Below, in pieces: positions 1 through 64,000 of a stretch of DNA of 64,000 nt. A program made the translations under genes and the position numbers. Positions within the stretch are counted from its first letter, which is position 1, and each line of letters starts with the position of its first letter. This DNA is from Aequorivita antarctica (GTDB lineage Bacteria > Bacteroidota > Bacteroidia > Flavobacteriales > Flavobacteriaceae): contig NZ_VORT01000005.1 in assembly GCF_007997155.1 (NCBI RefSeq), positions 186,001-250,000 on the forward strand. The letters run 5' to 3'. Below the pieces are notes generated by a model, which was not told the DNA's origin, made no database searches, and saw only the letters and a list, made by a program, of their open reading frames with translations.

Positions 1-796
1 ACTTTTGCTGAAATAGACCAAAATGACCTATTTTATCAAAGTTTAGATTCTCTGGATATATCTGGACTCTTTTGATATTGGCATTCGAATAACGCTCAAT
101 TAGCTTATCAATGGATTTTTGGGGAGCATATTTATCAAAAGCTACGCTATAAGAAATTATCTCACATTTGATTTTACGAAAGAATAATCTTTCATTATCA
201 ATAAATGCAAAAAGATAATTCCTGTTATTACACCAATCTTTCCATTCATCGGCAACATATTTTGGTAAATCTTCCATCCTACTGAATTTTTTGGACGGTA
301 GATACCCAAAAATTTTTATTAAAATAGGAACCAGTATATTCCAATTGGTCCACATCTTAACTCTTGAAATTCCACTCCAATTTCCCCAAAAGCCATTTTG
401 AGCGCAAACCAAGATAATTTTGTGAGCAAGAAGGGAAGCTTTTGTTAATCCAATAAGTTGACCGCCTATACTATGGCCCAAGATGGCAATCGGCAAGTTT
501 GGATATATTTTAACGCTGTAATTAATTACAGCGGTCAGATCATTAGTTCCCCAATCACTCAACGAACTTTTCACTTTTTTTATATTTGTCTTTAATGAGT
601 ATCCGATTCCTGAATAATCAAATGTTATTGCTGTAGTACCCTCTTGATGAATAAATTTAGAAATCTCGTGATAAAATTCTTGCTTCACACCAGTTGCTGA
701 GCAAATAATAAGTAGTTGCTTAGGTTTTTTTGCTTCAAAGAAATTAGCATGAATGAAACTCCCGTTTTCTGAAGGTATTTCAAAATGTTTTATCAT
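1..796 (-). CDS. alpha/beta hydrolase, S33-like (3' end cut by window edge)
   Basis: The reading frame opens with ATG at 796 and stays open to the window edge, so at least 265 residues are present and the C-terminus is missing. A nucleophile elbow GHSIGG is visible with Ser at about residue 109, preceded by a strand LPIAIL. FDYSGIGYS near residue 59 fits the loop that follows strand 4 in serine aminopeptidase-like hydrolases. A late GHFG close to the edge could carry the catalytic His. There is no signal peptide, so the protein is probably cytoplasmic. The substrate cannot be told from sequence. The family call is firm; any narrower function would be inference. Confidence 0.8.
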   Translation of the reverse strand, partial: MIKHFEIPSENGSFIHANFFEAKKPKQLLIICSATGVKQEFYHEISKFIHQEGTTAITFDYSGIGYSLKTNIKKVKSSLSDWGTNDLTAVINYSVKIYPNLPIAILGHSIGGQLIGLTKASLLAHKIILVCAQNGFWGNWSGISRVKMWTNWNILVPILIKIFGYLPSKKFSRMEDLPKYVADEWKDWCNNRNYLFAFIDNERLFFRKIKCEIISYSVAFDKYAPQKSIDKLIERYSNANIKRVQIYPENLNFDKIGHFGLFQQK

Positions 797-852
797 ATTT
801 AAATTATTATTAAAGTTATTTTTTAAGAGATATTTTTTTTGGCCGGGTAAAA

Positions 853-1188
853 TCATGCATCGTAAAGAATTATTAGCTTTCCATCATTAAACTCTTGTTT
901 CCAGATTCTTCGATCTACTTTATCAATAAAATGAACTGTTTTGGAATCTTTATAGATTTCCGTTACTTTAAACACTGGCCGTATCCCTGAATTTTCGGTT
1001 TGAAAGTTTTCATATTTTACTTCTAAAATTTTGACCTTTGAAAAACTTGTATTACTATTTGGATCAAAATCATAAACCAAAAGTTCCTTTTTATATCCTT
1101 TTTTTAATGGTAACCATCGAATGATATGCTGATAAGCACCAACCTCATTATAACTTGATAGATCTTTATAACTTGATAGATCTTTCAT
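853..1188 (-). CDS. hypothetical protein, 111 aa
   Basis: I do not recognise the family. The start ATG at 1188 lies 4 nt after the stop of the upstream gene (1193-1600), so the two are probably co-transcribed. The N-terminus carries a perfect tandem duplication of the hexapeptide KDLSSY, mirrored in the DNA by a repeated AACTTGATAGATCTTTAT-type unit. The rest is a soluble, charged beta-rich sequence with no signal peptide or transmembrane segment. It is kept as a real gene because of the close spacing and the clean frame. Confidence 0.5.
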   Translation of the reverse strand: MKDLSSYKDLSSYNEVGAYQHIIRWLPLKKGYKKELLVYDFDPNSNTSFSKVKILEVKYENFQTENSGIRPVFKVTEIYKDSKTVHFIDKVDRRIWKQEFNDGKLIILYDA

Positions 1189-1192
1189 ATTT

Positions 1193-1600
1193 TCAATATG
1201 TCACCATTCCATTAATAGAATGACCAATTATAACTTTGTTTATTGGGGTTTTCGCTTTTTCTTTTAAAGGTTGGTTGCCATTGGTATGTATTTTTGACCT
1301 TTTGGAGTTTTCGCCAGAAGTATTGCAGAATGCATTAATATTAATGAAATGAATTTTATTTACAATATTTTGAATTTCTGGACATTGATATTGTTCAATT
1401 AGTTTATAAGTTATTTCAAAAGGTATATAAATAAGGTTTGGATTTTTTTGAAAATACACGCAATGATTATTTGGGGATAAGGTTTCATTAGTTAAAATAT
1501 ATTCTGTTTCGTATTTTGAATATCCAGCAAATAAAAATTCAAGTAATAAAATACTTATAAGAAAACCAGAGGTTATATTTAAGATTAGAAACGTTTTCAT
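1193..1600 (-). CDS. hypothetical protein with N-terminal membrane anchor, 135 aa
   Basis: The first 27 residues form one hydrophobic segment (TFLILNITSGFLISILLLEF) that could be a signal anchor. The remainder has no recognised domain and contains three Cys. The last residues read GHSINGMVTY, which resembles a nucleophile elbow, but nothing follows it, so it is not a hydrolase. The protein may be the remnant of something longer. It sits directly upstream of the 111-aa gene in the same orientation, with 4 nt between them. Confidence 0.45.
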   Translation of the reverse strand: MKTFLILNITSGFLISILLLEFLFAGYSKYETEYILTNETLSPNNHCVYFQKNPNLIYIPFEITYKLIEQYQCPEIQNIVNKIHFININAFCNTSGENSKRSKIHTNGNQPLKEKAKTPINKVIIGHSINGMVTY

Positions 1601-1684
1601 TGGATAGGATTCTTTTATTACATTGTTTAATTTATAGATTTGAAACGGGATTTATCTATGAAAGATTTTGAGAAGACTTGACTC

Positions 1685-2230
1685 TTATCGAACTTTATTG
1701 CACATAAATAAAAAGCTTTCAGGGGGATCGGGTAAACCATTGTTAGACGCTAGTGTCAAAGTAATTAGCTCTGGAATGTTCACTACAAATTTCCCGTCCA
1801 TCTCTCTTACTTGAGCCAATGTTGTCGTATCTTGAGATTTATATAATGCAGTTTTTCCTGTAGCGTCCATTATTGTGCATTGAATGTCTAGATATTTTAA
1901 TTCATCCGCGACAACTGTTGTGGTTTCCGATTTGATGGTATAATTTCCAATTGTACTAGTATTAAAGGAAACTTGAAGATTTGAGGCTATGAAGGAATCG
2001 TTAACAGAAGCTATATCGGACTCAATGTTTATAAGGGTAAAAGGGCTCCCATTTACATAGGACCCGTTCTCCTGTGCGGAACTTGATCTTGCATACACAT
2101 AATCTCCCAAAAGCCAATTGTTTTCAGCAAGGAGGCTAGGACTGGGGATATTACTATCATCGTCGTTATTCTTATTACACGAGTTTGATATGATTGCTAA
2201 AAGCAATAGTATGCTTAATGTTGTTTTCAT
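1685..2230 (-). CDS. hypothetical lipoprotein, 181 aa
   Basis: The N-terminus MKTTLSILLLLAIISNSC is a lipoprotein signal peptide with Cys18 as the lipidation site, followed by an Asn/Asp-rich tether typical of Bacteroidota lipoproteins. The mature part looks beta-rich, with LQVSFNTSTIGNYTI-like strands, and has no catalytic motif I recognise. It lies in a minus-strand run of small secreted proteins. The function is unknown. Confidence 0.6.
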   Translation of the reverse strand: MKTTLSILLLLAIISNSCNKNNDDDSNIPSPSLLAENNWLLGDYVYARSSSAQENGSYVNGSPFTLINIESDIASVNDSFIASNLQVSFNTSTIGNYTIKSETTTVVADELKYLDIQCTIMDATGKTALYKSQDTTTLAQVREMDGKFVVNIPELITLTLASNNGLPDPPESFLFMCNKVR

Positions 2231-2272
2231 TTTATAATCATTTTTTTTAATTTAAAGGTTACCGAATAAATT

Positions 2273-3034
2273 TTACCATAAAATGGGTTCAAGGTTTTCA
2301 CATCCGCTCGTATTGATTTGCTTTAATCTAGAGCAATCAAGACAACTAAAATGTATCAAGTTTTTTAAAAATTTAATGTTAATTTTACTTATGGGATTGT
2401 AGGATAATGTTATATATTCAATGCTTTCTAATTGTTTAAAATCGGCTTCTGTAAGTTGGTTCTTATCCAACCATAAACTTTTTAAATTTATACAGGAATC
2501 GACATTAATTTGTTTCAATTGACAGTCTGTAGCGTGGATTTCTTTTAAAGACTTAAGATTACTAACATCTAGAATTGGACATCGTGTATTATCAACCCAA
2601 ATTTCTTCTAAATCTGCATATTGTTTAAAATCTATGTTTATGTATAAATTGGGGTTATTTTGAAGAAAAATGTGTTTAAGCTCTTTTAGACCGTTAATCT
2701 GAACTTTCTCAAGATTATTATCATAGGCATATAAAAATTGAAGTTTTTGTAGGGCCGTCAAATCTAAACTTTTGATATTGTTGTTATAACATCCAAATTC
2801 TTTTAGGTTTTTAAATTCCTCAATACCGTCAACAGATTCAATTCCCTGGTTTTTAACATATAATACCTCAATTTTTTCAGCTTCTGAAACTTCAATTTCA
2901 TCATTACTATTTAAGTCAAAACCTTGTGTTAACAATTCTCGCTTAAATTGTGGATCAGAAAATTTTATAGTCTGAGCAGACCCGCAAAAGTTTCCAAACA
3001 TCATGAAAGATATTATTAGATAAATTAACTTCAT
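2273..3034 (-). CDS. secreted leucine-rich repeat protein
   Basis: A signal peptide ending near FCGSAQ is followed by FDLNSNDEIEVSEAEK, an EF-hand-like acidic loop often found at the head of flavobacterial LRR proteins. From about residue 60 there are around eight irregular LRR units (NLKEFGCYNNNIKSLDL, LQFLYAYDNNLEKVQI, LKHIFLQNNP, LKEIHATDCQLKQINV and similar). At 253 residues and without a C-terminal T9SS domain, it is probably periplasmic or surface-exposed and binds protein. It sits 6 nt from the next upstream gene (3041-3619), which suggests one transcript. Confidence 0.7.
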   Translation of the reverse strand: MKLIYLIISFMMFGNFCGSAQTIKFSDPQFKRELLTQGFDLNSNDEIEVSEAEKIEVLYVKNQGIESVDGIEEFKNLKEFGCYNNNIKSLDLTALQKLQFLYAYDNNLEKVQINGLKELKHIFLQNNPNLYINIDFKQYADLEEIWVDNTRCPILDVSNLKSLKEIHATDCQLKQINVDSCINLKSLWLDKNQLTEADFKQLESIEYITLSYNPISKINIKFLKNLIHFSCLDCSRLKQINTSGCENLEPILW

Positions 3035-3040
3035 AATGTT

Positions 3041-3619
3041 CTAATTTTTAATGGTTACATCCACAGTTTGTCCATCACTCGTAATTTCTGCAATTCCTGA
3101 CATATGGTATTGTCTTGATTTGTTATAGGTATATTCCTGAAAGATAGGGGGACCTGAAATGTAAGATCCTTCAAAAGTTATTGCCTCCTGACCCACTAAA
3201 TATGCCCCTTTTTTCTCTTTAGTTTTTGTCACATAACTCTCTATATAGTATTTACCGGGTTTTAAATTTGTAAACTCAAAGGTTTCTGCATCTTCACATT
3301 TGCTAATTAATCTATATGAAAGTGCTAATGGAGACATACTTGCTCTTTTTTTTTCTTTTAGCCCCAACTTATTTTCAAGTGCCAAATACTCTTCGAGATA
3401 TGGGGTCATTGGAAAAAGAAAGACCTTGACATAATATCCAACTGGTTTATTGTTAATCATGGCAGTTCCTTTTATTGTTGAAGTACCTTTATGATCCAAT
3501 TGTTTTGCAGCCATTTCACTGTCAAAGGGGACCTTGGGATATACAAATTCAATCTTCTTTTGCGCTGAAACTGCAGGTACTGTAAATACAAGTAAGAGTA
3601 TCAAAACTTTAATTTTCAT
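3041..3619 (-). CDS. hypothetical secreted protein
   Basis: I start this at the ATG encoding MKIKVLILLLVFTVPAVSAQ, a clear signal peptide; the longer frame would begin with GTG at 3631. The mature region contains GTSTIKGTAMINNKPVGYYVKVFLFP and a later PGKYYIESYVT, a pattern like a carboxypeptidase-regulatory/transthyretin-like beta sandwich, though this is only a resemblance. No enzyme motif is seen. It is probably co-transcribed with the LRR gene that follows. Confidence 0.6.
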   Translation of the reverse strand: MKIKVLILLLVFTVPAVSAQKKIEFVYPKVPFDSEMAAKQLDHKGTSTIKGTAMINNKPVGYYVKVFLFPMTPYLEEYLALENKLGLKEKKRASMSPLALSYRLISKCEDAETFEFTNLKPGKYYIESYVTKTKEKKGAYLVGQEAITFEGSYISGPPIFQEYTYNKSRQYHMSGIAEITSDGQTVDVTIKN

Positions 3620-3655
3620 GATTAATACCACTTTAGGTTATTTTTAAAATGATGG

Positions 3656-4744
3656 TTATTTTATTTCTTTGGTATATTCCTCTTTAAGTTTTCGCATTAA
3701 GATTCTAACTCCTTTTACAGTGTCTTCAGAATATGCATTTGCAAAAATGATGTAAGCTATTTTGTTTGTTTTATCAATTTGAACGTTTGTATAATATGTT
3801 CCTACCGTTCCACTATGGGTAGACCAATTTTGACCATTCTCCATAATATTGAACCACCCCAGCGAATAATTTTTTATGCCATTGTGAAGAAAGTTATAAG
3901 TGCGACTTTGCAGGTAATTATCATGTCCTTGAAGTCCATCCAAATTGAGTTGAATGAATTTGATGTAATCTTTTAATTTAATATTTAGATCGCCTGCTGG
4001 CTCAGTGTAATCTAAATGAAAATCTGCGTTAGAAGGAACTGCAACCAATTGATTGTTTTCATAGTAGTGGCCCCATGTATCTTTTTTCTCTTGATTATCG
4101 GGCCATGAAAACCCGACGTTTAATTTTAGGTCCTCATTGAAAACTTTTTCTACTAATTCCTCCCAGCTTTTGTGGGTTACTTTTTCGAGCATCAAAGCTG
4201 CCAATGTATAATCTGCATTGGAATAGACAAAATTGTTAATACTATCCATTTTGGTAGGCTCCAACGTGAGTACGAATTTTCCGAATAATTTTCGTTTTTC
4301 TTTATTTTCACCTTTAAAGTCAGGGATTTGTGGATCGTCTATGCCTTGAAAAGGTTGAATTCCTGCTCTATGGGACAATAAGTCTTGGAGAGTTATATTG
4401 TAATAATCTTTATTTGATTCTTTTTTCCATTCTGGAAAAATTTTGAAGAATTTGGTATTCCAATTTAATTTCTTCTTTTCAATGTACTTGGCAACTATAA
4501 AGGCCGTCATTGCCTTAGTGTTTGAACCTAGGTGGAATCTATCCTCCAAAGTGGCCTGGTCATTTACGGATATGGAATGTTGGCCTATCGCTTCAATCTC
4601 TAAGATTGAAGTATCATTTATAACAGCGTAACTAATTTCTGGAATTTTATATTCCTGCCTAATAGAGTCGGCAAATTTTATTGTTTCTTGACCCTGGCTT
4701 GATAAAAATACAAATCCAAAAAAAAGATTTAAAAGTGACTTCAT
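3656..4744 (-). CDS. secreted serine hydrolase, class C beta-lactamase-like
   Basis: The ATG at 4744 gives MKSLLNLFFGFVFLSSQGQ, a signal peptide; the frame extends to a TTG at 4804, which is less likely. The three active-site motifs of the penicillin-binding/beta-lactamase family are visible: SNTK (SxxK, Ser about residue 74), YSN (YxN) and HSG near the C-terminus in place of KTG. This family includes beta-lactamases, D-aminopeptidases and esterases; HxG variants are often esterase or peptidase-like. It acts in the periplasm. Upstream lies the 24-bp motif shared with two other hydrolase genes (4864-4887), so its expression is probably linked to theirs. Confidence 0.85.
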   Translation of the reverse strand: MKSLLNLFFGFVFLSSQGQETIKFADSIRQEYKIPEISYAVINDTSILEIEAIGQHSISVNDQATLEDRFHLGSNTKAMTAFIVAKYIEKKKLNWNTKFFKIFPEWKKESNKDYYNITLQDLLSHRAGIQPFQGIDDPQIPDFKGENKEKRKLFGKFVLTLEPTKMDSINNFVYSNADYTLAALMLEKVTHKSWEELVEKVFNEDLKLNVGFSWPDNQEKKDTWGHYYENNQLVAVPSNADFHLDYTEPAGDLNIKLKDYIKFIQLNLDGLQGHDNYLQSRTYNFLHNGIKNYSLGWFNIMENGQNWSTHSGTVGTYYTNVQIDKTNKIAYIIFANAYSEDTVKGVRILMRKLKEEYTKEIK

Positions 4745-4863
4745 TTTAATATTTAAATGAGGTTGAAAATTATTAATTACTATTTTTGTGGTGATTTTTT
4801 TCAATGGCTCAAATGATTTACATTTATTTAAAGGTCAAATTTCAACTAAAATAAAGGAGGTTT

Positions 4864-4887
4864 CGACCTTCCTTGAAAGTTAGGACT
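4864..4887 (-). promoter_or_regulatory. shared 24-bp promoter motif, copy A
   Basis: This copy begins CGACCT and ends GGACT on the plus strand; copies at 12720-12743 and 36033-36056 have exactly the same length and ends. In the direction of the serine hydrolase gene a TTTG -7-like element lies at 4839-4836, about 24 nt beyond the motif, close to the spacing of the other copies. It probably binds an activator that replaces the -33 contact. The regulator is not proven. Confidence 0.6.
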
Positions 4888-5127
4888 ATATTATCCGTTC
4901 TATTCTTCTTACGTTAAATTAGAATGAATGAAGATTATCGTCTTTCTTAATTTTATAAAACTTTAATTCTTGATTTCTTTGCCTTTGAAAGGGAAAAAAG
5001 AAATATCTTTTTAACATCTTTTTGAATATCTACTTTATAGAAATTGTCAAATCAAGATTGCAGTTGATAATTCATTGCATTTGGTTGAGAATAATTTTAT
5101 AAATTCTGATTATTTTATTCTCATAGA
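4888..5127. other. intergenic, AT-rich
   Basis: Together with the promoter region at 4745-4887 this makes more than 300 bases without a gene. Apart from the 24-bp motif, nothing is evident here: no ORF with coding character, no strong hairpin and no RNA gene. Confidence 0.5.
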
Positions 5128-5754
5128 TTAATTAAAATTATATCCAAAATGTACTCCTGGTTCTATTAGATGGAATTTATTCCATTTTCTATCTTTTTCA
5201 GCAAAATCTTCAGGAACGTTTGTATTTATAGGCCAAAATGTGCCAACTATGGCTGGTTCAATAAAGAACTTCTTTTTAAAAATTGGGATTTGATACCCCA
5301 ATCGTATAGTTGAGAAAAGTTGAAATCCACTTTGAATTTTATGGTTATATTCATTCGTGTATTTAGTTTTTACTGGCAATACACGTATGGAGGTAAATAG
5401 TCCTTTCCACAAGAAGTGTTGATAGACCGCTCCAACACCAAATACCTTTACATATCCCGGATATTCCTCCTCATCAGTGTTATAAAATTTACCCAATGGT
5501 ATACCCAAGGGTAAATAGTATTTCCATGTAATAGCTTCAATAGAAATAACATCCTTCTTGTTGATTCTATATCCTAAATTTAACTGGTAAAATGCGGGTG
5601 AATTGGTTATTGCTAAATTGCCCAACATAAAGGTTGAACTGCCAACATAGTATTTATAGGAACTTATGGAATCATTTTTTTTATCACTCTTAGCTATTAA
5701 GACTCCAAGCGTAAGGAAATTAATGATTAATGCTATGGCTAATTTTTTGAACAT
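5128..5754 (-). CDS. putative outer-membrane beta-barrel protein
   Basis: The N-terminus is a signal-like hydrophobic stretch. The rest shows alternating hydrophobic residues ending in aromatic positions (FYQLNLGYRI, LFSTIRLGYQIPI, PGVHFGYNF), with a C-terminal aromatic plus Asn as in small outer-membrane barrels. It has 208 residues and no named domain I recognise. A Crp/Fnr-like box lies 53 bp upstream of the ATG. The function is unknown. Confidence 0.55.
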   Translation of the reverse strand: MFKKLAIALIINFLTLGVLIAKSDKKNDSISSYKYYVGSSTFMLGNLAITNSPAFYQLNLGYRINKKDVISIEAITWKYYLPLGIPLGKFYNTDEEEYPGYVKVFGVGAVYQHFLWKGLFTSIRVLPVKTKYTNEYNHKIQSGFQLFSTIRLGYQIPIFKKKFFIEPAIVGTFWPINTNVPEDFAEKDRKWNKFHLIEPGVHFGYNFN

Positions 5755-5806
5755 TATGATCTTTAATTTTAATAAACAAATATTGTATAAAAAAAAATTC
5801 CATTTC

Positions 5807-5820
5807 TTAACTTAAATCAA
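5807..5820 (-). promoter_or_regulatory. Crp/Fnr-like box, copy 1
   Basis: TTAACTTAAATCAA here differs by one base from the box at 10821-10834. In the direction of the 5128-5754 gene, a near-consensus -7 element (AATATTTG, 5784-5777) follows. The box centre is 36.5 nt upstream of its final G, which places it near -41.5, the classic class II activator position. The same geometry recurs at the second copy. Confidence 0.45.
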
Positions 5821-5976
5821 AAAATAACGTTGGACTAAAAAAGATGGTCTTAAAAATTTGAACAAGAGAAATATTTAAATCTATTAATGCTTTTAAAAAT
5901 TATCATTATTTTACTACATTTTAAGGGAGTCAGAGTTGAACCAATTGATAAAATTAGAGTTAAAATACACTTCACT

Positions 5977-6966
5977 TTATTCTAATTCATTAACCATGTT
6001 TTTAATGGCATCTTCAATAACCGTTGGTTGGTCTTGATTTATATAATGTGAGCTATTGGGAACTAAAATTTGTTTGCTATTTGTTGATAACTTTAACATA
6101 TCGCGTTGCATTTTATTCCAAGCATTGACCATTTCAGTATTTAGGGTACTATCCTTTATGAATTGATCAAATCGGTTTTCATCTATGGCACTAAGTACAT
6201 AAAGAGGGGTATTACCAAAGTTTTTAATCTTTTTGGCCTCTTTTTTTATAAAGGAATCCTGTTTTCCCTCTTCTAGTATTCCATAAGCACTCTTATGAAG
6301 TAAGGCGGGCATTACTGTGTTTTGATATTCATATTCTTTTGTGTCTGGAAACATATCTTTATAAATCAATCTCGCAAGACCAACTGAATTTGCAAATTTT
6401 AGAAAACCTTCTGGCAGGCCTTGACTAACCATAGCGTATAACTCAGGAGATAAATAATCTTCATCATTCGGACATTCGCTATCTATAAGTATTATACCCG
6501 CCACTTCTTTAGGATATTGATCCATATAGAATCTAATAAGCATACCTCCTAGTGAATGGCCTACAAGTATGTAAGGCTTGGGTGCGTTGATTTTCTCAAG
6601 TAAGAGGTAAAGTTCTTCCGCCATTTTTTCTCCACTTTTTGGATTATTGCCTCTTTCACTCCATAAAATCCCTGCCCTATCATAAGAAATTGTTGTAGCA
6701 AATTTTGACACCTCATTTTGCAAATTGTGCCACTGCAAGTGTCCTGTAGGATCAAATGCCGCTTCAAAAACTATGGTTGGACCACTTTCTCCTTGTTTTA
6801 AATAATGTAGTTTATGACCACCAATATCTGCAAATTGACCATCAGGAATTATTTTTTCTCCCTTTAATCGAGAAACGTATTCGTAAATAACTCCAATTAT
6901 TAACATACTACACATTAGGATGAAAATTCCTAGAAGTATTTTCTTTATCCATTTTATTGCTTTCAT
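5977..6966 (-). CDS. membrane-anchored alpha/beta hydrolase
   Basis: An N-terminal transmembrane segment (ILLGIFILMCSMLIIGVIY) anchors a 300-residue hydrolase domain. Visible elements are the substrate-entry strand PTIVFEAA, SYDRAGIGWS-like SYDRAGILWS, the nucleophile elbow GHSLGG with Ser138, and the late His in NSSHYINQDQP. This order matches the alpha/beta hydrolase fold 1 family (esterases, epoxide hydrolases, lipases); the substrate is unknown. The active domain probably faces the periplasm. The gene stands alone and lacks the 24-bp motif found at the other hydrolase genes. Confidence 0.85.
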   Translation of the reverse strand: MKAIKWIKKILLGIFILMCSMLIIGVIYEYVSRLKGEKIIPDGQFADIGGHKLHYLKQGESGPTIVFEAAFDPTGHLQWHNLQNEVSKFATTISYDRAGILWSERGNNPKSGEKMAEELYLLLEKINAPKPYILVGHSLGGMLIRFYMDQYPKEVAGIILIDSECPNDEDYLSPELYAMVSQGLPEGFLKFANSVGLARLIYKDMFPDTKEYEYQNTVMPALLHKSAYGILEEGKQDSFIKKEAKKIKNFGNTPLYVLSAIDENRFDQFIKDSTLNTEMVNAWNKMQRDMLKLSTNSKQILVPNSSHYINQDQPTVIEDAIKNMVNELE

Positions 6967-7107
6967 TTTTATAATTTTCTGGTTTTATGATATAGGTCTT
7001 ATTTTGATTCTAAGAATATACTAAGTAGTAATTAATTTTTTTTAACTAATAAAAATAGTAGCCCCTATTCCCAAATAAATGCTTGAAAATAGAGGCTTAT
7101 TATTTTT

Positions 7108-7926
7108 CTATTGTACTGTATAAGTTCTGTTTTCTATTTCCCCCAATCTAAAATACCCTAGTGCATAATTGTCAGGATTTATTTCATTTTTTATATTTCC
7201 TTTTATTCTCACTGGGGGTAACCCAAAAGGTCCTCCACCAGTGGCATTTGCTATAAGGATACTCATATAAGTATAATAAGACCTCGAAATTCCGAAAATT
7301 GAAATGTCAATATTGCTTCCAACTTCTAAATCTTCATTAGAATAAAGCGCAGAGATTTTGTTACCCTCAAAAGCTTCATCATTCCATGTTTGGAACTCTG
7401 GGAAAGGACTAAAGGTTGTCTCGAACCGAGAAAGGAAAAAGTTTTCTTGCAAGGGGAAATCGTTAAAGTTCACTTTTATTCCAATTTGGTCATTATTAAG
7501 ACCAAGATCATTTCTTTGTTCGATATCTGTTATCTCTGGAGTGGCTAATAACATTTCAGTTGCAGAATAAGTTTGTTCTTCGTAGATAACTGTTAGAGTA
7601 TAAGTTTCACCAATAATTGGCACAAAATCATTACAAGTATATCTGCCTGAATTACTTGTAGGGCTCATTTCCTCAAGAAATGTGAAAGTCATATTTGAAC
7701 TATTGGTTATAAACACAGATGCCCCTGTTACTTTAGGAATAATATCTTGATAATATCCCGTAGATGTTGATAAATTTATAGTCTGGATATTTCCTGATGT
7801 CCCTTTTTCCCAATTTATATTAGCATCAATAACGAGTCTTGGGGCTTCTGTATCTAAATCAACATCAATAACGTCTTCACAACTAATAAAGAAAAATACA
7901 GAGAGTAATAATATGAGTTTTTTCAT
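7108..7926 (-). CDS. DUF4249 domain-containing lipoprotein
   Basis: MKKLILLLSVFFFISC is a lipoprotein signal peptide (Cys16), followed by EDVIDVDLDTEAPRLVIDANINW, the characteristic head of DUF4249 proteins. The length of 272 residues fits the family. It lies 4 nt downstream of the TonB-dependent receptor gene, the standard arrangement for this family, and is taken to be a surface lipoprotein working with the receptor, comparable in position to SusD. The ligand is unknown. Confidence 0.85.
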   Translation of the reverse strand: MKKLILLLSVFFFISCEDVIDVDLDTEAPRLVIDANINWEKGTSGNIQTINLSTSTGYYQDIIPKVTGASVFITNSSNMTFTFLEEMSPTSNSGRYTCNDFVPIIGETYTLTVIYEEQTYSATEMLLATPEITDIEQRNDLGLNNDQIGIKVNFNDFPLQENFFLSRFETTFSPFPEFQTWNDEAFEGNKISALYSNEDLEVGSNIDISIFGISRSYYTYMSILIANATGGGPFGLPPVRIKGNIKNEINPDNYALGYFRLGEIENRTYTVQ

Positions 7927-7930
7927 TTTT

Positions 7931-10300
7931 TTAAAATTTAAAGTTATATGTTATACTAGGAACCACACCGAATATTGAAAACTTTACGGCTTCGTTTTCC
8001 CCTGTATCTATATTTTGTCTAAAATCTATAGATGCGGCATTTTTTTGGTTATAAATATTATAGATGCCAAAGACCCATTCGCTTCTCCAACCTTCCGTTT
8101 TATTTGGTTTTGGAGTATAAGTTGCTGAAATATCCAGATGATGATAAGCTGGTAAATTATTCATATTTCTAGCCCCAAAGCTTGGAATTATAATACCTTG
8201 ATATTCATATTGTCCCTTAGGAAAAGTGGCGGCACGCCCAGATTGTAGGTTAAAAACAGATCCAAAACTCCATTTTTCACTTTTCTTGTAGGTTGCGGTG
8301 ATAGCCAAATTATGAAGTTTATCATATCCCGATTTGTACCAATTACCGTCATTTATTCCTGTTTCTGAAGCTGTTCTTCCTGGAGTTCTTTGTTCTGATC
8401 TAGAGAGTGTATATGCAACCCAACCTGTAAGTTTCCCGGAATTCTTTCGTAGCATCATTTCCAAACCATAAGAACGAACTTCACCATTTAAGACTACTTG
8501 TTCTATTGCGTCATTTCCAATCAGCTCAGCCCCATCAATATAATCTACTCTATTTTTGATTTTTTTATAAAATGTTTCTACTTCCAAAGAATAATTATCG
8601 TCACTGAAGTTTCTATAATAGCCCAGCGCAACCTGATCTAAAAATTGGGGTTTTAAAAATTCATCACTAGGTGCCCAAATATCCAGCGGGGTTGGAGATT
8701 GAGTGTTAGATATAAGGTGGAGGTATTGTACCATTCTATTATAACTAGCCTTAACTGATTGGTCGTCATTTAATGCATAAGAAACTGCAATTCGGGGTTC
8801 TAAGTTGTTGAAACTGGCAATTGTCTCATTTTTATCATAGCTTTTTACACCAATAGGATCAGCTTTTTCATAGATTTGAAACTCTGGATTAAAGACCACA
8901 GCCTGATTGTTTTGATAAATATTGATGTCTTGCTTACCCAGTCTATAAAATAGCCCGTATCGCAAGCCATAATTTACTTCAATTTTTTCAGAAAGTTTTT
9001 GCTCGGCCTCTATATAAATGGCGGGTTCAAAAGCATACTTTTTTGATAATTGTCTTGGGTTGACACCAGAGTTTTCTCCAAGGGGATTGATAGTTCCGGG
9101 ATTAAAAATATAATATTGCGCATTTATACCGTATGATAGCTTTGTAGCATTTCCAAAGTAATGCTTAAAGTCATATTTGAAATTAAAATTTTGTATGCCA
9201 CTGTCCCACTTAAATCCAAGGACTTCAAGTTCTAACCCATAATAATAATCACTGTAAATAAAAGAGGCATTAGAAAATAATTTGTCTGAAAATAGGTGGT
9301 TCCATCTAAGGTTAGCTGTGGTGTTACCATAGGTATTAGTAAAAATATTGCTAAGATTTAATAAGTCTCTACCAAAATACCCCGAGAGAAATAAGGTATT
9401 ATTTTCATCAAGTTTATAGTTAAATTTTGTATTTAAATCATAAAAGGATGCCGAATTTTTATTATCCGAAAGTTTAAGGAACAAATGGCCATATGAAGCC
9501 CTACCCGCTAACAAAAAAGATCCTCTTTCTTTTTGTAAAGGTCCTTCGGCCATCAATCTACTTGAAATGATTCCGATTCCTCCAGAGAAATTATATGTTT
9601 CATTATTGCCATCTTTTTGATAGATATCGAGAACTGAAGAGAGTCTGCCACCATATCTAGCTGGTATTCCCCCTTTGTATAATTTCATATCCTTAATTGC
9701 ATCAGAATTAAATACTGAAAAAAACCCAAATAAATGGGAAGCATTATAAATTGATGCCTCATCGAGAAGAATCAAATTTTGGTCTGCACTTCCTCCACGT
9801 ACATTGAAACCTGATTGACCTTCCCCGGCATTCGTTACCCCTGGAAGTTGAAGAATTGATTTAATTATATCAACTTCACCCAATACTACAGGCATTTGCT
9901 TGATTGTTTGGACAGAAAGCTTGTTTGAGCTCATCTCCGCTTTTTTAATGTCAGTTCTTTTCTTAGTTTCCGTTATTAGAACTTCATCCAGGCTTTCACT
10001 TTCTTCCAAAATGGAAATGTCTTTTTTGGTATTTTGGTTCAATGAAATACGCTCTGTATAAGGCTGGAAACCTAAGTACGATATATCAAGAGTGTAAACT
10101 CCCGTAGGAATTGTTAAGGAGTAAAACCCGTATTCGTTCGTGCTTGTACCAACTTCCAGCTCAGGTATATAGATATTTACTCCAATAAGTGTTTCAGTGG
10201 ACTTTCCATCTTTAATTGTACCACTTAGGGTATGTTTTTCCTGTGAAAGGGATATAAAAGAAACTAATAACAATGTTATCAGTAATAGTTTTATTTTCAT
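7931..10300 (-). CDS. TonB-dependent receptor with carboxypeptidase-like regulatory domain
   Basis: This outer-membrane receptor has 789 residues. After the signal peptide (ending near SLSQ) comes a CarboxypepD_reg-like domain at about 22-105 (HTLSGTIKDGKSTETLIGVNIYIP). The plug domain follows at about 120-240, including GGSADQNLILLDEASIYN and YKGGIPARYGGRLSSVLDI. The rest is a 22-strand-type barrel ending in SITYNFKF with a terminal Phe. It imports a substrate across the outer membrane using TonB energy. It is the first gene of a pair with the DUF4249 lipoprotein. Its proximal leader is partly duplicated 439 bp upstream (see repeats), and the better promoter lies with the distal copy. Confidence 0.93.
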   Translation of the reverse strand: MKIKLLLITLLLVSFISLSQEKHTLSGTIKDGKSTETLIGVNIYIPELEVGTSTNEYGFYSLTIPTGVYTLDISYLGFQPYTERISLNQNTKKDISILEESESLDEVLITETKKRTDIKKAEMSSNKLSVQTIKQMPVVLGEVDIIKSILQLPGVTNAGEGQSGFNVRGGSADQNLILLDEASIYNASHLFGFFSVFNSDAIKDMKLYKGGIPARYGGRLSSVLDIYQKDGNNETYNFSGGIGIISSRLMAEGPLQKERGSFLLAGRASYGHLFLKLSDNKNSASFYDLNTKFNYKLDENNTLFLSGYFGRDLLNLSNIFTNTYGNTTANLRWNHLFSDKLFSNASFIYSDYYYGLELEVLGFKWDSGIQNFNFKYDFKHYFGNATKLSYGINAQYYIFNPGTINPLGENSGVNPRQLSKKYAFEPAIYIEAEQKLSEKIEVNYGLRYGLFYRLGKQDINIYQNNQAVVFNPEFQIYEKADPIGVKSYDKNETIASFNNLEPRIAVSYALNDDQSVKASYNRMVQYLHLISNTQSPTPLDIWAPSDEFLKPQFLDQVALGYYRNFSDDNYSLEVETFYKKIKNRVDYIDGAELIGNDAIEQVVLNGEVRSYGLEMMLRKNSGKLTGWVAYTLSRSEQRTPGRTASETGINDGNWYKSGYDKLHNLAITATYKKSEKWSFGSVFNLQSGRAATFPKGQYEYQGIIIPSFGARNMNNLPAYHHLDISATYTPKPNKTEGWRSEWVFGIYNIYNQKNAASIDFRQNIDTGENEAVKFSIFGVVPSITYNFKF

Positions 10301-10340
10301 TTATTATGATTTTAAAAGGGTTAGTAAAATAAAAAAGGCT
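10289..10340. repeat. receptor start/leader repeat, proximal copy
   Basis: About 50 bp covering the receptor ATG and its leader recurs at 10728-10780 in the same orientation. Shared blocks include TTTTATTTTCATTTA and TTTTAAAAG followed by TTAGTA. The copies are imperfect, so the duplication is not recent. Confidence 0.6.
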
Positions 10341-10347
10341 ATGTTTT

Positions 10348-10605
10348 TCATAAAAGTGTTGTTTGATATTTTTTCATTCTAAGATTTAGTAGGAGCCAAA
10401 CTGATTCAAATTGTTTAAAATGTGGGCGAAAATAATGTGAAATAACCCGAATTTCTATACCTTCAAAATGGTATAATTTATTACCTAATAACAGGTATTT
10501 TTGGATTAATAGTTCTTGATGGAAGAGTAGCTCTTTTATAAAAAAACTTTCATATTTACCACAAGCTATTATATTAACAATGAACTCTGTGAACCAATAT
10601 TTCAT
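10348..10605 (-). CDS. small ORF of doubtful status, 85 aa
   Basis: This open frame lies between the two copies of the receptor leader repeat. Its product is rich in aromatic and basic residues (for example YHFEGIEIRVISHYFRPHFK) and has no family I recognise. It could be a fragment of an inserted element, which would explain why the receptor leader is separated into two copies. Coding status is uncertain. Confidence 0.25.
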   Translation of the reverse strand: MKYWFTEFIVNIIACGKYESFFIKELLFHQELLIQKYLLLGNKLYHFEGIEIRVISHYFRPHFKQFESVWLLLNLRMKKYQTTLL

Positions 10606-10727
10606 GCTTCAGTGAACGAAAGCCTATTGGCTTTTTTTTTTTGATTTCATATAAGCTGCAATTAAAGTCTATTTGGAATTATCACTTTTTGAGAGAGTGC
10701 AGATGATTTTCTCTTTTTCCTTATCAC

Positions 10728-10780
10728 TTTTATTTTCATTTAATAAAATTTTAAAAGATTAGTATAATTATAAAAGGGGC
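10728..10780. repeat. receptor start/leader repeat, distal copy
   Basis: This copy includes a relic start codon (minus strand 10739-10737) followed by codons for MKIKV, like the receptor start MKIKL, after which similarity is lost. It carries the stronger promoter of the two copies. Confidence 0.6.
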
Positions 10781-10820
10781 ATTTGGGTGCAAAAATATTT
10801 ATGCCTTTTGTAGTAACTCC

Positions 10821-10834
10821 TTAACTTAAGTCAA
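10821..10834 (-). promoter_or_regulatory. Crp/Fnr-like box, copy 2
   Basis: TTAACTTAAGTCAA is a near-palindrome of the TTNAC-N4-GTNAA type. The -7 element TATTTTTG (10797-10790) lies downstream in the receptor direction. The box centre is 37.5 nt from its last G, within 1 nt of the spacing seen at 5807-5820. Confidence 0.45.
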
Positions 10835-10995
10835 GAAAGAGCACAAATAATCGACACTTTTTTCCGTCTTAACACTTAGAAATTAAATTTACACCCTGCT
10901 TTAGTACCTGAAAATTTAGACAGATGCTGCTAATCAAACAATCAAATTTTTGATATCTTTAGTTTTATGCCCCTTAAGAGATTCTAGGTTATTCT

Positions 10996-11670
10996 TTATA
11001 TAAATTTTCGAACATATCCTAGTTTTAGATAGTAAGGCACGAAATTATTCGTTTTAAAATCTTGTTCAATGTTTCTACCAACGTTTAGGTTTAGGTCGTT
11101 GTTTCCAAAAGAATAACTTGATTGTAAACCATAGAAGAAATTGCCTCCTGTCGGGATATACCAGCCGTCCTTAATGGAAGGATTATACTCTTTCATCCGA
11201 TCCCCGTGTTTTACATGGGTGACAATCGCCTTATCAAAGCCAAACTCACCAGCTACGTGCCAATTTGGTTTATAATAACCAGATACTGCAGTGAATTCAC
11301 TTCCAAAATTGAGAAGCCTTGCATTTTCACTCCCGTACCGTCTAAAGACGCCATAGACCTTAGCTGTTGTAGAAAAATCTCCAATACTTAGTACTTCAAC
11401 TTGACCACCTAATTTTGACTTAAGGTCATCAAAAGGTTTATTGCCAAATGGGAGGGATAAGTCCGCGTTTAAAACAATAGGTAATTTTGTGTTTAATTGA
11501 TAACCATAGCCAAATGTGAGAGTTGTACTATAGTCCAAGCCTATATTCATACTAACCAAATGCTTTTGTTCTTTAGATAAACTTTTCCAATTAATGTTTT
11601 GGGAAAAAAGGTTTAAAGAGGCTGAAAAAAGCAATACAACCAATAATTTTGATTTCATCATTTTGTGCAT
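10996..11670 (-). CDS. putative outer-membrane beta-barrel protein, 224 aa
   Basis: A signal peptide (KSKLLVVLLFSASLNLFSQ) is followed by repeated amphipathic strands such as TLTFGYGYQLNT, STTAKVYGVFRRYG and WHVAGEFGFDKAIVTHV, ending YYLKLGYVRKFI with an aromatic near the C-terminus. This fits a small outer-membrane barrel; no named family is recognised. The gene lies 7 nt downstream of the lipoprotein hydrolase gene (11678-12670) in the same direction, so the two are probably one operon driven from the 24-bp-motif promoter. That link suggests a role related to the hydrolase product. Confidence 0.6.
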   Translation of the reverse strand: MHKMMKSKLLVVLLFSASLNLFSQNINWKSLSKEQKHLVSMNIGLDYSTTLTFGYGYQLNTKLPIVLNADLSLPFGNKPFDDLKSKLGGQVEVLSIGDFSTTAKVYGVFRRYGSENARLLNFGSEFTAVSGYYKPNWHVAGEFGFDKAIVTHVKHGDRMKEYNPSIKDGWYIPTGGNFFYGLQSSYSFGNNDLNLNVGRNIEQDFKTNNFVPYYLKLGYVRKFI

Positions 11671-11677
11671 TTTTTTT

Positions 11678-12670
11678 TTAATTAAGAGCGTTAAGATATT
11701 CTAGAACTTTAGGGTAAACATTATCCCATTTGAAATAGATCATTTCATGTCCAGTTCCATCAATTCTTTGAATTTCGGAATTAGGAAAATAATTGGCCTC
11801 TTTTTGGGCAAAGGACAAACCATAGGATTTGTTGTTTTGACCGTATAACAGTAAAACCTTTGTTGTGTATTGATTTAAATTTTTAGTAAAATCAAATTTG
11901 TCCTTCTCAGCTAAATCACCAAGACTGTTTAGAACAACAGCTCCATTTCTCCAGAAAGGAGATGGGCCTTCAATACCTTCATCATTATCTTCTGCATAAG
12001 TAAATGAGGATAGGACAGCTAGTTTGTAATCCAGTACTTCATGTTGATTCTCAGTACCAGTAAAAAATTGATCTAGGTATAGTGCATCATTAGTTACTTC
12101 TGAAAAGAGTGAAAGCCTTCTACTATTTTCTTGATAATCTTTTAGATCATCATAATTCATACCTCCAGCTTCAGCCAAAATTACCCCCGAAATTCTTTCT
12201 GGATATGAATTTATATAGGAAGTGGCTAAAATTGCCCCCCAAGAATGACCGAAAAGGAAGACCTTTTGATCCGGCGAAGTTTTATAATATTCAATAACGG
12301 CTGTAAGATCATCTCTTGTTTGCTGAATACTAAAGCTATTCTTATTGTGCCGTTTGGAGAGACCGGCACTTCTTTGGTCAAAGAAAACAACATAATATCC
12401 ATCATCAGCCAATTGTTTAACATTTAAACCGTTGCGGTAGTCACCACCTGGCCCCCCGTGCAAGAACACGAGCATTGAATTATTTGGATTTCCAAATGTT
12501 TCACTATGAAGCATAGTGCCGTTTACTTCAATTGACGGCAATGATGGATCCTGTTCAACAGTTTTTGGAACTAACGCACCAGGTTCGTCAGGGTCAATTT
12601 CTGTACAAGAAATTTGTGAGCTAATAACTAATAAGAGAGAAGCTCTAAATAAAAAAGATTTAATTTTCAT
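11678..12670 (-). CDS. alpha/beta hydrolase lipoprotein, proline iminopeptidase-like (S33)
   Basis: The signal peptide ends in ISSQISC with a lipidation Cys at residue 22. The hydrolase domain shows the S33 signature HGGPGG (71-76), the loop DQRSAGLS (98-105), the nucleophile elbow GHSWGA with Ser143, and a late GTGHE with the probable catalytic His. Proline iminopeptidases remove N-terminal residues from peptides; lipoprotein export suggests it processes peptides in the periplasm or at the surface. It is preceded by two copies of the 24-bp motif and then by the AraC regulator gene in the same orientation, and followed closely by an outer-membrane protein gene. Confidence 0.87.
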   Translation of the reverse strand: MKIKSFLFRASLLLVISSQISCTEIDPDEPGALVPKTVEQDPSLPSIEVNGTMLHSETFGNPNNSMLVFLHGGPGGDYRNGLNVKQLADDGYYVVFFDQRSAGLSKRHNKNSFSIQQTRDDLTAVIEYYKTSPDQKVFLFGHSWGAILATSYINSYPERISGVILAEAGGMNYDDLKDYQENSRRLSLFSEVTNDALYLDQFFTGTENQHEVLDYKLAVLSSFTYAEDNDEGIEGPSPFWRNGAVVLNSLGDLAEKDKFDFTKNLNQYTTKVLLLYGQNNKSYGLSFAQKEANYFPNSEIQRIDGTGHEMIYFKWDNVYPKVLEYLNALN

Positions 12671-12719
12671 GATTATTAATTTTGTTTCGGCAAAGATTTG
12701 TCAAACCCGAATTAATAAT

Positions 12720-12743
12720 CGACCTAACTTATAGGAAGGGACT
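12720..12743 (-). promoter_or_regulatory. shared 24-bp promoter motif, copy B1
   Basis: The ends CGACCT and GGACT match copies A and C. In gene direction the motif is followed after 21 nt by AATCTTTG (12698-12691), a -7-like element. Copy C has exactly the same spacing and the same eight bases. The hydrolase ATG is at 12670. Confidence 0.65.
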
Positions 12744-12760
12744 AGTATTAAATTAAATAT

Positions 12761-12784
12761 AGCCCTTCCTTATAGGCAAAGACT
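12761..12784 (-). promoter_or_regulatory. shared 24-bp motif, upstream copy B2
   Basis: This is a second, weaker copy in the same orientation as B1, offset by 41 bp, about four helical turns. It keeps CCT near one end, CTTATAGG in the middle and GACT at the other end. Tandem sites on one helical face suit an AraC-type dimer or two dimers. Confidence 0.5.
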
Positions 12785-12818
12785 TTAAAAAAAAAGAATA
12801 AATACTTACACAAGAATC

Positions 12819-13967
12819 TTATTCCAAAGACTTTAGGTATTCCGATGGTGTAGAGTCGGTGACTTTTTTAAAATACTTATTAAAGGAGGATTTAGAGTTA
12901 AACCCGCTGTCAAAAGCTAATGATAAAATAGTGAATTTTCTATTTTCGGAATTGGAGGACAGTTTGATAAAATGTTCAATTCTTTTAGAATTGACATAAT
13001 CATAGAAGTTTTTATTTTCGAAAGTATTAATGACTTGCGATAAATTATTTGGGTGTACGTCTAATACCTGTGCTAACTCATTTAAGGTTAGTTCAGGATT
13101 AATATAGAGTTTTTCTTCATCCATTCTTTGAGAAAGCAACCCATGAATTTCCATTGCGGTTTCATTGGTTAGTCCCGATTTCTCATATTTTGATGTTTGA
13201 ATAATTAGACTGTTGCCCTCGTCAGGAATGCTTAAGCTAGGGTGGTCAATATCTGGAAGCTGTAATATTTCATTTTGCTGCGAAGCCAAAGGAATGGTAA
13301 TACGTTTTGTAAAAATGCCTTCCTGTCTGATGCCAAAATAGCCAATAAAAATCATAAAAAGCACAACAATGGTATAGATTTGATTGTCATTGGTAGCAAA
13401 TAAAACAACAAACCAGATAACTGACATACCAATTATTAAGTACTGCAACCAGTCGAGATTGATTTTTTCGGTATTTGAAAACTCATTTTTGAGCTTTTTC
13501 TTATAGGCTCTTAATCTCAGGAAAGAAAGAATAGTGTAGAATATTCCTGAAAAGATTATTAATGCCGAGTTAATAATTAAGATATTTTCATAGCCAACAC
13601 CTCCAGTTTTATATACCGATATTTTCTCGTCAGAAGAAAGTAGAAAGAAATCGAAAAATAGGGCAAATGAAATTATAATAGGTAAAAAATGGATTAAATG
13701 AATTTTTCTAATTTCTTTCTTTTTGGTTAGTGATGTCGTATAAAGATATAATAAAGGTCCATGATAAAGTGGGAGTTGAAAAATTAACCCAAGTAGAAAT
13801 GGGTATTCTGTATCCAACTGCGAAATAAATAAATAGAAAAGGAACAGGTTTAAGGAAAGGGCAATCATCCACACAAAGAGTATGTAATCTGCTTGTGTTT
13901 TTCTTTTTTTTGTCAACAATAAAGCAGAAAGAAATAGGCCAATAACAATACCAGAAAAATATAACAT
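12819..13967 (-). CDS. AraC-family regulator with seven-helix membrane domain
   Basis: The protein has 382 residues. The first 215 contain seven hydrophobic helices (from LYFSGIVIGLFLSALLL to IYTIVVLFMIFIGYFGI). After a linker comes an AraC-type DNA-binding domain at about 275-382: LTLNELAQVLDVHPNNLSQVIN is the first helix-turn-helix, and FTILSLAFDSGFNSKSSFNKYFKK followed by TPSEYLK is the second plus signature. Such Bacteroidota regulators are thought to sense a signal at the membrane. It lies directly upstream of the S33 lipoprotein gene, with two 24-bp motifs in between, so it is the obvious candidate to bind them. That pairing is inference. Confidence 0.85.
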   Translation of the reverse strand: MLYFSGIVIGLFLSALLLTKKRKTQADYILFVWMIALSLNLFLFYLFISQLDTEYPFLLGLIFQLPLYHGPLLYLYTTSLTKKKEIRKIHLIHFLPIIISFALFFDFFLLSSDEKISVYKTGGVGYENILIINSALIIFSGIFYTILSFLRLRAYKKKLKNEFSNTEKINLDWLQYLIIGMSVIWFVVLFATNDNQIYTIVVLFMIFIGYFGIRQEGIFTKRITIPLASQQNEILQLPDIDHPSLSIPDEGNSLIIQTSKYEKSGLTNETAMEIHGLLSQRMDEEKLYINPELTLNELAQVLDVHPNNLSQVINTFENKNFYDYVNSKRIEHFIKLSSNSENRKFTILSLAFDSGFNSKSSFNKYFKKVTDSTPSEYLKSLE

Positions 13968-14409
13968 ATCATATTATTTTGTAGATACCCCTAATCTTTT
14001 ATCTAGAAATGATTATCAATATTCAAACTCCAATTAATTAAAATAATCCAAGACAAAAGTATCATTGTTTTTTAGAATTATACCAAAAATTTAAATTACT
14101 AAATATTAAAATTTGAATAATACCTATGAAACTTTATCCATTCTCAAAAAAGATAAAATGTATAGTATCAGTTGTTTTTTCGTGCAAATTACACCTACTT
14201 TTTTAATACCTGAATATAGGTAATTTAATATACTTGAAAACGGGTATTGTAGAATACTTGTTCTGAAAGTAAGTTTGTTGTTCTAGTTATTAGGATGGTA
14301 ATTTATTATAGAAATTCCTAGTTAATAACATTGCTCAAACTGCTTAAATATTAGCATTTGAAGATATTTTTAATTTCTCAAAAAATACATTTAATATAAA
14401 GATACTTTC
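13968..14409. other. divergent intergenic region
   Basis: This lies between the AraC gene (minus) and the FG-GAP-like gene (plus) and should hold both promoters. A TAGCATTTG element at about 14352 is a candidate -7 box for the plus-strand gene. The 24-bp motif is absent, so there is no sign of autoregulation by the same site. No small gene was seen. Confidence 0.4.
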
Positions 14410-15897
14410 ATGACGAAAAATAGAATATTTTTTTTACTTATTTTTTTTATTGCCTTTGCCAGTACTTCAGCAATTGCACAATATGAACAAACGGCAAAAG
14501 TGGTTAGTAATAATAGAGAATCCAGAGCAGAGTATGGAACCGCTGTTGCAATAGATGAAAACTTTGCAGTAGTTGGTGCTTCACGTGAAAATATTGCATC
14601 CGGGGCAGCATATGTCTATAAACTTAACGCAGATGGCAATTGGGAGTTCTTACAGCGCTTTAGTGCCCCTGATCCTAACTTTGGAGCGGAATTCGGTGGC
14701 GGTGCTAAAATTTCACAAGATCATATTGTTATTGCAGCTGGAAGAGCAAATGTAGACGGAGTTATTCGTGCTGGAGCATTGTACGTTTATGATTTTAATG
14801 GAACAACTTGGGATTTTAGTAAAAAGCTTGTTGCTGAAGAATTGGCTGATGATGCTAAATTAGGAATGAACCCCACTTCACTTGCCGTGGAAAATAATAT
14901 TATTGTGGCCGGAGCCCCTGGCGAAAATGCTTGGGAAGGGCGTGTATACATATTTCAAAAAATAGCAGGAAGCTGGGTTGAGGTTCAGAGACTATCAAGT
15001 CCAAATCCAGATGTCAATGAAAATTTTGGAATAGGTGTAGCTGTATCCGAAAATTATCTTGTTGTTGGGGCCAATGAAGAAGATAACACAAAGGGGGCTG
15101 TTCATATTTTTGAGAAAGATGGCAACGGACTTTGGGTATATGTAAAGCGAATAATGGCTTCTGATGCCATGCCGGAAGCTTATTTCGGAAGCTCTGTTAG
15201 CGTCTATGATAATTCTATAGCTATTGGGGCATATAATGATAATGGAGGTATTGGCGCTACATATGTTTTTGAAAAAGATAGCAATGGCGATTGGGTTGAA
15301 GAAAGTAAAATTACTCCTTCTTCACCTTCTACTGAAGGGTTGTTTGGCTTTAATTGTATACTTAAGAATGAATTCCTTGTTGTAAGTGCCCCTCATGTTT
15401 ATGGATTGGAGTCAGCCGAAGTGTATGTTTATTCCAAGGATAACAATAATAATTGGAACGAAATTCAAAAAGTACTTAGCAACGATCTAGCTCCTGAAGA
15501 TTTTTATGGTTGGAATATAGAGATGCATGAAAATCAACTTATTGTTGGGGCGCCATGGGAAGATCATGACGAGAATGGAGAGAATGAAATTGATAGAGCT
15601 GGTTCTGCATATATATTTAAAGATCTTTCAATCTTAGGCAACAATGAAGTTGCAATACAAAATGATTTAACCATTTTTCCGATACCCGCTAGTGAAAAAG
15701 TAACGTTTATTTCTAATGCTGAAATTGATTCTATTATGGTTTTCAATCAACTTGGTGCTGTTGTAAAGCAGGAGAAAAATATAAATAGCAGTATATATAG
15801 CTTGGATTTAAGAAAATTTGTAACAGGAATCTATTTTGCAAAAGTTATTTCCAATGATGGAAAAATAGCCGTCAAAAAGTTTATTGTAACAAATTAA
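14410..15897 (+). CDS. FG-GAP-like repeat protein with T9SS sorting domain
   Basis: A signal peptide (LIFFIAFASTSAIA) is followed by about seven repeats of roughly 50 residues. Each has a GxxVAxxxNxxVVGA core and ends GAAYVY or GAVHIF (for example GTAVAIDENFAVVGASRENIASGAAYVYKL), the pattern of FG-GAP/integrin-alpha-like propellers. From about residue 420 a type A T9SS C-terminal domain is present (LTIFPIPASEKVTF, then GIYFAKVISNDGKIAVKKFIV), so the protein is exported through the Por system and surface-attached. The likely role is adhesion or binding; the ligand is unknown. Confidence 0.8.
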   Translation: MTKNRIFFLLIFFIAFASTSAIAQYEQTAKVVSNNRESRAEYGTAVAIDENFAVVGASRENIASGAAYVYKLNADGNWEFLQRFSAPDPNFGAEFGGGAKISQDHIVIAAGRANVDGVIRAGALYVYDFNGTTWDFSKKLVAEELADDAKLGMNPTSLAVENNIIVAGAPGENAWEGRVYIFQKIAGSWVEVQRLSSPNPDVNENFGIGVAVSENYLVVGANEEDNTKGAVHIFEKDGNGLWVYVKRIMASDAMPEAYFGSSVSVYDNSIAIGAYNDNGGIGATYVFEKDSNGDWVEESKITPSSPSTEGLFGFNCILKNEFLVVSAPHVYGLESAEVYVYSKDNNNNWNEIQKVLSNDLAPEDFYGWNIEMHENQLIVGAPWEDHDENGENEIDRAGSAYIFKDLSILGNNEVAIQNDLTIFPIPASEKVTFISNAEIDSIMVFNQLGAVVKQEKNINSSIYSLDLRKFVTGIYFAKVISNDGKIAVKKFIVTN

Positions 15898-16083
15898 TTT
15901 TAACTAAAATAATCGGTTTTACAAATAATAATTTATGAAATATTATAATCATTTCATTTGTTGGCCCACTTAGTTGAAATAGAATTTGGAACTACGTGAG
16001 GGAATTAAAGAAGTAAACGAGCAATTAAGGTTCTGGTATTTCTAAATAAAAGAGTATTGAAAATTTCAATCATCAAATAAGAT

Positions 16084-17100
16084 ATGAAAATTAAAATGTT
16101 GCAATTGTTCTTTCTTGTTGGATCTGTTTTGTCAATTAGTTGTAGTAATGATGATAAAGCTGGCTTGATAATACCACCTGGAGATACACTGCAGCTTCAA
16201 AAAATAGAGGATATTTTAAATGGAAACAACCAGAGTTTAATTGAATTGCTCAATAAAGTTAGGGGCAGTGTAGGAAAAAGGGGACCAGCATCAAAAACCA
16301 TCTGGAGTCGAAAAAATGATCACTCTTTAGGTCTCTATATTAGTGCCAATCATGTGTATAATATAAATGGATGGAGTTCAAGAAGTGCAGAGTTTTTTGA
16401 TATAGCCTCTATTAATATGGGCATTTTTGAAACATCACAAATAGTACCAATTAACGGAAGAGTAGAATTGGGAAATACCTTGATTGCTGATTTTCCCTTG
16501 ATGCATTTTGATATCTCACAATCGGCAACGAACACTACAATATTACCTTCCGAAGATTTTTATTTAGGTATTATCGACAATCAACGAGTTGAACAAGGCC
16601 CATTTCCCCAATACCCAAGCGTGGTTCAAGTGAATACTCCATTGGAGATATATGATCCAAATGGCCGTTCATTGGCCTCTCAAACTTGGAGTACTCCAAT
16701 AGTTGGAGAAAAAGCCTTGGTGGTAGGATACCCACAAGATCGTGTAAACTATCCAAATGGGGCAGTTGCTTATGGGAAGATACTGTCAAATTTGCAAGCA
16801 GAGTCAATGATAACTCAATTGCAAAGTGCCGGTGATACCGAAGGAAATATTCCCTATAATCCCAATGTTGAATTCCTAATTGAAGCTAGAGCTTTACCAG
16901 GTATGAGTGGAGGCGGTGTGTTCAATTCTGAAGGTCAATTATTGGGAATTATGGTTAGGGCCAGTAATACAGAAAATGCTCCCAAAATTATTCGTGTTGT
17001 AAGAATAGAATATGTCAAGTCAAAAATAACCGAGTTCTATAATTCATTGATCCAATCTAATAAGGATAAGTTAAAACCTTTTATTGATGGAGAAATTTAA
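16084..17100 (+). CDS. trypsin-like serine protease lipoprotein
   Basis: A lipoprotein signal peptide ends LSISC (Cys20). The mature protein has the elements of a chymotrypsin-fold protease: ISANHV with His90, an Asp in ADFPLMHFDIS (Asp136 or Asp143), and LPGMSGGGVFN with Ser275 in GMSGGG, the equivalent of GDSGGP. The strand LLGIMVRAS after the serine also fits. It is probably an endopeptidase tethered to the periplasm or surface. It stands alone between two surface-protein genes. The family call is good; the substrate is unknown. Confidence 0.72.
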   Translation: MKIKMLQLFFLVGSVLSISCSNDDKAGLIIPPGDTLQLQKIEDILNGNNQSLIELLNKVRGSVGKRGPASKTIWSRKNDHSLGLYISANHVYNINGWSSRSAEFFDIASINMGIFETSQIVPINGRVELGNTLIADFPLMHFDISQSATNTTILPSEDFYLGIIDNQRVEQGPFPQYPSVVQVNTPLEIYDPNGRSLASQTWSTPIVGEKALVVGYPQDRVNYPNGAVAYGKILSNLQAESMITQLQSAGDTEGNIPYNPNVEFLIEARALPGMSGGGVFNSEGQLLGIMVRASNTENAPKIIRVVRIEYVKSKITEFYNSLIQSNKDKLKPFIDGEI

Positions 17101-17187
17101 AATAATTATTGATAGAAATATATTTCAATAAACACAAGAATATCATTATCAAAGATTTTTAAAATTTTCAATCAAAAGAATTGTCTT

Positions 17188-17727
17188 ATGAAGCGGTATT
17201 TATGTTTGTTTTTTAGCATTGGATTTTTAATAAATCTATACGGACAAAATGAAGTTAAAGACCTTAAAGATTTAACTAAAACCATGAATTTGGAAGGCAT
17301 CAGAAAAATAGAACTAGATAGTTTTAATAATAGAATTGGACTCGAATTAGGTTTAGCCATTGTTAATTATGCAAAAGCAAAGAATCAAAAAATTGCTGTT
17401 CAAGTTGAAAGACTAAATCACCAGATTTTTCTTTTTATAGATGATGGATTGCCAGCAGACAAGCATAATTGGCTTAGAAGAAAATCGAATGTAGCCAAAC
17501 TTTTCGAACAAAGTTCATTAAGTGTAAAAACGGATTTGATTAATGGCAAAATGACATTAAAAGAAACATTTGCCCTTGATGATGAAGATTATTTAGCAAG
17601 AGGGGGATCAATCCCAATATTTGTGAAAAATGCTGGAATGATAGCAATCGTAACTGTATCTGGACTTCACGATGAAGAGGATCATAAAATAATTATTGAA
17701 GCTTTAAAAGGAAAATACATCAAATAA
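17188..17727 (+). CDS. secreted GlcG/HbpS-like (UPF0303-type) protein
   Basis: A signal peptide (LCLFFSIGFLINLYG) precedes a domain of about 155 residues. It reads GLELGLAIVNYAKAKNQKIAVQV, then IFLFIDDGLPADKHNWLRRKSNVAKLFEQSS, then a glycine-containing GGSIPIFVKNAGMIAIVTVSGLHDEEDHKIIIEAL. This order matches the GlcG/HbpS heme-degrading or UPF0303 fold. Members are usually cytoplasmic or haem-binding; export is unusual here. It lies 10 nt upstream of a T9SS protein gene, so the two are probably co-transcribed. The biochemical role is unproven. Confidence 0.65.
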   Translation: MKRYLCLFFSIGFLINLYGQNEVKDLKDLTKTMNLEGIRKIELDSFNNRIGLELGLAIVNYAKAKNQKIAVQVERLNHQIFLFIDDGLPADKHNWLRRKSNVAKLFEQSSLSVKTDLINGKMTLKETFALDDEDYLARGGSIPIFVKNAGMIAIVTVSGLHDEEDHKIIIEALKGKYIK

Positions 17728-17737
17728 CTGTTCAAGA

Positions 17738-18655
17738 ATGAAAAAAATTACTTTATCAATTTTAGTATCGCTGCTTATATCATTAAGTGCCTTCTCTCAA
17801 AATATTGGATACGGGACTAAGGTAAATAATTCAATAAAAAAACCATTTGAAAGTGGCGAAATATCCAATTTTAATGGGCCTGATGAGGAATGTGATGATA
17901 TCATCACCTGTGATAATTTAGAGAATGGTGTTTTTATTAATGGTGGCTCAGGGCAAAAAGCAGCAATAGATATCCCCATTGATTCCAATACTGAAATTAC
18001 CATTAACCAAATTAAAGTCACACTAAGTAGTGCACTTGAGCCTGGATTTGTGCATTTTAAATTTTATAAAAGTAATGACAGCATTCCTTCTGATCTTTAT
18101 AGGGAAGTACTAAATACAACTATTATAGCTTCTGACAGTATTGGCTATGAACCACGATTTCAATTTGTTATAAGGAATATAACCTTACAATTGGAGGAAC
18201 CTATAATTTTAAATGGAGCAGAAACTATTGATAGATTTTGGATGTCCCCAATTTCTGATGCAGATGCCTGGGCTACAACTGATGGAGTTGACAATGGTGC
18301 AAGTATTACAGGAAAAGCTATTGTTATAGGTGGTGATGGTTTTGATTGGTTTGAATTGGGAACACTAGAAGGCCTTTATGAAATAGATGCGGAGTGTGCT
18401 CTTTTAGGAGTTAAAGAACAAATAATTCCTGGTTTATCTGTTTTTCCGAATCCAACAAGCGATAAATTAAATATTCAATTATCCGACAAATCTACAATTG
18501 TTAAGGCTGAGATTTTCAATATTCATGGTCAAAAAATAAAAGAATTTTTAAATCAAAATGAAAATCTGGATGTTAGCGATCTAAGTAATGGTTTGTATTT
18601 ATGTAAAATACAAACAGTAGACAATCAGGTGTTTGCGATTAAATTTGTGCGATAA
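17738..18655 (+). CDS. secreted protein with T9SS sorting domain
   Basis: A signal peptide (LSILVSLLISLSAFS) is followed by a region of about 200 residues resembling a beta-sandwich: KAAIDIPIDSNTEITINQIKVTLSSALEPGFVHFKFYKSNDSIPS. From about residue 232 a type A T9SS domain appears (LSVFPNPTSDKLNIQL, then IFNIHGQKIKEF and GLYLCKIQT). The N-terminal region is not assigned to a family. It lies 10 nt downstream of the GlcG/HbpS-like gene. Confidence 0.7.
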   Translation: MKKITLSILVSLLISLSAFSQNIGYGTKVNNSIKKPFESGEISNFNGPDEECDDIITCDNLENGVFINGGSGQKAAIDIPIDSNTEITINQIKVTLSSALEPGFVHFKFYKSNDSIPSDLYREVLNTTIIASDSIGYEPRFQFVIRNITLQLEEPIILNGAETIDRFWMSPISDADAWATTDGVDNGASITGKAIVIGGDGFDWFELGTLEGLYEIDAECALLGVKEQIIPGLSVFPNPTSDKLNIQLSDKSTIVKAEIFNIHGQKIKEFLNQNENLDVSDLSNGLYLCKIQTVDNQVFAIKFVR

Positions 18656-18748
18656 GTTAACCACGAAAAGACTATCTATTGATATAAATCCTAAAGCCGA
18701 TTTATTCTTAATCCAAATCATAAACCTCAAGCAAAACCAATAAAAAAA

Positions 18749-19096
18749 ATGAAAATTTTGATTACAATCCTAGGGATTCTAAATGGTGGTTATATGTTAC
18801 TTGATGGAATTTATGTTCTAATGAGAGGAAAATATATAGGCCCCAAAAAAAATGGCGTTTGGTCAATCATTTTCCAGAAATTAAATATTGATGTATTTAA
18901 ACTTGGACCCTTTTTTATCTTATTTGGGCTATTATGGTTTAGTTGGTTATTTGGACTATGGACAAACCAACAGTGGACATTTACTTTCGGAATTGCTATT
19001 TGTATTATGACACTTTGGTATTTGCCAATTGGAACATTTTTTTCTTTAATAATTTTAAGTTTGATAATTTTTTTCAGAAAAAAGATAGGGATATGA
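18749..19096 (+). CDS. small integral membrane protein, 115 aa
   Basis: Three to four hydrophobic helices cover most of the protein (ILITILGILNGGYMLLDGIYVLM, GPFFILFGLLWFSWLFGLW, FTFGIAICIMTLWYLPIGTFFSLIILSLIIFF). No family is recognised with confidence. It stands alone between secreted-protein genes. Confidence 0.6.
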   Translation: MKILITILGILNGGYMLLDGIYVLMRGKYIGPKKNGVWSIIFQKLNIDVFKLGPFFILFGLLWFSWLFGLWTNQQWTFTFGIAICIMTLWYLPIGTFFSLIILSLIIFFRKKIGI

Positions 19097-19171
19097 GAGG
19101 ATTTTGATTGACTTCTCAAACACCAATCGAATTATAAATTTTTAATAATCAATTATTAAAATACTAACGTT

Positions 19172-19948
19172 ATGAAATCATACCTAATTTTATTACCCAT
19201 CCTCTTTGTAGGATTTTTATTAAACGCACAATCCAATGATACCATTTTTATTAAAGCATCAGATTTAAAAACCGAATTTCTAACAAATGGAACTAAACAA
19301 TATTTGGTTTATTTTAAAAACGGTAAGAACGAAAATAGAACCAGTGCACAAATATGGAACCGCACCATTGAAAGAAAGGATTATAACGGAATAAAGGCTA
19401 TAACCATTACCCAGTATTGGGAAAGCTCTGATACAATTGTACATACTACTACTTCTGTAAGTGAGGAAAAGACAATGAGGCCTTTATACCACGATAGTTG
19501 GTATAAAGGTCGTGGTACTACTACTGTTGATTTTTTGAATCAGAAATTAATATTGAATGGAAATGTTATTAGCGAAAATGAAGTAGATGAAAAGAAAAAA
19601 GTGTCGTTAGAAACTTTTAAAAAAGCATTACAGCAAGAAGTATTCAACTGGCATATTGACTTAGAATTTTTTTCAATACTACCCTATAAAAAGGGCGCAA
19701 TATTCGCAATTAAATTTTACGAACCTGGCTACATAAATTTTAAAAATGAGATATATAAAGTAAAAGGGGAAGATGATTTTATTGGTTATGATCAAAAGAG
19801 AATACCGTGTTGGCTATTATCGCATGGAGACAAGGGCAATGAGGAAATTTATTGGGTAAGTAAAGAAACACAAGAAATACTAATGCTCGACCAAGAAATC
19901 AATGGAACATTTTATAGGTATAAAATAAAGCTACCATATACTCCTTAA
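19172..19948 (+). CDS. hypothetical secreted protein, 258 aa
   Basis: A signal peptide (SYLILLPILFVGFLLNA) is followed by a mature region of about 240 residues with alternating strands (GIKAITITQYWESSDTIVHTTTSV, KKGAIFAIKFYEPGYINF, EEIYWVSKETQEILMLDQEI). The pattern is like DUF3108-type periplasmic beta proteins, but I cannot assign it. No catalytic motif is seen. Confidence 0.6.
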   Translation: MKSYLILLPILFVGFLLNAQSNDTIFIKASDLKTEFLTNGTKQYLVYFKNGKNENRTSAQIWNRTIERKDYNGIKAITITQYWESSDTIVHTTTSVSEEKTMRPLYHDSWYKGRGTTTVDFLNQKLILNGNVISENEVDEKKKVSLETFKKALQQEVFNWHIDLEFFSILPYKKGAIFAIKFYEPGYINFKNEIYKVKGEDDFIGYDQKRIPCWLLSHGDKGNEEIYWVSKETQEILMLDQEINGTFYRYKIKLPYTP

Positions 19949-20038
19949 TTTCTATTAAGAGAAATAAATTATAAAGCATAATTCAATACTTTAAATAGTG
20001 TTGATTTAAATAGAAAAGAAGTTATTACAGAATCGAAA

Positions 20039-20479
20039 ATGATAATCAGAAGAGCAGAAATCGGCGACATAAAGCAAATCCAGATAGTGAGAAATTCAGT
20101 TAAGGAAAATACACTTTCAAATCCCAATTTGGTAACCGATAAAGACTGTGAAGAATTTATAATGCAACGGGGAAGGGGATGGGTATGTGAAATTGACAAT
20201 AAGATTATCGGGTTTTCAATAGTCGATCTAAAAGATAACAATATCTGGGCGCTATTTTTAATGCCAGAATTTGAACGGCAAGGCATTGGAAGAAAACTTC
20301 ACGACGTGATGCTCAATTGGTATTTTGACCATACACGAACCAATTTGTGGTTAGGTACAAACCCAGAAACGAGAGCTGAAATGTTTTATAGAAATGCAGG
20401 ATGGAATGAAATAGGCACACATGGGATTGACGAAATAAAGTTTGAAATGAGCTATGAAAACTGGATAAAGAACATTTAA
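20039..20479 (+). CDS. GNAT family N-acetyltransferase
   Basis: The protein has 146 residues with the GNAT fold. It shows an N-terminal strand MIIRRAEIGDIKQIQIVRNSV, a central strand WVCEIDNKIIGFSIVDL, and then IWALFLMPEFERQGIGRKLHDVML, where RQGIGRKL is the acetyl-CoA pyrophosphate loop (Q/RxxGxG/A). The tail FYRNAGWNEIG is the usual C-terminal strand. The acceptor is unknown. It is monocistronic. Confidence 0.9.
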   Translation: MIIRRAEIGDIKQIQIVRNSVKENTLSNPNLVTDKDCEEFIMQRGRGWVCEIDNKIIGFSIVDLKDNNIWALFLMPEFERQGIGRKLHDVMLNWYFDHTRTNLWLGTNPETRAEMFYRNAGWNEIGTHGIDEIKFEMSYENWIKNI

Positions 20480-20561
20480 TAAAATATTATTAAGTAGACA
20501 CTAAACTTATAGTGATAAGTAGTAAGACAGTTATATCATCAACTATTTAAAAAATAAAGAC

Positions 20562-20999
20562 ATGAACCCGAACAAAACAACAAAAGGCAATTTAAAAGAC
20601 TTTAAAATCAACGTAAAAATAAAGTTGTCTGCACTATGGGCATCAGTAACACTTTGCATGTTATATGGTGATTATTTTGAATTATATGTACCTAATAAAG
20701 TTGCTGGTCTTATAAGCGGTGTAAATATATTGGACAGTCCGGTAAAATTGTTTGCCGCCTCAGTTCTTTTGGCAATTCCATCAGTTATGGTTTTTTTATC
20801 TATTCTCCTTAAGCCTAAAGCAAATAGAATCTTGAATCTCTTGTTTGGATTTTTGTTTGCAGCAATGATGTTATTAATTGCTTTAACCTCTATGGTGCCC
20901 TGGAGAATGTTTTACGTTTTTCTCGCTTTTCTGGAAAGTTTCATTACCATTTTGATAATTGGGTATGCATGGAAATGGCCCAAAAAACAAACAGACTAA
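20562..20999 (+). CDS. DUF6326-like membrane protein
   Basis: The protein has 145 residues and four transmembrane helices. After a short charged N-terminus come LSALWASVTLCMLYGDYFELYVP, a segment matching the head of DUF6326 proteins as I remember it, and then helices at FAASVLLAIPSVMVFLSILL, NLLFGFLFAAMMLLIALTSM and MFYVFLAFLESFITILIIGYAW. The function is unknown. Confidence 0.65.
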   Translation: MNPNKTTKGNLKDFKINVKIKLSALWASVTLCMLYGDYFELYVPNKVAGLISGVNILDSPVKLFAASVLLAIPSVMVFLSILLKPKANRILNLLFGFLFAAMMLLIALTSMVPWRMFYVFLAFLESFITILIIGYAWKWPKKQTD

Positions 21000-21012
21000 T
21001 CAGTTAATTAGG

Positions 21013-21293
21013 ATTATTTATTTGAAAAATTTCAGGCAAGAAATGTGGATTGATAATGAAACTATAAAGCCGCATAATACTATTGAATTAACATAACTAT
21101 TCTGGAATACCACCAATGAATAACCCCTTTTTTTAAAGATGGTATTTATTAGGAGGCAGACTATCGGAACAATTTAGTGCAAATTGGACTATATAGCGAA
21201 GCGCTAAAAAAAGAATTGTAGAGCGGCAAGATTAATACACTAAACAAGGGTTTAAAATTTAAATATAAAATTAATTTGAATACTAATAAATAA
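21013..21293 (+). pseudogene. possible decayed gene remnant
   Basis: Translation gives coding-like peptide in two frames joined across a CCCC-T7 run at about 21124-21134. The first is IIYLKNFRQEMWIDNETIKP followed by HNTIELT. The second contains EADYRNNLVQIGLYSEALKK and later INTLNKGLKFKYKI. Four internal stops occur, and each is a TAA or TAG that could have been Tyr. The parent family is not recognised. The region is otherwise just the leader of the next gene. Confidence 0.3.
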
Positions 21294-21303
21294 AAATGAA
21301 TAA

Positions 21304-23886
21304 ATGAGAAAAATTACAGTTTTAATGGGCATAATGTTGCTGGGTTTGTCAAGTTGGCAAGCCGCAGCACAATTTTTAGAAAGTTTCGATGTGGAAATTC
21401 CTAGTGAATGGACAGTTATTGATAATGATGGTCAGGGAGGAACTTGGCAATTTAATCCAGGAGATGGCTATCGAGGGGATGGGGGAGTTCGTATTAATTA
21501 TGAAACAAATGCGCATGATGATTATTTAATTTCACCCCAATTTGTTGTGACCCCAGGAGTTTCAGACCTTGTTTCCTTCTTTGCAGGAGGAACTGGCTTA
21601 AGATTTCCGGAATCTTTTGAGGTTAAATTGTCTACTACAGGTACAAATCCTGGCGATTTTAGAGATTTATTAGGCTCAGAAACTACAATTTCTGATGTAG
21701 ATGATTTTGGTGAATACATTAACTATACTTATAATCTTTCCGCCTATAATGGGCAGTCTGTTCATATAGCAGTAGTGGCCACAGCTACTGCAGCTTTTCA
21801 TCTTTATGTAGATGAATTCTCTGTTTCGGCCTTGCCGCCGTGTCCCAAGCCTACAAATATCAGTATTGAGAATTTGACAGCTACATCATTAGATCTAGAT
21901 TGGGCTCTAGGAGCGACAGAAAGTGAATGGGAAGTTAAATATGGCCCAAAAGGTTTCGATCCAGTTACTGAAGGCAGTTTAATGTCAGTTACAGGATCTC
22001 CAAATACTACCATATTAGATTTAGAGCCTGGAACTATTCAAGACATTTATGTTAAAGCCTTATGCGGCAGCGGCAATGGTGAGAGTAAATTTGCAGGACC
22101 GTCCAGATTTTTTACTCCTTGCGTAGCGGCAACACTACCTTTTTTCGAAGGCTTTGAAAATGGATATTCGCACAATGATGACTTAGGTGGATGTTGGACA
22201 CAGGAATTAGTGAATAATACCTATTGGAAAGTCAATAACTCTATTACTGCCGACAACAGAGCTCCACGAACCGGAAACTGGGATATATATCTACCTAAGG
22301 GCAGTGATACTTGGATGTTTTATCCAATAGAAGTACAAGCTGGTATTAATTATACACTTACCTTCTATGCTAGACAGAGCAATGTTTCGGGATCAAATCT
22401 ATCTGCAAGCTATGGCATTTCAGGAACTGCTAGAGATATGGTCAATGAAATTATTCCTATTACTGAAATAACGGATGGCGACTACCAAGAAGTTAGCGGG
22501 ACATTTACAACTACAACATCAGGGGTTGTTTATATTGGAATTTTAGGACATTTAGATGGTGGTTTTTTTCCTGTGTATATGGCTATGGATGATATTTCCA
22601 TTACTGAAACACCCGCTTGTTCAAAACCAACAAGTTTACGGGTTGATTCAACTACCTCTATATCCGCTGATATGAGTTGGACACCAAGGGGTAATGAATC
22701 TGAATGGCTTTTAAAATATGGAGAACCAGGTTTTGATCCTGCCATAGATGGAACTTCAGTCCAAGTAAGTAACAATCCAAATACAACCATTACTGATCTT
22801 ATTCCAGCACATATTTATAGTGTTTATGTACAAGCACAATGTGGTGGTTCTGATGGTGACAGTTTTTTTGCTGGCCCCATAACTATGAAGACCCGCCCTG
22901 TTAATGACGAATTGTGTAATGCAATACCTTTGATTGTTGATGGGGGTTGTGTCGGCAGCAGTTTCTCAAATGTTGGTGGCACCTTGGAAATAAATGAACC
23001 TCAAGGCAGTTGTTTTCAAGCTGCAGGGGATCAAACAGTTTGGTTTAGTTTTGTAGCTCCGTTGAGTGGTGAGGTTACTGTTACTACAGACTTTGAAGGA
23101 GGCACATTGGAAGATACAGAAGTTGCTGTATATGAAGCTCCAACAAATTGTGGAAATCTAGCTACTTTAGGTATTGAAGTGGGTTGCGATGAAGATGGCG
23201 GAAATACTGGAATGGGATTTTTATCTGTTGTAACATTAACTGGGTTAACTGCTGGTAATGCTTATTATGTTCAGGTTAATGGTTTTATTAGTTTTGGTGA
23301 TGGAACAATGGAAGGTTCATTTTGTATTGAAGTAAATAATGATGGCATTGATTGCCCTCAACCAACAGATATTTCAGTTAGTAATGTTACTGAAAACACG
23401 GCCGATGTAAGCTGGACAGCTGGAGGTAGTGAAACCGAATGGGAAATTAAATACGGAGCGCCAGGTTTTGATCCCGAAATTACAGGCATTAGTGTTATGG
23501 ATAATGATGGAGTTCTTGGTGAAACCATAAACAACCTCGATCCTGATACAATATACGATCTTTATGTTCGTGCTGTCTGCAATTCTGATATCAAAAGTAA
23601 TTTCACTGGGCCTGAAACTTTTAATACCATGGCACTCTCAATAACAGAAGAGAACTTTGGCCAATTCAGATATTTTCCGAATCCAGCAACCAATCAACTT
23701 ACCTTAAAGGCAAATAGTCCTATAGAAAAGGTGCAAATTTATAATTTGTTGGGTCAAAATATTATGGAGATTATGGAAAATGCTCTTCAATTGGAAGTAA
23801 ATACCAGTGCCATGATGCCAGGGTTGTATTTTATGAAAGTAACAATTAATGGTGGTCAAAAAACATTTAGAGTGATAAAAGATTAA
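21304..23886 (+). CDS. choice-of-anchor J / fibronectin type III protein with T9SS sorting domain
   Basis: The protein has 860 residues and a signal peptide (GLSSWQAAA). Domains in order: a choice-of-anchor J-like jelly roll at about 22-175 (FDVEIPSEWTVIDNDGQGGTW); FnIII 1 at about 178-270; a second jelly roll at 275-435 (FFEGFENGYSHN); FnIII 2 at 437-530; a PPC-like beta domain at 535-680 (NDELCNAIPLIVDGGC); FnIII 3 at 685-775; and a type A T9SS domain from about 785 (FRYFPNPATNQLTLKA). The three FnIII units share the sequence E-W-x-x-K-Y-G-x-x-G-F-D-P and are internal duplicates. It is a surface adhesin-like protein. A strong hairpin follows the stop. Confidence 0.85.
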   Translation: MRKITVLMGIMLLGLSSWQAAAQFLESFDVEIPSEWTVIDNDGQGGTWQFNPGDGYRGDGGVRINYETNAHDDYLISPQFVVTPGVSDLVSFFAGGTGLRFPESFEVKLSTTGTNPGDFRDLLGSETTISDVDDFGEYINYTYNLSAYNGQSVHIAVVATATAAFHLYVDEFSVSALPPCPKPTNISIENLTATSLDLDWALGATESEWEVKYGPKGFDPVTEGSLMSVTGSPNTTILDLEPGTIQDIYVKALCGSGNGESKFAGPSRFFTPCVAATLPFFEGFENGYSHNDDLGGCWTQELVNNTYWKVNNSITADNRAPRTGNWDIYLPKGSDTWMFYPIEVQAGINYTLTFYARQSNVSGSNLSASYGISGTARDMVNEIIPITEITDGDYQEVSGTFTTTTSGVVYIGILGHLDGGFFPVYMAMDDISITETPACSKPTSLRVDSTTSISADMSWTPRGNESEWLLKYGEPGFDPAIDGTSVQVSNNPNTTITDLIPAHIYSVYVQAQCGGSDGDSFFAGPITMKTRPVNDELCNAIPLIVDGGCVGSSFSNVGGTLEINEPQGSCFQAAGDQTVWFSFVAPLSGEVTVTTDFEGGTLEDTEVAVYEAPTNCGNLATLGIEVGCDEDGGNTGMGFLSVVTLTGLTAGNAYYVQVNGFISFGDGTMEGSFCIEVNNDGIDCPQPTDISVSNVTENTADVSWTAGGSETEWEIKYGAPGFDPEITGISVMDNDGVLGETINNLDPDTIYDLYVRAVCNSDIKSNFTGPETFNTMALSITEENFGQFRYFPNPATNQLTLKANSPIEKVQIYNLLGQNIMEIMENALQLEVNTSAMMPGLYFMKVTINGGQKTFRVIKD

Positions 23887-24191
23887 ATCCTTTTTCATTC
23901 CTAAATAAGATATACAAAAAATATTTTCCACCCTAAGTTCTTTTTAGATACTGCTTTTACAGCAGTATCTAAAAAGATTCTGTACAGTTTCTGAAAGAAA
24001 TCTCGTGCTTAAATTCCTTAACTTTTTTATAAAAGAGTTCGTAGGGTGGATTTTATATACTTGTTAATCTCAGGAGCAACAGCTCTTTTGAATTCTTTTA
24101 AATAGTATGAATCATTCTAAAATTTTATACTCTGATAATAGGTATGCTCTATGTTTTCTAATCTAATAAATTTTAACAAAATCCCAAATCT
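23887..24191. other. intergenic; terminator plus leader of the HYR gene
   Basis: This is just over 300 bases. It holds the hairpin at 23940-23976 and the promoter region of the HYR-repeat gene. No ORF of coding character or RNA gene was seen. Confidence 0.5.
23940..23976 (+). terminator. 16-bp perfect stem-loop after the FnIII gene
   Basis: CTTTTTAGATACTGCT (23940-23955) pairs perfectly with its complement at 23961-23976 around a 5-nt loop. It lies 54 nt after the stop. There is no long T run after it, so it may stabilise the mRNA as well as terminate it. Confidence 0.7.
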
Positions 24192-27100
24192 ATGAACAAA
24201 TTTACCTTTGGTTTTGCTCTTATGGCAATGCTATTCTTCAATTTTTTAATTGCTCAAAATGAACCACCTGATTTTCCAGGTTCGGGAACTGGCCCTTCAT
24301 TTAACCTTGCTGTAGGAGCCAATACATATACTGGTACCGTAACTAGTCCAGGTGATACAAGGGATAATTTCCAGATTGTTGTAGGGGCTGGTCAAACAGT
24401 TACCAGTATCACTGCTTCTGTTTCTACAAATGGAAATCCCAGCGGATTTTTTTTAGTAGGTCTTGGATCAGTAAGCTTTCCCGGAGGTAATATAACCCCC
24501 GTGCCTTCAGCTCCAGGTACCTATCAGGTTATTGTTGGTGGTGATTTCGCATTAGGTAATAATTGGACCCTCACGGTAAATGTTACAGGAGGTCCTCCAC
24601 CATGTAACAATCCCACGGTTCCTATTGTTACGGCAACTCCAAATAAGGTATGCCCTGGCGGTAGCGCAACTCTTAATATCACTGGGTCATTGAATGATGC
24701 CACCTCTTGGGCTATTTATACAGGTTCTTGCGGAGGCACTCTTGTGGGAACGACATCTACAAATTCTTTTACAGTAAACCCTGGAAACCCAGCAACAACT
24801 TATTATGTGCGTGGGGAAGGTGGCTGTGTATCTCCTGGTTCTTGCGGAAGTGTAACTGTTAGCAGCGTTGATAATACACTCCCCATTCCTGTTTGCCAAA
24901 ATATTACGGTACAGCTAAATGCCTCTGGAACTGCAAGTATTGTTGCTTCTGACGTAGATGCTGGTAGCATAGATAATTGTGGAATAGCCTCACGCACGGT
25001 AAGTCCAAATTCTTTCAATTGCTCTAATATTGGGGGTAATACAGTTACACTAACCGTAACGGATAATAGTGGAAATGTAGCTACTTGTAATGCAACTGTA
25101 ACTGTTCAAGATACAATTGCCCCACAAATAACCTGTATAGGTAACATAAATGTAAATAACGATGCTACTGTTTGTGGAGCATTGGTAACATATTTAATTC
25201 CTACTGTAACCGATAATTGTAGTGCTACGGTAACCCAAACAGATACTAGTGGTTTATCGAGCGGAAGTATGTTTCCCATAGGCACTACAACATTACAATA
25301 TACGGCCATAGACCCAAGTGGTAACAATGATAGCTGCTCTTTTACAGTAACAGTAATTGATAATGAAAATCCAGTTATCAATTGCCTAGTAAGTATTACC
25401 CAAAATAACGATCCGGGCGTATGCGGTGCGGTAATAACTTTTACTGCTCCTGTTGGAACAGATAATTGCTCAGGTTCAGCTACCACCCAAACTGCTGGCC
25501 TTCCATCAGGAAGTACTTTCCCAGTGGGAACAACTATGAATACATTCGTAGTTACTGATCCCTCAGGCAATACCTCTACCTGTATTTTTGATGTAACGAT
25601 TAACGATACCGAAGCACCAACAATTACTTGCCCTGGAGATATTACACAAGATAATGATCTTGGAGTTTGTGGTGCTGAAGTTAATTATAATGTAGCTATT
25701 TCAGATAATTGTAGCGCAGGAGCTTCTGGATCACAAACATTTACGTATACAGGTGTTCTAGAAAATTGGATAGTTCCTGCTGGTGTTACCAGTATCACCG
25801 TTGAGGCTTTTGGCGCTCAAGGGGGAAGCACCATTGGCGGTTTAGGAGCTTATATGAAAGGAGATTTTTCAGTCACTCCTGGAAACCAATTAAAAATATT
25901 GGTTGGTCAACAAGGTCTAGTTGATTATGGCTATGGCGGCGGCGGCGGAAGCTTTGTAACTACAGATACCGATGCACCCTTAGTTATTGCAGGTGGTGGC
26001 GGTGGAGCTGAGCATGACAATTCATTTCCTGGTTATGATGCTGTTATTACTTCTGATGGGATGAGTGTAGAAAATGCAAATGGCGGTACCGCTGGAAGCG
26101 GTGGTGAACTAGGAAACCCAAATACATCTGGATGTGGTTGGTCTGGTTCTGGTGGAGCAGGTTTACTCGGTAATGGAGGAGCATCAGCAGATGGTGGAGG
26201 TTTTGCCTTTGTAAACGGCGGAACTGGTGGTACAGATCCTTCTGGAAGTTGTGTAGTAGGTGGTAGTGGTGGCTTTGGTGGTGGCGGTGCTGGCGGAAAT
26301 GCTGGCGGCGGCGGCGGCGGATACTCTGGAGGAGCAGGTGGCGCAAACCTTGGATTAGTTCCTAACCGCGGTGGTGGTGGCGGTGGATCTCTAAATACAG
26401 GCACTAATCAAACTAATACTGCAGGAGCTAGATCAGGCAACGGTGAAGTTAATATTACTTGGAATATGGGCGTGGAACCTAACCAAACCGCTGGACTTCC
26501 TTCAGGAAGCACATTCCCAGTCGGAACTACAACCAATACGTTCGTTGTAACAGATTCAGCGGGAAACACGGCCACCTGTAGTTTTGATGTTACAGTAAAT
26601 GATACTGAAGCTCCAGAAATCACTTGCCCTGGAAATATTACCCAAGACAATGACCTTGGAATTTGCGGTGCTGTGATAACATATACCGCTCCAGTTGGTA
26701 CTGATAATTGTTCAGGCGCAACCACAACTCAAACAGCTGGTTTGGCTTCAGGCGAAACTTTTCCTGTAGGAACCACAACAAATACATTTGTCGTTACTGA
26801 TGCTTCAGGCAATTCGTCAACTTGCAGTTTTGATGTAATTATTAATGATAATGAAGCCCCAGTGGCCAATTGCGCCGCACCATTTACGGTTCAACTAGAT
26901 GCTAATGGAATGGTGAGTATTACAGTTGGCGATATAGACAACGGTTCTACTGACAATTGTGTCATTGCTAACACGAGCATTGACGTTACCGACTTTACCT
27001 GTGCGGATGTTGGCGACAACAACGTAACACTTACTGTAACCGATGTAAACGGAAACAGTTCAACCTGTACAACTGTTGTAACAGTAGAAGATAATGTTGC

Positions 27101-28838
27101 CCCAGTAGCCAATTGTGCCGCACCTTTCACTATTCAGCTTGATGCTAACGGAATGGCTAGCATTACCGTAGCGGATATTGATAATGGCAGCACCGATGCC
27201 TGTGGAATTGCAAGCACTTCGATAGATGTTACCGATTTTGATTGTAGTAATGTAGGCCCAAATGCGGTAATTCTTACGGTAACAGATGTAAACGGAAACG
27301 CTTCACAGTGTACTACAATAGTTACAGTTGAAGATAGTATTGCACCTACTATAGTTTGTCCTGCAGATATTACGGTTAACACTGATGCCGGCAATTGCTC
27401 CGCCATTGTAAACTTTCCACAACCGATAGCATTTGACAACTGTGGGGTTGATACCATAGTGCAAACGATAGGCGACCCAAGCGGAAGTATGTTCCCAGTG
27501 GGAACAACTACCATTGAGTTTACTGCAACCGATGTAAACGGAAATACTAACACTTGTAGCTTTATCATTACGGTAATCGATAATGAAGCTCCGGTGGCAG
27601 TTTGCCAGAATATTACTATCCAATTGGATGCATCTGGAAACGCAAGCATTGTTGCAGCGAATGTTGATGGAGGAAGCACCGACCAATGTGGCGTGGCGAA
27701 TATTTCAATAGATATTGATACATTCGACTGCTCTAATGTTGGAGATAATAACGTGGTTCTTACTGTAACAGATGTAAACAGAAATACAAGTACGTGCACA
27801 GCCATCGTAACGGTTGAAGACGTAACCGCCCCAATAGTGGCCTGTCAGAACATTACCGTGGAACTTGATCCTGTTACAGGAACTGTAACTATTCTTGGAA
27901 CTGATATAGACAATGGTTCTACCGATGCCTGTGGTATTGCAAGTTATGAGCTGGATATTGACACGTTCGACTGCTCGAACATAGGCGACAACGCAGTGGT
28001 ACTTACCGTAACAGATGTGAACGGAAACTCTGAAACTTGTACCGCTATTGTAACGGTGGAGGACAATACAAGCCCAGTGCTTGTCTGCCAAGATTTCACT
28101 ATTGAAATCGGAGCGGATGGAACTGCAACTCTTAACCCAAGTGATGTGATAGCTTCCAACGATGATGCCTGTGGTATCCTTACGGTAGCAGTGGACATTA
28201 CGGAGTTCAGTTGTGCGGATATCGGTACTCCGGTAACGGTTCAGGTTTTCAGCCAGGATAATAACGGTAACCTATCCACTTGTATGGCAGTAGTAACAGC
28301 AGTTGATCTCCTGGCACCCGTAATTACTTGCCCAGCTGACCAAACTGTTGATCCGGGAGCTGGTAATCTGTTCTACATCGTTCCGGATTATTTCGGAACT
28401 GGTGAAGCTACAGCAATAGACAACTGTACAGACCCGGTAACCATTACTACCCAAGATCCTGCAGCGGGTACGTCATTATCAGACGGTACATATACCATCA
28501 CTCTCACGGCGACAGATGAATACGGAAACACTGGCACCTGTGAGTTTGAGCTTATTGTGGAGAGCACGCTAGGTATGGGAGGCAACAATCAGAACCTTGG
28601 TACTGTAACAATGTATCCTAACCCAGCAAAAGGCAATATAACTATCAGGAACCCACAAAATCTTGATTTGGAAAAGGCAGATATTTATGACCTAACAGGA
28701 AGATTGGTACACTCATTCAATTTAAAAGGAATGTCAAGAACCAAAACCCTAGACGTAGATAATCTTGCTGCGGCTAACTATATAGTAATAATAAAAGCAA
28801 AAGAAGGTCAGATTACAAAACGATTGCTGAAAGAATAG
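24192..28838 (+). CDS. HYR-repeat surface protein with embedded Gly-rich domain and T9SS sorting domain
   Basis: This 1548-residue protein starts with a signal peptide (FALMAMLFFNFLIA). It then has a beta N-terminal region to about 135 and an Ig-like domain at about 140-230. About a dozen HYR-type beta repeats follow, to about 1460. Typical phrases are SGSTFPVGTTTNTFVVTD, CPGNITQDNDLG, and the FTVQLDANG...DNGSTDNC type. At about 516-763 a glycine-rich domain (VPAGVTSITVEAFGAQGG, then many GGGG runs) interrupts one HYR unit. The C-terminus carries a type A T9SS domain (TVTMYPNPAKGNITI). It is probably a large adhesin or matrix protein exported by the Por system. Several antisense frames across the repeats are shadows. 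Confidence 0.88.
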   Translation: MNKFTFGFALMAMLFFNFLIAQNEPPDFPGSGTGPSFNLAVGANTYTGTVTSPGDTRDNFQIVVGAGQTVTSITASVSTNGNPSGFFLVGLGSVSFPGGNITPVPSAPGTYQVIVGGDFALGNNWTLTVNVTGGPPPCNNPTVPIVTATPNKVCPGGSATLNITGSLNDATSWAIYTGSCGGTLVGTTSTNSFTVNPGNPATTYYVRGEGGCVSPGSCGSVTVSSVDNTLPIPVCQNITVQLNASGTASIVASDVDAGSIDNCGIASRTVSPNSFNCSNIGGNTVTLTVTDNSGNVATCNATVTVQDTIAPQITCIGNINVNNDATVCGALVTYLIPTVTDNCSATVTQTDTSGLSSGSMFPIGTTTLQYTAIDPSGNNDSCSFTVTVIDNENPVINCLVSITQNNDPGVCGAVITFTAPVGTDNCSGSATTQTAGLPSGSTFPVGTTMNTFVVTDPSGNTSTCIFDVTINDTEAPTITCPGDITQDNDLGVCGAEVNYNVAISDNCSAGASGSQTFTYTGVLENWIVPAGVTSITVEAFGAQGGSTIGGLGAYMKGDFSVTPGNQLKILVGQQGLVDYGYGGGGGSFVTTDTDAPLVIAGGGGGAEHDNSFPGYDAVITSDGMSVENANGGTAGSGGELGNPNTSGCGWSGSGGAGLLGNGGASADGGGFAFVNGGTGGTDPSGSCVVGGSGGFGGGGAGGNAGGGGGGYSGGAGGANLGLVPNRGGGGGGSLNTGTNQTNTAGARSGNGEVNITWNMGVEPNQTAGLPSGSTFPVGTTTNTFVVTDSAGNTATCSFDVTVNDTEAPEITCPGNITQDNDLGICGAVITYTAPVGTDNCSGATTTQTAGLASGETFPVGTTTNTFVVTDASGNSSTCSFDVIINDNEAPVANCAAPFTVQLDANGMVSITVGDIDNGSTDNCVIANTSIDVTDFTCADVGDNNVTLTVTDVNGNSSTCTTVVTVEDNVAPVANCAAPFTIQLDANGMASITVADIDNGSTDACGIASTSIDVTDFDCSNVGPNAVILTVTDVNGNASQCTTIVTVEDSIAPTIVCPADITVNTDAGNCSAIVNFPQPIAFDNCGVDTIVQTIGDPSGSMFPVGTTTIEFTATDVNGNTNTCSFIITVIDNEAPVAVCQNITIQLDASGNASIVAANVDGGSTDQCGVANISIDIDTFDCSNVGDNNVVLTVTDVNRNTSTCTAIVTVEDVTAPIVACQNITVELDPVTGTVTILGTDIDNGSTDACGIASYELDIDTFDCSNIGDNAVVLTVTDVNGNSETCTAIVTVEDNTSPVLVCQDFTIEIGADGTATLNPSDVIASNDDACGILTVAVDITEFSCADIGTPVTVQVFSQDNNGNLSTCMAVVTAVDLLAPVITCPADQTVDPGAGNLFYIVPDYFGTGEATAIDNCTDPVTITTQDPAAGTSLSDGTYTITLTATDEYGNTGTCEFELIVESTLGMGGNNQNLGTVTMYPNPAKGNITIRNPQNLDLEKADIYDLTGRLVHSFNLKGMSRTKTLDVDNLAAANYIVIIKAKEGQITKRLLKE
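26869..28080 (+). repeat. tandem HYR-coding repeats
   Basis: Units of about 230-240 bp recur within the HYR gene, five in this stretch. Similarity is high at the DNA level; for example the sequences at about 26870 and 27105 both read GCCAATTG then GCCGCACC. Recombination between units could change the length of the protein. Confidence 0.6.
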
Positions 28839-28863
28839 TTTTATTAGGTTAATTTTTACAATT

Positions 28864-28896
28864 AAAAGACCTTGGAATTTTTTCCAGGGTCTTTTT
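28864..28896 (+). terminator. rho-independent terminator after the HYR gene
   Basis: AAAAGACCTTGG (28864-28875) pairs with CCAGGGTCTTTT (28884-28895) around an 8-nt T-rich loop and is followed by Ts. It lies 25 nt after the stop. Confidence 0.85.
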
Positions 28897-29125
28897 CAAA
28901 TATACTTACTTATAAAATATGCGATTGAGTCTTGATTATTTCAGAAAGATAAGTGTTATTTCCTTTCAGCTTTATGGTGGGGGTGGATACGGAAAGTTTT
29001 TGATTGGTAAATCTATTCAAGCTTTCAAACCTTTGAAGTTTTTGCAAAATATCCTCTTCGACCGATGTAGGAATGGATTACTGTTTATCGTGCCCTTAAA
29101 TCCGATAAATTTTGTTGTGAATAAT

Positions 29126-30766
29126 TTGAAGCATTTTAAATTATTTAGTTTTTTGATGCTTTGTGGTTTTACTCAAGCACAAACTATCGAAGAATGCGAC
29201 AAAATTTTTGTAGAAGCTATTTCGGAAATGAACCAAAAGAACCATACCCGTTCATTGGAATTACTAACCGAAGTCAAAACTATGGCGATAAATAATGCTT
29301 GGCAAAAACAACTTTTTTTAGCCTTCAATAATCTCGGTGCAAATTATTACCTCATGCTCGATTATGGCGAAGCACTTGATAATTACTTGGAAGCCTACAA
29401 AATTGCTTTGAAAGGACTCGATGCCAAATACGAAATGTCTGTTCTCAATAACATAGCAATACTTTACTCAAAAGAACAAAAGTTTGAGAAAGCTGAAGAA
29501 TATTTTTTGAAGGCCTACCATATTGCTAAGAAGAATCAAGACAGTCTCAAAATTGGCTTGTATGCAACCAATTTAGCGACGGTTGCCAGCCAAAAAAGTG
29601 AAATAGAAAAAGCAGATCAATATATTAAGATAGCAATTCCCTTACTTAAAAATGTTCCCCCAATTCTCGATCAGGCTAAAATCACCTATGTCCATACTCT
29701 TATTCTAAAAAAAGATTTTGATGAGGCAAAGAGAATAGCTTTGCAATTGCTAACAACACTAAATACTCCCGAACTGAGTGAACATCGAATTTCCTTGTTG
29801 ATGAACATTTCTGATATATATAAGTATGAGGGAAACCAAAAATTGGCTATTGATTATGCGATGCGCGCCGGAAATGATTCCAATTCAAACATTGAAAATA
29901 AAATTGATGTTTACAACCAACTTAGTGAACTTTACCGCACAGAGAATAAAAGCTCTTTGGCATTTATTTATAAAGATTCTGTTATCTGGGCAAAAGACTC
30001 TTTAAATCAAATCAAAAACGGAAGACTTTTTGAAAACAGCCGCGTCAAATTCGAATTGCAAAATTACGAGAAGGAGCTCAGAGAAAGCCAGAAAATATTG
30101 AAGGCTGAAAGAAACTTGTTTTACAGTATTATCGGTGGAATCATCCTCTTAATATTGATTTCATTTTGGGCAATCTGGAATTATTCAGTTAAATTAAGAC
30201 AACGAAAAATAATCTCCGAAAGAAATTATAAGATAGCTGGACTCGAGGTTGAAAAACAAAAAAAAGACAAGATTTTGTTGATACAACACCTCAGAGAAAT
30301 GGAAGTTTTAAATCTTTTTAAACAAGAAAAATTAAAAAGTGAAATAGATTCTAAAAATCGTGAACTTACCTCTAAAGTAGTTTCAATCTCCACAAGAAAC
30401 GAATTAATTGAAAATATTATAGATTCGCTTACAAATTCCGCCGAAATCTCAAAAAATGAATTTTTGAATCGAAGAATTTTTGAATTAAAAAATCATTTAA
30501 AAAAAGACTCACAAGAGGATAACTTTTTCACTCACTTTGAAAGAGTAAATCCTTCAGCTTTAAAATCTTTAAAAGAAAAACACTCTGATTTAACATCAAA
30601 TGACCTCAGGTATCTTTCTTATATATATATGAATTTATCAACCAAAGAAATATCTTCTTTATTAAATATAACGGTTGTGGCTTGTAGAAAGAGAAAAGAA
30701 CGTATACTTAAAAAAATGAATTTACCAGAATATTCCGACTTGTATAACTACATATCAGATATTTAG
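29126..30766 (+). CDS. TPR-containing LuxR-type transcriptional regulator
   Basis: I start this at TTG 29126, which gives MKHFKLFSFLMLCGFTQAQ, a good signal peptide. The longer frame from ATG 28919 adds 69 residues without domain character. TPR units cover about residues 30-310 (counting from 29126), including AFNNLGANYYLMLDYGEALDNYLEAYKIA. A transmembrane helix (FYSIIGGIILLILISFWAIW) leads into a coiled coil and a C-terminal LuxR-like helix-turn-helix (LTSNDLRYLSYIYMNLSTKE then ISSLLNITVVACRKRKERIL). Such proteins sense signals in the periplasm and control transcription across the membrane. It sits between two T9SS surface-protein genes and may regulate them. Confidence 0.78.
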   Translation: MKHFKLFSFLMLCGFTQAQTIEECDKIFVEAISEMNQKNHTRSLELLTEVKTMAINNAWQKQLFLAFNNLGANYYLMLDYGEALDNYLEAYKIALKGLDAKYEMSVLNNIAILYSKEQKFEKAEEYFLKAYHIAKKNQDSLKIGLYATNLATVASQKSEIEKADQYIKIAIPLLKNVPPILDQAKITYVHTLILKKDFDEAKRIALQLLTTLNTPELSEHRISLLMNISDIYKYEGNQKLAIDYAMRAGNDSNSNIENKIDVYNQLSELYRTENKSSLAFIYKDSVIWAKDSLNQIKNGRLFENSRVKFELQNYEKELRESQKILKAERNLFYSIIGGIILLILISFWAIWNYSVKLRQRKIISERNYKIAGLEVEKQKKDKILLIQHLREMEVLNLFKQEKLKSEIDSKNRELTSKVVSISTRNELIENIIDSLTNSAEISKNEFLNRRIFELKNHLKKDSQEDNFFTHFERVNPSALKSLKEKHSDLTSNDLRYLSYIYMNLSTKEISSLLNITVVACRKRKERILKKMNLPEYSDLYNYISDI

Positions 30767-30878
30767 CTGCAAGGTCACGCTTTTTGCCATTTATTGTCTC
30801 GCTTATTATTTAGTTATTTCAAGAATTTTGAAATAAAGGTTTGAATTTGCGCTTGAATTAATTATAAATATACAGATT

Positions 30879-33179
30879 ATGAAAAAATTTACGCTTTTGG
30901 TCATTATTTTTTTAGGTTCTTATTCTTATCTATTTTCGCAGTTTCAAGTGATTGGGTCAAGCGAGTATGGTAGAATTTTTAATTTGACTTACGATAAAAA
31001 TGTTGAAGACAGAGTTTATGCAATTACCCAAGGTAATCATATTATCTTTTCAAATGACAACGGTTTCACATGGGATATACTTTACGCGCACCCAGAGGGA
31101 GAATTAGATGACTTAAAATTTATTTCTTCTGAAAATGCATTGAGCTTTGTTACAAAAAACACAGAAAATTACGGACTTTATATATATGATTTAGACTCTG
31201 GTGCAATAACAAAGAGTTTTTATGTTCCAGAACAGGGAGATAGAGAACGGATTAAGGCTTATTCAATCTGGGAAGGAGATACGGATGTTGCGTTAGTTAT
31301 TCAAGACTATAAAATTGATTTCTTTAGTTATTCCAAAGTACATTATACAATCGATGGAGGTGAAAATTGGACAGAAGTATACTATTCCAACGATAACTTG
31401 GATTATTTTCCAGAAAACGTGGCTATTAGTCCTGATAATCAAGAAAAACTCTTTATAGCGAGAGGTATTAGTTTTCAAGATTCTGCAGGAGGGTTATTGA
31501 TTTCAGAGGATGGAGGGCAAACCTGGACTGAAAAATTGACTGGAATCTGTTTCAAACCTATCACTTTCTATCCCGAAAACCCTCAGGAGATTTGGTTAGG
31601 GTCAGGAATTGGTTATGGAAATGATCATTCAGAGGGTCTATATAAATCGATTGATGGAGGAGAAACGTGGAATTTAATTTCTATTCCTTGGACTCCTTAT
31701 ATAGGGGACAATATTAGTGTAATTGAGATAAATCCGTCTAATCTTAATAATATTATTGTATTAGAAGAGAACGAAATAGCAATCTCTAATGACGGGGGTG
31801 AAAACTGGGACTTATTTATACATCCTGACGTTGATAATAATGTTGAGGGATATTTTTCTGGAAGAAATGCTTCCTTCAATCCATTTAATGAAAATGAAAT
31901 TTTTATTAACTCGACTTTTTTTCCACTATTTTCTACTAATAAGGGAGTAGATTTAGAAAGGCTAAAGACTTCCTTCTTTAAAGAACAGGGTAATTTGAAA
32001 TATTTTAATAAAAATGGAGCTGAACATTTATATTATGGGGTTCAATATGGTTTTGTTCACAAGAATTTACAAAATATGGAAGAAGACGCCTATAATCTTA
32101 CTCCACTAAACTCCCAATCTTTTACTCCAAATACTGTGCTCCATATTGATAAAAATATTGAAGGAAGGGTTTATGTTTTTTCCCCGCCATTTGATCTAAA
32201 AGTAAGTGAAAATCATGGTGAAGACCAAAATATTATTTACACCGTAGCTAACAAGAATGAATTTAATGCAGTTTCTACACTTCCGAATAATCAAAATATA
32301 ATTTATGTGTCATTTTCCTTCAACGGAGACATAGCTGAAATTAAAAAAATTGATTTTACAAATATAAATTCGCCCCAAATCACCAATATTACTGTGCCAC
32401 AAATTAATGGGAGAGTGATGAATATTCACCTCGACCCCACTAACTCAAATAGTATTTTGATATCTCAGGGAGGTAGAATCTTTAAATCCTTCGATGGAGG
32501 AAGTTCTTGGATTAATAGTAGTATTGGGCTCGAAGTATTAAATGAAGAATCAGACCTGATTATAAAATTAATTCAAAATTCTTCAAATCAACAGAATTTT
32601 ACTATTGCAACATCAAAAGGGATTTTCCAATCTTTTGATAGTGGAGAAACGTGGGGGCAAATCTATAATTCTTTTTCAAACAACATAGCCTATTCTGAAG
32701 AGGGAATTATTGCGACCACAAGCAATCCCGATGGCACACATCTTGAAATAATATATTCACAAAATAATGGACAAACTTGGGAAAACATTGAAGGCGGATC
32801 ATTCACTCCAATTAATCTATCTCATGTATTTTCTTCTACCGATTTTCATTTTCATGAGAATTTTGCCGACATTTATTTGGGAACATCTGGGTTGGGCGTC
32901 TTAAAATACATATTGGACTTGACTACATTGAAAATCATAGATGTTGATCTCATCGGAAAAAAATCAACAGCTATTTATCCAAATCCTACAAACGACTGGG
33001 TAAATATTCAAAGCAAAGAAGAAATTAAGTCAATTGAAATATATAACCTTGCTGGACAAAAAATTATAACAAATACCTCCACCAGAACTAATGTGTCATA
33101 TTTGAATAAAGGAATTTATCTCGTAAAAATCCTTTTAATGGATGGACGAACAGAAGTCCATAAATTGATTAAGAATTAA
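30879..33179 (+). CDS. BNR/Asp-box repeat protein with T9SS sorting domain
   Basis: A signal peptide (LLVIIFLGSYSYLFSQ) is followed by a predicted beta-propeller with at least eight Asp-box motifs of the S-x-D-x-G-x-T-W type. Examples are SNDNGFTW, TIDGGENW, SEDGGQTW, SIDGGETW, SNDGGENW, SFDGGSSW and SFDSGETW. From about residue 695 a type A T9SS domain is present (STAIYPNPTNDWVNI, then GIYLVKILLMDGR). Asp-boxes occur in sialidases and in sortilin-like or photosystem assembly propellers; no sialidase active-site residues were identified, so an enzymatic role is not claimed. Confidence 0.82.
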   Translation: MKKFTLLVIIFLGSYSYLFSQFQVIGSSEYGRIFNLTYDKNVEDRVYAITQGNHIIFSNDNGFTWDILYAHPEGELDDLKFISSENALSFVTKNTENYGLYIYDLDSGAITKSFYVPEQGDRERIKAYSIWEGDTDVALVIQDYKIDFFSYSKVHYTIDGGENWTEVYYSNDNLDYFPENVAISPDNQEKLFIARGISFQDSAGGLLISEDGGQTWTEKLTGICFKPITFYPENPQEIWLGSGIGYGNDHSEGLYKSIDGGETWNLISIPWTPYIGDNISVIEINPSNLNNIIVLEENEIAISNDGGENWDLFIHPDVDNNVEGYFSGRNASFNPFNENEIFINSTFFPLFSTNKGVDLERLKTSFFKEQGNLKYFNKNGAEHLYYGVQYGFVHKNLQNMEEDAYNLTPLNSQSFTPNTVLHIDKNIEGRVYVFSPPFDLKVSENHGEDQNIIYTVANKNEFNAVSTLPNNQNIIYVSFSFNGDIAEIKKIDFTNINSPQITNITVPQINGRVMNIHLDPTNSNSILISQGGRIFKSFDGGSSWINSSIGLEVLNEESDLIIKLIQNSSNQQNFTIATSKGIFQSFDSGETWGQIYNSFSNNIAYSEEGIIATTSNPDGTHLEIIYSQNNGQTWENIEGGSFTPINLSHVFSSTDFHFHENFADIYLGTSGLGVLKYILDLTTLKIIDVDLIGKKSTAIYPNPTNDWVNIQSKEEIKSIEIYNLAGQKIITNTSTRTNVSYLNKGIYLVKILLMDGRTEVHKLIKN

Positions 33180-33331
33180 AACAAAATCATAAAAGATTTT
33201 CAAATTTCTGAAGGCTTTTTAAATTTTGCAATACCTTTTTCATAAAGTTGCTATTTTTGTATGAAGAGAGGATAAAGGGCAAAGAGCCGCGTTAGAGATT
33301 TGAAATTAGAAAAAAAGGGGACACTCTTAGC

Positions 33332-33366
33332 AAAAGACCTTGGGATTTTCCAGGGTCTTTTTTTTA
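33332..33366 (+). terminator. rho-independent terminator
   Basis: AAAAGACCTTGG (33332-33343) pairs with CCAGGGTCTTTT (33350-33361) and is followed by a T run. The stem is the same as at 28864. It lies 150 nt after the BNR gene stop. Confidence 0.8.
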
Positions 33367-33470
33367 AATAGACTTTTAGGATTAATCCTCATCTAGCTAA
33401 GGACTAATTATCCATCTTTGAAGTTAAATCAACATTGAATTCTTTAAAGAATCAACTGCAGTTTTATAAT

Positions 33471-34045
33471 CCATTCAGCACTTTCCCCTACACTTCGCAA
33501 AAACTTCATTTCGGTAAAAGAGCTTCACTGCAAAGGTCTTGGACACCGTCCCCAATTTCTGCTTTCCATTCCACTGACCCGATCCGCTACGCCGGAACGG
33601 AACGCCCCATTCCAATCCGAAATTGTGAACGGAGTCCGCCCGTTCAGAACTTATTTTTTTCTTTTGTTACCCTTCTCTGGATTTAGAAATTCACATACGC
33701 CCTTTAGAAACCTACCGTAGCGCCACTGTCCCTGCCTTTTTTGGTAAGCAAAATACCATCATTTGGAAGTTGAATGGAATGCATAACTGGTCGTATCCTT
33801 CGACCAGGCTCAGGGCGGGCCTCCCTTTTATAAGTCCTTGTCAATTCCAAATATTGAAAAATGTATCAGTTACAAGAAAGGATAATAGCGACGGTCTTTA
33901 GATTTGTTCTATAGATTAAATCTATTATGATGATGAGATTGAAAAGAAGGGGCTATTTTAATGGGCAACGAACCCTAACATTTAATATTCTGCTATCAAT
34001 AAAAGTGGAAAATAAAACGCTCTGGATATAATAAGTCAATCGTTT
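33471..34045 (+). repeat. element leader repeat, copy 1 (degenerate)
   Basis: This copy matches 36721-37252 in the same orientation. Shared exact runs include CATTCCACTGACCCGATCCG, GAACGGAGTCCGCCCGTTC, TCCCTTTTATAAGTCCTT and AACGCTCTGGATATAATAAG. The hairpin GAACGG/CCGTTC (33627-33645) is preserved. The copy has an extra piece of about 25 bp at 33793-33818 and a disrupted version of the small ORF, and no ssb gene follows it. Confidence 0.75.
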
Positions 34046-34519
34046 TAATTGGAACAGAAATCAATCTTCAAGACTTTAACTATTCTGTGAGTAAAAAAAA
34101 TAATACTACTAAAAATTTAAAATGACTAACTATAGATTTCAAGTATTTGAATAGTACAAATTTTATTGACCTACCTTTCTCATAAGCTTGCAAATCTTTG
34201 GTAATAAAAAACTACAAAATAGCCGTTATAGTTTAATTGTTTAACATTAAGTGCATTTTTGTAATTAGCACCTGAACTTCCTAGTGAAAACAAGATCATT
34301 TATTTATTGGGAATTTCCAAATATTTCTATTTATAACAAAGTATCATTAACAGAAATAGAGGGCAAAATTGAGTCTTGGTCACCTTTTTGAATACTAAAG
34401 CTCCTGGTTCATGTGGGTTAAATTTTCAGTACAAGATAGTATGCCAAACACAAATAATAGTGTTATCTTTAATGGAGAAGTTCTTAATTTCATATTTTTA
34501 AACTGAGGTTTTTTTAAAT

Positions 34520-35986
34520 TTACATTAACAATCCCATTATGAAAATTTGGGATTTACTAAATTTCATTATAGGCTTAAAATCTATTGAAGCAGGTGTGGT
34601 TATAGAATCTTTGTTAATTATACCATTATCAAAATAATCAGATAAAAAATTCGGGGTCATCATCGTTTTAATGAAAATATCAGAATGCGACATATTTTTC
34701 AGAATAATTTGATGTCCATTTTTTAGATATGGCATCAACTCATCTCTTGCATTGTCTGATGGTGTAGAAACATCAAGGTCACCACTTATTATCAAAGTTT
34801 CTGCTGAAGTTTCTCTACATTTTCTATATTCTTCAGGTATTGTTTTGATTTGCCAAGCACTTGAAACTCCCCAATATAATTTGGAAATGTTTCCCCCTAA
34901 AATTGTATTATCTCCTTGAAGTTTTTTTCTGTAATTTGTTCCTTCTACAAAATCTGCATTAACTGCTTTCGATGATATTTCGCCAAATACAATTTCAGAG
35001 CTTGCCATATCCACCATTTTTTGCATTAAATATAAATAGCTGTAGTCGTAATTATTTGCCGCTCTATTATAGGCCTCAAAAACAAGACCTGCCATATCTT
35101 TTGAAAAAAGGGAAGTAAAGGTTCCAACTTTAATTTTGTCAGCATCTAGTTTGAAAACCGACCACCTTTTAGGCATATTATCAAAGGATTTTTTCATAAT
35201 TTCTTTAATAGAACCTTTGTAGTCAACTTCATCTTGATTTTTATATAAACTATCGTACTTGTTAAGAATACTTTCTGTTTTTTCGGGATTCCAAATAAAA
35301 TGCCCAGGAGGATTTGCTCCAATCATTACTGTTCTATTGATAACTTCGGGAAATTTATAACTATATAATAACGCAACTCTTGTACCATAGCTCACTGACA
35401 ATAGGTTTATCTTTTTATAGCCTTGATGTTTTCTAACAATTTCTAAATCCTCAATAACATCAAGCATTGTGTAATTATTTAAGTCAATATTTTGTTCTTT
35501 AAGTTGCGCTTGATATTCTTTTATTTTCTCTTCAACATTATTCAATGATTGCTCACTTAACAATTGATTGTGTTTGCCTTTTAATGCCTTATTTACTTTT
35601 TTTGACTTTAAAATAGTCGAACCGTCAACTCCTCTATAACCAATACAAACTAAATCGTGATTAGCTAATAGTTTTGAAGGGTTGGCGGATATTATTTTAC
35701 TTTCTAAAAGAATATTGGATGCTCCTGGACCTCCATCTAACCAAAAAATAGGTTCAGTCGGATTTTTGCTTGAGGATTTTACAATAAATACAGGTAATTG
35801 AATTTTTTTTGAATTTAGGCTTTTATAATCTTCTGGAACTTCAATAGTGCCTCTAAATGTTGAATAATTTGTATTTTCAATTACAATATCTTCACTAGAT
35901 AAAATTTCTATTTGTTTTTTTTCTTGTGCTAATATAATAATTGAGGTAAATAGCCCTATGGCTAAAAGAATTGTTGATTTTCCCAT
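34520..35986 (-). CDS. secreted alpha/beta hydrolase, S33 / tripeptidyl aminopeptidase-like
   Basis: The protein has 488 residues and a signal peptide (ILLAIGLFTSIIILAQ). It shows the S33 features: GGPGAS (85-90) for the oxyanion hole, GYRGVDGS, the nucleophile elbow SVSYGT with Ser199, then GDLDVSTP with the likely Asp and MSHSD with the likely His. Members trim N-terminal peptides from substrates outside the cytoplasm. The promoter carries copy C of the 24-bp motif, so it is probably co-regulated with the genes at 3656 and 11678, and is host rather than element DNA. It is flanked by the two leader repeats. Confidence 0.85.
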   Translation of the reverse strand: MGKSTILLAIGLFTSIIILAQEKKQIEILSSEDIVIENTNYSTFRGTIEVPEDYKSLNSKKIQLPVFIVKSSSKNPTEPIFWLDGGPGASNILLESKIISANPSKLLANHDLVCIGYRGVDGSTILKSKKVNKALKGKHNQLLSEQSLNNVEEKIKEYQAQLKEQNIDLNNYTMLDVIEDLEIVRKHQGYKKINLLSVSYGTRVALLYSYKFPEVINRTVMIGANPPGHFIWNPEKTESILNKYDSLYKNQDEVDYKGSIKEIMKKSFDNMPKRWSVFKLDADKIKVGTFTSLFSKDMAGLVFEAYNRAANNYDYSYLYLMQKMVDMASSEIVFGEISSKAVNADFVEGTNYRKKLQGDNTILGGNISKLYWGVSSAWQIKTIPEEYRKCRETSAETLIISGDLDVSTPSDNARDELMPYLKNGHQIILKNMSHSDIFIKTMMTPNFLSDYFDNGIINKDSITTPASIDFKPIMKFSKSQIFIMGLLM

Positions 35987-36720
35987 TGTCTTAAATGTTT
36001 TTACAAAGATTCATCAAACAAAAACAATTAATCGACCTTGCGTGAAAGTAGGGACTTATTGTAATTTTTGAACATTGAAAATCAATAATTTAAAATAACA
36101 CGGAATTTGTAAAATTAAGAAATATGTCTTTTGTTTAACTCATTTAATTATTCGATTGTGTCTGATTCGTTGCTTTTTTATGTATTTATTAAATGAAAAT
36201 TTTTGAATTGAAGCCACATCCAATATCATGACCGTTGACTGATTGAATTTGAAATGCTCCAGCAATTTCAAATTAGTATCGAGGTGTCCCGGTTTTAAAG
36301 TTCGAACCATTATCTAGGCCACCTCCCCATACTTAAGATTCAGCATAATTTATAAATGAATAGCCTACACTTAAAGTTATTACTACGGACAACCATTTTA
36401 CCAAAATGAAAGTCTAAAAAAATAGAACTTAAATTAAGTGTTAGATGAAGAATTCAATAAAAAACAATTCTAATTGTATTATATCATTATTTGTTTATCT
36501 TTTTTAATGATTTGTACTTTAAAGTCATTTGAAAAGGGTTATTTGATTTAACCGATAAAACTGGATTTCTTCACATTCTAACCTATAGAGCACTGGTATA
36601 CTTCTTTTTTTGGAACACTTCTAATAAGTGGAAATTAGGTTTCTTTGAAAGTTTAGATCCACACTATACCAATTAATATTTCGGGTTAAATCCTACAAAC
36701 TTATAATATACAGAATTTAT
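35987..36720. other. intergenic; hydrolase promoter and probable element boundary zone
   Basis: About 730 AT-rich bases without a gene. It holds the promoter of the S33 hydrolase, including the 24-bp motif. The edge of the conjugative element should fall between here and 36720; no attachment-site repeat could be identified by eye. Confidence 0.45.
36033..36056 (-). promoter_or_regulatory. shared 24-bp promoter motif, copy C
   Basis: The ends CGACCT and GGACT match copies A and B1, and 15 of 24 columns are invariant among the three. In gene direction 21 nt separate it from AATCTTTG (36011-36004), exactly as at B1. The ATG is at 35986. Confidence 0.65.
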
Positions 36721-37252
36721 ATCCCGTTCAGCACTTTCCCCTGCATTCCGCGAAAAGCTGCATTACGGGAAAAGAGCTTCTCTACAAAAAGTCTTGAACA
36801 CCGTCCCAATTTCCGCTTTCCATTCCACTGACCCGATCCGCTGCGCCGGAACGGGAGCTCCATTCCCAAGCAGAAATTGTGAACGGAGTCCGCCCGTTCG
36901 GAATTCACATTTTTGCGTTTGTTCCCACTTCCCTTGATTTAGTATTTCACATACGTCCTTTAGAAACCTCCCGAGCCGCCACTGTCCCTACCTTTTTTTG
37001 ACGGCAAAATACCAACATTTGGAAGTTAAACGGACTGCATAACCGGTCGCGGGCTCCCTTTTATAAGTCCTTATTAATTCCAAATATTGAAAATGTATCA
37101 GCAACAAAAAAAGGTAACAGCGACGGCCTATGGGAAGTAAATCTAAAACGAAAATTATGGAATCTTACGAAATCAATAAAAGGGAAGCGGGAACAAAGTT
37201 AAAAAAACAAAAAAAGGAAAACGCTCTGGATATAATAAGTAAATCACTGTAA
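36721..37252 (+). repeat. element leader repeat, copy 2
   Basis: This is the intact copy of the leader, directly upstream of ssb. It is richer in G and C than its surroundings and contains the hairpin GAACGG/CCGTTC (36881-36899, 7-nt loop). It ends in a 40-codon small ORF. The reverse-strand frame at 36717-36908 is not considered a gene. Confidence 0.75.
37130..37252 (+). CDS. small basic protein, 40 aa
   Basis: ATG at 37130 opens a 40-codon frame ending TAA at 37252, 68 nt before ssb. The product is very lysine-rich (TKLKKQKKE) and ends ENALDIISKSL. In repeat copy 1 the matching position reads NALDIISQSF in frame, with the preceding part broken by a stop and a deletion. That frame-keeping substitution pattern suggests this is, or was, a translated gene. 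The family is unknown; co-expression with ssb is likely. Confidence 0.45.
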   Translation: MGSKSKTKIMESYEINKREAGTKLKKQKKENALDIISKSL

Positions 37253-37320
37253 AAAAAATATAACCGCAAACTATCCGAAGGGTTCGGATGGTATTTTAAT
37301 TAATCCTTAATTTTTCAATC

Positions 37321-37674
37321 ATGAGTACACTAAAAAACAAAGTACAGTTGATCGGGAACGTGGGCAATGCCCCCGAAACCAAGACCCTAGAGAGTGGCAA
37401 GAAAGTCGCAAACTTTTCACTTGCAACCAATGAATTTTATAAAAATTTAGAAGGTGAAAAAGTGCAGAACACCCAATGGCACACTATTGTTGCCTGGGGC
37501 AAGATTGCCGAAATCGTAGAGAAATACGTAGGCAAAGGAAAGGAAGTTGCCATAGCCGGTAAATTGACCTCCCGTTCCTATGAGACCGAAGCAGGAGAGA
37601 AACGATATGTTACCGAAGTGGTAGCAGATGAAATCCTTTTGCTTGGAACCAAGGACAACGGAAACGCTGAATAA
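37321..37674 (+). CDS. ssb: single-stranded DNA-binding protein
   Basis: The protein has 117 residues with a full OB fold: MSTLKNKVQLIGNVGNAPETK, then VANFSLATNEFY, WHTIVAWGKIAEIVEKYVGKGKEVAIAGKL and RSYETEAGEKRYVTEVVADEIL. The tail is very short (TKDNGNAE) and lacks the usual DDDIPF-type C-terminal acidic tip of housekeeping SSB, which is common in mobile-element copies. It would coat single-stranded DNA during transfer or after entry into a recipient. It is the first sizeable gene of the element, behind the long leader, with a terminator-like hairpin after it. Confidence 0.92.
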   Translation: MSTLKNKVQLIGNVGNAPETKTLESGKKVANFSLATNEFYKNLEGEKVQNTQWHTIVAWGKIAEIVEKYVGKGKEVAIAGKLTSRSYETEAGEKRYVTEVVADEILLLGTKDNGNAE

Positions 37675-37687
37675 CAGCGGTAAAATG

Positions 37688-37726
37688 TAAGAGGGCGTTC
37701 GCGACCAAACCAACGCCCTCTTATTC
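37688..37726 (+). terminator. hairpin after ssb
   Basis: TAAGAGGGCGTT (37688-37699) pairs perfectly with AACGCCCTCTTA (37712-37723) around a 12-nt loop, followed by TTCATT. It lies 14 nt after the ssb stop. Confidence 0.75.
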
Positions 37727-37753
37727 ATTATTAACTTCTAAAAAAATTAAACA

Positions 37754-38134
37754 ATGAAAGCACAAGTTAACGAAATAAAACAGGGATTGCAACATTTCCA
37801 TGGTTCTGAAATGTTCTATCAAATCCCATTATTAAGAACACGTTTTACGGACGGACTGAAATATCTTTCAGAAGTTGCAGATTGTTTTTGGCTGATAACA
37901 GATACTTCAGTGATTGCAAAAAGTCTGATGAACCGAAGTGAATTTGTAACCATCGACTTTAAAAGATTGTCCGAGGAAAAACAGGATTTTACTGGTTACG
38001 AAGCGGAAATTATCTACACAGATGGCAACGATACCATTTTGGAAAAGCACGGTTATCGAGCAACCGATTTTCCACTGGATGAACTGCGGTTATTTTTTGT
38101 AAATGATACACTTATGTTACCGAGCGAATATTAA
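37754..38134 (+). CDS. DUF6876 family protein
   Basis: The protein has 126 residues. It shows FHGSEMFYQIPLLRTRFTDGLKYLSE at the start, a central WLITDT, and TDFPLDELRLFFVNDTLMLPSEY at the end, which are the conserved ends of DUF6876 proteins found on Bacteroidota plasmids and conjugative elements. The biochemical role is unknown. It lies behind ssb and in front of another small gene, a common early-region arrangement. Confidence 0.8.
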   Translation: MKAQVNEIKQGLQHFHGSEMFYQIPLLRTRFTDGLKYLSEVADCFWLITDTSVIAKSLMNRSEFVTIDFKRLSEEKQDFTGYEAEIIYTDGNDTILEKHGYRATDFPLDELRLFFVNDTLMLPSEY

Positions 38135-38154
38135 GAAATCCCAAAACAAATGTT

Positions 38155-38352
38155 ATGATTTATCTTAATTATTCCAATCTGAACGAGGAAACCCAAACGC
38201 AGCTTTTGAAAAATTCCAAAGAGGAAATACAAGAGCGGTTTGGGGATGATATCCGAAATTATGCTGAAAAGCACAATATTGATTTTGAAAGGATGCTCGA
38301 TGAGGAAGCACAGCGAAATCTTTACAGCTATGATTTTGTATTCAATATTTAA
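38155..38352 (+). CDS. small hypothetical element protein, 65 aa
   Basis: The protein has 65 residues, is acidic and mostly helical (NSKEEIQERFGDDIRNYAEK, then FERMLDEEAQRNLYSYDFVF). It starts 20 nt after the DUF6876 gene and is followed by a terminator, so the two appear to form a unit. No function is known. Confidence 0.55.
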   Translation: MIYLNYSNLNEETQTQLLKNSKEEIQERFGDDIRNYAEKHNIDFERMLDEEAQRNLYSYDFVFNI

Positions 38353-38370
38353 CATTTAAAACCAAAATCC

Positions 38371-38400
38371 AAAGACCTCTGAATTTTCAGGGGTCTTTTA
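38371..38400 (+). terminator. rho-independent terminator
   Basis: AAAGACCTCTGAA (38371-38383) pairs with TTCAGGGGTCTTT (38386-38398), followed by TTTTATTTTT. It ends the DUF6876/65-aa unit. Confidence 0.85.
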
Positions 38401-38403
38401 TTT

Positions 38404-38745
38404 TTATAAAATTCCAGTGAAATATCCGCAATGGAATTGATTGTTTGATACCAATAATTCGAGTTGTCAAAGTAGGATATCACAAAGTTTTTGAATCGGT
38501 TTCGGAAATGAAATTGGAACTATAATTTTCTATGGAAAAGTTCGAAAATTTTGTCCGCGCGCGAAAAAATTGGAGAAGCAAGAGGGTAACACGCTGCGCG
38601 ATGTTAGAATTCCAATTTAATTTATAAATAATTGATTTGTAGCTCATTATATTCTCATAGGAATTTGATAAAGTTGGAACGGTAATTATTTTTCACGAAA
38701 AAAATTTTCCGCGCCAACAAAACCAACAAAATTTTCACGAAAAAA
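38404..38745. other. candidate origin of transfer region
   Basis: About 340 non-coding bases sit directly before the mobilization genes, where oriT is expected. Features include a GC-rich core in AT-rich flanks (CCGCGCGCG near 38555), GAGGGTAACACGCTGCGCG at about 38582-38600, and AATTTTCCGCGCC near 38703 that partly echoes the first core. A nick site cannot be named from sequence alone. Confidence 0.35.
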
Positions 38746-38747
38746 AT
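38690..38747 (+). promoter_or_regulatory. 16-bp direct repeat at the mobilization gene start
   Basis: TTTTCACGAAAAAAAT occurs at 38690-38705 and again, identical, at 38732-38747, 42 bp apart. The second copy overlaps the start codon of the 38746 gene. The arrangement suggests autoregulation or relaxosome binding by the encoded protein. Confidence 0.5.
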
Positions 38748-39132
38748 GGACAGAGGATATGAAAGGGAACGGTTTGAAAGCTTAAGCATTAAACGATCGG
38801 TGGCCAAAAAATTTAAGAAGTACTGTAAGACAATATCCAGATCACAGTCGATGACGCTCCTGCTAATGTTGGACTTTTTTCGGGACAATGGCATTTCGCC
38901 TGAGGAGTCCCTGGGCCCAAATCTGATGGCATCTGAATTGCGGATAATGAAAAGAATAAATGCTGTGATAGCAATTATGAGGGATATGGAAAAAACACAG
39001 ACCAAACCAACCGCCGCGATGATACTTTCCCTTTTCGAGGAATCAGCACCAAATGAAAAGCCCCTCATTTTGGAAAAGAAATCTACGGAAGTAAAACCTT
39101 TGAAATACACGGAACGACAGGATGAAAATTAA
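38746..39132 (+). CDS. BfmA/BtgA-type mobilization protein
   Basis: The protein has 128 residues. The N-terminal part (FESLSIKRSVAKKFKKYCKT, then ISRSQSMTLLLMLDFF) resembles a ribbon-helix-helix DNA-binding module of the BfmA/BtgA mobilization proteins, and the rest is helical. Such proteins bind oriT and help the relaxase. Its start codon lies in a direct repeat. The relaxase gene follows after 12 nt. Confidence 0.75.
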   Translation: MDRGYERERFESLSIKRSVAKKFKKYCKTISRSQSMTLLLMLDFFRDNGISPEESLGPNLMASELRIMKRINAVIAIMRDMEKTQTKPTAAMILSLFEESAPNEKPLILEKKSTEVKPLKYTERQDEN

Positions 39133-39144
39133 AATTTATTAGTA

Positions 39145-40173
39145 ATGTATATAACAATAACACCCCAGAAGTTGGGAGATAACTATTCACAAAGTGCAGC
39201 TGATTTTGTGGAATATCTGGAAAAGGAAAATTTAAGTGTGGAAAATGAAAATGAGGAATTCTTTTTCAATCAATATGAGGATAAAATAGGAGCGGAGGAG
39301 GTGGTCGAGGAAATTGATGGCAACACCGCGAAACTCAAAAAAATTGAACCAAAATTTTATTCCATTACGGTCAGCCCCTCAAAATACGAAATAAAAAATC
39401 TGCAAAATAGTAGCGAGGATTTAAGAAAATATACACGGGAAATTATGAAGGATTATGTGGCCTCCTTCAACCGGGAAATAAACGGCAAGGCTATAACCAT
39501 AGATAATATAAAATACTATGCAAAAACTGAACACCAACGCACCTTCAAGGGAGCGGATATCCAGATTCGGGAGAACCAACCCTTTGCAACTAAAATTCTA
39601 AAACTTGAAAAGGAGATACGGACAATCAAGAGCGGAGAGAAGGAGGGGAGCACCAAAGCTCTGGAAAGTGAAATAAGGAAATTGGAAAGGGAAGCTCCCC
39701 ATCAGCAGAATGGAAAACGTATAGTCAGGGGAATGCAAAAGGAAGGTAACCAAAGCCATATCCACATCATCGTAAGTCGAAAGGATGCCTCAAATTCAGT
39801 AAGCCTTTCCCCAGGGAGCAAATACAAATCTTCCGAAGTAATTATGAACGGTAAGCTGATAAAACGCGGCTTTGACCGGGATCAATTTTTTGCCAAAGCG
39901 GAGAAAACTTTTGATAGCAACTTTGGCTACAAGCGAAATTATGTGGAAACCTATCACGCGAGAAAGGAATTTATAAAAAATCCAAATTTCTACTTTTCCG
40001 CATTGTTGCAACTGCCAACAAATGAAAAGGCGATTGCCTTTAAACTGATACGGGAATCCGGATTGCCAGTCCAGAGCATTCCAACAAACTCGGCGCAATT
40101 GGCACTGAAAGTTTTTAACAGACTGAGACGGGGAGTGGACATTGCAGTCAAATCCAGCTCAATAGGAATTTAA
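39145..40173 (+). CDS. mobB: MobB-family relaxase (DUF5712-like)
   Basis: The protein has 342 residues and begins MYITITPQKLGDNYSQSAADFVEYLEKEN, the characteristic head of this family. The HUH-type metal site is visible as SHIHIIVSRKD at about residues 204-214, and tyrosines in IDNIKYYAKTEHQRTFKG (about 125-142) are candidates for the nicking nucleophile. It would cut one strand at oriT and stay attached to the transferred DNA. The gene lies between the BfmA/BtgA-type gene and mobC with short spacers (12 and 7 nt), forming one mobilization operon. Confidence 0.82.
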   Translation: MYITITPQKLGDNYSQSAADFVEYLEKENLSVENENEEFFFNQYEDKIGAEEVVEEIDGNTAKLKKIEPKFYSITVSPSKYEIKNLQNSSEDLRKYTREIMKDYVASFNREINGKAITIDNIKYYAKTEHQRTFKGADIQIRENQPFATKILKLEKEIRTIKSGEKEGSTKALESEIRKLEREAPHQQNGKRIVRGMQKEGNQSHIHIIVSRKDASNSVSLSPGSKYKSSEVIMNGKLIKRGFDRDQFFAKAEKTFDSNFGYKRNYVETYHARKEFIKNPNFYFSALLQLPTNEKAIAFKLIRESGLPVQSIPTNSAQLALKVFNRLRRGVDIAVKSSSIGI

Positions 40174-40180
40174 TTTTTAA

Positions 40181-41767
40181 ATGATGGAATTTAATGACCC
40201 CATAAATATTATTACCATCATCGCTCTGGCTGGGTTTATTTTCTATGGAATCTTTCGATTGACAAAATATGGATTTTGGCTAAACCTGATTTTACTCTTT
40301 TCGTTGCTGTATTTTATAACCGATGCAATTGGTTGGAAAACTTCACTACTATATTTTGTATGTCCCATATTGCTGATGAACACCATATTGTATGTTTTTT
40401 TTCAAAAAGATGACCATACTATTAAAGACAGTTCGAAATACAAAGTTCACTTTAGATTGAACATCGGTAGTTTCAAAATCCAAAATATAAGAAGGGGTGC
40501 TTCGATAATTGGTGCAGCGGGTAGCGGTAAAACGGAAAGCGTAGTCTATGGATTTCTGAAACATTTTAAAAAATATTCTTTCTGTGGGGTAATACACGAC
40601 TATAAGGATTTTGAGATAACCGAAATGGCATATCCACTTTTTAGGGAGTCCGATGTCCCTTTTTATATAATATCGTTTGATAAAATAATACATCGCGTAA
40701 ATCCCATTGCTCCAAGATATATCGAAAATGAGGAAAGCGTTAATGAGCTCTCCAGGGTCATTATTGAAAACCTTTTGGAACATAGGGAATCTGGCACCAC
40801 TGGAAGTACAAAATTCTTTAATGATGCCGCAGAGGGATTGATCGGTGGTCTTATTTGGAGACTCCGAACATCCTATCCGCAATACTGCACATTGCCACAT
40901 CTTATTGCAATCTACCAATATCTTGACACAGAAAGCTTGGTAGCTTTTTTAAGTACAAATACTACTTCGCGCGCAATGGCTGATGCGTTTATTAGTGGCA
41001 AGGACTCCGAGAGGCAAACGGCAGCGGTAAAGAGTACGTTGGCAAATGCCCTAAAACGTATCAGCACCCAACATATCTTTATGGCACTTTCTGCAGATGA
41101 GGTTCCCCTGAATATAAATAACCGAAGTAATCCAGCCGTTATTTCTGTAGTGAACAATCCAAAATTTGAAACTGCCTATTCCCCTGTAATCGCAACAATA
41201 ATCCATACCATTACCAAGCAGATGAGTGTGCGGAATTCCCTTCCGTCATTTTTAATGATGGAAGAAGCTCCGACCATACGTTTATTGAATATGCACCGCA
41301 TCCCAGCAACATTGAGGAGTTATGACATCGCAACTATCTATGTGATGCAGGATAAGATACAGAATGATATGATGTACGGGGAGAAGGCAAGCAAGGCCAT
41401 ATTGAGCAACCTTTCCTATCAGTTTTTCGGGAAGGTCAATGATCCTGACACCGCGAAATATTATGAGCGTTTCTTCGAGATCATCAAAATGCCCACGCAC
41501 AGTATCAGCAAAAGTAGCGGCCTGAGTTTTGAAAGCCGGGTTACTAAAGGGGAAAAGGAGGTGTCCAAACGTAGGGCGGATGTTTTCTTTCGTCTCAAAC
41601 AGGGACAATTTGTGGCTTTTGCGGATGGGAAGGATAGAAAAGTGCAGTTCAAATTACAGAAGATTCAGAGAAGCCTGCCAAATGGGACAAAGGAGTATTC
41701 TAAGGTAGATTTGGAAGCTAATTTTGAGAGGATTTATGATGAAGCGAAGTCGATATTTGATAATTAA
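40181..41767 (+). CDS. mobC: MobC coupling protein (VirD4/TraG-type ATPase)
   Basis: The protein has 528 residues. Two N-terminal membrane helices (IITIIALAGFIFYGIF and WLNLILLFSLLYFIT) are followed by a Walker A motif GAAGSGKTES at about residue 108-117. A Walker B-like LMMEEAPTI lies near residue 358. It belongs to the type IV coupling proteins, which bring the relaxase-DNA complex to the transfer channel. The next gene downstream is on the opposite strand, so the mobilization operon ends here. The start may be either of two adjacent Met codons. Confidence 0.87.
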   Translation: MMEFNDPINIITIIALAGFIFYGIFRLTKYGFWLNLILLFSLLYFITDAIGWKTSLLYFVCPILLMNTILYVFFQKDDHTIKDSSKYKVHFRLNIGSFKIQNIRRGASIIGAAGSGKTESVVYGFLKHFKKYSFCGVIHDYKDFEITEMAYPLFRESDVPFYIISFDKIIHRVNPIAPRYIENEESVNELSRVIIENLLEHRESGTTGSTKFFNDAAEGLIGGLIWRLRTSYPQYCTLPHLIAIYQYLDTESLVAFLSTNTTSRAMADAFISGKDSERQTAAVKSTLANALKRISTQHIFMALSADEVPLNINNRSNPAVISVVNNPKFETAYSPVIATIIHTITKQMSVRNSLPSFLMMEEAPTIRLLNMHRIPATLRSYDIATIYVMQDKIQNDMMYGEKASKAILSNLSYQFFGKVNDPDTAKYYERFFEIIKMPTHSISKSSGLSFESRVTKGEKEVSKRRADVFFRLKQGQFVAFADGKDRKVQFKLQKIQRSLPNGTKEYSKVDLEANFERIYDEAKSIFDN

Positions 41768-41787
41768 GTGATGACAGAAAAAATCAA

Positions 41788-43353
41788 TTATAACAACTCA
41801 GGAAATTTTAAAGTTGGGGTATCTATTTCAACACCTAAATCATTTAACTTTTGTTTTGTGCTATTTGAAATGGGCTCTAAGCAAGCAATACACAATACCT
41901 TTCTTGCTCTACTAAAAGCTACATAGCCTAACCTGGGATAGTCACTTGTTGCCCTATCTGAATGTCCGTCTCTGGTTTCAGTATTTGACTCTAACCAAAG
42001 GTTAAGCTCAACTTCATTTTTTGCTACTGCAAGAACAGCATCTAATTCAAGTCCTTTAAACCTATGAATATTTGAAACCATTATAGCTTCAGTATCAGTA
42101 TTAGAAACAATAATTTGACGCAGGTTATCAATTTTGAAAGGAAGATCATTTTTTATAACAAGGTCGAATGTGTCTTTAATAAAAGAGGCGAATGAATTTT
42201 CATTAGTTATAATTTCTGTGCGTATTGCTCTTATTATCTGAACAGCCATTATCCTTAAATCAAATGGTGTTAATCCTTGTTCTTCACAAAATGCACTTTG
42301 GTTAGTTCCCAAAGATGATAATAATGTGTCTTTAATTTCAGAAACTGCAGAAATTTTAGCAGATTTATCTGGTGTAAGAACATTCCCATTCAATGCAGCA
42401 ACTGCCTTTTTTACTACATCTTTTTTTTTTGCTATTATTCCTCGTTCCTTGTAAGGAATTTTGTTGCTATCGCATCTTTTAAAGAATTCTGGTAACATTG
42501 CAGTTATATTTTGGGTAGCACTTATAAACTTAACAGGCACACCAGAAATTTCGCTATGACAATATTGTTCAAATGTATTGGCTTCACAAATCCTTTGACT
42601 AAAATTATTTAAGAAAGTCACTATGGTCTTTACAGAGCGCCTGTTAGTTTTATTCAGCGTAGTTTCGTACTGATTCATCCTTGAAGCCCTAAGAATGGGG
42701 ATGTTTTGAAAGTTCTTAATTGATGAGTCAAAACTTTGAATGTATTGTTCTGGGTCGCCAACACAATATATAGTTGTCTTCTTTTCTTTTCTTAGAGACT
42801 CTATAATTCCAAACATTTTATTCCCAGTATCTTGAAATTCATCAACATACAAGTATTGGATTCTATTCGCTAGAATTTCTTTAAGTCTTTTATTTTCGAG
42901 AGATTTCTCAGCTAAATTTAATGTTTGGTCGTAGGTTATGTATCCGTCTTTATTTAGGGATGTGGTTAATCTGCTTTTAATATAATTTTTAGCCTTAAAA
43001 TCGGGTGTTTCGCCAGTATTTTTGAACATCCTGTTTAGAACATCGTCTGTTCCACATTGAATGAAAAGCTTTTCACCATTAATGTCATTATTATTTAAGC
43101 TCGAATAAGGTATTACAATGAAACGATTTAAAAACGAATGAATAGTACCAATAAACAAATTTGGCGGTATAGCTATTTTTTTTCCAAGACGTTCCTTTAT
43201 ATTTTTTGTAGCTGAGTTAGTATAAGTAACAACCACCATATAGCGGTGTCGTTCTAAGTGTTTTAGTGCTTGGATTATTTCATCTACCATTCCGTGCGTT
43301 TTTCCAGCACCAGGACCTGCAATTACAATTTTTGGTTTACCCACATTTATCAT
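41788..43353 (-). CDS. gajB: Gabija-like GajB, UvrD-type helicase
   Basis: The protein has 521 residues. Superfamily 1 helicase motifs are visible: Walker A GPGAGKTH at 13-20, motif Ia VVVTYTNSATKNIKERL, Walker B LYVDEFQDT near residue 170, YCVGDPEQYIQSFD, VSNIHRFKGLELDAV, and motif VI YVAFSRARKVL near residue 485. It starts 1 nt after the stop of the OLD-family gene (43355-45241). An OLD nuclease followed by a UvrD-like helicase is the layout of Gabija anti-phage systems, in which the helicase is thought to sense nucleotide depletion or DNA ends and aid the GajA nuclease. It is cargo inside the conjugative element. Confidence 0.82.
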   Translation of the reverse strand: MINVGKPKIVIAGPGAGKTHGMVDEIIQALKHLERHRYMVVVTYTNSATKNIKERLGKKIAIPPNLFIGTIHSFLNRFIVIPYSSLNNNDINGEKLFIQCGTDDVLNRMFKNTGETPDFKAKNYIKSRLTTSLNKDGYITYDQTLNLAEKSLENKRLKEILANRIQYLYVDEFQDTGNKMFGIIESLRKEKKTTIYCVGDPEQYIQSFDSSIKNFQNIPILRASRMNQYETTLNKTNRRSVKTIVTFLNNFSQRICEANTFEQYCHSEISGVPVKFISATQNITAMLPEFFKRCDSNKIPYKERGIIAKKKDVVKKAVAALNGNVLTPDKSAKISAVSEIKDTLLSSLGTNQSAFCEEQGLTPFDLRIMAVQIIRAIRTEIITNENSFASFIKDTFDLVIKNDLPFKIDNLRQIIVSNTDTEAIMVSNIHRFKGLELDAVLAVAKNEVELNLWLESNTETRDGHSDRATSDYPRLGYVAFSRARKVLCIACLEPISNSTKQKLNDLGVEIDTPTLKFPELL

Positions 43354-43354
43354 A

Positions 43355-45241
43355 TCACTTACATATTAAAGGGTCTAAAAAACTAATACCATCTTCAATA
43401 TATTTTGGGATGTTAAAACCTGTATGTTCAGCAGTTAGTGACAATGATAGTTGCAAAGCAAATTCACTTTTATAATCTTCAATCAAAGAAAAGTAGTTTT
43501 CGACATTAATATCATCTGTGCCCAAATCATCTACATATTTTTCCCCAGCATTTGGTCGTACTATTTTAAGTGTCCCACAGAGTATTTTTTTACCTTCTTT
43601 ACTTTTATTGCAGTCTATTAAATCTTTTTCAAAAGTAGATAGTTCCGAAATTTGGACATTTATTTTATCTACACCATCATATTTGTTTTTGAGTTCTTCA
43701 GCTCTATCTTCGGATTTAGTTCCAATATCGCTATCCGTAAGAACTAAGCATTTCGTATGAAAACCATTTACAACTATCTGCAAAAAATTCTTGAACGCAA
43801 GCCCGTTGACATTGACAATAGCGCAAGCAGATTGGTCAACAGTTTCGCCTGTCTTAATTTTATAGAATATAGGAAAGAGAAGCTTTTCAGAGATTCCTTC
43901 TACCAAAGCTAATCGTCTTGAATAAAACAAATTAATGTTTTCACTATCGAGATATTTTTTGAGATAATTTATCTGTCTTTTTTCTTCAGCAGTTGTTCCA
44001 AAACCATCTAAAATATAATGAGCCTGAACATTGCCATTTTTAAAATGCAGGACAACGGTATTTTCAAAATCAATTTTGGTAGTGATATGATTCGAATGTG
44101 AAGTGAGAATTAGCTGTATGTCTTTTCTATACGTTCCATCCTCTTCTTTAATGAGTCCTTCTAGATTTGAGGCTAAATGATTTTGCAGATTTGCGTGAAG
44201 ATGGGCTTCCGGCTCTTCAAGCCCCACTATTCTAAAAAAAGTGGACTGCATACGCTCTGGGTCCTCTATGAATGATAACATTAATGAAATGAATAAAAGG
44301 TTATTTCGTCCAGTTCCATTACGTTCAATTTTTATAGGGTTATCATTATAAATTAAACTTAGCTTTCTTAACAAATCGGCTACGTTGGGAAGAGAGAAAA
44401 TAAGGTCAACAACGTTATTAGATGTTTCTGTGCTCAACGAAATTTTATCCAGTTGTTCCGAAATACGATTTTTTATCCCTGAAATAGCATCATTATCTTC
44501 AATAGCCCTTTGAAGACCCACTAACTGTTTCTTCAAATCTTGATACTCAGTTTCTTCATTTGCATTTAATACCCTAAATAATAAGCCATTATTTCTACTA
44601 GCTGAAAGTTCTGATTTCGCATCTCTTAGGGCGTCCAGTAACTCAAATTTTAGTTGATTTAAATGATAAGCGTTTGCTAAGCTTTCGTTTTGATTTCCAC
44701 CGTGTATGCGGTAGTGATATTTTGAAATTGGAAAATTTATAAGATTCAATATCTCGCTTTCCGGTATTTTTTTAAATTCTTCAGTTCCTAATTCCTCTTC
44801 GTAATCCTTAAGAAACTGTCTTTGTTGTGTGATTTCTTCAACTTTGTCAAAAGACGATATTGGAGCGAATGTATAGGTAAGTGTAGCTTCAGTAAAATCA
44901 GAATTGCTCATCCAATCTGTTATTACAGCTTCTTGTTTTAAATTCCAGTCTTTAAGAGTGGCCTTTATTACAATTTTGGGGTATAATATATCTTGTGGTG
45001 GAATGGAAGTATTTAAGATTGACTTCTTAAGTTCCAAGATAGTGTTGTAATTAAAATCCGAAATTTCAAGTATACGCCTTTTGAAAAAAGATACATCTTG
45101 GCTGAATATTAAACCTAATGAATCTAACAGGTTGGATTTTCCGATATTATTTTCCCCAATAATTTGAGTAACGGGTTTTAGTTTTACATTAAAATTGGTA
45201 AAGTTTCTATAATTGGAAATTTCAAGTTGGGATACATACAT
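43355..45241 (-). CDS. gajA: Gabija-like GajA, OLD-family ATPase/Toprim nuclease
   Basis: The protein has 628 residues. The N-terminal ABC-type ATPase begins MYVSQLEISNYRNFTNFNVK with Walker A GENNIGKS at 29-36. Walker B is in VGLEEPEAHLH, with an H-loop LTSHSNHI shortly after. The C-terminal Toprim domain shows LVEGISEKLLFPIF near residue 445 (catalytic Glu) and VLTDSDIG near residue 500 (DxD). The order ATPase then Toprim defines class 1 or 2 OLD nucleases, to which GajA belongs; the usual length is about 580, so this is a little long. The gajB gene follows at once. Other OLD-based systems (for example in retrons) remain possible, but the UvrD partner favours Gabija. Confidence 0.85.
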   Translation of the reverse strand: MYVSQLEISNYRNFTNFNVKLKPVTQIIGENNIGKSNLLDSLGLIFSQDVSFFKRRILEISDFNYNTILELKKSILNTSIPPQDILYPKIVIKATLKDWNLKQEAVITDWMSNSDFTEATLTYTFAPISSFDKVEEITQQRQFLKDYEEELGTEEFKKIPESEILNLINFPISKYHYRIHGGNQNESLANAYHLNQLKFELLDALRDAKSELSASRNNGLLFRVLNANEETEYQDLKKQLVGLQRAIEDNDAISGIKNRISEQLDKISLSTETSNNVVDLIFSLPNVADLLRKLSLIYNDNPIKIERNGTGRNNLLFISLMLSFIEDPERMQSTFFRIVGLEEPEAHLHANLQNHLASNLEGLIKEEDGTYRKDIQLILTSHSNHITTKIDFENTVVLHFKNGNVQAHYILDGFGTTAEEKRQINYLKKYLDSENINLFYSRRLALVEGISEKLLFPIFYKIKTGETVDQSACAIVNVNGLAFKNFLQIVVNGFHTKCLVLTDSDIGTKSEDRAEELKNKYDGVDKINVQISELSTFEKDLIDCNKSKEGKKILCGTLKIVRPNAGEKYVDDLGTDDINVENYFSLIEDYKSEFALQLSLSLTAEHTGFNIPKYIEDGISFLDPLICK

Positions 45242-45310
45242 ATTATAAGCAAATGATTTTTAGCTTATAAATTTAACAAAGTTTTTCCTGCTTTTATGAT
45301 TGCGGGACTA

Positions 45311-46498
45311 CTAAAGTCCAAATCCTTTAAAATCTTCCTTCCTGTAAGCTTTACTATTTGAGATAGTTGGTTTTTTAAAATAGCCTAATTCGTCTTGTAC
45401 TTCTTTGGCGCGTGTAATAAATTTTTCACTCATTTCTGGAATGTAGTGAGAACAAATATCATAAACATCTCGTCCATCACCATTGTTGCCAAATGCTATA
45501 CCAATGACCCAATCAACAGTTGGATTGTCCATTCTTGCTACTATACATCTTAACTCTAATTCTTTTTCTTTGCCTTCCCAGTTCAAGGATGTTAATGGCA
45601 TAAAAACATAACAATGTTTTGCATCTTTCAGAGGCCTTAACATTCGGGCACTTGATTTTCTTTGAATAGCATTATCTAAAATGCCGCCTAATTCTATTCT
45701 GTTTATACGAGATTCTTGATTGATAACTCGAATAGCTTCCTCTAATTCGTTTCTGCGTTCGTCTGTTGTTTCTTCGGAAATATGGTAGTCGTGCAATTGA
45801 GCAATCATATAATCCCAAATTTTACTTTGAGGTAAAAGTTTTTGCCATTCTACATATTCTTCGGATTCTACGTAAGATTCCCATAAGCCACCATCTGATA
45901 CTATTGAATCAACTTTTTTATCAATATCAAGACCAGTCTGAATGTAGAAAGCAAGAAAATCAGATTCTTTGGGCATTGAAAAGTATTTTCCTTTTAGAAA
46001 TTGCACTTTGTCAGTAAGGTATCTTGTAAAATCTGTTATAGTGTCTAATTCGGTTAAAAGTATAGAGGTTGTTTCCTCATCAAAAACGTGTATGTAGCCT
46101 TGACCAAAATTCCCATATGGTAAAGGGAATGTGTTGTCACTTCCAAATGCAATAGAAATCCTAAATATTATCCTGTTGTTTTTAGGTGGAAGAGAAATCT
46201 TATTTGTTCTATTTTTCGAATATACTTCATCTACAGTTTTAAGAAAGCGCTCTGCACCATAAATTTGCTTTGCTGAATCTTCAACTGCTTTTTTCAACCA
46301 ACGCTCGTATTGAACTTTTTTATCAGTATGGCTAGACACCCTAATATCCTTTACCGATATGATTAAAATATAATTGCCAAACACAACTAAAACATCACAC
46401 AATTCTTTATTCTTTTTGCCTATTGGATTGGGGAAATTCCAAAAAGGAAGAAACGATTTTTGGCAAAGTTCTGCAACGTACTGTTCAGATGGTGTCAT
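45311..46498 (-). CDS. possible PD-(D/E)XK-like protein upstream of gajA
   Basis: The protein has 395 residues. The N-terminus contains KKNKELCDVLVVFGNYILII followed by SVKDIRVSS: Glu32, Asp35 and then Ser48-Val49-Lys50. This has the spacing of a PD-(D/E)XK nuclease core, except that Ser occupies the usual acidic or Gln position before Lys. The remainder is not recognised. It is the first gene of a minus-strand run with gajA 70 nt downstream. It may be an accessory nuclease or a sensor for the Gabija pair, or an independent defence gene. Activity is uncertain. Confidence 0.5.
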   Translation of the reverse strand: MTPSEQYVAELCQKSFLPFWNFPNPIGKKNKELCDVLVVFGNYILIISVKDIRVSSHTDKKVQYERWLKKAVEDSAKQIYGAERFLKTVDEVYSKNRTNKISLPPKNNRIIFRISIAFGSDNTFPLPYGNFGQGYIHVFDEETTSILLTELDTITDFTRYLTDKVQFLKGKYFSMPKESDFLAFYIQTGLDIDKKVDSIVSDGGLWESYVESEEYVEWQKLLPQSKIWDYMIAQLHDYHISEETTDERRNELEEAIRVINQESRINRIELGGILDNAIQRKSSARMLRPLKDAKHCYVFMPLTSLNWEGKEKELELRCIVARMDNPTVDWVIGIAFGNNGDGRDVYDICSHYIPEMSEKFITRAKEVQDELGYFKKPTISNSKAYRKEDFKGFGL

Positions 46499-46650
46499 AA
46501 AAAAAATTGGATATCAAGTTTTTTTTCACAAAGAAAGAATAAAATATGATTTACAAATTTAAAAATACCCGACACTTTATCTCAGAAAGCAGAATCTATT
46601 TTCACAACTTAATATCAGTATCTTTACTGCCTGATTTTATTATTTAATTA

Positions 46651-48033
46651 ATGACCGAAACCAATCGCTTAGAATATAAAAGAGAACTTTCCGAAGGACT
46701 TGAAAAAGAGGTTGTCGCTTTTTTGAACTATCGTGAAGGTGGCATTCTATTTATTGGCATAGATAAAAATGGAAACACATACGGATTGACAGATTCTGAT
46801 GGAGACCAACTAAAACTAAAAGACAGATTAAAAAATAATATTCGTCCCTCTGCAATGGGGCTATTTGATATTGTTAGTGAAGTTAGGGATGGAATGGACA
46901 TCCTCAAAGTCATTGTCGCCAGTGGCCCGGAAAAACCATATCATCTCAAAAAATATGGGATGAGTGAAAAAGGTTGTTTTATTCGTTTAGGTTCAGCCGC
47001 AGAACCTATGCCACAAAAGATGATTGATGAGCTTTTTGCCAGACGCACCCGTAATTCCATAAGCAAAATCAAGGCAAATAGACAAGATTTAACTTTCAGT
47101 CAATTAAAAATATATTATCAAGAATCAGGTTATAGTCTTGGGAATACTTTTGCTAAAAATCTGGAACTTCTTACTGAAGACGGTTTATATAATTATGCTG
47201 CCTATTTATTGGCTGACAAAAATAATACATCTTTAAAAGTTGCTAAATATTCAGGTACAACTCGTGCGGATTTAATAGAAAGCAACGAATATGGTCACGA
47301 AAGTTTGGTAAAAGCGACCAAACAAGTTATTGATAAAATTGCGGTAGAGAATAAAACCAATACTAAAATCACATCCAAAGAACGACAACAGAACAATCTT
47401 TGGAATCCGATTGCCCTGCGTGAAGCCATCATCAATGCGTTTGTCCACAATGATTATACAAATGAAATTCCCCCAAAATTTGAAATCTTTTCAGACCGAA
47501 TTGAGATTACATCTGCTGGTGGATTGCCGGAAGGTTTGAGCAAACAAGAATTTTTTGAAGGCTTTTCTGTTCCTCGGAATAAAGAACTGATGCGTATTTT
47601 TAAGGATTTAGAATTGGTGGAACAGTTGGGTTCTGGTATTCCACGTATTTTAGAACACTATGGAAAAGAGAGTTTTAGCTTTAGTGAAAACTTTCTTCGA
47701 ATGACATTGGTTACTAATAAAACTGCTGTTAATGTTGCTGATAAAGATGATACTACTAATGATAATGAAAAAGGTGGTGTAATAGGTGGTGTAATAGGTA
47801 GTGAAATAGGTGGTGCAATTGAAGAAAGTACTAAACTTACTAAAAGACAAAAAGAAGTTTTAAAACTTATAGTAGCAAATGAAGCTATAACTTATAACGA
47901 GATAGCTGAAGAATTAGGTATTAACGAATCTGCTGTAGGAAAACATATTAATTCCATTAAACATAAAGGTTTTTTAGAAAGGAAGGAAGGTACAAGAGGA
48001 TATTGGCAAGTTAATTTAAAGGGTGAAAATTAA
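46651..48033 (+). CDS. AlbA_2 (Schlafen-like) / HATPase / winged-helix protein
   Basis: The protein has 460 residues in three parts. An AlbA_2 domain covers about 1-135 (NRLEYKRELSEGLEKEVVAF then LNYREGGILFIGIDKNG). A GHKL-type ATPase domain is present at about 250-350, with the N-box WNPIALREAIINAFVHNDY and ELVEQLGSGIPRI. A C-terminal winged helix lies at about 395-458 (LTKRQKEVLKLIVANEAITY then NEIAEELGINESAVGKHI). This is the COG2865 type of predicted regulator. It is divergent from the defence genes, with a 152-bp shared promoter region, so it may control them. The linker has a 12-bp tandem repeat. Confidence 0.78.
   Translation: MTETNRLEYKRELSEGLEKEVVAFLNYREGGILFIGIDKNGNTYGLTDSDGDQLKLKDRLKNNIRPSAMGLFDIVSEVRDGMDILKVIVASGPEKPYHLKKYGMSEKGCFIRLGSAAEPMPQKMIDELFARRTRNSISKIKANRQDLTFSQLKIYYQESGYSLGNTFAKNLELLTEDGLYNYAAYLLADKNNTSLKVAKYSGTTRADLIESNEYGHESLVKATKQVIDKIAVENKTNTKITSKERQQNNLWNPIALREAIINAFVHNDYTNEIPPKFEIFSDRIEITSAGGLPEGLSKQEFFEGFSVPRNKELMRIFKDLELVEQLGSGIPRILEHYGKESFSFSENFLRMTLVTNKTAVNVADKDDTTNDNEKGGVIGGVIGSEIGGAIEESTKLTKRQKEVLKLIVANEAITYNEIAEELGINESAVGKHINSIKHKGFLERKEGTRGYWQVNLKGEN
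47773..47820 (+). repeat. four 12-bp tandem repeats encoding GGVI-type units
   Basis: Units are GGTGGTGTAATA twice, then GGTAGTGAAATA and GGTGGTGCAATT. They encode GGVI-GGVI-GSEI-GGAI between the ATPase and winged-helix domains. Gain or loss of units keeps the frame and would alter linker length. Confidence 0.75.
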
Positions 48034-48057
48034 CTTACACCCTTATGGGATAGTGCT

Positions 48058-48420
48058 TTAAAAAGGTGATTTCTCCTTCAATCCCTTCTCCGCAACCTTC
48101 CACATTCCATCATTTTTGACAAGCTTAAAAGTCTCCGGCTTCTCTTCATAAGAAGTAGAGAATTGAACCCAAGCAACATCCCCATCAACTTTTTCCTGTA
48201 AAACCTTAAAGTTGGATTTTCCAGAAGTTTCGGCGGTCATTATATCCTGTATGGATAAGAAAGCCTCATAGCTTTCAGGAGTAGTGTATTCTTTTAATTT
48301 CTGATTGTCTTTACTATAGAAACTTTCCACAACAACTTTAGATGTTTCAGTAGGGGACAGGTTTTGTTGAGAGCAAGCTGCACCAACAAGAAGCAGAAGT
48401 ATTAACGCTAAATTTTTCAT
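48058..48420 (-). CDS. DUF4878-like lipoprotein
   Basis: The protein has 120 residues. The signal peptide MKNLALILLLLVGAAC has its lipidation Cys at 16. The mature part has the NTF2-like pattern of DUF4878 (ETSKVVVESFYSKDNQKLKEYT, then VDGDVAWVQFST and TFKLVKNDGMWKVAE). It is the last gene of the leftward transfer operon, 7 nt after traN. A lipoprotein in that place might serve in entry exclusion or as a VirB7-like part of the channel; this is only inference. Confidence 0.7.
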   Translation of the reverse strand: MKNLALILLLLVGAACSQQNLSPTETSKVVVESFYSKDNQKLKEYTTPESYEAFLSIQDIMTAETSGKSNFKVLQEKVDGDVAWVQFSTSYEEKPETFKLVKNDGMWKVAEKGLKEKSPF

Positions 48421-48427
48421 ATCAGTT

Positions 48428-49261
48428 TCAATTTGGGTTATTGATATATTTATTGGATACTTTCATTTTTATATTTCGCTCTCCATTTTTTTCATTCAAT
48501 TCCAAAACAATCATTTTGTCATTGCTTAATGAAAACTTGGGAAGAACATAAACCATTCTTTTTATTTCTTTCTCGCCAACTTTGGTCGGCACATTATACT
48601 TGAAATTTGGATGCTGTGAAATTCGCTGTATTGACTTCTTTTTCCCCTGTTTTCTGGTTTGTGTCGAAATATCCAAGAAATTCAGGTCATAGTCCAACGA
48701 AGACTTGTTTTCAATTTTGATTACGAAATATAGCTCCTCCTTGTCAAAAACAATGTTTTCCAAACTTAGAACAATACCGTTTTTACGTTTTTGAATGTTC
48801 CCAATATGTTGTTTCCTTGTCAACAGAAAAGAACAAAACCTTTCGTAGTAAAATGTTTTGTCCGTGAACAGATTGGCAACATTAGTAGAATCGGAACTCT
48901 CTGTAAATCTTGGCTGCTCAAATCCAATGTTTTCCGATTGGGGAATAAAATAATTCAGCTTTTCCAGTTGCTCCTTATAGCTTATGATGTATGTAAAAAT
49001 TGAGCCATTGGAATTGATAATTAAAAGATTGCTTGGCTTTCCGGGCTTTGCCTGGAGCAGCCCAAAGTATTGTTCCTTTTCGCGATTATAGGTAAATACG
49101 AAATTATCGGAACCTACTATTCCCTGGCGAACTGGGTTGGGAAAAAACAGGGAAACGTTCTTTTGATCGTTTGCAAAAATAGTATCCATTGGGGTTATAT
49201 TTTGTGCTTCTAACAAGATGCTGGCAAGAAATAAACTTGCAAATAAAATTGAATTTTTCAT
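48428..49261 (-). CDS. traN: conjugative transposon protein TraN (DUF4138)
   Basis: The protein has 277 residues with a signal peptide (ILFASLFLASILLEAQ). The section KNVSLFFPNPVRQGIVGSDN followed by FVFTYNREKEQYFGLLQAKPG, with NLLIINSNGSIFTYII after it, matches the VirB9-like TraN/DUF4138 family. It is a periplasmic or outer-membrane part of the transfer channel. It overlaps the end of traM by 4 nt, which indicates translational coupling. Confidence 0.87.
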   Translation of the reverse strand: MKNSILFASLFLASILLEAQNITPMDTIFANDQKNVSLFFPNPVRQGIVGSDNFVFTYNREKEQYFGLLQAKPGKPSNLLIINSNGSIFTYIISYKEQLEKLNYFIPQSENIGFEQPRFTESSDSTNVANLFTDKTFYYERFCSFLLTRKQHIGNIQKRKNGIVLSLENIVFDKEELYFVIKIENKSSLDYDLNFLDISTQTRKQGKKKSIQRISQHPNFKYNVPTKVGEKEIKRMVYVLPKFSLSNDKMIVLELNEKNGERNIKMKVSNKYINNPN

Positions 49262-50181
49262 AACGTTGGTTTTAGTATTAGTTTGTAATTATTGGTGACG
49301 GTGACCTTGACGGTTCTATAGTTTTTACGAAATATTTTCTGGACTCCGCTTATCTCCGGCACCCCATTAATATTGATATCCCCAACTATATCATCTACCA
49401 CCTCCCGAGTAGCATCTGACCGGAAACTGTTCTCCACATATATCCCTTCGCTTCCGTCCTGAAGGTCGAATGCCTTTAACTTGACCGGACGGTGATTAAT
49501 GTTCTCAATTTCAATCAAAGCACGGTTCGGTTTGAAACTTATGAAACCAAAAACGGGTGTATTTTCGGGAACTTTAACTCCATTTATTACTGCCGCCTTT
49601 AGTAAGCGCATTCGCAAGCGATAATTGATTTTCACTACTTGGTTTCCGTCCACTTCCACAAATATTTCCGAATCGGTATTTGCGATGCCTAATTTGGGAT
49701 TAGCCATTGGATCGGAAGCAAAAAATAATTGATGTTCCACTCCAAGTTCTTTTAGAGCAATAGCCTCATCTTTTTCATTCGTTAGGGAATCCTCGTCCAC
49801 TTTTGGTTTTCTTCGATACCGTTCTGGTACCACATAAGTATCTTTTGAATAGTTGATTTTGTTGTGCTTGTAGATGCTATCAACAATTCTGACTTTCTCT
49901 TTGTCCATAAAATCAGGATCATAGAAACCCAAGGAATCTATTTTCTTTTCATCGTAAATACTGGGGGCATTGGTTTCCCTAATTTCCTTTAGAGCATCTA
50001 TTGCTTCCAGTTTACTTTTGTACTCTTTCTGGTTTTCGTCCAGTTCTGGCACGGCGGTTTGTGTTATGTTTTCGCTATCGGTTTCGTCGCTAGACATAAC
50101 CGTAATCGAGTATGTGATTATAAAAATCAACACTACCGCGAGGACAGAACCGAATACTATTTTGTTCTTTTCAATTTTCAT
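49258..50181 (-). CDS. traM: conjugative transposon protein TraM
   Basis: The protein has 307 residues. A single N-terminal membrane helix (IVFGSVLAVVLIFIITYSITV) is followed by an acidic region and then a VirB10-like C-terminal domain (RLLKAAVINGVKVPENTPVF then GFISFKPNRALIEIENI). It is expected to bridge inner and outer membranes in the transfer channel. It overlaps traK by 11 nt and traN by 4 nt. Confidence 0.87.
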   Translation of the reverse strand: MKIEKNKIVFGSVLAVVLIFIITYSITVMSSDETDSENITQTAVPELDENQKEYKSKLEAIDALKEIRETNAPSIYDEKKIDSLGFYDPDFMDKEKVRIVDSIYKHNKINYSKDTYVVPERYRRKPKVDEDSLTNEKDEAIALKELGVEHQLFFASDPMANPKLGIANTDSEIFVEVDGNQVVKINYRLRMRLLKAAVINGVKVPENTPVFGFISFKPNRALIEIENINHRPVKLKAFDLQDGSEGIYVENSFRSDATREVVDDIVGDININGVPEISGVQKIFRKNYRTVKVTVTNNYKLILKPTL

Positions 50182-50785
50182 TTGTCAGCTTTTTAAGGGA
50201 TTTTTCAAAATAATTGGTAATCAAAAGTCCATGTGTGTTCTTGGGGAAGTTTCTGTCCACAACAATCAAATTGCCAGTGGAAATCAATTCATATCTGTCC
50301 ACAACGGTCCCACGGTTGATTTCAAATATTGTAGTGGATTGGAATGTGTATGAATTGCTTTGAAGATCCAGTTGTGATTCAATGCTCAGTACTTTCTGGA
50401 CAAGTGAATATTGGAGCAATCTATTGTATACCCCATCCGCCTTTTTTTGTCGGTACAGATTATCGACAGAACTGTTTCCCAACCACAAAGCTTTTTCTAA
50501 ATTCTTCTCATAATTGCTGGCGTCTATATTGTAGAAATAGGTGTGAAAAAGATCAAGGTGTGCCAAGGCCTCTACTTTTAGATTTTCCTTTTGCGCTACC
50601 CATTTTAAGGGAATAACAGACCCATCGGTATTAACGGCGAAGGTGTTGTTCAAGGCCTTGTTATTAATGCTAAAAACAGACCATATGGCGATACCACTTG
50701 AAAGAAAGGAGAAGGCCAAAACGGCAATTACAATGAATCGATTTGTCTTAAGTACAGTGTATATATTTTTATAAGGTGTTTTCAT
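50171..50785 (-). CDS. traK: conjugative transposon protein TraK
   Basis: The protein has 204 residues. The N-terminal PYKNIYTVLKTNRFIVIAVL with a membrane helix, and a periplasmic VirB8-like domain (HLDLFHTYFYNIDASNYEKN then LEKALWLGNSSVDNLY), identify TraK. It is an assembly factor of the channel. The ATG lies 16 nt after the end of traJ. Confidence 0.87.
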   Translation of the reverse strand: MKTPYKNIYTVLKTNRFIVIAVLAFSFLSSGIAIWSVFSINNKALNNTFAVNTDGSVIPLKWVAQKENLKVEALAHLDLFHTYFYNIDASNYEKNLEKALWLGNSSVDNLYRQKKADGVYNRLLQYSLVQKVLSIESQLDLQSNSYTFQSTTIFEINRGTVVDRYELISTGNLIVVDRNFPKNTHGLLITNYFEKSLKKLTNEN

Positions 50786-50801
50786 AATTTATACATCCGC
50801 A

Positions 50802-51644
50802 TTATGCGGTAAAAAGTCTTAGCGTGAATGAAGTGGCCCGTTTATAAAGTTTGAACTTTAGGAATACGATAAATCCTATGGAGCCCAATTCTACGACAGG
50901 TGCAAAGAATCGGCTTCCTACATCGGTCCCGAAAAGATTTACCCAGAAATTGGTGTTTATTTCAGTATAGATCGCATTAATAAAAACATTCACCAAAAAG
51001 AAAGCGGGCACCAACATATAAACAGCGGCATATAATTTAAAAAAGGTATAGGCAAGTGAACGGAATTTTTCAAAAACCGCCAAGCTGATAACAAGTGGAA
51101 AGAACGCACGCATTATTCCCAAGAGAAAGAACCGTTCTGCCAAGAACAATGGATAGATAAACAGATCCAATATCCAAAGAAATAGGCTTATGATAAAGGC
51201 AAAAATCTTAAATCCATATAATGGTGTTACCAGAGCATCATACAATAGCGCCATTGCTTTCTGAAACATATCCAGTGCGCCAACCTCCTCTTCCAGTGGC
51301 ATATCCTGCATTTGGAGCGGGAGCAGGGCTGGAGCTGTGCTTCGATACTGGGATTCAATGGCGACCAATATGCCATCAAAGAATCCCAAGACCTGTGTTG
51401 AAAAAATAACGAGGATAACAACCACAAAATTTTTGATAAGCTCCCCAGGGCTAAGCCCCCATGTATAACCATCCTTATCTACCGCGCCCTCATTGTACTT
51501 TTTGAGAATATTGATCAAAAAGAACAGTACTGCGAGCGTTTTCATGCCACCAATGGTGTATTGGGAAAACTCGCTGTTCTGTATGGTCTGGTATATGGTG
51601 TCAATATATTCCAGACCTATTCCCAATGAGATTGCGGCGGTCAT
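50802..51644 (-). CDS. traJ: TraJ-like membrane protein of the transfer channel
   Basis: The protein has 280 residues and at least six transmembrane helices (MKTLAVLFFLINIL, LIKNFVVVILVIFSTQVLGFF, IFAFIISLFLWILDLFIYPLFL, AFFPLVISLAVFEKF, LYAAVYMLVPAFFLVNVFI, VVELGSIGFIVFLKF). The position between the TraI-like gene and traK and the topology fit TraJ, a VirB6-like inner-membrane pore component. It is shorter than the usual 330 or more residues. Confidence 0.75.
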   Translation of the reverse strand: MTAAISLGIGLEYIDTIYQTIQNSEFSQYTIGGMKTLAVLFFLINILKKYNEGAVDKDGYTWGLSPGELIKNFVVVILVIFSTQVLGFFDGILVAIESQYRSTAPALLPLQMQDMPLEEEVGALDMFQKAMALLYDALVTPLYGFKIFAFIISLFLWILDLFIYPLFLAERFFLLGIMRAFFPLVISLAVFEKFRSLAYTFFKLYAAVYMLVPAFFLVNVFINAIYTEINTNFWVNLFGTDVGSRFFAPVVELGSIGFIVFLKFKLYKRATSFTLRLFTA

Positions 51645-51645
51645 T

Positions 51646-52218
51646 TTAGTATCCTATTTCTCGGTTATTTACCTTATCCTGCATTTTTCTAAAAGAAATA
51701 ATATCCCGATAGCGTTCGGTCTTTTTTTCGATTTCGGCCACCATCTCCTTTGTCTGAAGTTCTTTGTCCTTTAAGATCGAAGCTCTTTCCGCATCGGTCA
51801 TTTTCATATAATCGCTGGAAAGTATTTGATCTATATAGTCCAGATTGTTTAGGGAGGTGTCGATGATAGAATTGAAGGAACTCGAAATACGTGTGATCTC
51901 ATCGGGTTTTATATACGGGGAATTAAGAATATCCCTTAACTCCTCATTTACAATGTCAATCAACCGTTGATTGTCCCGATTGATCTCCTGTACGGCTTTT
52001 AACTGTTTGACCACATCGTTCACCTTTTCAAAATTTTCTTTCTGTGTTTTTAAAAAATTTACGGTCTTCATAAGATTGGAAGTCTGTTTTCCAGATTCAA
52101 TCAGCTGTTTTACAAAACTTAGAAAGCTGGTGTTGTCATAAACTGGAATTCCTTGGGCTTTAATATTCATTGTGAATAGTAAGGCAGTTGCGAGTAATAA
52201 AAATTTTGTTTTACTCAT
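51646..52218 (-). CDS. periplasmic conjugal transfer protein in the traI position
   Basis: I start at ATG 52218, which gives MSKTKFLLLATALLFTMNIKA, a signal peptide; the frame extends to 52260. The mature protein is about 170 residues, long-helical and charged (SFLSFVKQLIESGKQTSNLM then KTVNFLKTQKENFEK), like VirB5-type pilus-tip or TraI-type transfer proteins. It lies between traG and traJ with 1 nt to traJ. Because the sequence differs from the classic DUF4141 TraI, no symbol is given. Confidence 0.7.
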   Translation of the reverse strand: MSKTKFLLLATALLFTMNIKAQGIPVYDNTSFLSFVKQLIESGKQTSNLMKTVNFLKTQKENFEKVNDVVKQLKAVQEINRDNQRLIDIVNEELRDILNSPYIKPDEITRISSSFNSIIDTSLNNLDYIDQILSSDYMKMTDAERASILKDKELQTKEMVAEIEKKTERYRDIISFRKMQDKVNNREIGY

Positions 52219-52271
52219 CGCTAAAAATTTGTTTCGGTTTTCGTGAATCTTCGATTTCATAATATTTGTTT

Positions 52272-54668
52272 TTAAGATGTATATTCAGTGATTGCTTTTT
52301 CCATATTTTGATGCTTTTCGTAAAGCTTCATTATTTCTTCATTTTCCGCTCCATCAGTTAGATATGCGGCATAAACTTTTTTGGGTACTTCCAATCGGAA
52401 GATGTTGCTTTCCTTTCCTATCTTGATAAACATTTCGGTGTACTTTCTTGGCCCGGATAGGTTATTCTTGATTGATTTTAGTTGGTTCAGATCGTGACTT
52501 GAGAGGTTGAGCCTTTTCTGCAATTCGTCATATCCCTTTTCATTATGGAGACTGTAAATGACCTGTGTATTCTCCAAAATACTTGCTGATGTTGAATTGT
52601 TGGGAAGTTGGTTTATGGACTGAAGAATGATCCCAATGGCGCCGTTCTGTTTTCTTATGGCTTGGTAATAGAATTCAACACTTTCCAACACATTCTCGAA
52701 CTTGAGCTGTTTTGCAAACTCATCGAACAAAATGATTCCTTTTTCAGCACGGTTTTTCCAAATGGTTCTTTGGATGGCAGATTTAATGAGCTTCAACATC
52801 ACGGAAAGGATTTCTTTATTGTCCTTTACTTCATCCAGCTCAAAAACAATCAACCTTTTGTCCTCAATTTTATAGGTCTGGTCCTCGCTTACCTCAAAAA
52901 GGAAACTGTAGATACCGTCACCCACATATTCCGACATTATGTGGAGGAAGTTCGTGGTATTGAAATAATCGGTATGGATCTTTAATTTATCCAGAAGCGA
53001 ATCCTGATTGGTTTCAATGAAGTCATAGAAACTGCTAAGTGAGTGATCGGACTTGGTTTGCTTATAATAGTATCTAAGTATTTTCTTGACCGAAACAGAT
53101 TGTGCCTTCGTCACTTTTAGATCGGACGCGAACAGTTCAAAAAGAAATACAGAAAGATCTTCCAGACGTTCGGGAGTCAAATCTTTAACATCACTTATAT
53201 AAAAAGGATTAATCCCGAGGTTCTTTCCACTCTCATAACGCAGCACTGTATACTGTTCTGGATAAAGTTTCGCGAATTTGGTATAGGAACCTCCCAAATC
53301 AATAATTACAAGTCTAACTCCACTCTCGAAATATTGCCGAAGAATATTGTTTGCCAAAAAGGATTTTCCTTCGCCGGTTGGGGCGAAGATTGCAAAGTTT
53401 CTGGCCTTTATGCGTTTCTTTTTATCGTCCCATACATCTTTCAAAACAGGAATATTATGTTCTCTGTCATTGAAAATTACACCCGTGGCATCCGATTTAT
53501 AATTGGTGTTATTGACCAGTAGGCACAAGGCGTGTTTTAAATCCGTAACGTAAAGATCATCATTGGAAAAATTTGAAGAAAAACAGCAATAGCTGTTGAG
53601 AATATAATTTTTACGTTCCTCGCCACGCGGATAATAGGGGATGATATCCAGATCCTTAAATTCGGTCTTTATTTTGGAACTGATTTTCTCAAGGTTTTTT
53701 AAATCCTTATCCCAATAAATAATATTAAGATGGCCTCGAATTACACGGGCATTGTCATCGGAGTTTATTTGGTCCTGAATATATAGGATTTTCTTTAGGA
53801 CTACTTTATTCTGTGATCCGAAATTGGAGCTTTTGTTGAGTTCCTCAATTTTCTTGTCGAGGATCTTACGCCATTTCTGTTTGTCATCCAAATAGATTAT
53901 TTGATTGACGATATGATTTTCATTGAGCGTAAGACCTAGTCCATCGATAAAACCTTGGTGGAAAACAAAATCGTCCGAAGTAAAGTGTTCATTGGTCTTG
54001 CTGCTCTGCACATTTTCCCCAAAGCACAGTTCGCTATTTATGGATAGTACATCAAAATAATTCTCTCCAATATTCAATTCCTTTTTTTCGAGGATGATAT
54101 CCGTATCAAACCCCTCATTGAAACCGTTAAAATAACCATTTGTCAAACTTTGAATTTCCTTTGAATTCAAGGGAGTGAACTCGATTTTTCTACTGTTGTT
54201 TATAAAAGAAACGGAATCGTTGACCGCCCCAAGAAAACTGTGAATGGTATCGTCCATTTCCGGAACAACTGTTTTTGTAACCTTTTTGAAGGGATTTATA
54301 TATTTTGCATTGTTGAGCGCCTTGCTTTTGGTCAGAATAAAGAATAGATAGCAATTGTGCTCCATATATTCCCGTCCCTTGAAATGATTGTGTGTGGCTT
54401 TTTCAAGAAAGGTTTTGTTCGGTAGATTTTCTGACGTAAAACTCCTTTTTAGATAGACATCCTGTTTGTGAACCACGCATCCAGTCGGTAAGGATTTTAT
54501 CGCCTGGAACCAAGCTCCATGAATATCCTCGAAATCTTTTTCTGATAAGGAATATATCTCGGGAAGATTGCCGGAATAGCAAATAACCACATTGCCATTA
54601 TTGGCAAAGACGACATTATCCTGAATATCCACGATTGGGTGATATGCGGCTACGTTAATCTTCTTCAT
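52272..54668 (-). CDS. traG: TraG-family transfer ATPase (VirB4-like)
   Basis: The protein has 798 residues. The Walker A motif is APTGEGKSF near residue 428; Walker B is GIILFDEFAKQL near residue 648. The head MKKINVAAYHPIVDIQDNVV matches TraG conjugation ATPases of Bacteroidota. It powers assembly of the transfer channel from the inner face of the membrane. The start overlaps traF by 14 nt. Confidence 0.92.
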   Translation of the reverse strand: MKKINVAAYHPIVDIQDNVVFANNGNVVICYSGNLPEIYSLSEKDFEDIHGAWFQAIKSLPTGCVVHKQDVYLKRSFTSENLPNKTFLEKATHNHFKGREYMEHNCYLFFILTKSKALNNAKYINPFKKVTKTVVPEMDDTIHSFLGAVNDSVSFINNSRKIEFTPLNSKEIQSLTNGYFNGFNEGFDTDIILEKKELNIGENYFDVLSINSELCFGENVQSSKTNEHFTSDDFVFHQGFIDGLGLTLNENHIVNQIIYLDDKQKWRKILDKKIEELNKSSNFGSQNKVVLKKILYIQDQINSDDNARVIRGHLNIIYWDKDLKNLEKISSKIKTEFKDLDIIPYYPRGEERKNYILNSYCCFSSNFSNDDLYVTDLKHALCLLVNNTNYKSDATGVIFNDREHNIPVLKDVWDDKKKRIKARNFAIFAPTGEGKSFLANNILRQYFESGVRLVIIDLGGSYTKFAKLYPEQYTVLRYESGKNLGINPFYISDVKDLTPERLEDLSVFLFELFASDLKVTKAQSVSVKKILRYYYKQTKSDHSLSSFYDFIETNQDSLLDKLKIHTDYFNTTNFLHIMSEYVGDGIYSFLFEVSEDQTYKIEDKRLIVFELDEVKDNKEILSVMLKLIKSAIQRTIWKNRAEKGIILFDEFAKQLKFENVLESVEFYYQAIRKQNGAIGIILQSINQLPNNSTSASILENTQVIYSLHNEKGYDELQKRLNLSSHDLNQLKSIKNNLSGPRKYTEMFIKIGKESNIFRLEVPKKVYAAYLTDGAENEEIMKLYEKHQNMEKAITEYTS

Positions 54669-54939
54669 AATTGAAAAGTGTTGGTTTTTTGTTGCTGATT
54701 ATCTGTGGAAAGGGTTTTGAGAAATGAAACAATTGCGGATTGTTTGTAATTCTAATGAGTGCTATAAATAGGCCCACATTCAAAATGATAACCCCTATAA
54801 TAATCCCAAAGCTGAATGAGAAAATGATAATTAAAAGTGATGCGATTACCGAAATCATCATTAGGGCAAACAGGGAGATGGGCAGCCCAAAAATGACCGC
54901 CCGTTTCCGAATGTTTTTATATGGTTCGTACTGTTTCAT
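54655..54939 (-). CDS. traF: conjugative transposon protein TraF (DUF4133)
   Basis: The protein has 94 residues. YKNIRKRAVIFGLP followed by two membrane helices (ISLFALMMISVIASLLIIIF, FGIIIGVIILNVGLFIALI) is the VirB3-like DUF4133 pattern. The stop of traE and the start of traF overlap by 1 nt. Confidence 0.85.
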   Translation of the reverse strand: MKQYEPYKNIRKRAVIFGLPISLFALMMISVIASLLIIIFSFSFGIIIGVIILNVGLFIALIRITNNPQLFHFSKPFPQIISNKKPTLFNYEED

Positions 54940-55226
54940 TACACCACGATGCCAATTAAATAAGTAAAGATTCCTACCACGGCTCCCGCGATCAGTACGA
55001 ATACCAAAACCCGTGTAATTCCTTTTTTTAGATCTGCATTCTCGCCGAAGAAATGTCCGGCATTGAAAAGAAAACCAACGAGAAAGATTACCCCAAGAAT
55101 AATAGGAAAGACGGTTCGAATGGTGTCGGAAACATCCTGTACGGAATCCTCGATTCCACCGATCTGTGCGAAGCCATTTGTGAATGAAAACAAAAGAGCT
55201 GTTAAAATGAAAATAGACCTTTTCAT
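54939..55226 (-). CDS. traE: conjugative transposon protein TraE (DUF4134)
   Basis: The protein has 95 residues. A signal peptide (FILTALLFSFTNGFAQ) is followed by two membrane helices (TVFPIILGVIFLVGFLFNAG and RVLVFVLIAGAVVGIFTYLI), the VirB2-like DUF4134 pattern. It is the first gene of the leftward transfer operon, which runs to 48058; the promoter must lie in 55227-55403. Confidence 0.87.
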   Translation of the reverse strand: MKRSIFILTALLFSFTNGFAQIGGIEDSVQDVSDTIRTVFPIILGVIFLVGFLFNAGHFFGENADLKKGITRVLVFVLIAGAVVGIFTYLIGIVV

Positions 55227-55313
55227 AACTGTGCGTTTTTATAAACCTAGAATAGGTTGGTTATTGAAATTTTACGAAATCTATTATGAAAAGAAGGGAG
55301 AGGAAGAAATTCC

Positions 55314-55345
55314 TTAAACTTTAACGTGAACCAGTGTTAAACTTT
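55314..55345. promoter_or_regulatory. 9-bp direct repeat in the traE/amidase divergent promoter
   Basis: TTAAACTTT occurs at 55314-55322 and 55337-55345, 23 bp apart, in the 177-bp gap between the divergent genes. It is a candidate operator for co-control of the transfer operon and the amidase. Confidence 0.3.
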
Positions 55346-55403
55346 GGAGGATTGTTAGAAATGGAAATGAATCTTTGAATTTTGTTCAAAACAAGAAGTT
55401 ATT

Positions 55404-56060
55404 ATGGTTCAGCTCAAGGTTTTATTTGGGATCATTTTGGTTTTAAAAGTATTTGGCTTTCAAAATTCTCTGTTAGCACAAACAGACCAGAATAGAAAAC
55501 TGATAATTGTAATCGACCCTGGCCACGGGGGACGGGATTCTGGAGCAGTCGGTATAAATGATATTAAAGAAAAGGATATAGTTCTAAAAATCGCGAAGAA
55601 GATCGCAGAACTAAATAATACCTTCTTTAAGAATCAGCACGAAATATATCTAACTCGATATAAGGACACTCTTATTTCATTGGGAGACAGAACTAAGATA
55701 GCCAAGGCGTTAAAGGCAAATTTTTTCATCTCACTACATTGCAATTATTCCGTTAATCCAAATGCGCGAGGTGTTGAAGTATATGTTTCCAAGAACCAAG
55801 GCAAATTCTCCCAGAAATCAATAATGCTGGCATATAAAATTCAAAAGAGCATTAAGAAGAATCTAGAATCTGAAAGTAGGGGCGTGAAGTTTGCGAATTT
55901 TCAAGTTTTGAAGGAAACTAATGATTGTTTTCCGTCAGCGCTTCTGGAAATTGGTTTTTTGAGCAATAATAACGAGATTGGATATTATTCAAAATCCCAA
56001 AACGCAGATGCTGTGGCATGGGTAATCTTAAATGTGATATTCAACTATATTAAACATTAA
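55404..56060 (+). CDS. N-acetylmuramoyl-L-alanine amidase (Amidase_3)
   Basis: The protein has 218 residues with a hydrophobic signal-like N-terminus. The zinc amidase motifs are present: IIVIDPGHGGRDSGAVG with zinc ligand His41, the following EKDIVLKIAKKI with ligand Glu56, SLHCNYS with the third ligand His near residue 115, and LLEIGFLSN with the catalytic Glu near 188. It cleaves the peptide side chain from muramic acid. The gene is divergent from the transfer operon and could open the cell wall for the channel, as lytic enzymes do in other conjugation systems. Confidence 0.9.
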   Translation: MVQLKVLFGIILVLKVFGFQNSLLAQTDQNRKLIIVIDPGHGGRDSGAVGINDIKEKDIVLKIAKKIAELNNTFFKNQHEIYLTRYKDTLISLGDRTKIAKALKANFFISLHCNYSVNPNARGVEVYVSKNQGKFSQKSIMLAYKIQKSIKKNLESESRGVKFANFQVLKETNDCFPSALLEIGFLSNNNEIGYYSKSQNADAVAWVILNVIFNYIKH

Positions 56061-56252
56061 ATTTTGAAAAAATTATTTTTAAAAGCAATGAAAATTTTGA
56101 GGGAAATAATAATGGTATTGTGGCATGAGCTTAGATACTCTAAAGGTTTTTGATATTCTAAAGTCTAGAACCTATTACATTTTACTCTTTTTAGAATTGA
56201 AAGATATAATCTTGTTAAAAGCAATATTTAAATGGGGTAATATGTATATAAT

Positions 56253-56289
56253 AAAAAAGGCTAACTGTATTAGATAACCCTTTTTATAA
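56253..56289. terminator. possible shared terminator between convergent genes
   Basis: AAAAAAGGCTAA is mirrored imperfectly by TTAGATAACCCTTTTT. It lies between the amidase and the delta-60 gene, which converge. The stem has mismatches, so confidence is low. Confidence 0.35.
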
Positions 56290-56308
56290 TTTATGAAATT
56301 GAAACTAA

Positions 56309-57832
56309 TTATTGTTTTATAAATCGAACGACATTTGTTCTATTTTCAGAATTAAGTTTCACCAAATAAGTTCCGGAAGCTAATGCTGAAACATCAATTT
56401 GTCCTATTTTTTGAATTTCCAAAGAAATTACTTTTTTACCTAAAATATCTAAAATTTCAATTTGACAATTCGAAGAAGAATCGTTCAACTCTATAGTTAA
56501 CTGTTCCCTTGTTGGATTTGGATAAAGGCGAAATCCTAGGTTTTGATAATCATTGGTTCCCAAAATAATGTTGTCGTAACGAGCTACCACGATTTCACCA
56601 ATACCTGCGGGAGAAAATGAATAACCCGCAATAATTATTTTATTGTCTGGTTGAAGAGCTATTGCTTTACCAAAATCTGCCGTTCCGTTAATATCTGTAT
56701 TCACTTTTCCGTCAGTGCCAAAAGTAGTATCTACGTTGCCAGCGGTGTCAAAACGAATCATTGCCATATTGTAATTATCTGTTGCTGCCGCATAACCTGT
56801 CAATATTATTTTTTCATCTGGTTGCAGTACCATTTGTTCTGCATAATTTTGGCCGTTCTCAAGCACTCTGCTTATGGTAATTCCATTGTTGCCATAATTA
56901 TTGTCAAAGGAGCCATCGGTATTCAATCGTGCTACCACCAAATCATATCTAAGAGGATTGTTGCCAACGTAGGTGTAGCCTCCTATTAAAATTTTTCCGT
57001 CTGCTTGTATTGCTATTGCCACTGCATAATCCTCATTGTTACCAGAATTAATAGTGACTTTTCCCGCGGTTCCAAATGTTGTGTCAATAGAGCCATCTTC
57101 ATTGTATCTGGCAACAGCCATACTATTTATGCCAGTTGAGTTATTATAGGAATATCCCCCGAGCAAAAACTTACCGTCAGCTTGCAAGACTGCATCCTTA
57201 ACTTGGCTATCGCTGGAATCAAATTCAGTTGCAATCCATCCATTTGTCCCAAAACTTGTGTCAAGAGAACCATCAGTATTAAATCTTGCCGCCAAAAATT
57301 CACTATAATTATTTCCAGCCAAAAGTATTTTGCCGTCATTTAAAAGTGTCATTGCATCCACTATTTCATGACTTCCATTATCAGCGATGGTAATTCCATT
57401 ATTTCCAAATGAATTATCAAGCGCTCCATTTTCATTAAGTCTGACAATAGCAAAATCGGCGGCAATGTCATCATAGGTATAAGCCCCAATTAAAATTTTA
57501 CTATCAGCCTGCAACATAATATTTCTCGCATAAGATTTAGCGGATCCCACTTGGATTAAGAGCGTTCCATCATTTCCAAAAGTGCTATCAAGACTTCCAT
57601 CCGTGTTGTAACGAACAACAGCCAATGTCATTGGGGATGGTTCCCCAGCCTCGCCTGCAATGAGAATTTTTCCATCTGGTTGAACGACAGAAGTCTGTGC
57701 AAGATTATAGGACCCATTAATTACGGTTGATACAATTCCATTATTGCCAAAGGAAGTATCTAAAACGCCTGATTGGGAGTACATACTGAAAATGGTTACC
57801 ATGAATAAGAGTGAAGAGAAGAATTTGTTCAT
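56309..57832 (-). CDS. delta-60 repeat protein with T9SS sorting domain
   Basis: The protein has 507 residues and a signal peptide (FFSSLLFMVTIFSMYSQ). About seven repeats of roughly 55 residues follow the delta-60 pattern: LDTSFGNNGIV, then VQPDGKILIAGEAG, then VVRYNTDGSLDSTFGNDG, and so on. From about 433 a type A T9SS domain ends the protein (FRLYPNPTREQLTIEL, then GTYLVKLNSENRTNVVRFI). It looks like a surface protein of the same class as those in the chromosomal half, here as cargo within the conjugative element. The role is unknown. Confidence 0.82.
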   Translation of the reverse strand: MNKFFSSLLFMVTIFSMYSQSGVLDTSFGNNGIVSTVINGSYNLAQTSVVQPDGKILIAGEAGEPSPMTLAVVRYNTDGSLDSTFGNDGTLLIQVGSAKSYARNIMLQADSKILIGAYTYDDIAADFAIVRLNENGALDNSFGNNGITIADNGSHEIVDAMTLLNDGKILLAGNNYSEFLAARFNTDGSLDTSFGTNGWIATEFDSSDSQVKDAVLQADGKFLLGGYSYNNSTGINSMAVARYNEDGSIDTTFGTAGKVTINSGNNEDYAVAIAIQADGKILIGGYTYVGNNPLRYDLVVARLNTDGSFDNNYGNNGITISRVLENGQNYAEQMVLQPDEKIILTGYAAATDNYNMAMIRFDTAGNVDTTFGTDGKVNTDINGTADFGKAIALQPDNKIIIAGYSFSPAGIGEIVVARYDNIILGTNDYQNLGFRLYPNPTREQLTIELNDSSSNCQIEILDILGKKVISLEIQKIGQIDVSALASGTYLVKLNSENRTNVVRFIKQ

Positions 57833-58250
57833 AATTAAAAATTTTTACAAGAATTAATAAATTAAATTTTATTTACTATTTAGAATAATATTAATGTGTT
57901 TTTTCGTTAAAATATATTTAAGTATTTTCATACTACGCTGAAATCAATTCCCACCGAATACCAAGACAATTTTCAATATCAAAGATGATTTGGAAGTAAA
58001 TTTTATATCCGTATAAAAATAAACTTTTGGCATCAGATGGCATTGTTTACTATGTGACATACTGAGACATAAAAAGCAAAAAGTGTGACTATAGAATAAC
58101 TTAGTCTTAAAGCTATATTGTTTTGCAAGATTAGTTTTTTAGTATGCTATTTTACCTTTTTTAATGACTTTGAGGGAATGTAAAAAAAATCGATTCCTTT
58201 TTTACCTAGACCCTTCCATATCCATTATTCCAATAAGTTTACAGAGATAA
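57833..58250. other. intergenic, nothing recognised
   Basis: These 418 AT-rich bases lie upstream of the delta-60 gene and downstream of the EEP gene, so they hold the promoter of the former and the end of the latter transcript. No ORF, RNA gene or strong hairpin was found. Confidence 0.5.
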
Positions 58251-59363
58251 TTAAAAATTGATTTCTCCCCAAACCCCAGGATGTCCGCTAGCTGCCTGAT
58301 TCTTATTATGTATAGTTGAATATATCCTCCAATTAGGCCGCTTCTCTGGCCATCCCCCTTTCCGATTCAACCCACTACTTTTTACACTTGAAAATAGCTC
58401 AGGAGATAGTAGCAAATAATCTTGTTGCTTAATATTCACGCCCATTCGATAAGCCCCCAATCGAAAATAGGTGGCATCCTTACCTTCATCAAACTCAACA
58501 TTAAATGTTTTGCATTTACTGATGTCTTTCAAATCTGTTTCCTGCAATAATGGAGCTAGGGAATTACAATAGGAGGGAGCGTTAAGAGTTCCAGCAATTA
58601 TAATATTGGTTTTGCCTTGCATTTGAAACATTTTATAAATTATGGAAACTTGATAAGCTTGGTTCTTTCTAATTTTAAAAGCTAGTTCTTTATCAATTTT
58701 ATTTTCATAGAAATAGGCAGAGAGCAAATGAATACTTCTTCCTTTTGGAGTTGGAATTTCATATTCCAATAATTCTTGGGTTGCATTTTCAGAATCATCG
58801 ATTTTATGAACTTTAATGGATTCCAGTTGATATCCATTCTTCAATAACAATGCTTGATTACGGCCTTTCCCTTCAGAACTGGGGATTAGGATACATTCCG
58901 GAAATGACTCGCAATTAAACTTTGGCAAGATGAATTTATTAAACTCATCCAAGGACATTTTATCCTCAACTTCTTGCAATACAAGAATATCAGGATTAAT
59001 TTCTGAAATAACCATTGCCTTATGGTTTGTGGCTTCTGGATCAATAGGAACAGTTTGAACTTTAATCCAGCCGTTCCAGTCTGTCAGCTCTCCCGATTTT
59101 AGTTCTTTGGAACAATTCATTCCTTTCAGGTAAAGCTCTCCGGCTTTTTTTCGCATCACAACGTATGGATTTTGATATGTTTTATCAAAATCAAGCAGAA
59201 ATGATAATTCCGTTAACCGCTTAGTATTTGAAGCGCATTTTTTCTTTTTTAGAAGTGTGTCAAATTCGATGATCCAATCAGAAACACATTTCCCGCGGGT
59301 TTGTTGAATCAAACTTCTCTCCCTGTGAAATAGGTTTTGAACATTAAAGGTTGCTACTTTCAT
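58251..59363 (-). CDS. endonuclease/exonuclease/phosphatase-family protein with altered active site
   Basis: The protein has 370 residues with EEP hallmarks: MKVATFNVQNLF with Asn7, DILVLQEVED with Glu131, and a later QQDYLLLS with Asp315. Two conserved positions differ. The usual GDxN is GTLN (258-261), losing the Asp, and the terminal SDH is SGH (359-361), losing the Asp next to the general-base His. Catalysis could be lost or changed. The gene is last in an operon with a DnaC-like ATPase and an initiator-like protein (11 nt from the ATPase stop), which suggests a role in element replication or maintenance. Confidence 0.75.
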   Translation of the reverse strand: MKVATFNVQNLFHRERSLIQQTRGKCVSDWIIEFDTLLKKKKCASNTKRLTELSFLLDFDKTYQNPYVVMRKKAGELYLKGMNCSKELKSGELTDWNGWIKVQTVPIDPEATNHKAMVISEINPDILVLQEVEDKMSLDEFNKFILPKFNCESFPECILIPSSEGKGRNQALLLKNGYQLESIKVHKIDDSENATQELLEYEIPTPKGRSIHLLSAYFYENKIDKELAFKIRKNQAYQVSIIYKMFQMQGKTNIIIAGTLNAPSYCNSLAPLLQETDLKDISKCKTFNVEFDEGKDATYFRLGAYRMGVNIKQQDYLLLSPELFSSVKSSGLNRKGGWPEKRPNWRIYSTIHNKNQAASGHPGVWGEINF

Positions 59364-59374
59364 AATTCCAGTTT

Positions 59375-60031
59375 TTATTTTCGTTTGTCCTTAGCATTTG
59401 TATCAAAAGCAATGAGGTTGAACATCTCACGCATTCTGCTCCGAACCCTGTTTCCATACAGCTCCTCCAATTCCTCTGCATTGAGATTTGTAGTCGCGTG
59501 TGTTTTAAGCTTGCTTTTCAGAAATAACTCATACCGGGAAAGCAGAATCTCACCCATTACATTGCAGTCCTGTCCGTAGTGTCTTCCAATAGGTTCCACG
59601 CCCAAGTCATCAAAACAGAAAAAACTACCATTTCCATAATCCTCAATGACTTTAAACCCAATATGGTTGAACCCAAAAACAATGTTCCGACAGGGAATCA
59701 CGGAATATGGACGCTGAAGGGGGACAATGAATTGCAATAGTTTCATCAATGAAGTTTTTCCGCATCCCACGGGGCCAGTTATTAATAGCCCCTTATCAGG
59801 ATCTATTTCTGCTTTTTCACACTTTTCAATATCCTTTATAAAATAATTACTGAGTTTATAGATGATGTCCCTGTCATCCTCATAAATTTTAAAATCTTTT
59901 CCAAAAAACAATTTTCCTTTGGCATCCAGATAGATCAGGATCTTTGGAAAATCATAGAACATTTCAAACCCATTGAACCTGCCAATCGAATATTCTACAC
60001 CGCCTTCGACAATTTTAGAGGGGTTGACCAT
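59375..60031 (-). CDS. DnaC/IstB-like ATPase
   Basis: The protein has 218 residues. Walker A GPVGCGKTS lies near 90-98, Walker B FFCFDDLG near 140, and the sensor region THATTNLNAEELEELYG followed by NRVRSRMREM is typical of DnaC-type helicase loaders. It overlaps the end of the upstream gene by 17 nt. It probably loads a helicase for replication of the excised or transferred element. Confidence 0.8.
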   Translation of the reverse strand: MVNPSKIVEGGVEYSIGRFNGFEMFYDFPKILIYLDAKGKLFFGKDFKIYEDDRDIIYKLSNYFIKDIEKCEKAEIDPDKGLLITGPVGCGKTSLMKLLQFIVPLQRPYSVIPCRNIVFGFNHIGFKVIEDYGNGSFFCFDDLGVEPIGRHYGQDCNVMGEILLSRYELFLKSKLKTHATTNLNAEELEELYGNRVRSRMREMFNLIAFDTNAKDKRK

Positions 60032-60677
60032 AATTTTTGGTTTTACTGGTTTTAAGGTTGTCCCGTTTTTGGGACACTGTTTTTACCATTTCAATTTCTT
60101 TTGATTTTAGCATCCAGTTTTCGGCTGTGTAATGCCAATCCTTAATTTCTATTTTCCCTCCGACCTTCCAACCGATACCGTTGTAATGATTGAAGAATTT
60201 TTCTGCTTCCAGCTCTGGCCATTTTCTTTTTTCAAAAAAAATCAAAACTTCATTTTTATCTTTTGGTAGCTTAACTTTATTAGTGTTTGTTATATGTTTA
60301 TTAATGTTTTTATAAGATACCAATGCTTGTCCCACTAATTGTTCAGTTGTTGGCTCCGTAGTTGTCCCATCACTTGTTTCACTACTTGTATCTAATTTGG
60401 GCAACCTGATTTTGCTTCCTTTGTAAGGATTATGCGAAGGGAGATATCTAATATATTTCCAGCTATGCATATTTTTTAGACACCTATGATATGTAGCCTT
60501 AGAGCCTATTTTGGACATCTTCATTATATCCTCACGGTTTATATAAAATTCATCAGGAAATCGATTGATATTCCAGTATTGGAACAAAGCCATATACAAA
60601 CTTATGTGAGTGGGATTCAATCGGGAATCCATCGAAAATTGCTGAAACACCGTATTGAGATGTTTTATATAGTTCAT
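60015..60677 (-). CDS. replication-initiator-like winged-helix protein
   Basis: The protein has 220 residues. The N-terminal part (LNPTHISLYMALFQYWNINR, then INREDIMKMSKIGSKATYHR) looks like the helix-turn-helix of DnaD-like or Rep-like proteins. The C-terminal segment (FFEKRKWPELEAEKFFNHYN then GWKVGGKIEIKDWHYTAENW) resembles a DnaD/DnaB loader tail. It is followed by a DnaC-like ATPase with overlap, a frequent pairing in mobile-element replication modules. No exact family is assigned. Confidence 0.65.
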   Translation of the reverse strand: MNYIKHLNTVFQQFSMDSRLNPTHISLYMALFQYWNINRFPDEFYINREDIMKMSKIGSKATYHRCLKNMHSWKYIRYLPSHNPYKGSKIRLPKLDTSSETSDGTTTEPTTEQLVGQALVSYKNINKHITNTNKVKLPKDKNEVLIFFEKRKWPELEAEKFFNHYNGIGWKVGGKIEIKDWHYTAENWMLKSKEIEMVKTVSQKRDNLKTSKTKNYGQPL

Positions 60678-60683
60678 ACATAA

Positions 60684-60965
60684 TTATTCAGTGAGATGGT
60701 TTACGCGGCTATTCTGCATCACTTTTTGAATGTCCTCAATATCATAGTAAATGATTCCGCCCATCTTGCTGAATGGGAGAGTTCCATTGATACGTAAATT
60801 TTGAAGTGTTCCTGGGCTTATCTGAAGCATTTCCATTACCTCGGAGGATTTCAGATATTTTTTCAGTGTGCCAGAGGCTTGTTTTGCTAAAATCTTTTTA
60901 ATGTCGTCGAGCAATTCCATCTTGAAATCCCGAAGATCGTCTGTGGTTATAATACTTGTTGGCAT
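60684..60965 (-). CDS. helix-turn-helix (excisionase-type) DNA-binding protein
   Basis: I start at ATG 60965 (MPTSIITTDDLRDFKMEL); the frame extends to 60998. The C-terminal half, LKSSEVMEMLQISPGTLQNL followed by RINGTLPFSKMGGIIYYDIEDIQK, is a MerR-type HTH_17 module as found in excisionases. It is the first gene of the replication-like operon, 6 nt before the initiator-like gene. It may control excision or transcription of the element. Confidence 0.8.
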   Translation of the reverse strand: MPTSIITTDDLRDFKMELLDDIKKILAKQASGTLKKYLKSSEVMEMLQISPGTLQNLRINGTLPFSKMGGIIYYDIEDIQKVMQNSRVNHLTE

Positions 60966-61239
60966 AATAGAACGGTTTTTAAAGAAAGGGACTATCACAT
61001 TGCGATCATCTAATTTGATAGCCCCTGACCTGATTTGACTTTCGTTCTACAAATTTGGGGGTCTTTATTTGATTCCTTTCAATAGGCAATCCAGAGGTGG
61101 GAAAGATTTTTCGAAATAAATTTTGATGCTTATTGATTTGAAATGACAGGGTGGGTGAGTTAATTGCGATACCAATTGAATGCAAATTTATTGTGAAGAG
61201 CCATGTAATTTGATTTCCCACCTTGGGGAAGGGGTGGGA

Positions 61240-62079
61240 TCAGGAATCGGATTCGTCGAATCGATTTGTCAAGGCTTCCTCCAGTTTATCAATAAACTTT
61301 GTCTTACTTCCTTTTCTTGCCCTGATCTCAATAAATGTGTGATAGTAATTACCAAGGTCTATATTAAAAATCTGTTCAAATAGTGATGCCATTTCCTTAA
61401 TATCTGCGGTGCCACTGTTAATGGCTCCGCTACTCTGTAGGGCGTAGATCAATTCAATGAGTTCCGTTTTGTTGCCTGTCCAGAAAAGTTTTGATGATTG
61501 CTTCATTAAATTTGTGTTTTGGTTGTCGTTGTTGTTTTCGAGTTTTTCAATTTCCTGTTGCAGATATACAATCAGCATGTCATAGGCCATAATAGTGGCC
61601 ACCGTCCCATCCTGACAGGTAGAAAATTCTTCGTCGATATAAAAATAAAAGGTTTCTGTGGACGACCGAAGATCTGATTTTCCCCTGACAAAGTATAGCT
61701 GGTCGAGTGTGGTTGCCCCTCTGCGATAATAATGGTAAAATTCCAGATTATCATTGAAGAAAACCTGTAATTTATTGATCTGTCTATTAAGATACTTGAC
61801 CTGGAATTTGGAACTGCTTCTTGGGCGTTTGCTTTCAATATTAAATAGTTTCGCGTAGTAGATCAGTTTGCTCAAGATTTGGGGCTTGATATGTTTAAAA
61901 AAGAATATTTCTTCCTTAATTGAATTAAAACCGTGCTTCACAACTTCTTCCCGAAGTGTCTTTATGCATTTTTCCGTATATGCTATACTGGTTTCTGCCT
62001 TGTATAAAATATCATCTGTACAAGATTCCAAAGCCTCCAACTTGGCTTCGAATTCGGATATTAAGATTTGATATTTCAT
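61240..62079 (-). CDS. rteC: RteC domain protein
   Basis: The protein has 279 residues. It is helical, with EEVVKHGFNSIKEEIFFFKH followed by IKPQILSKLIYYAKLFNIES and then QINKLQVFFNDNLEFYHYYR, the conserved core of RteC. In the CTnDOT group RteC activates excision and transfer functions. It lies near the right side of the visible element with a 240-bp gap to the HTH operon, in the same direction. Confidence 0.87.
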   Translation of the reverse strand: MKYQILISEFEAKLEALESCTDDILYKAETSIAYTEKCIKTLREEVVKHGFNSIKEEIFFFKHIKPQILSKLIYYAKLFNIESKRPRSSSKFQVKYLNRQINKLQVFFNDNLEFYHYYRRGATTLDQLYFVRGKSDLRSSTETFYFYIDEEFSTCQDGTVATIMAYDMLIVYLQQEIEKLENNNDNQNTNLMKQSSKLFWTGNKTELIELIYALQSSGAINSGTADIKEMASLFEQIFNIDLGNYYHTFIEIRARKGSKTKFIDKLEEALTNRFDESDS

Positions 62080-62101
62080 GCATATGGGGCGATTTTAGTT
62101 A

Positions 62102-64000
62102 TCAGCTCGATTCCAATACTCCCATCAATTCCAAGGTATAGTTATCGGCCGTTTGTAGGTAGGCATATTTTTCGTAAACATTTGCACCTAATTTTCTTTT
62201 TTCGAAGGAAGCCGTAAGACCCAATGCTATGTGCTGAAAGTTCAGTTCAATTGCACGCTTTATAGTTTGATATAGTAATTGGCGATAGATATGAAATTCA
62301 TTCAGATAATGATAATCCATACCAACAAAAGCGGGGACATAGGTTTTGTGTATATTTTTATAGCATAACATAACCCCTATCATTTTGTTGGAATCATTAA
62401 GAGGGTTGATAGTAATAAACTCCCAATTGGGATGTTCGGACATTTGTTCGAAAAGTGCAGTAGGAAATGAAAAAGTATTCAGACCCAAATTGTTTTGATG
62501 CACATTTGTATAGAGCTCTTCAATCTCTCTTAATTGTTTTTTGTTGCATTTGGTCAAAACGCTAACCTTCAGCAATGGCTCAATGGCTAATATTTCTTTT
62601 CTCAAATGTTTTCTGTTCCTTGATGAAAGTCTCTCTATGAATGTTTCTATATTTTCATTTTCTTCAATTTCAATGCTGCAGGATTCAGGCATTTTTATCC
62701 TAACAAAACCCTGTCCCTGAAAATAGGAGTGAAGTTCGCTGTCATCTGATAAGTCACGCAATACAATCATTTTGGCTTTCAAAGTGTGCTCAAGGGTTTC
62801 CATAGTCTGCATCATAATATTTAATGCTTCTTTCTTTAAAGGATGATTGGTGTTAAGAAATAAATGATCACCCTCGGTAAACAGGGAACCAATGCTTAAA
62901 ACCTTGGATGTTAAATAATATGGATTGGATTCCCGCTCCTTTTCTATAGTTTGGGATGCCCCCATATTTGCGAGCATATCATCCTTCCACAATGAAACAG
63001 TAAAATAAGTGGCCAGGATTGGCTGTTTTTCTTGGTCATAGATAAGGAGATATCTAAAATTCCAATTATGCTCCGGTAATTTATTTTGGCTAAAAGTTTT
63101 TTCCAAAAACTTCAATCCTTTCCAATCAAATACACCATTTTTTCCCAGTAGGCCATTCCACTGAGCTTCATCAATTTTTAAAATTGAATCTTCTAACTGT
63201 TTAGTTAAATCAGAATGTGTGATTTCTGTTTTAGGCGTTTTTGTAATTGATTTGGATCCAAGTTTAAACGCCTGGAAAACACGACTTGAATTTGTGTAGG
63301 TGTCTTCCAAGGCTTTTGGAAAATGATATTCCATTGCTTCTACCAATCCTTTGATTTCTTCTTTTTGGTTGTGCCGCGAAATGGTAATGCGAACGCCTGT
63401 ATTCTTAACAGGTACAGCTGGAAATATTCCGAGGTTCACATAAAATCCTTCATTCATTAATCGGTTTACAAAATTATATCCTGTATGTGGCATTCCAGTT
63501 CCAATATAAAATACAGGCGAAATGTTCTCATCAATTAAGGGTAAATCTGTCTGGTGCAGCAATTCATTAAAATAATCGATACGCTCCCTCAGCTCATTTT
63601 GGAGTTGGTATATTTCAGGAGAGAGATGAATATTTGCTGAAGCAGTTGCTGCTGCCACGGATGCGGGTTCTAACTGCGCCGAAAAAGTCAATGGACCTCC
63701 AAAAGTCTTTATTTCCTGGTACATTTTTTCGTTGGAACATACCAAAACAGCGCCACTTGCTCCGAATGTTTTGCTCAAAGTGCCGAACAATAAAATATTT
63801 TCTGAAAGTTCCTTGAGTTCACTTAAAACATAACCGGTACCATTCTTCCCAATCCAACTCATACCATGGACGTCATCAAAGTAAAAGTTTAGTTGGGGAT
63901 ATTTCTGGCTCAAGGTTTTCAATTCGTTTACAGGGGCAAAATCACCGTACATAGAATAAATGCCATCTGCCATATACCAGATTTTGCTTCGCTTGTCTGA
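62102..64000 (-). CDS. bifunctional alpha-oxoamine synthase-like PLP enzyme / GNAT acyltransferase (5' end cut)
   Basis: The frame is open through the window edge, so the N-terminus is missing. The first part is a fold-type I PLP enzyme of the alpha-oxoamine synthase type: ADGIYSMYGDFAPV, then YFDDVHGMSWIGKNGTG with the cofactor Asp/His pair, then LFGTLSKTFGASGA with the Schiff-base Lys (codon near 63775). The last 300 residues form a GNAT-type region (SSRNRKHLRKEILAI, then IGVMLCYKNIHKTYVPAFVG and FEKRKLGANVYEKYAY). Alpha-oxoamine synthases join an amino acid to an acyl-CoA; the fused part could acylate the product. It ends 22 nt before rteC. Confidence 0.8.
   Translation of the reverse strand, partial: SDKRSKIWYMADGIYSMYGDFAPVNELKTLSQKYPQLNFYFDDVHGMSWIGKNGTGYVLSELKELSENILLFGTLSKTFGASGAVLVCSNEKMYQEIKTFGGPLTFSAQLEPASVAAATASANIHLSPEIYQLQNELRERIDYFNELLHQTDLPLIDENISPVFYIGTGMPHTGYNFVNRLMNEGFYVNLGIFPAVPVKNTGVRITISRHNQKEEIKGLVEAMEYHFPKALEDTYTNSSRVFQAFKLGSKSITKTPKTEITHSDLTKQLEDSILKIDEAQWNGLLGKNGVFDWKGLKFLEKTFSQNKLPEHNWNFRYLLIYDQEKQPILATYFTVSLWKDDMLANMGASQTIEKERESNPYYLTSKVLSIGSLFTEGDHLFLNTNHPLKKEALNIMMQTMETLEHTLKAKMIVLRDLSDDSELHSYFQGQGFVRIKMPESCSIEIEENENIETFIERLSSRNRKHLRKEILAIEPLLKVSVLTKCNKKQLREIEELYTNVHQNNLGLNTFSFPTALFEQMSEHPNWEFITINPLNDSNKMIGVMLCYKNIHKTYVPAFVGMDYHYLNEFHIYRQLLYQTIKRAIELNFQHIALGLTASFEKRKLGANVYEKYAYLQTADNYTLELMGVLESS

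Follow-up and report, generated by a model that had tools for sequence, protein, structure and literature searches.

What connects three genes for exported hydrolases in the Aequorivita antarctica window (the whole stretch of 64,000 nucleotides analysed here), each of which is preceded by a similar 24-bp motif? We think it probable that the three sites are operators of one protein, a predicted membrane-anchored AraC-type regulator encoded at 12819-13967, which would activate all three hydrolase operons. The sites were proposed in an earlier note on this DNA, and we recovered them at 4864-4887 (operator 1, AGTCCTAACTTTCAAGGAAGGTCG), 12720-12743 (operator 2, AGTCCCTTCCTATAAGTTAGGTCG) and 36033-36056 (operator 3, AGTCCCTACTTTCACGCAAGGTCG), with 15 of 24 columns identical when counted by eye. 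All are best read on the minus strand, as AGTCC...AGGTCG, and all three genes lie on the minus strand as well. Sites, spacing, conservation, inverted symmetry and partner-gene swapping were computed directly.

The genes behind the sites agree with the earlier description of them as exported hydrolases, one being a PF00144 serine hydrolase and two being alpha/beta hydrolases with export-like N-termini, all three N-termini having been read by eye. Operator 1 is located 5' of the serine hydrolase gene at 3656-4744 (beta-lactamase/penicillin-binding type; E 2.3e-34), whose start at 4744 was chosen by eye and whose product begins with MKSLLNLFFGFVFLSSQGQ. Operator 2 precedes a minus-strand operon in which the first gene (11678-12670) encodes a proline-iminopeptidase-like alpha/beta hydrolase with a lipoprotein-like N-terminus, a frequent partner of this type of regulator. 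The second gene of the operon (10996-11670, minus strand) has no Pfam or NCBIfam match and has a homologue within 20 loci; its product is probably exported and perhaps an outer-membrane protein. The gene behind operator 3 (34520-35986) was assigned to the alpha/beta hydrolases by domain match and to the exported proteins by its N-terminus.

Searches of the whole genome indicate that the exact form of the motif is confined to the window. Across 3,844,651 bases (3.84 Mb), the core AGTCC-N13-AGGTCG was matched exactly at the three window sites and nowhere else, compared with one match for the same core read backwards. Three loosened patterns remained at noise level, with 9 matches against 4.63 expected (3 of 100 shuffles reach 9), 22 against 38 in the control and 97 against 84 in the control; the 22-match pattern is offset by one column relative to site 2, so that this site counts as one mismatch. 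Because the search patterns had been derived from these sites or from relatives of them, an independent test was provided by a matrix that drew on other genomes alone, namely on the DNA immediately following homologues of the araC gene at 12819-13967. This foreign matrix places operators 2, 3 and 1 at ranks 1, 2 and 3 of the window (scores 25.2, 22.7 and 22.0), while the runner-up scores 16.0 and the best site among 20 random windows 15.6. When all 97 pattern matches were scored with the matrix, a single one outside the window exceeded 20 (L164, 21.6); it lies antisense within an open reading frame and has no TTTG at 20-29 nt, and neither do the next two, L175 (18.2) and L176 (17.9). The genome-wide scan suggested by the earlier note was carried out in part, as pattern searches that would miss sites outside those patterns, and yielded no convincing site beyond the three. 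Judged on these sequence comparisons, the motif common to the three sites is real and chance is excluded. The weaker tandem copy previously noted 41 bp upstream of operator 2 is present (12761-12784, minus strand), and its matrix score of 10.6 (window rank 9) is, taken alone, within the range of chance. Tandem copies are also found elsewhere, 42-43 bp apart in 8 of 54 loci and 31 bp apart in 5 of 54.

The putative reader of the sites is a 382-residue protein encoded on the minus strand and consisting, in this order, of seven long predicted helices (residues 2-213), a linker and an AraC-type double helix-turn-helix (HTH; residues 268-381). The C-terminal double HTH that defines the AraC/XylS family is present, with Pfam matches to PF12833 (E 1.6e-13, residues 298-379) and PF00165 (E 2.4e-8, residues 342-379), and profile comparison returned solved AraC-type relatives including 3oou, 6swi, yesN and ToxT. 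The predicted architecture is a membrane domain of seven helices joined to a DNA-binding domain of the AraC type. No Pfam match to the 7TMR family or to the extracellular DISMED domain was found in the regulator at E 0.001. Kinship of the membrane domain with GPCRs was considered and is not claimed: GPCRs fill its Foldseek matches, but helical bundles can reach such Z values. The genome contains five AraC matches, of which only 12819-13967 is full-length, the other four being limited to the HTH. A tree built from 66 AraC proteins places the window AraC as sister (97/98) to a Flavobacterium lotistagni AraC encoded beside a 34520-type gene, and the locus of that sister also possesses an operator with AGGTCG and 25-nt spacing.

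Many homologues of the window AraC in other Bacteroidota carry the same type of site after their own gene, 24 nt from a TTTG. Since this arrangement recurs with the homologues, and since the matrix derived from them picks out all three sites in the window, the AraC of 12819-13967 very probably reads these sites. The proposal of the earlier note that this protein acts through activator-type placement over the -35 region is thereby strongly, if indirectly, supported. The window promoters conform to its account of a -7-like element as well: AATCTTTG is located exactly 21 nt from sites 2 and 3 (12691-12698 and 36004-36011, minus strand), corresponding to 25 nt between the CG of the operator and TTTG, and at site 1 a TTTG within 1 nt of the same place (4836-4839) gives a distance of 24 nt and forms part of the candidate box GAAATTTG (4836-4843, minus strand). 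All three operators are found at the edge of the -33 region, the placement typical of class II activators. The ordinary sigma-A -7 box of Bacteroidota is given as TAnnTTTG (PMC9723704), and the window boxes do not keep its first T. At the araC loci an A occupies the second position of this box in 48 of 54 cases, and the A column played no part in locus selection.

In the second set, which comprises 80 loci, 43 carry a CG downstream of araC whose distance to the TTTG of the -7 box is exactly 24 nt, compared with a mean of 5.9 and a maximum of 14 for other spacings from 10 to 59 nt at the same loci, and with a mean of 5.88 and a maximum of 14 in 200 shuffles. On the divergent side of araC the arrangement occurs in 5 of 80 loci, and in the first locus set it was present downstream of araC in 23 of 49. 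The exact arrangement is absent from 55 of 115 araC loci, and 41 of those 55 are without a site scoring at least 14. The exactness of the spacing suggests contact with the polymerase. The 24-nt spacing is also observed beside long TolB-like AraC proteins (7 of 11 loci), a hint that AraC activation may follow one rule across the phylum.

The operator itself is an imperfect inverted repeat of about 22-23 bp with co-varying arms that adjoins the -33 region. One symmetry axis dominates, with a summed excess of 1.07 and two pairs at z 6.5 and 3.6, and the next axis reaches 0.25; a further axis (sum 32) has one pair with z above 3, the shuffle used being one that does not remove relatedness. Co-evolution between HTH and operator was weak (rho 0.249 for the operator and 0.167 for the spacer) and was not counted in favour of the one-regulator reading.

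All three types of hydrolase are direct neighbours of such regulators in other genomes. At 19 araC loci the downstream gene encodes a protein 43-67% identical to the 11678 product; 15 of these have the exact 24-nt spacing and two have 25 nt, and of the rest one possesses a good site with TTTA in place of TTTG and the other (L082) a weak match only. In F. lotistagni a homologue of the 34520 product (48% identity over 481 residues) directly follows a related AraC, and a PF00144 protein is the partner of a related AraC in a Dyadobacter (L091). Among 299 genomes of the family, our own included, homologues of the 3656 product are found in 4 and of the 34520 product in 1, too few for footprinting, and no operator site was found at the 3656 homologues of the three other family genomes.

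Upstream of operator 3, a stretch containing stop codons (36101-36320, minus strand) resembles the 3' end of an araC gene. A tblastn search gave E 0.006, equal to that of the reversed control and not significant. Compared as DNA with all araC ends, the stretch has a mean score of 37.2, while 100 shuffles reached at most 31.3 and control stretches had means of up to 30.5 among the 8 listed of 28; by its single best score (65) it is unremarkable, one shuffle having reached 65 and a control 61. We consider it a probable decayed araC 3' end. Its presence beside site 3 also suits a different explanation, in which the intact AraC reads site 2 only and sites 1 and 3 are relics of lost araC-hydrolase cassettes, now orphan or constitutive. 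In six family genomes (five Flavobacterium and G176) the operator beside araC is the sole match with at most three mismatches (6 of 6), so that several targets in trans are not the usual state, and the two cassettes of F. lotistagni each have their own AraC. However, the three window sites have one and the same right half, AGGTCG, as if kept alike for one protein, whereas the commonest foreign form is GGGGCG (L009, L084 and L145 are examples of foreign loci with AGGTCG), and site 3, with its score of 22.7, displays no decay. Overall we regard orphan sites as unlikely.

The same geometry could serve a repressor whose inverted repeat at the -33 region blocks polymerase until a signal releases it. 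Palindromes are common repressor sites, and a position beside the core promoter would be as suitable for a repressor as for a class II activator. Steric repression would, however, not need the polymerase contact suggested by the exact 24-nt spacing (43/80), and AraC-domain proteins are mostly activators; repression appears improbable and, because of the geometry, we infer activation instead. A fixed distance to the -7 box would also be expected if the motif belonged to the core promoter of an alternative sigma factor, but this is very improbable given that the box is of the ordinary sigma-A TAnnTTTG type (PMC9723704), that the motif, whose arms co-vary, goes together with araC loci and that exact cores in the genome number only three. 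Finally, co-varying arms and a location often soon after the araC stop codon could reflect an RNA hairpin such as an araC terminator. No araC precedes site 1, however, the window sites are not directly followed by a run of T, and a terminator would not have to keep a set distance from the promoter after it, making a hairpin scarcely credible.

In the favoured scheme of three operators under one regulator, the 12819-13967 product would be a one-component membrane transcription factor, with its seven-helix domain sensing a membrane or periplasmic signal. Its cytoplasmic AraC domain, as a dimer, would bind the 23-bp imperfect inverted repeat ending at the -33 region, with the operator edge 24-25 nt before the TTTG of a sigma-A -7 box. 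The bound regulator would substitute for a poor -33 element and recruit RNA polymerase, switching on three exported-hydrolase operons (3656; 11678-10996; 34520). The membrane topology, the binding and dimerization, the activation and the control of sites 1 and 3 in trans are the inferred parts of this scheme. The third operon probably once had its own araC, whose decay would have left operator 3 to the surviving regulator. The partner proteins look envelope-type, which points to a compound or peptide directed at the envelope as the signal. More broadly, and tentatively, with somewhat less than even confidence, we propose Bacteroidota-wide one-component receptors that combine a GPCR-like seven-helix domain with an AraC domain, many of which read an inverted repeat 24 nt before TTTG, and a regulon that is growing in this genome, where one regulator would hold three once-separate regulator-hydrolase cassettes after a sister araC decayed.

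Many AraC proteins of Bacteroidota lack an assigned target, signal and promoter rule, and a fixed geometry would give testable predictions. With the spacing fixed and the arms variable, targets of such regulators could often be read from sequence if the spacing holds, and an operator edge 24 nt before TTTG would identify their operons and supply a rule for designing inducible promoters in Bacteroidota. A seven-helix domain fused straight to a DNA-binding domain would, if true, be an unusually short signalling path. Among the matches listed from the open-access literature, no title dealt with a 7TM-AraC family or with a 24-nt rule, and neither the operator nor the rule was found in the literature searched.

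Several known systems share parts of this design. The C-terminal double HTH is common to the regulator and to the AraC/XylS class II activators MarA, SoxS and AraC, and MarA and SoxS sites are likewise located at the edge of the -35 region. In contrast to these activators, the sensor here is a predicted seven-helix domain, the operator an imperfect inverted repeat and the promoter of the Bacteroidota type. Saccharophagus degradans is a gammaproteobacterium rather than a member of the Bacteroidota. Of its 31 AraC-type regulators 16 are membrane-bound, several near hydrolytic enzymes as here, and sensing of extracellular polysaccharides was proposed for them (PMC2386152); the likeness is one of description, the available text of that account giving no operator, promoter spacing or seven-helix architecture. 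The hybrid two-component systems (HTCS) of Bacteroides also combine a membrane sensor and an AraC HTH in a single chain and control neighbouring genes, but the regulator described here has HTH matches only along its 382 residues and no kinase or receiver match. The HTCS motifs described consist of directly repeated sites of 12-16 bp separated by 5-9 bp (PMC3878776); for the putative operator of the window AraC an inverted-repeat axis was found, inverted-repeat models being the ones scored.

The three candidate operator sites of the earlier note, at 4864-4887 (site 1), 12720-12743 (site 2) and 36033-36056 (site 3), proved correctly placed when the window sequence was read. On the minus strand, which is also the strand of all three hydrolase genes, they read AGTCCTAACTTTCAAGGAAGGTCG, AGTCCCTTCCTATAAGTTAGGTCG and AGTCCCTACTTTCACGCAAGGTCG. 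In a whole-genome pattern search (3,844,651 bases), the core AGTCC-N13-AGGTCG matches only these three sites and its backwards control has one match. With two mismatches allowed, the window contains 9 matches against 4.63 expected, and two looser patterns return 22 and 97 genome matches against 38 and 84 for their controls. As looser patterns stay at control level, these three are taken as the strong sites, and pattern searches of the whole genome reveal no larger regulon.

Homologues of the window AraC protein (12819-13967, minus strand) were gathered from relatives and from named genomes, the latter being the best 80 of 578 confirmed stretches. In the DNA 3' of the araC stop codon a similar element recurs, followed at a constant distance by a -7 box (TAnnTTTG type). 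The first set comprises 49 loci with a recognised AraC ORF, including the window's own locus (25 nt), after removal of 9 of 58 by the ORF rule; in 23 of these 49 the distance from CG to the following TTTG is exactly 24 nt. In the named set, CG-N24-TTTG occurs within 300 nt in 43 of 80 loci, compared with a mean of 5.9 and a maximum of 14 for other spacings from 10 to 59 and a mean of 5.88 and a maximum of 14 in 200 dinucleotide shuffles. When [GA]G.CG replaces CG, 31/80 named loci remain at 24 nt, and no other distance between 18 and 31 nt accounts for more than 4/80. The divergent side of araC carries CG-N24-TTTG in 5/80. The exact spacing is present in 60 of 115 pooled loci (80 named and 35 first-set, window left out), of which 54 also showing at least four of six hallmark bases were retained and 6 dropped. 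The retained sites have the consensus GTnCCAcCTTaCAagtTgGGgCG, 24 nt, TTTG, and the A of TAnnTTTG is found in 48 of the 54 though it was no selection criterion. Among the 55 loci lacking the exact spacing, 14 have a site scoring at least 14 and 41 have none; some of these 14 show 25 nt (L084, L087) or TTTA replacing TTTG (L093, L098, L125).

A matrix built from 49 distinct foreign sites, and containing no window site, ranks sites 2, 3 and 1 as the window's top three (25.2, 22.7 and 22.0). No other window position scores above 16.0, and 20 random first-order windows reach at most 15.6. CG precedes TTTG by 25 nt at sites 2 and 3 and by 24 nt at site 1.

AraC proteins of at least 560 aa, TolB-like by their sequence, are encoded at L012-L015, L017-L020, L022, L023 and L025. 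Downstream CG-N24-TTTG is present in 7 of these 11 loci with operator arms differing from the main set, a hint that the spacing is a general AraC promoter rule.

For 52 distinct sites, complementarity beyond shuffled partners was determined axis by axis, with a shuffle that keeps relatedness among sites and the other axes as control. One axis stands out, centred between positions 12 and 11 counted back from the final G: its summed excess is 1.07, and two of its pairs reach z 6.5 and 3.6. The next-best axis reaches 0.25, and on a further axis just one pair exceeds 3. The symmetry suggests that the regulator binds as a symmetric dimer. Using the matrix minus its last two columns (score over 8), a second upstream copy was detected in 8 of the 54 loci at 42-43 bp, in 5 at 31 bp and in 2 at 76 bp; between 35 and 59 bp no further offset holds a copy. 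In the window, the tandem copy lies 41 bp upstream of site 2. These offsets indicate that near-whole helix turns are favoured. Partners at the 42-43 bp loci (L009, L011, L077, L144, L154, L155, L157, L160) are mostly DUF6448-like, and by eye the genes following at L011 resemble heavy-metal genes.

Homologues of the gene behind site 2 (11678-12670; 43-67% identical) are the first gene after the operator in 19 loci. The second gene of this hydrolase operon, 10996-11670, has a homologue in 20 loci and no Pfam or NCBIfam match, and is an unnamed hydrolase companion. In Flavobacterium lotistagni, whose AraC is sister to the window AraC in a tree of 66 proteins (97/98), the operator at L084 (score 24.2, 25 nt) precedes a homologue of the site 3 gene 34520-35986 (48% over 481 aa), and a second araC-hydrolase cassette of this type has a weaker site (14.1, 24 nt). 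Operator sites were also found at Dyadobacter L091, L099 and L106. The scanned L091 gene belongs to PF00144, the family of the site 1 gene 3656-4744, and the L099 and L106 genes resemble it at their starts; by blastp at 0.001, 3656-4744 matches none of these partner proteins. The class of each of the three window hydrolase genes thus sits right behind such a regulator elsewhere. Further scanned examples include DUF2306, DUF6448, Rce1-like, acyltransferase, CarboxypepD_reg and polyketide-cyclase-like proteins; the remaining partners were assessed by eye, and many partners resemble envelope proteins. A homologue of another window alpha/beta hydrolase, 5977-6966, occurs in Epilithonimonas (5571-6551 of L093; 59% identity) within an AraC/DUF2306 cassette; the matrix scan of the window lists no high-scoring operator before 5977-6966.

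Upstream of site 3, a same-strand stretch interrupted by stop codons is similar to the 3' ends of araC genes: across the araC ends tested its alignment score averages 37.2, and the highest mean among 100 shuffles is 31.3. Its single best alignment score is unexceptional and tblastn alone against AraC is not significant. Two diverged direct copies (33463-34048 and 36716-37252; roughly 540-590 bp each, about 3.2 kb apart, 81-93% identical in pieces) flank the 34520 cassette and are followed by an ORF that by eye looks like a single-stranded-DNA-binding protein (37321-37674) and by a DUF5712 protein (39145-40173). An integrated element may have its edge here.

In the most probable mechanism, a membrane-embedded AraC protein acts as an activator, its dimer sitting at the -33 region in contact with polymerase. 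All three sites share the right half AGGTCG, their spacing is kept, and the search of the genome found no second full-length homologue of the window AraC; from this we infer that sites 1 and 3 may be controlled in trans. Against such control, the site is single in all six relatives searched (five named Flavobacterium and G176, a genome of the same family).

Neither AraC activators nor class II geometry is new; the inverted-repeat operator and the 24-nt rule were not found among the matches listed in the literature searched. Saccharophagus degradans is reported to possess membrane-bound AraC regulators near hydrolases (PMC2386152). Hybrid two-component systems are described as using direct repeats (PMC3878776).
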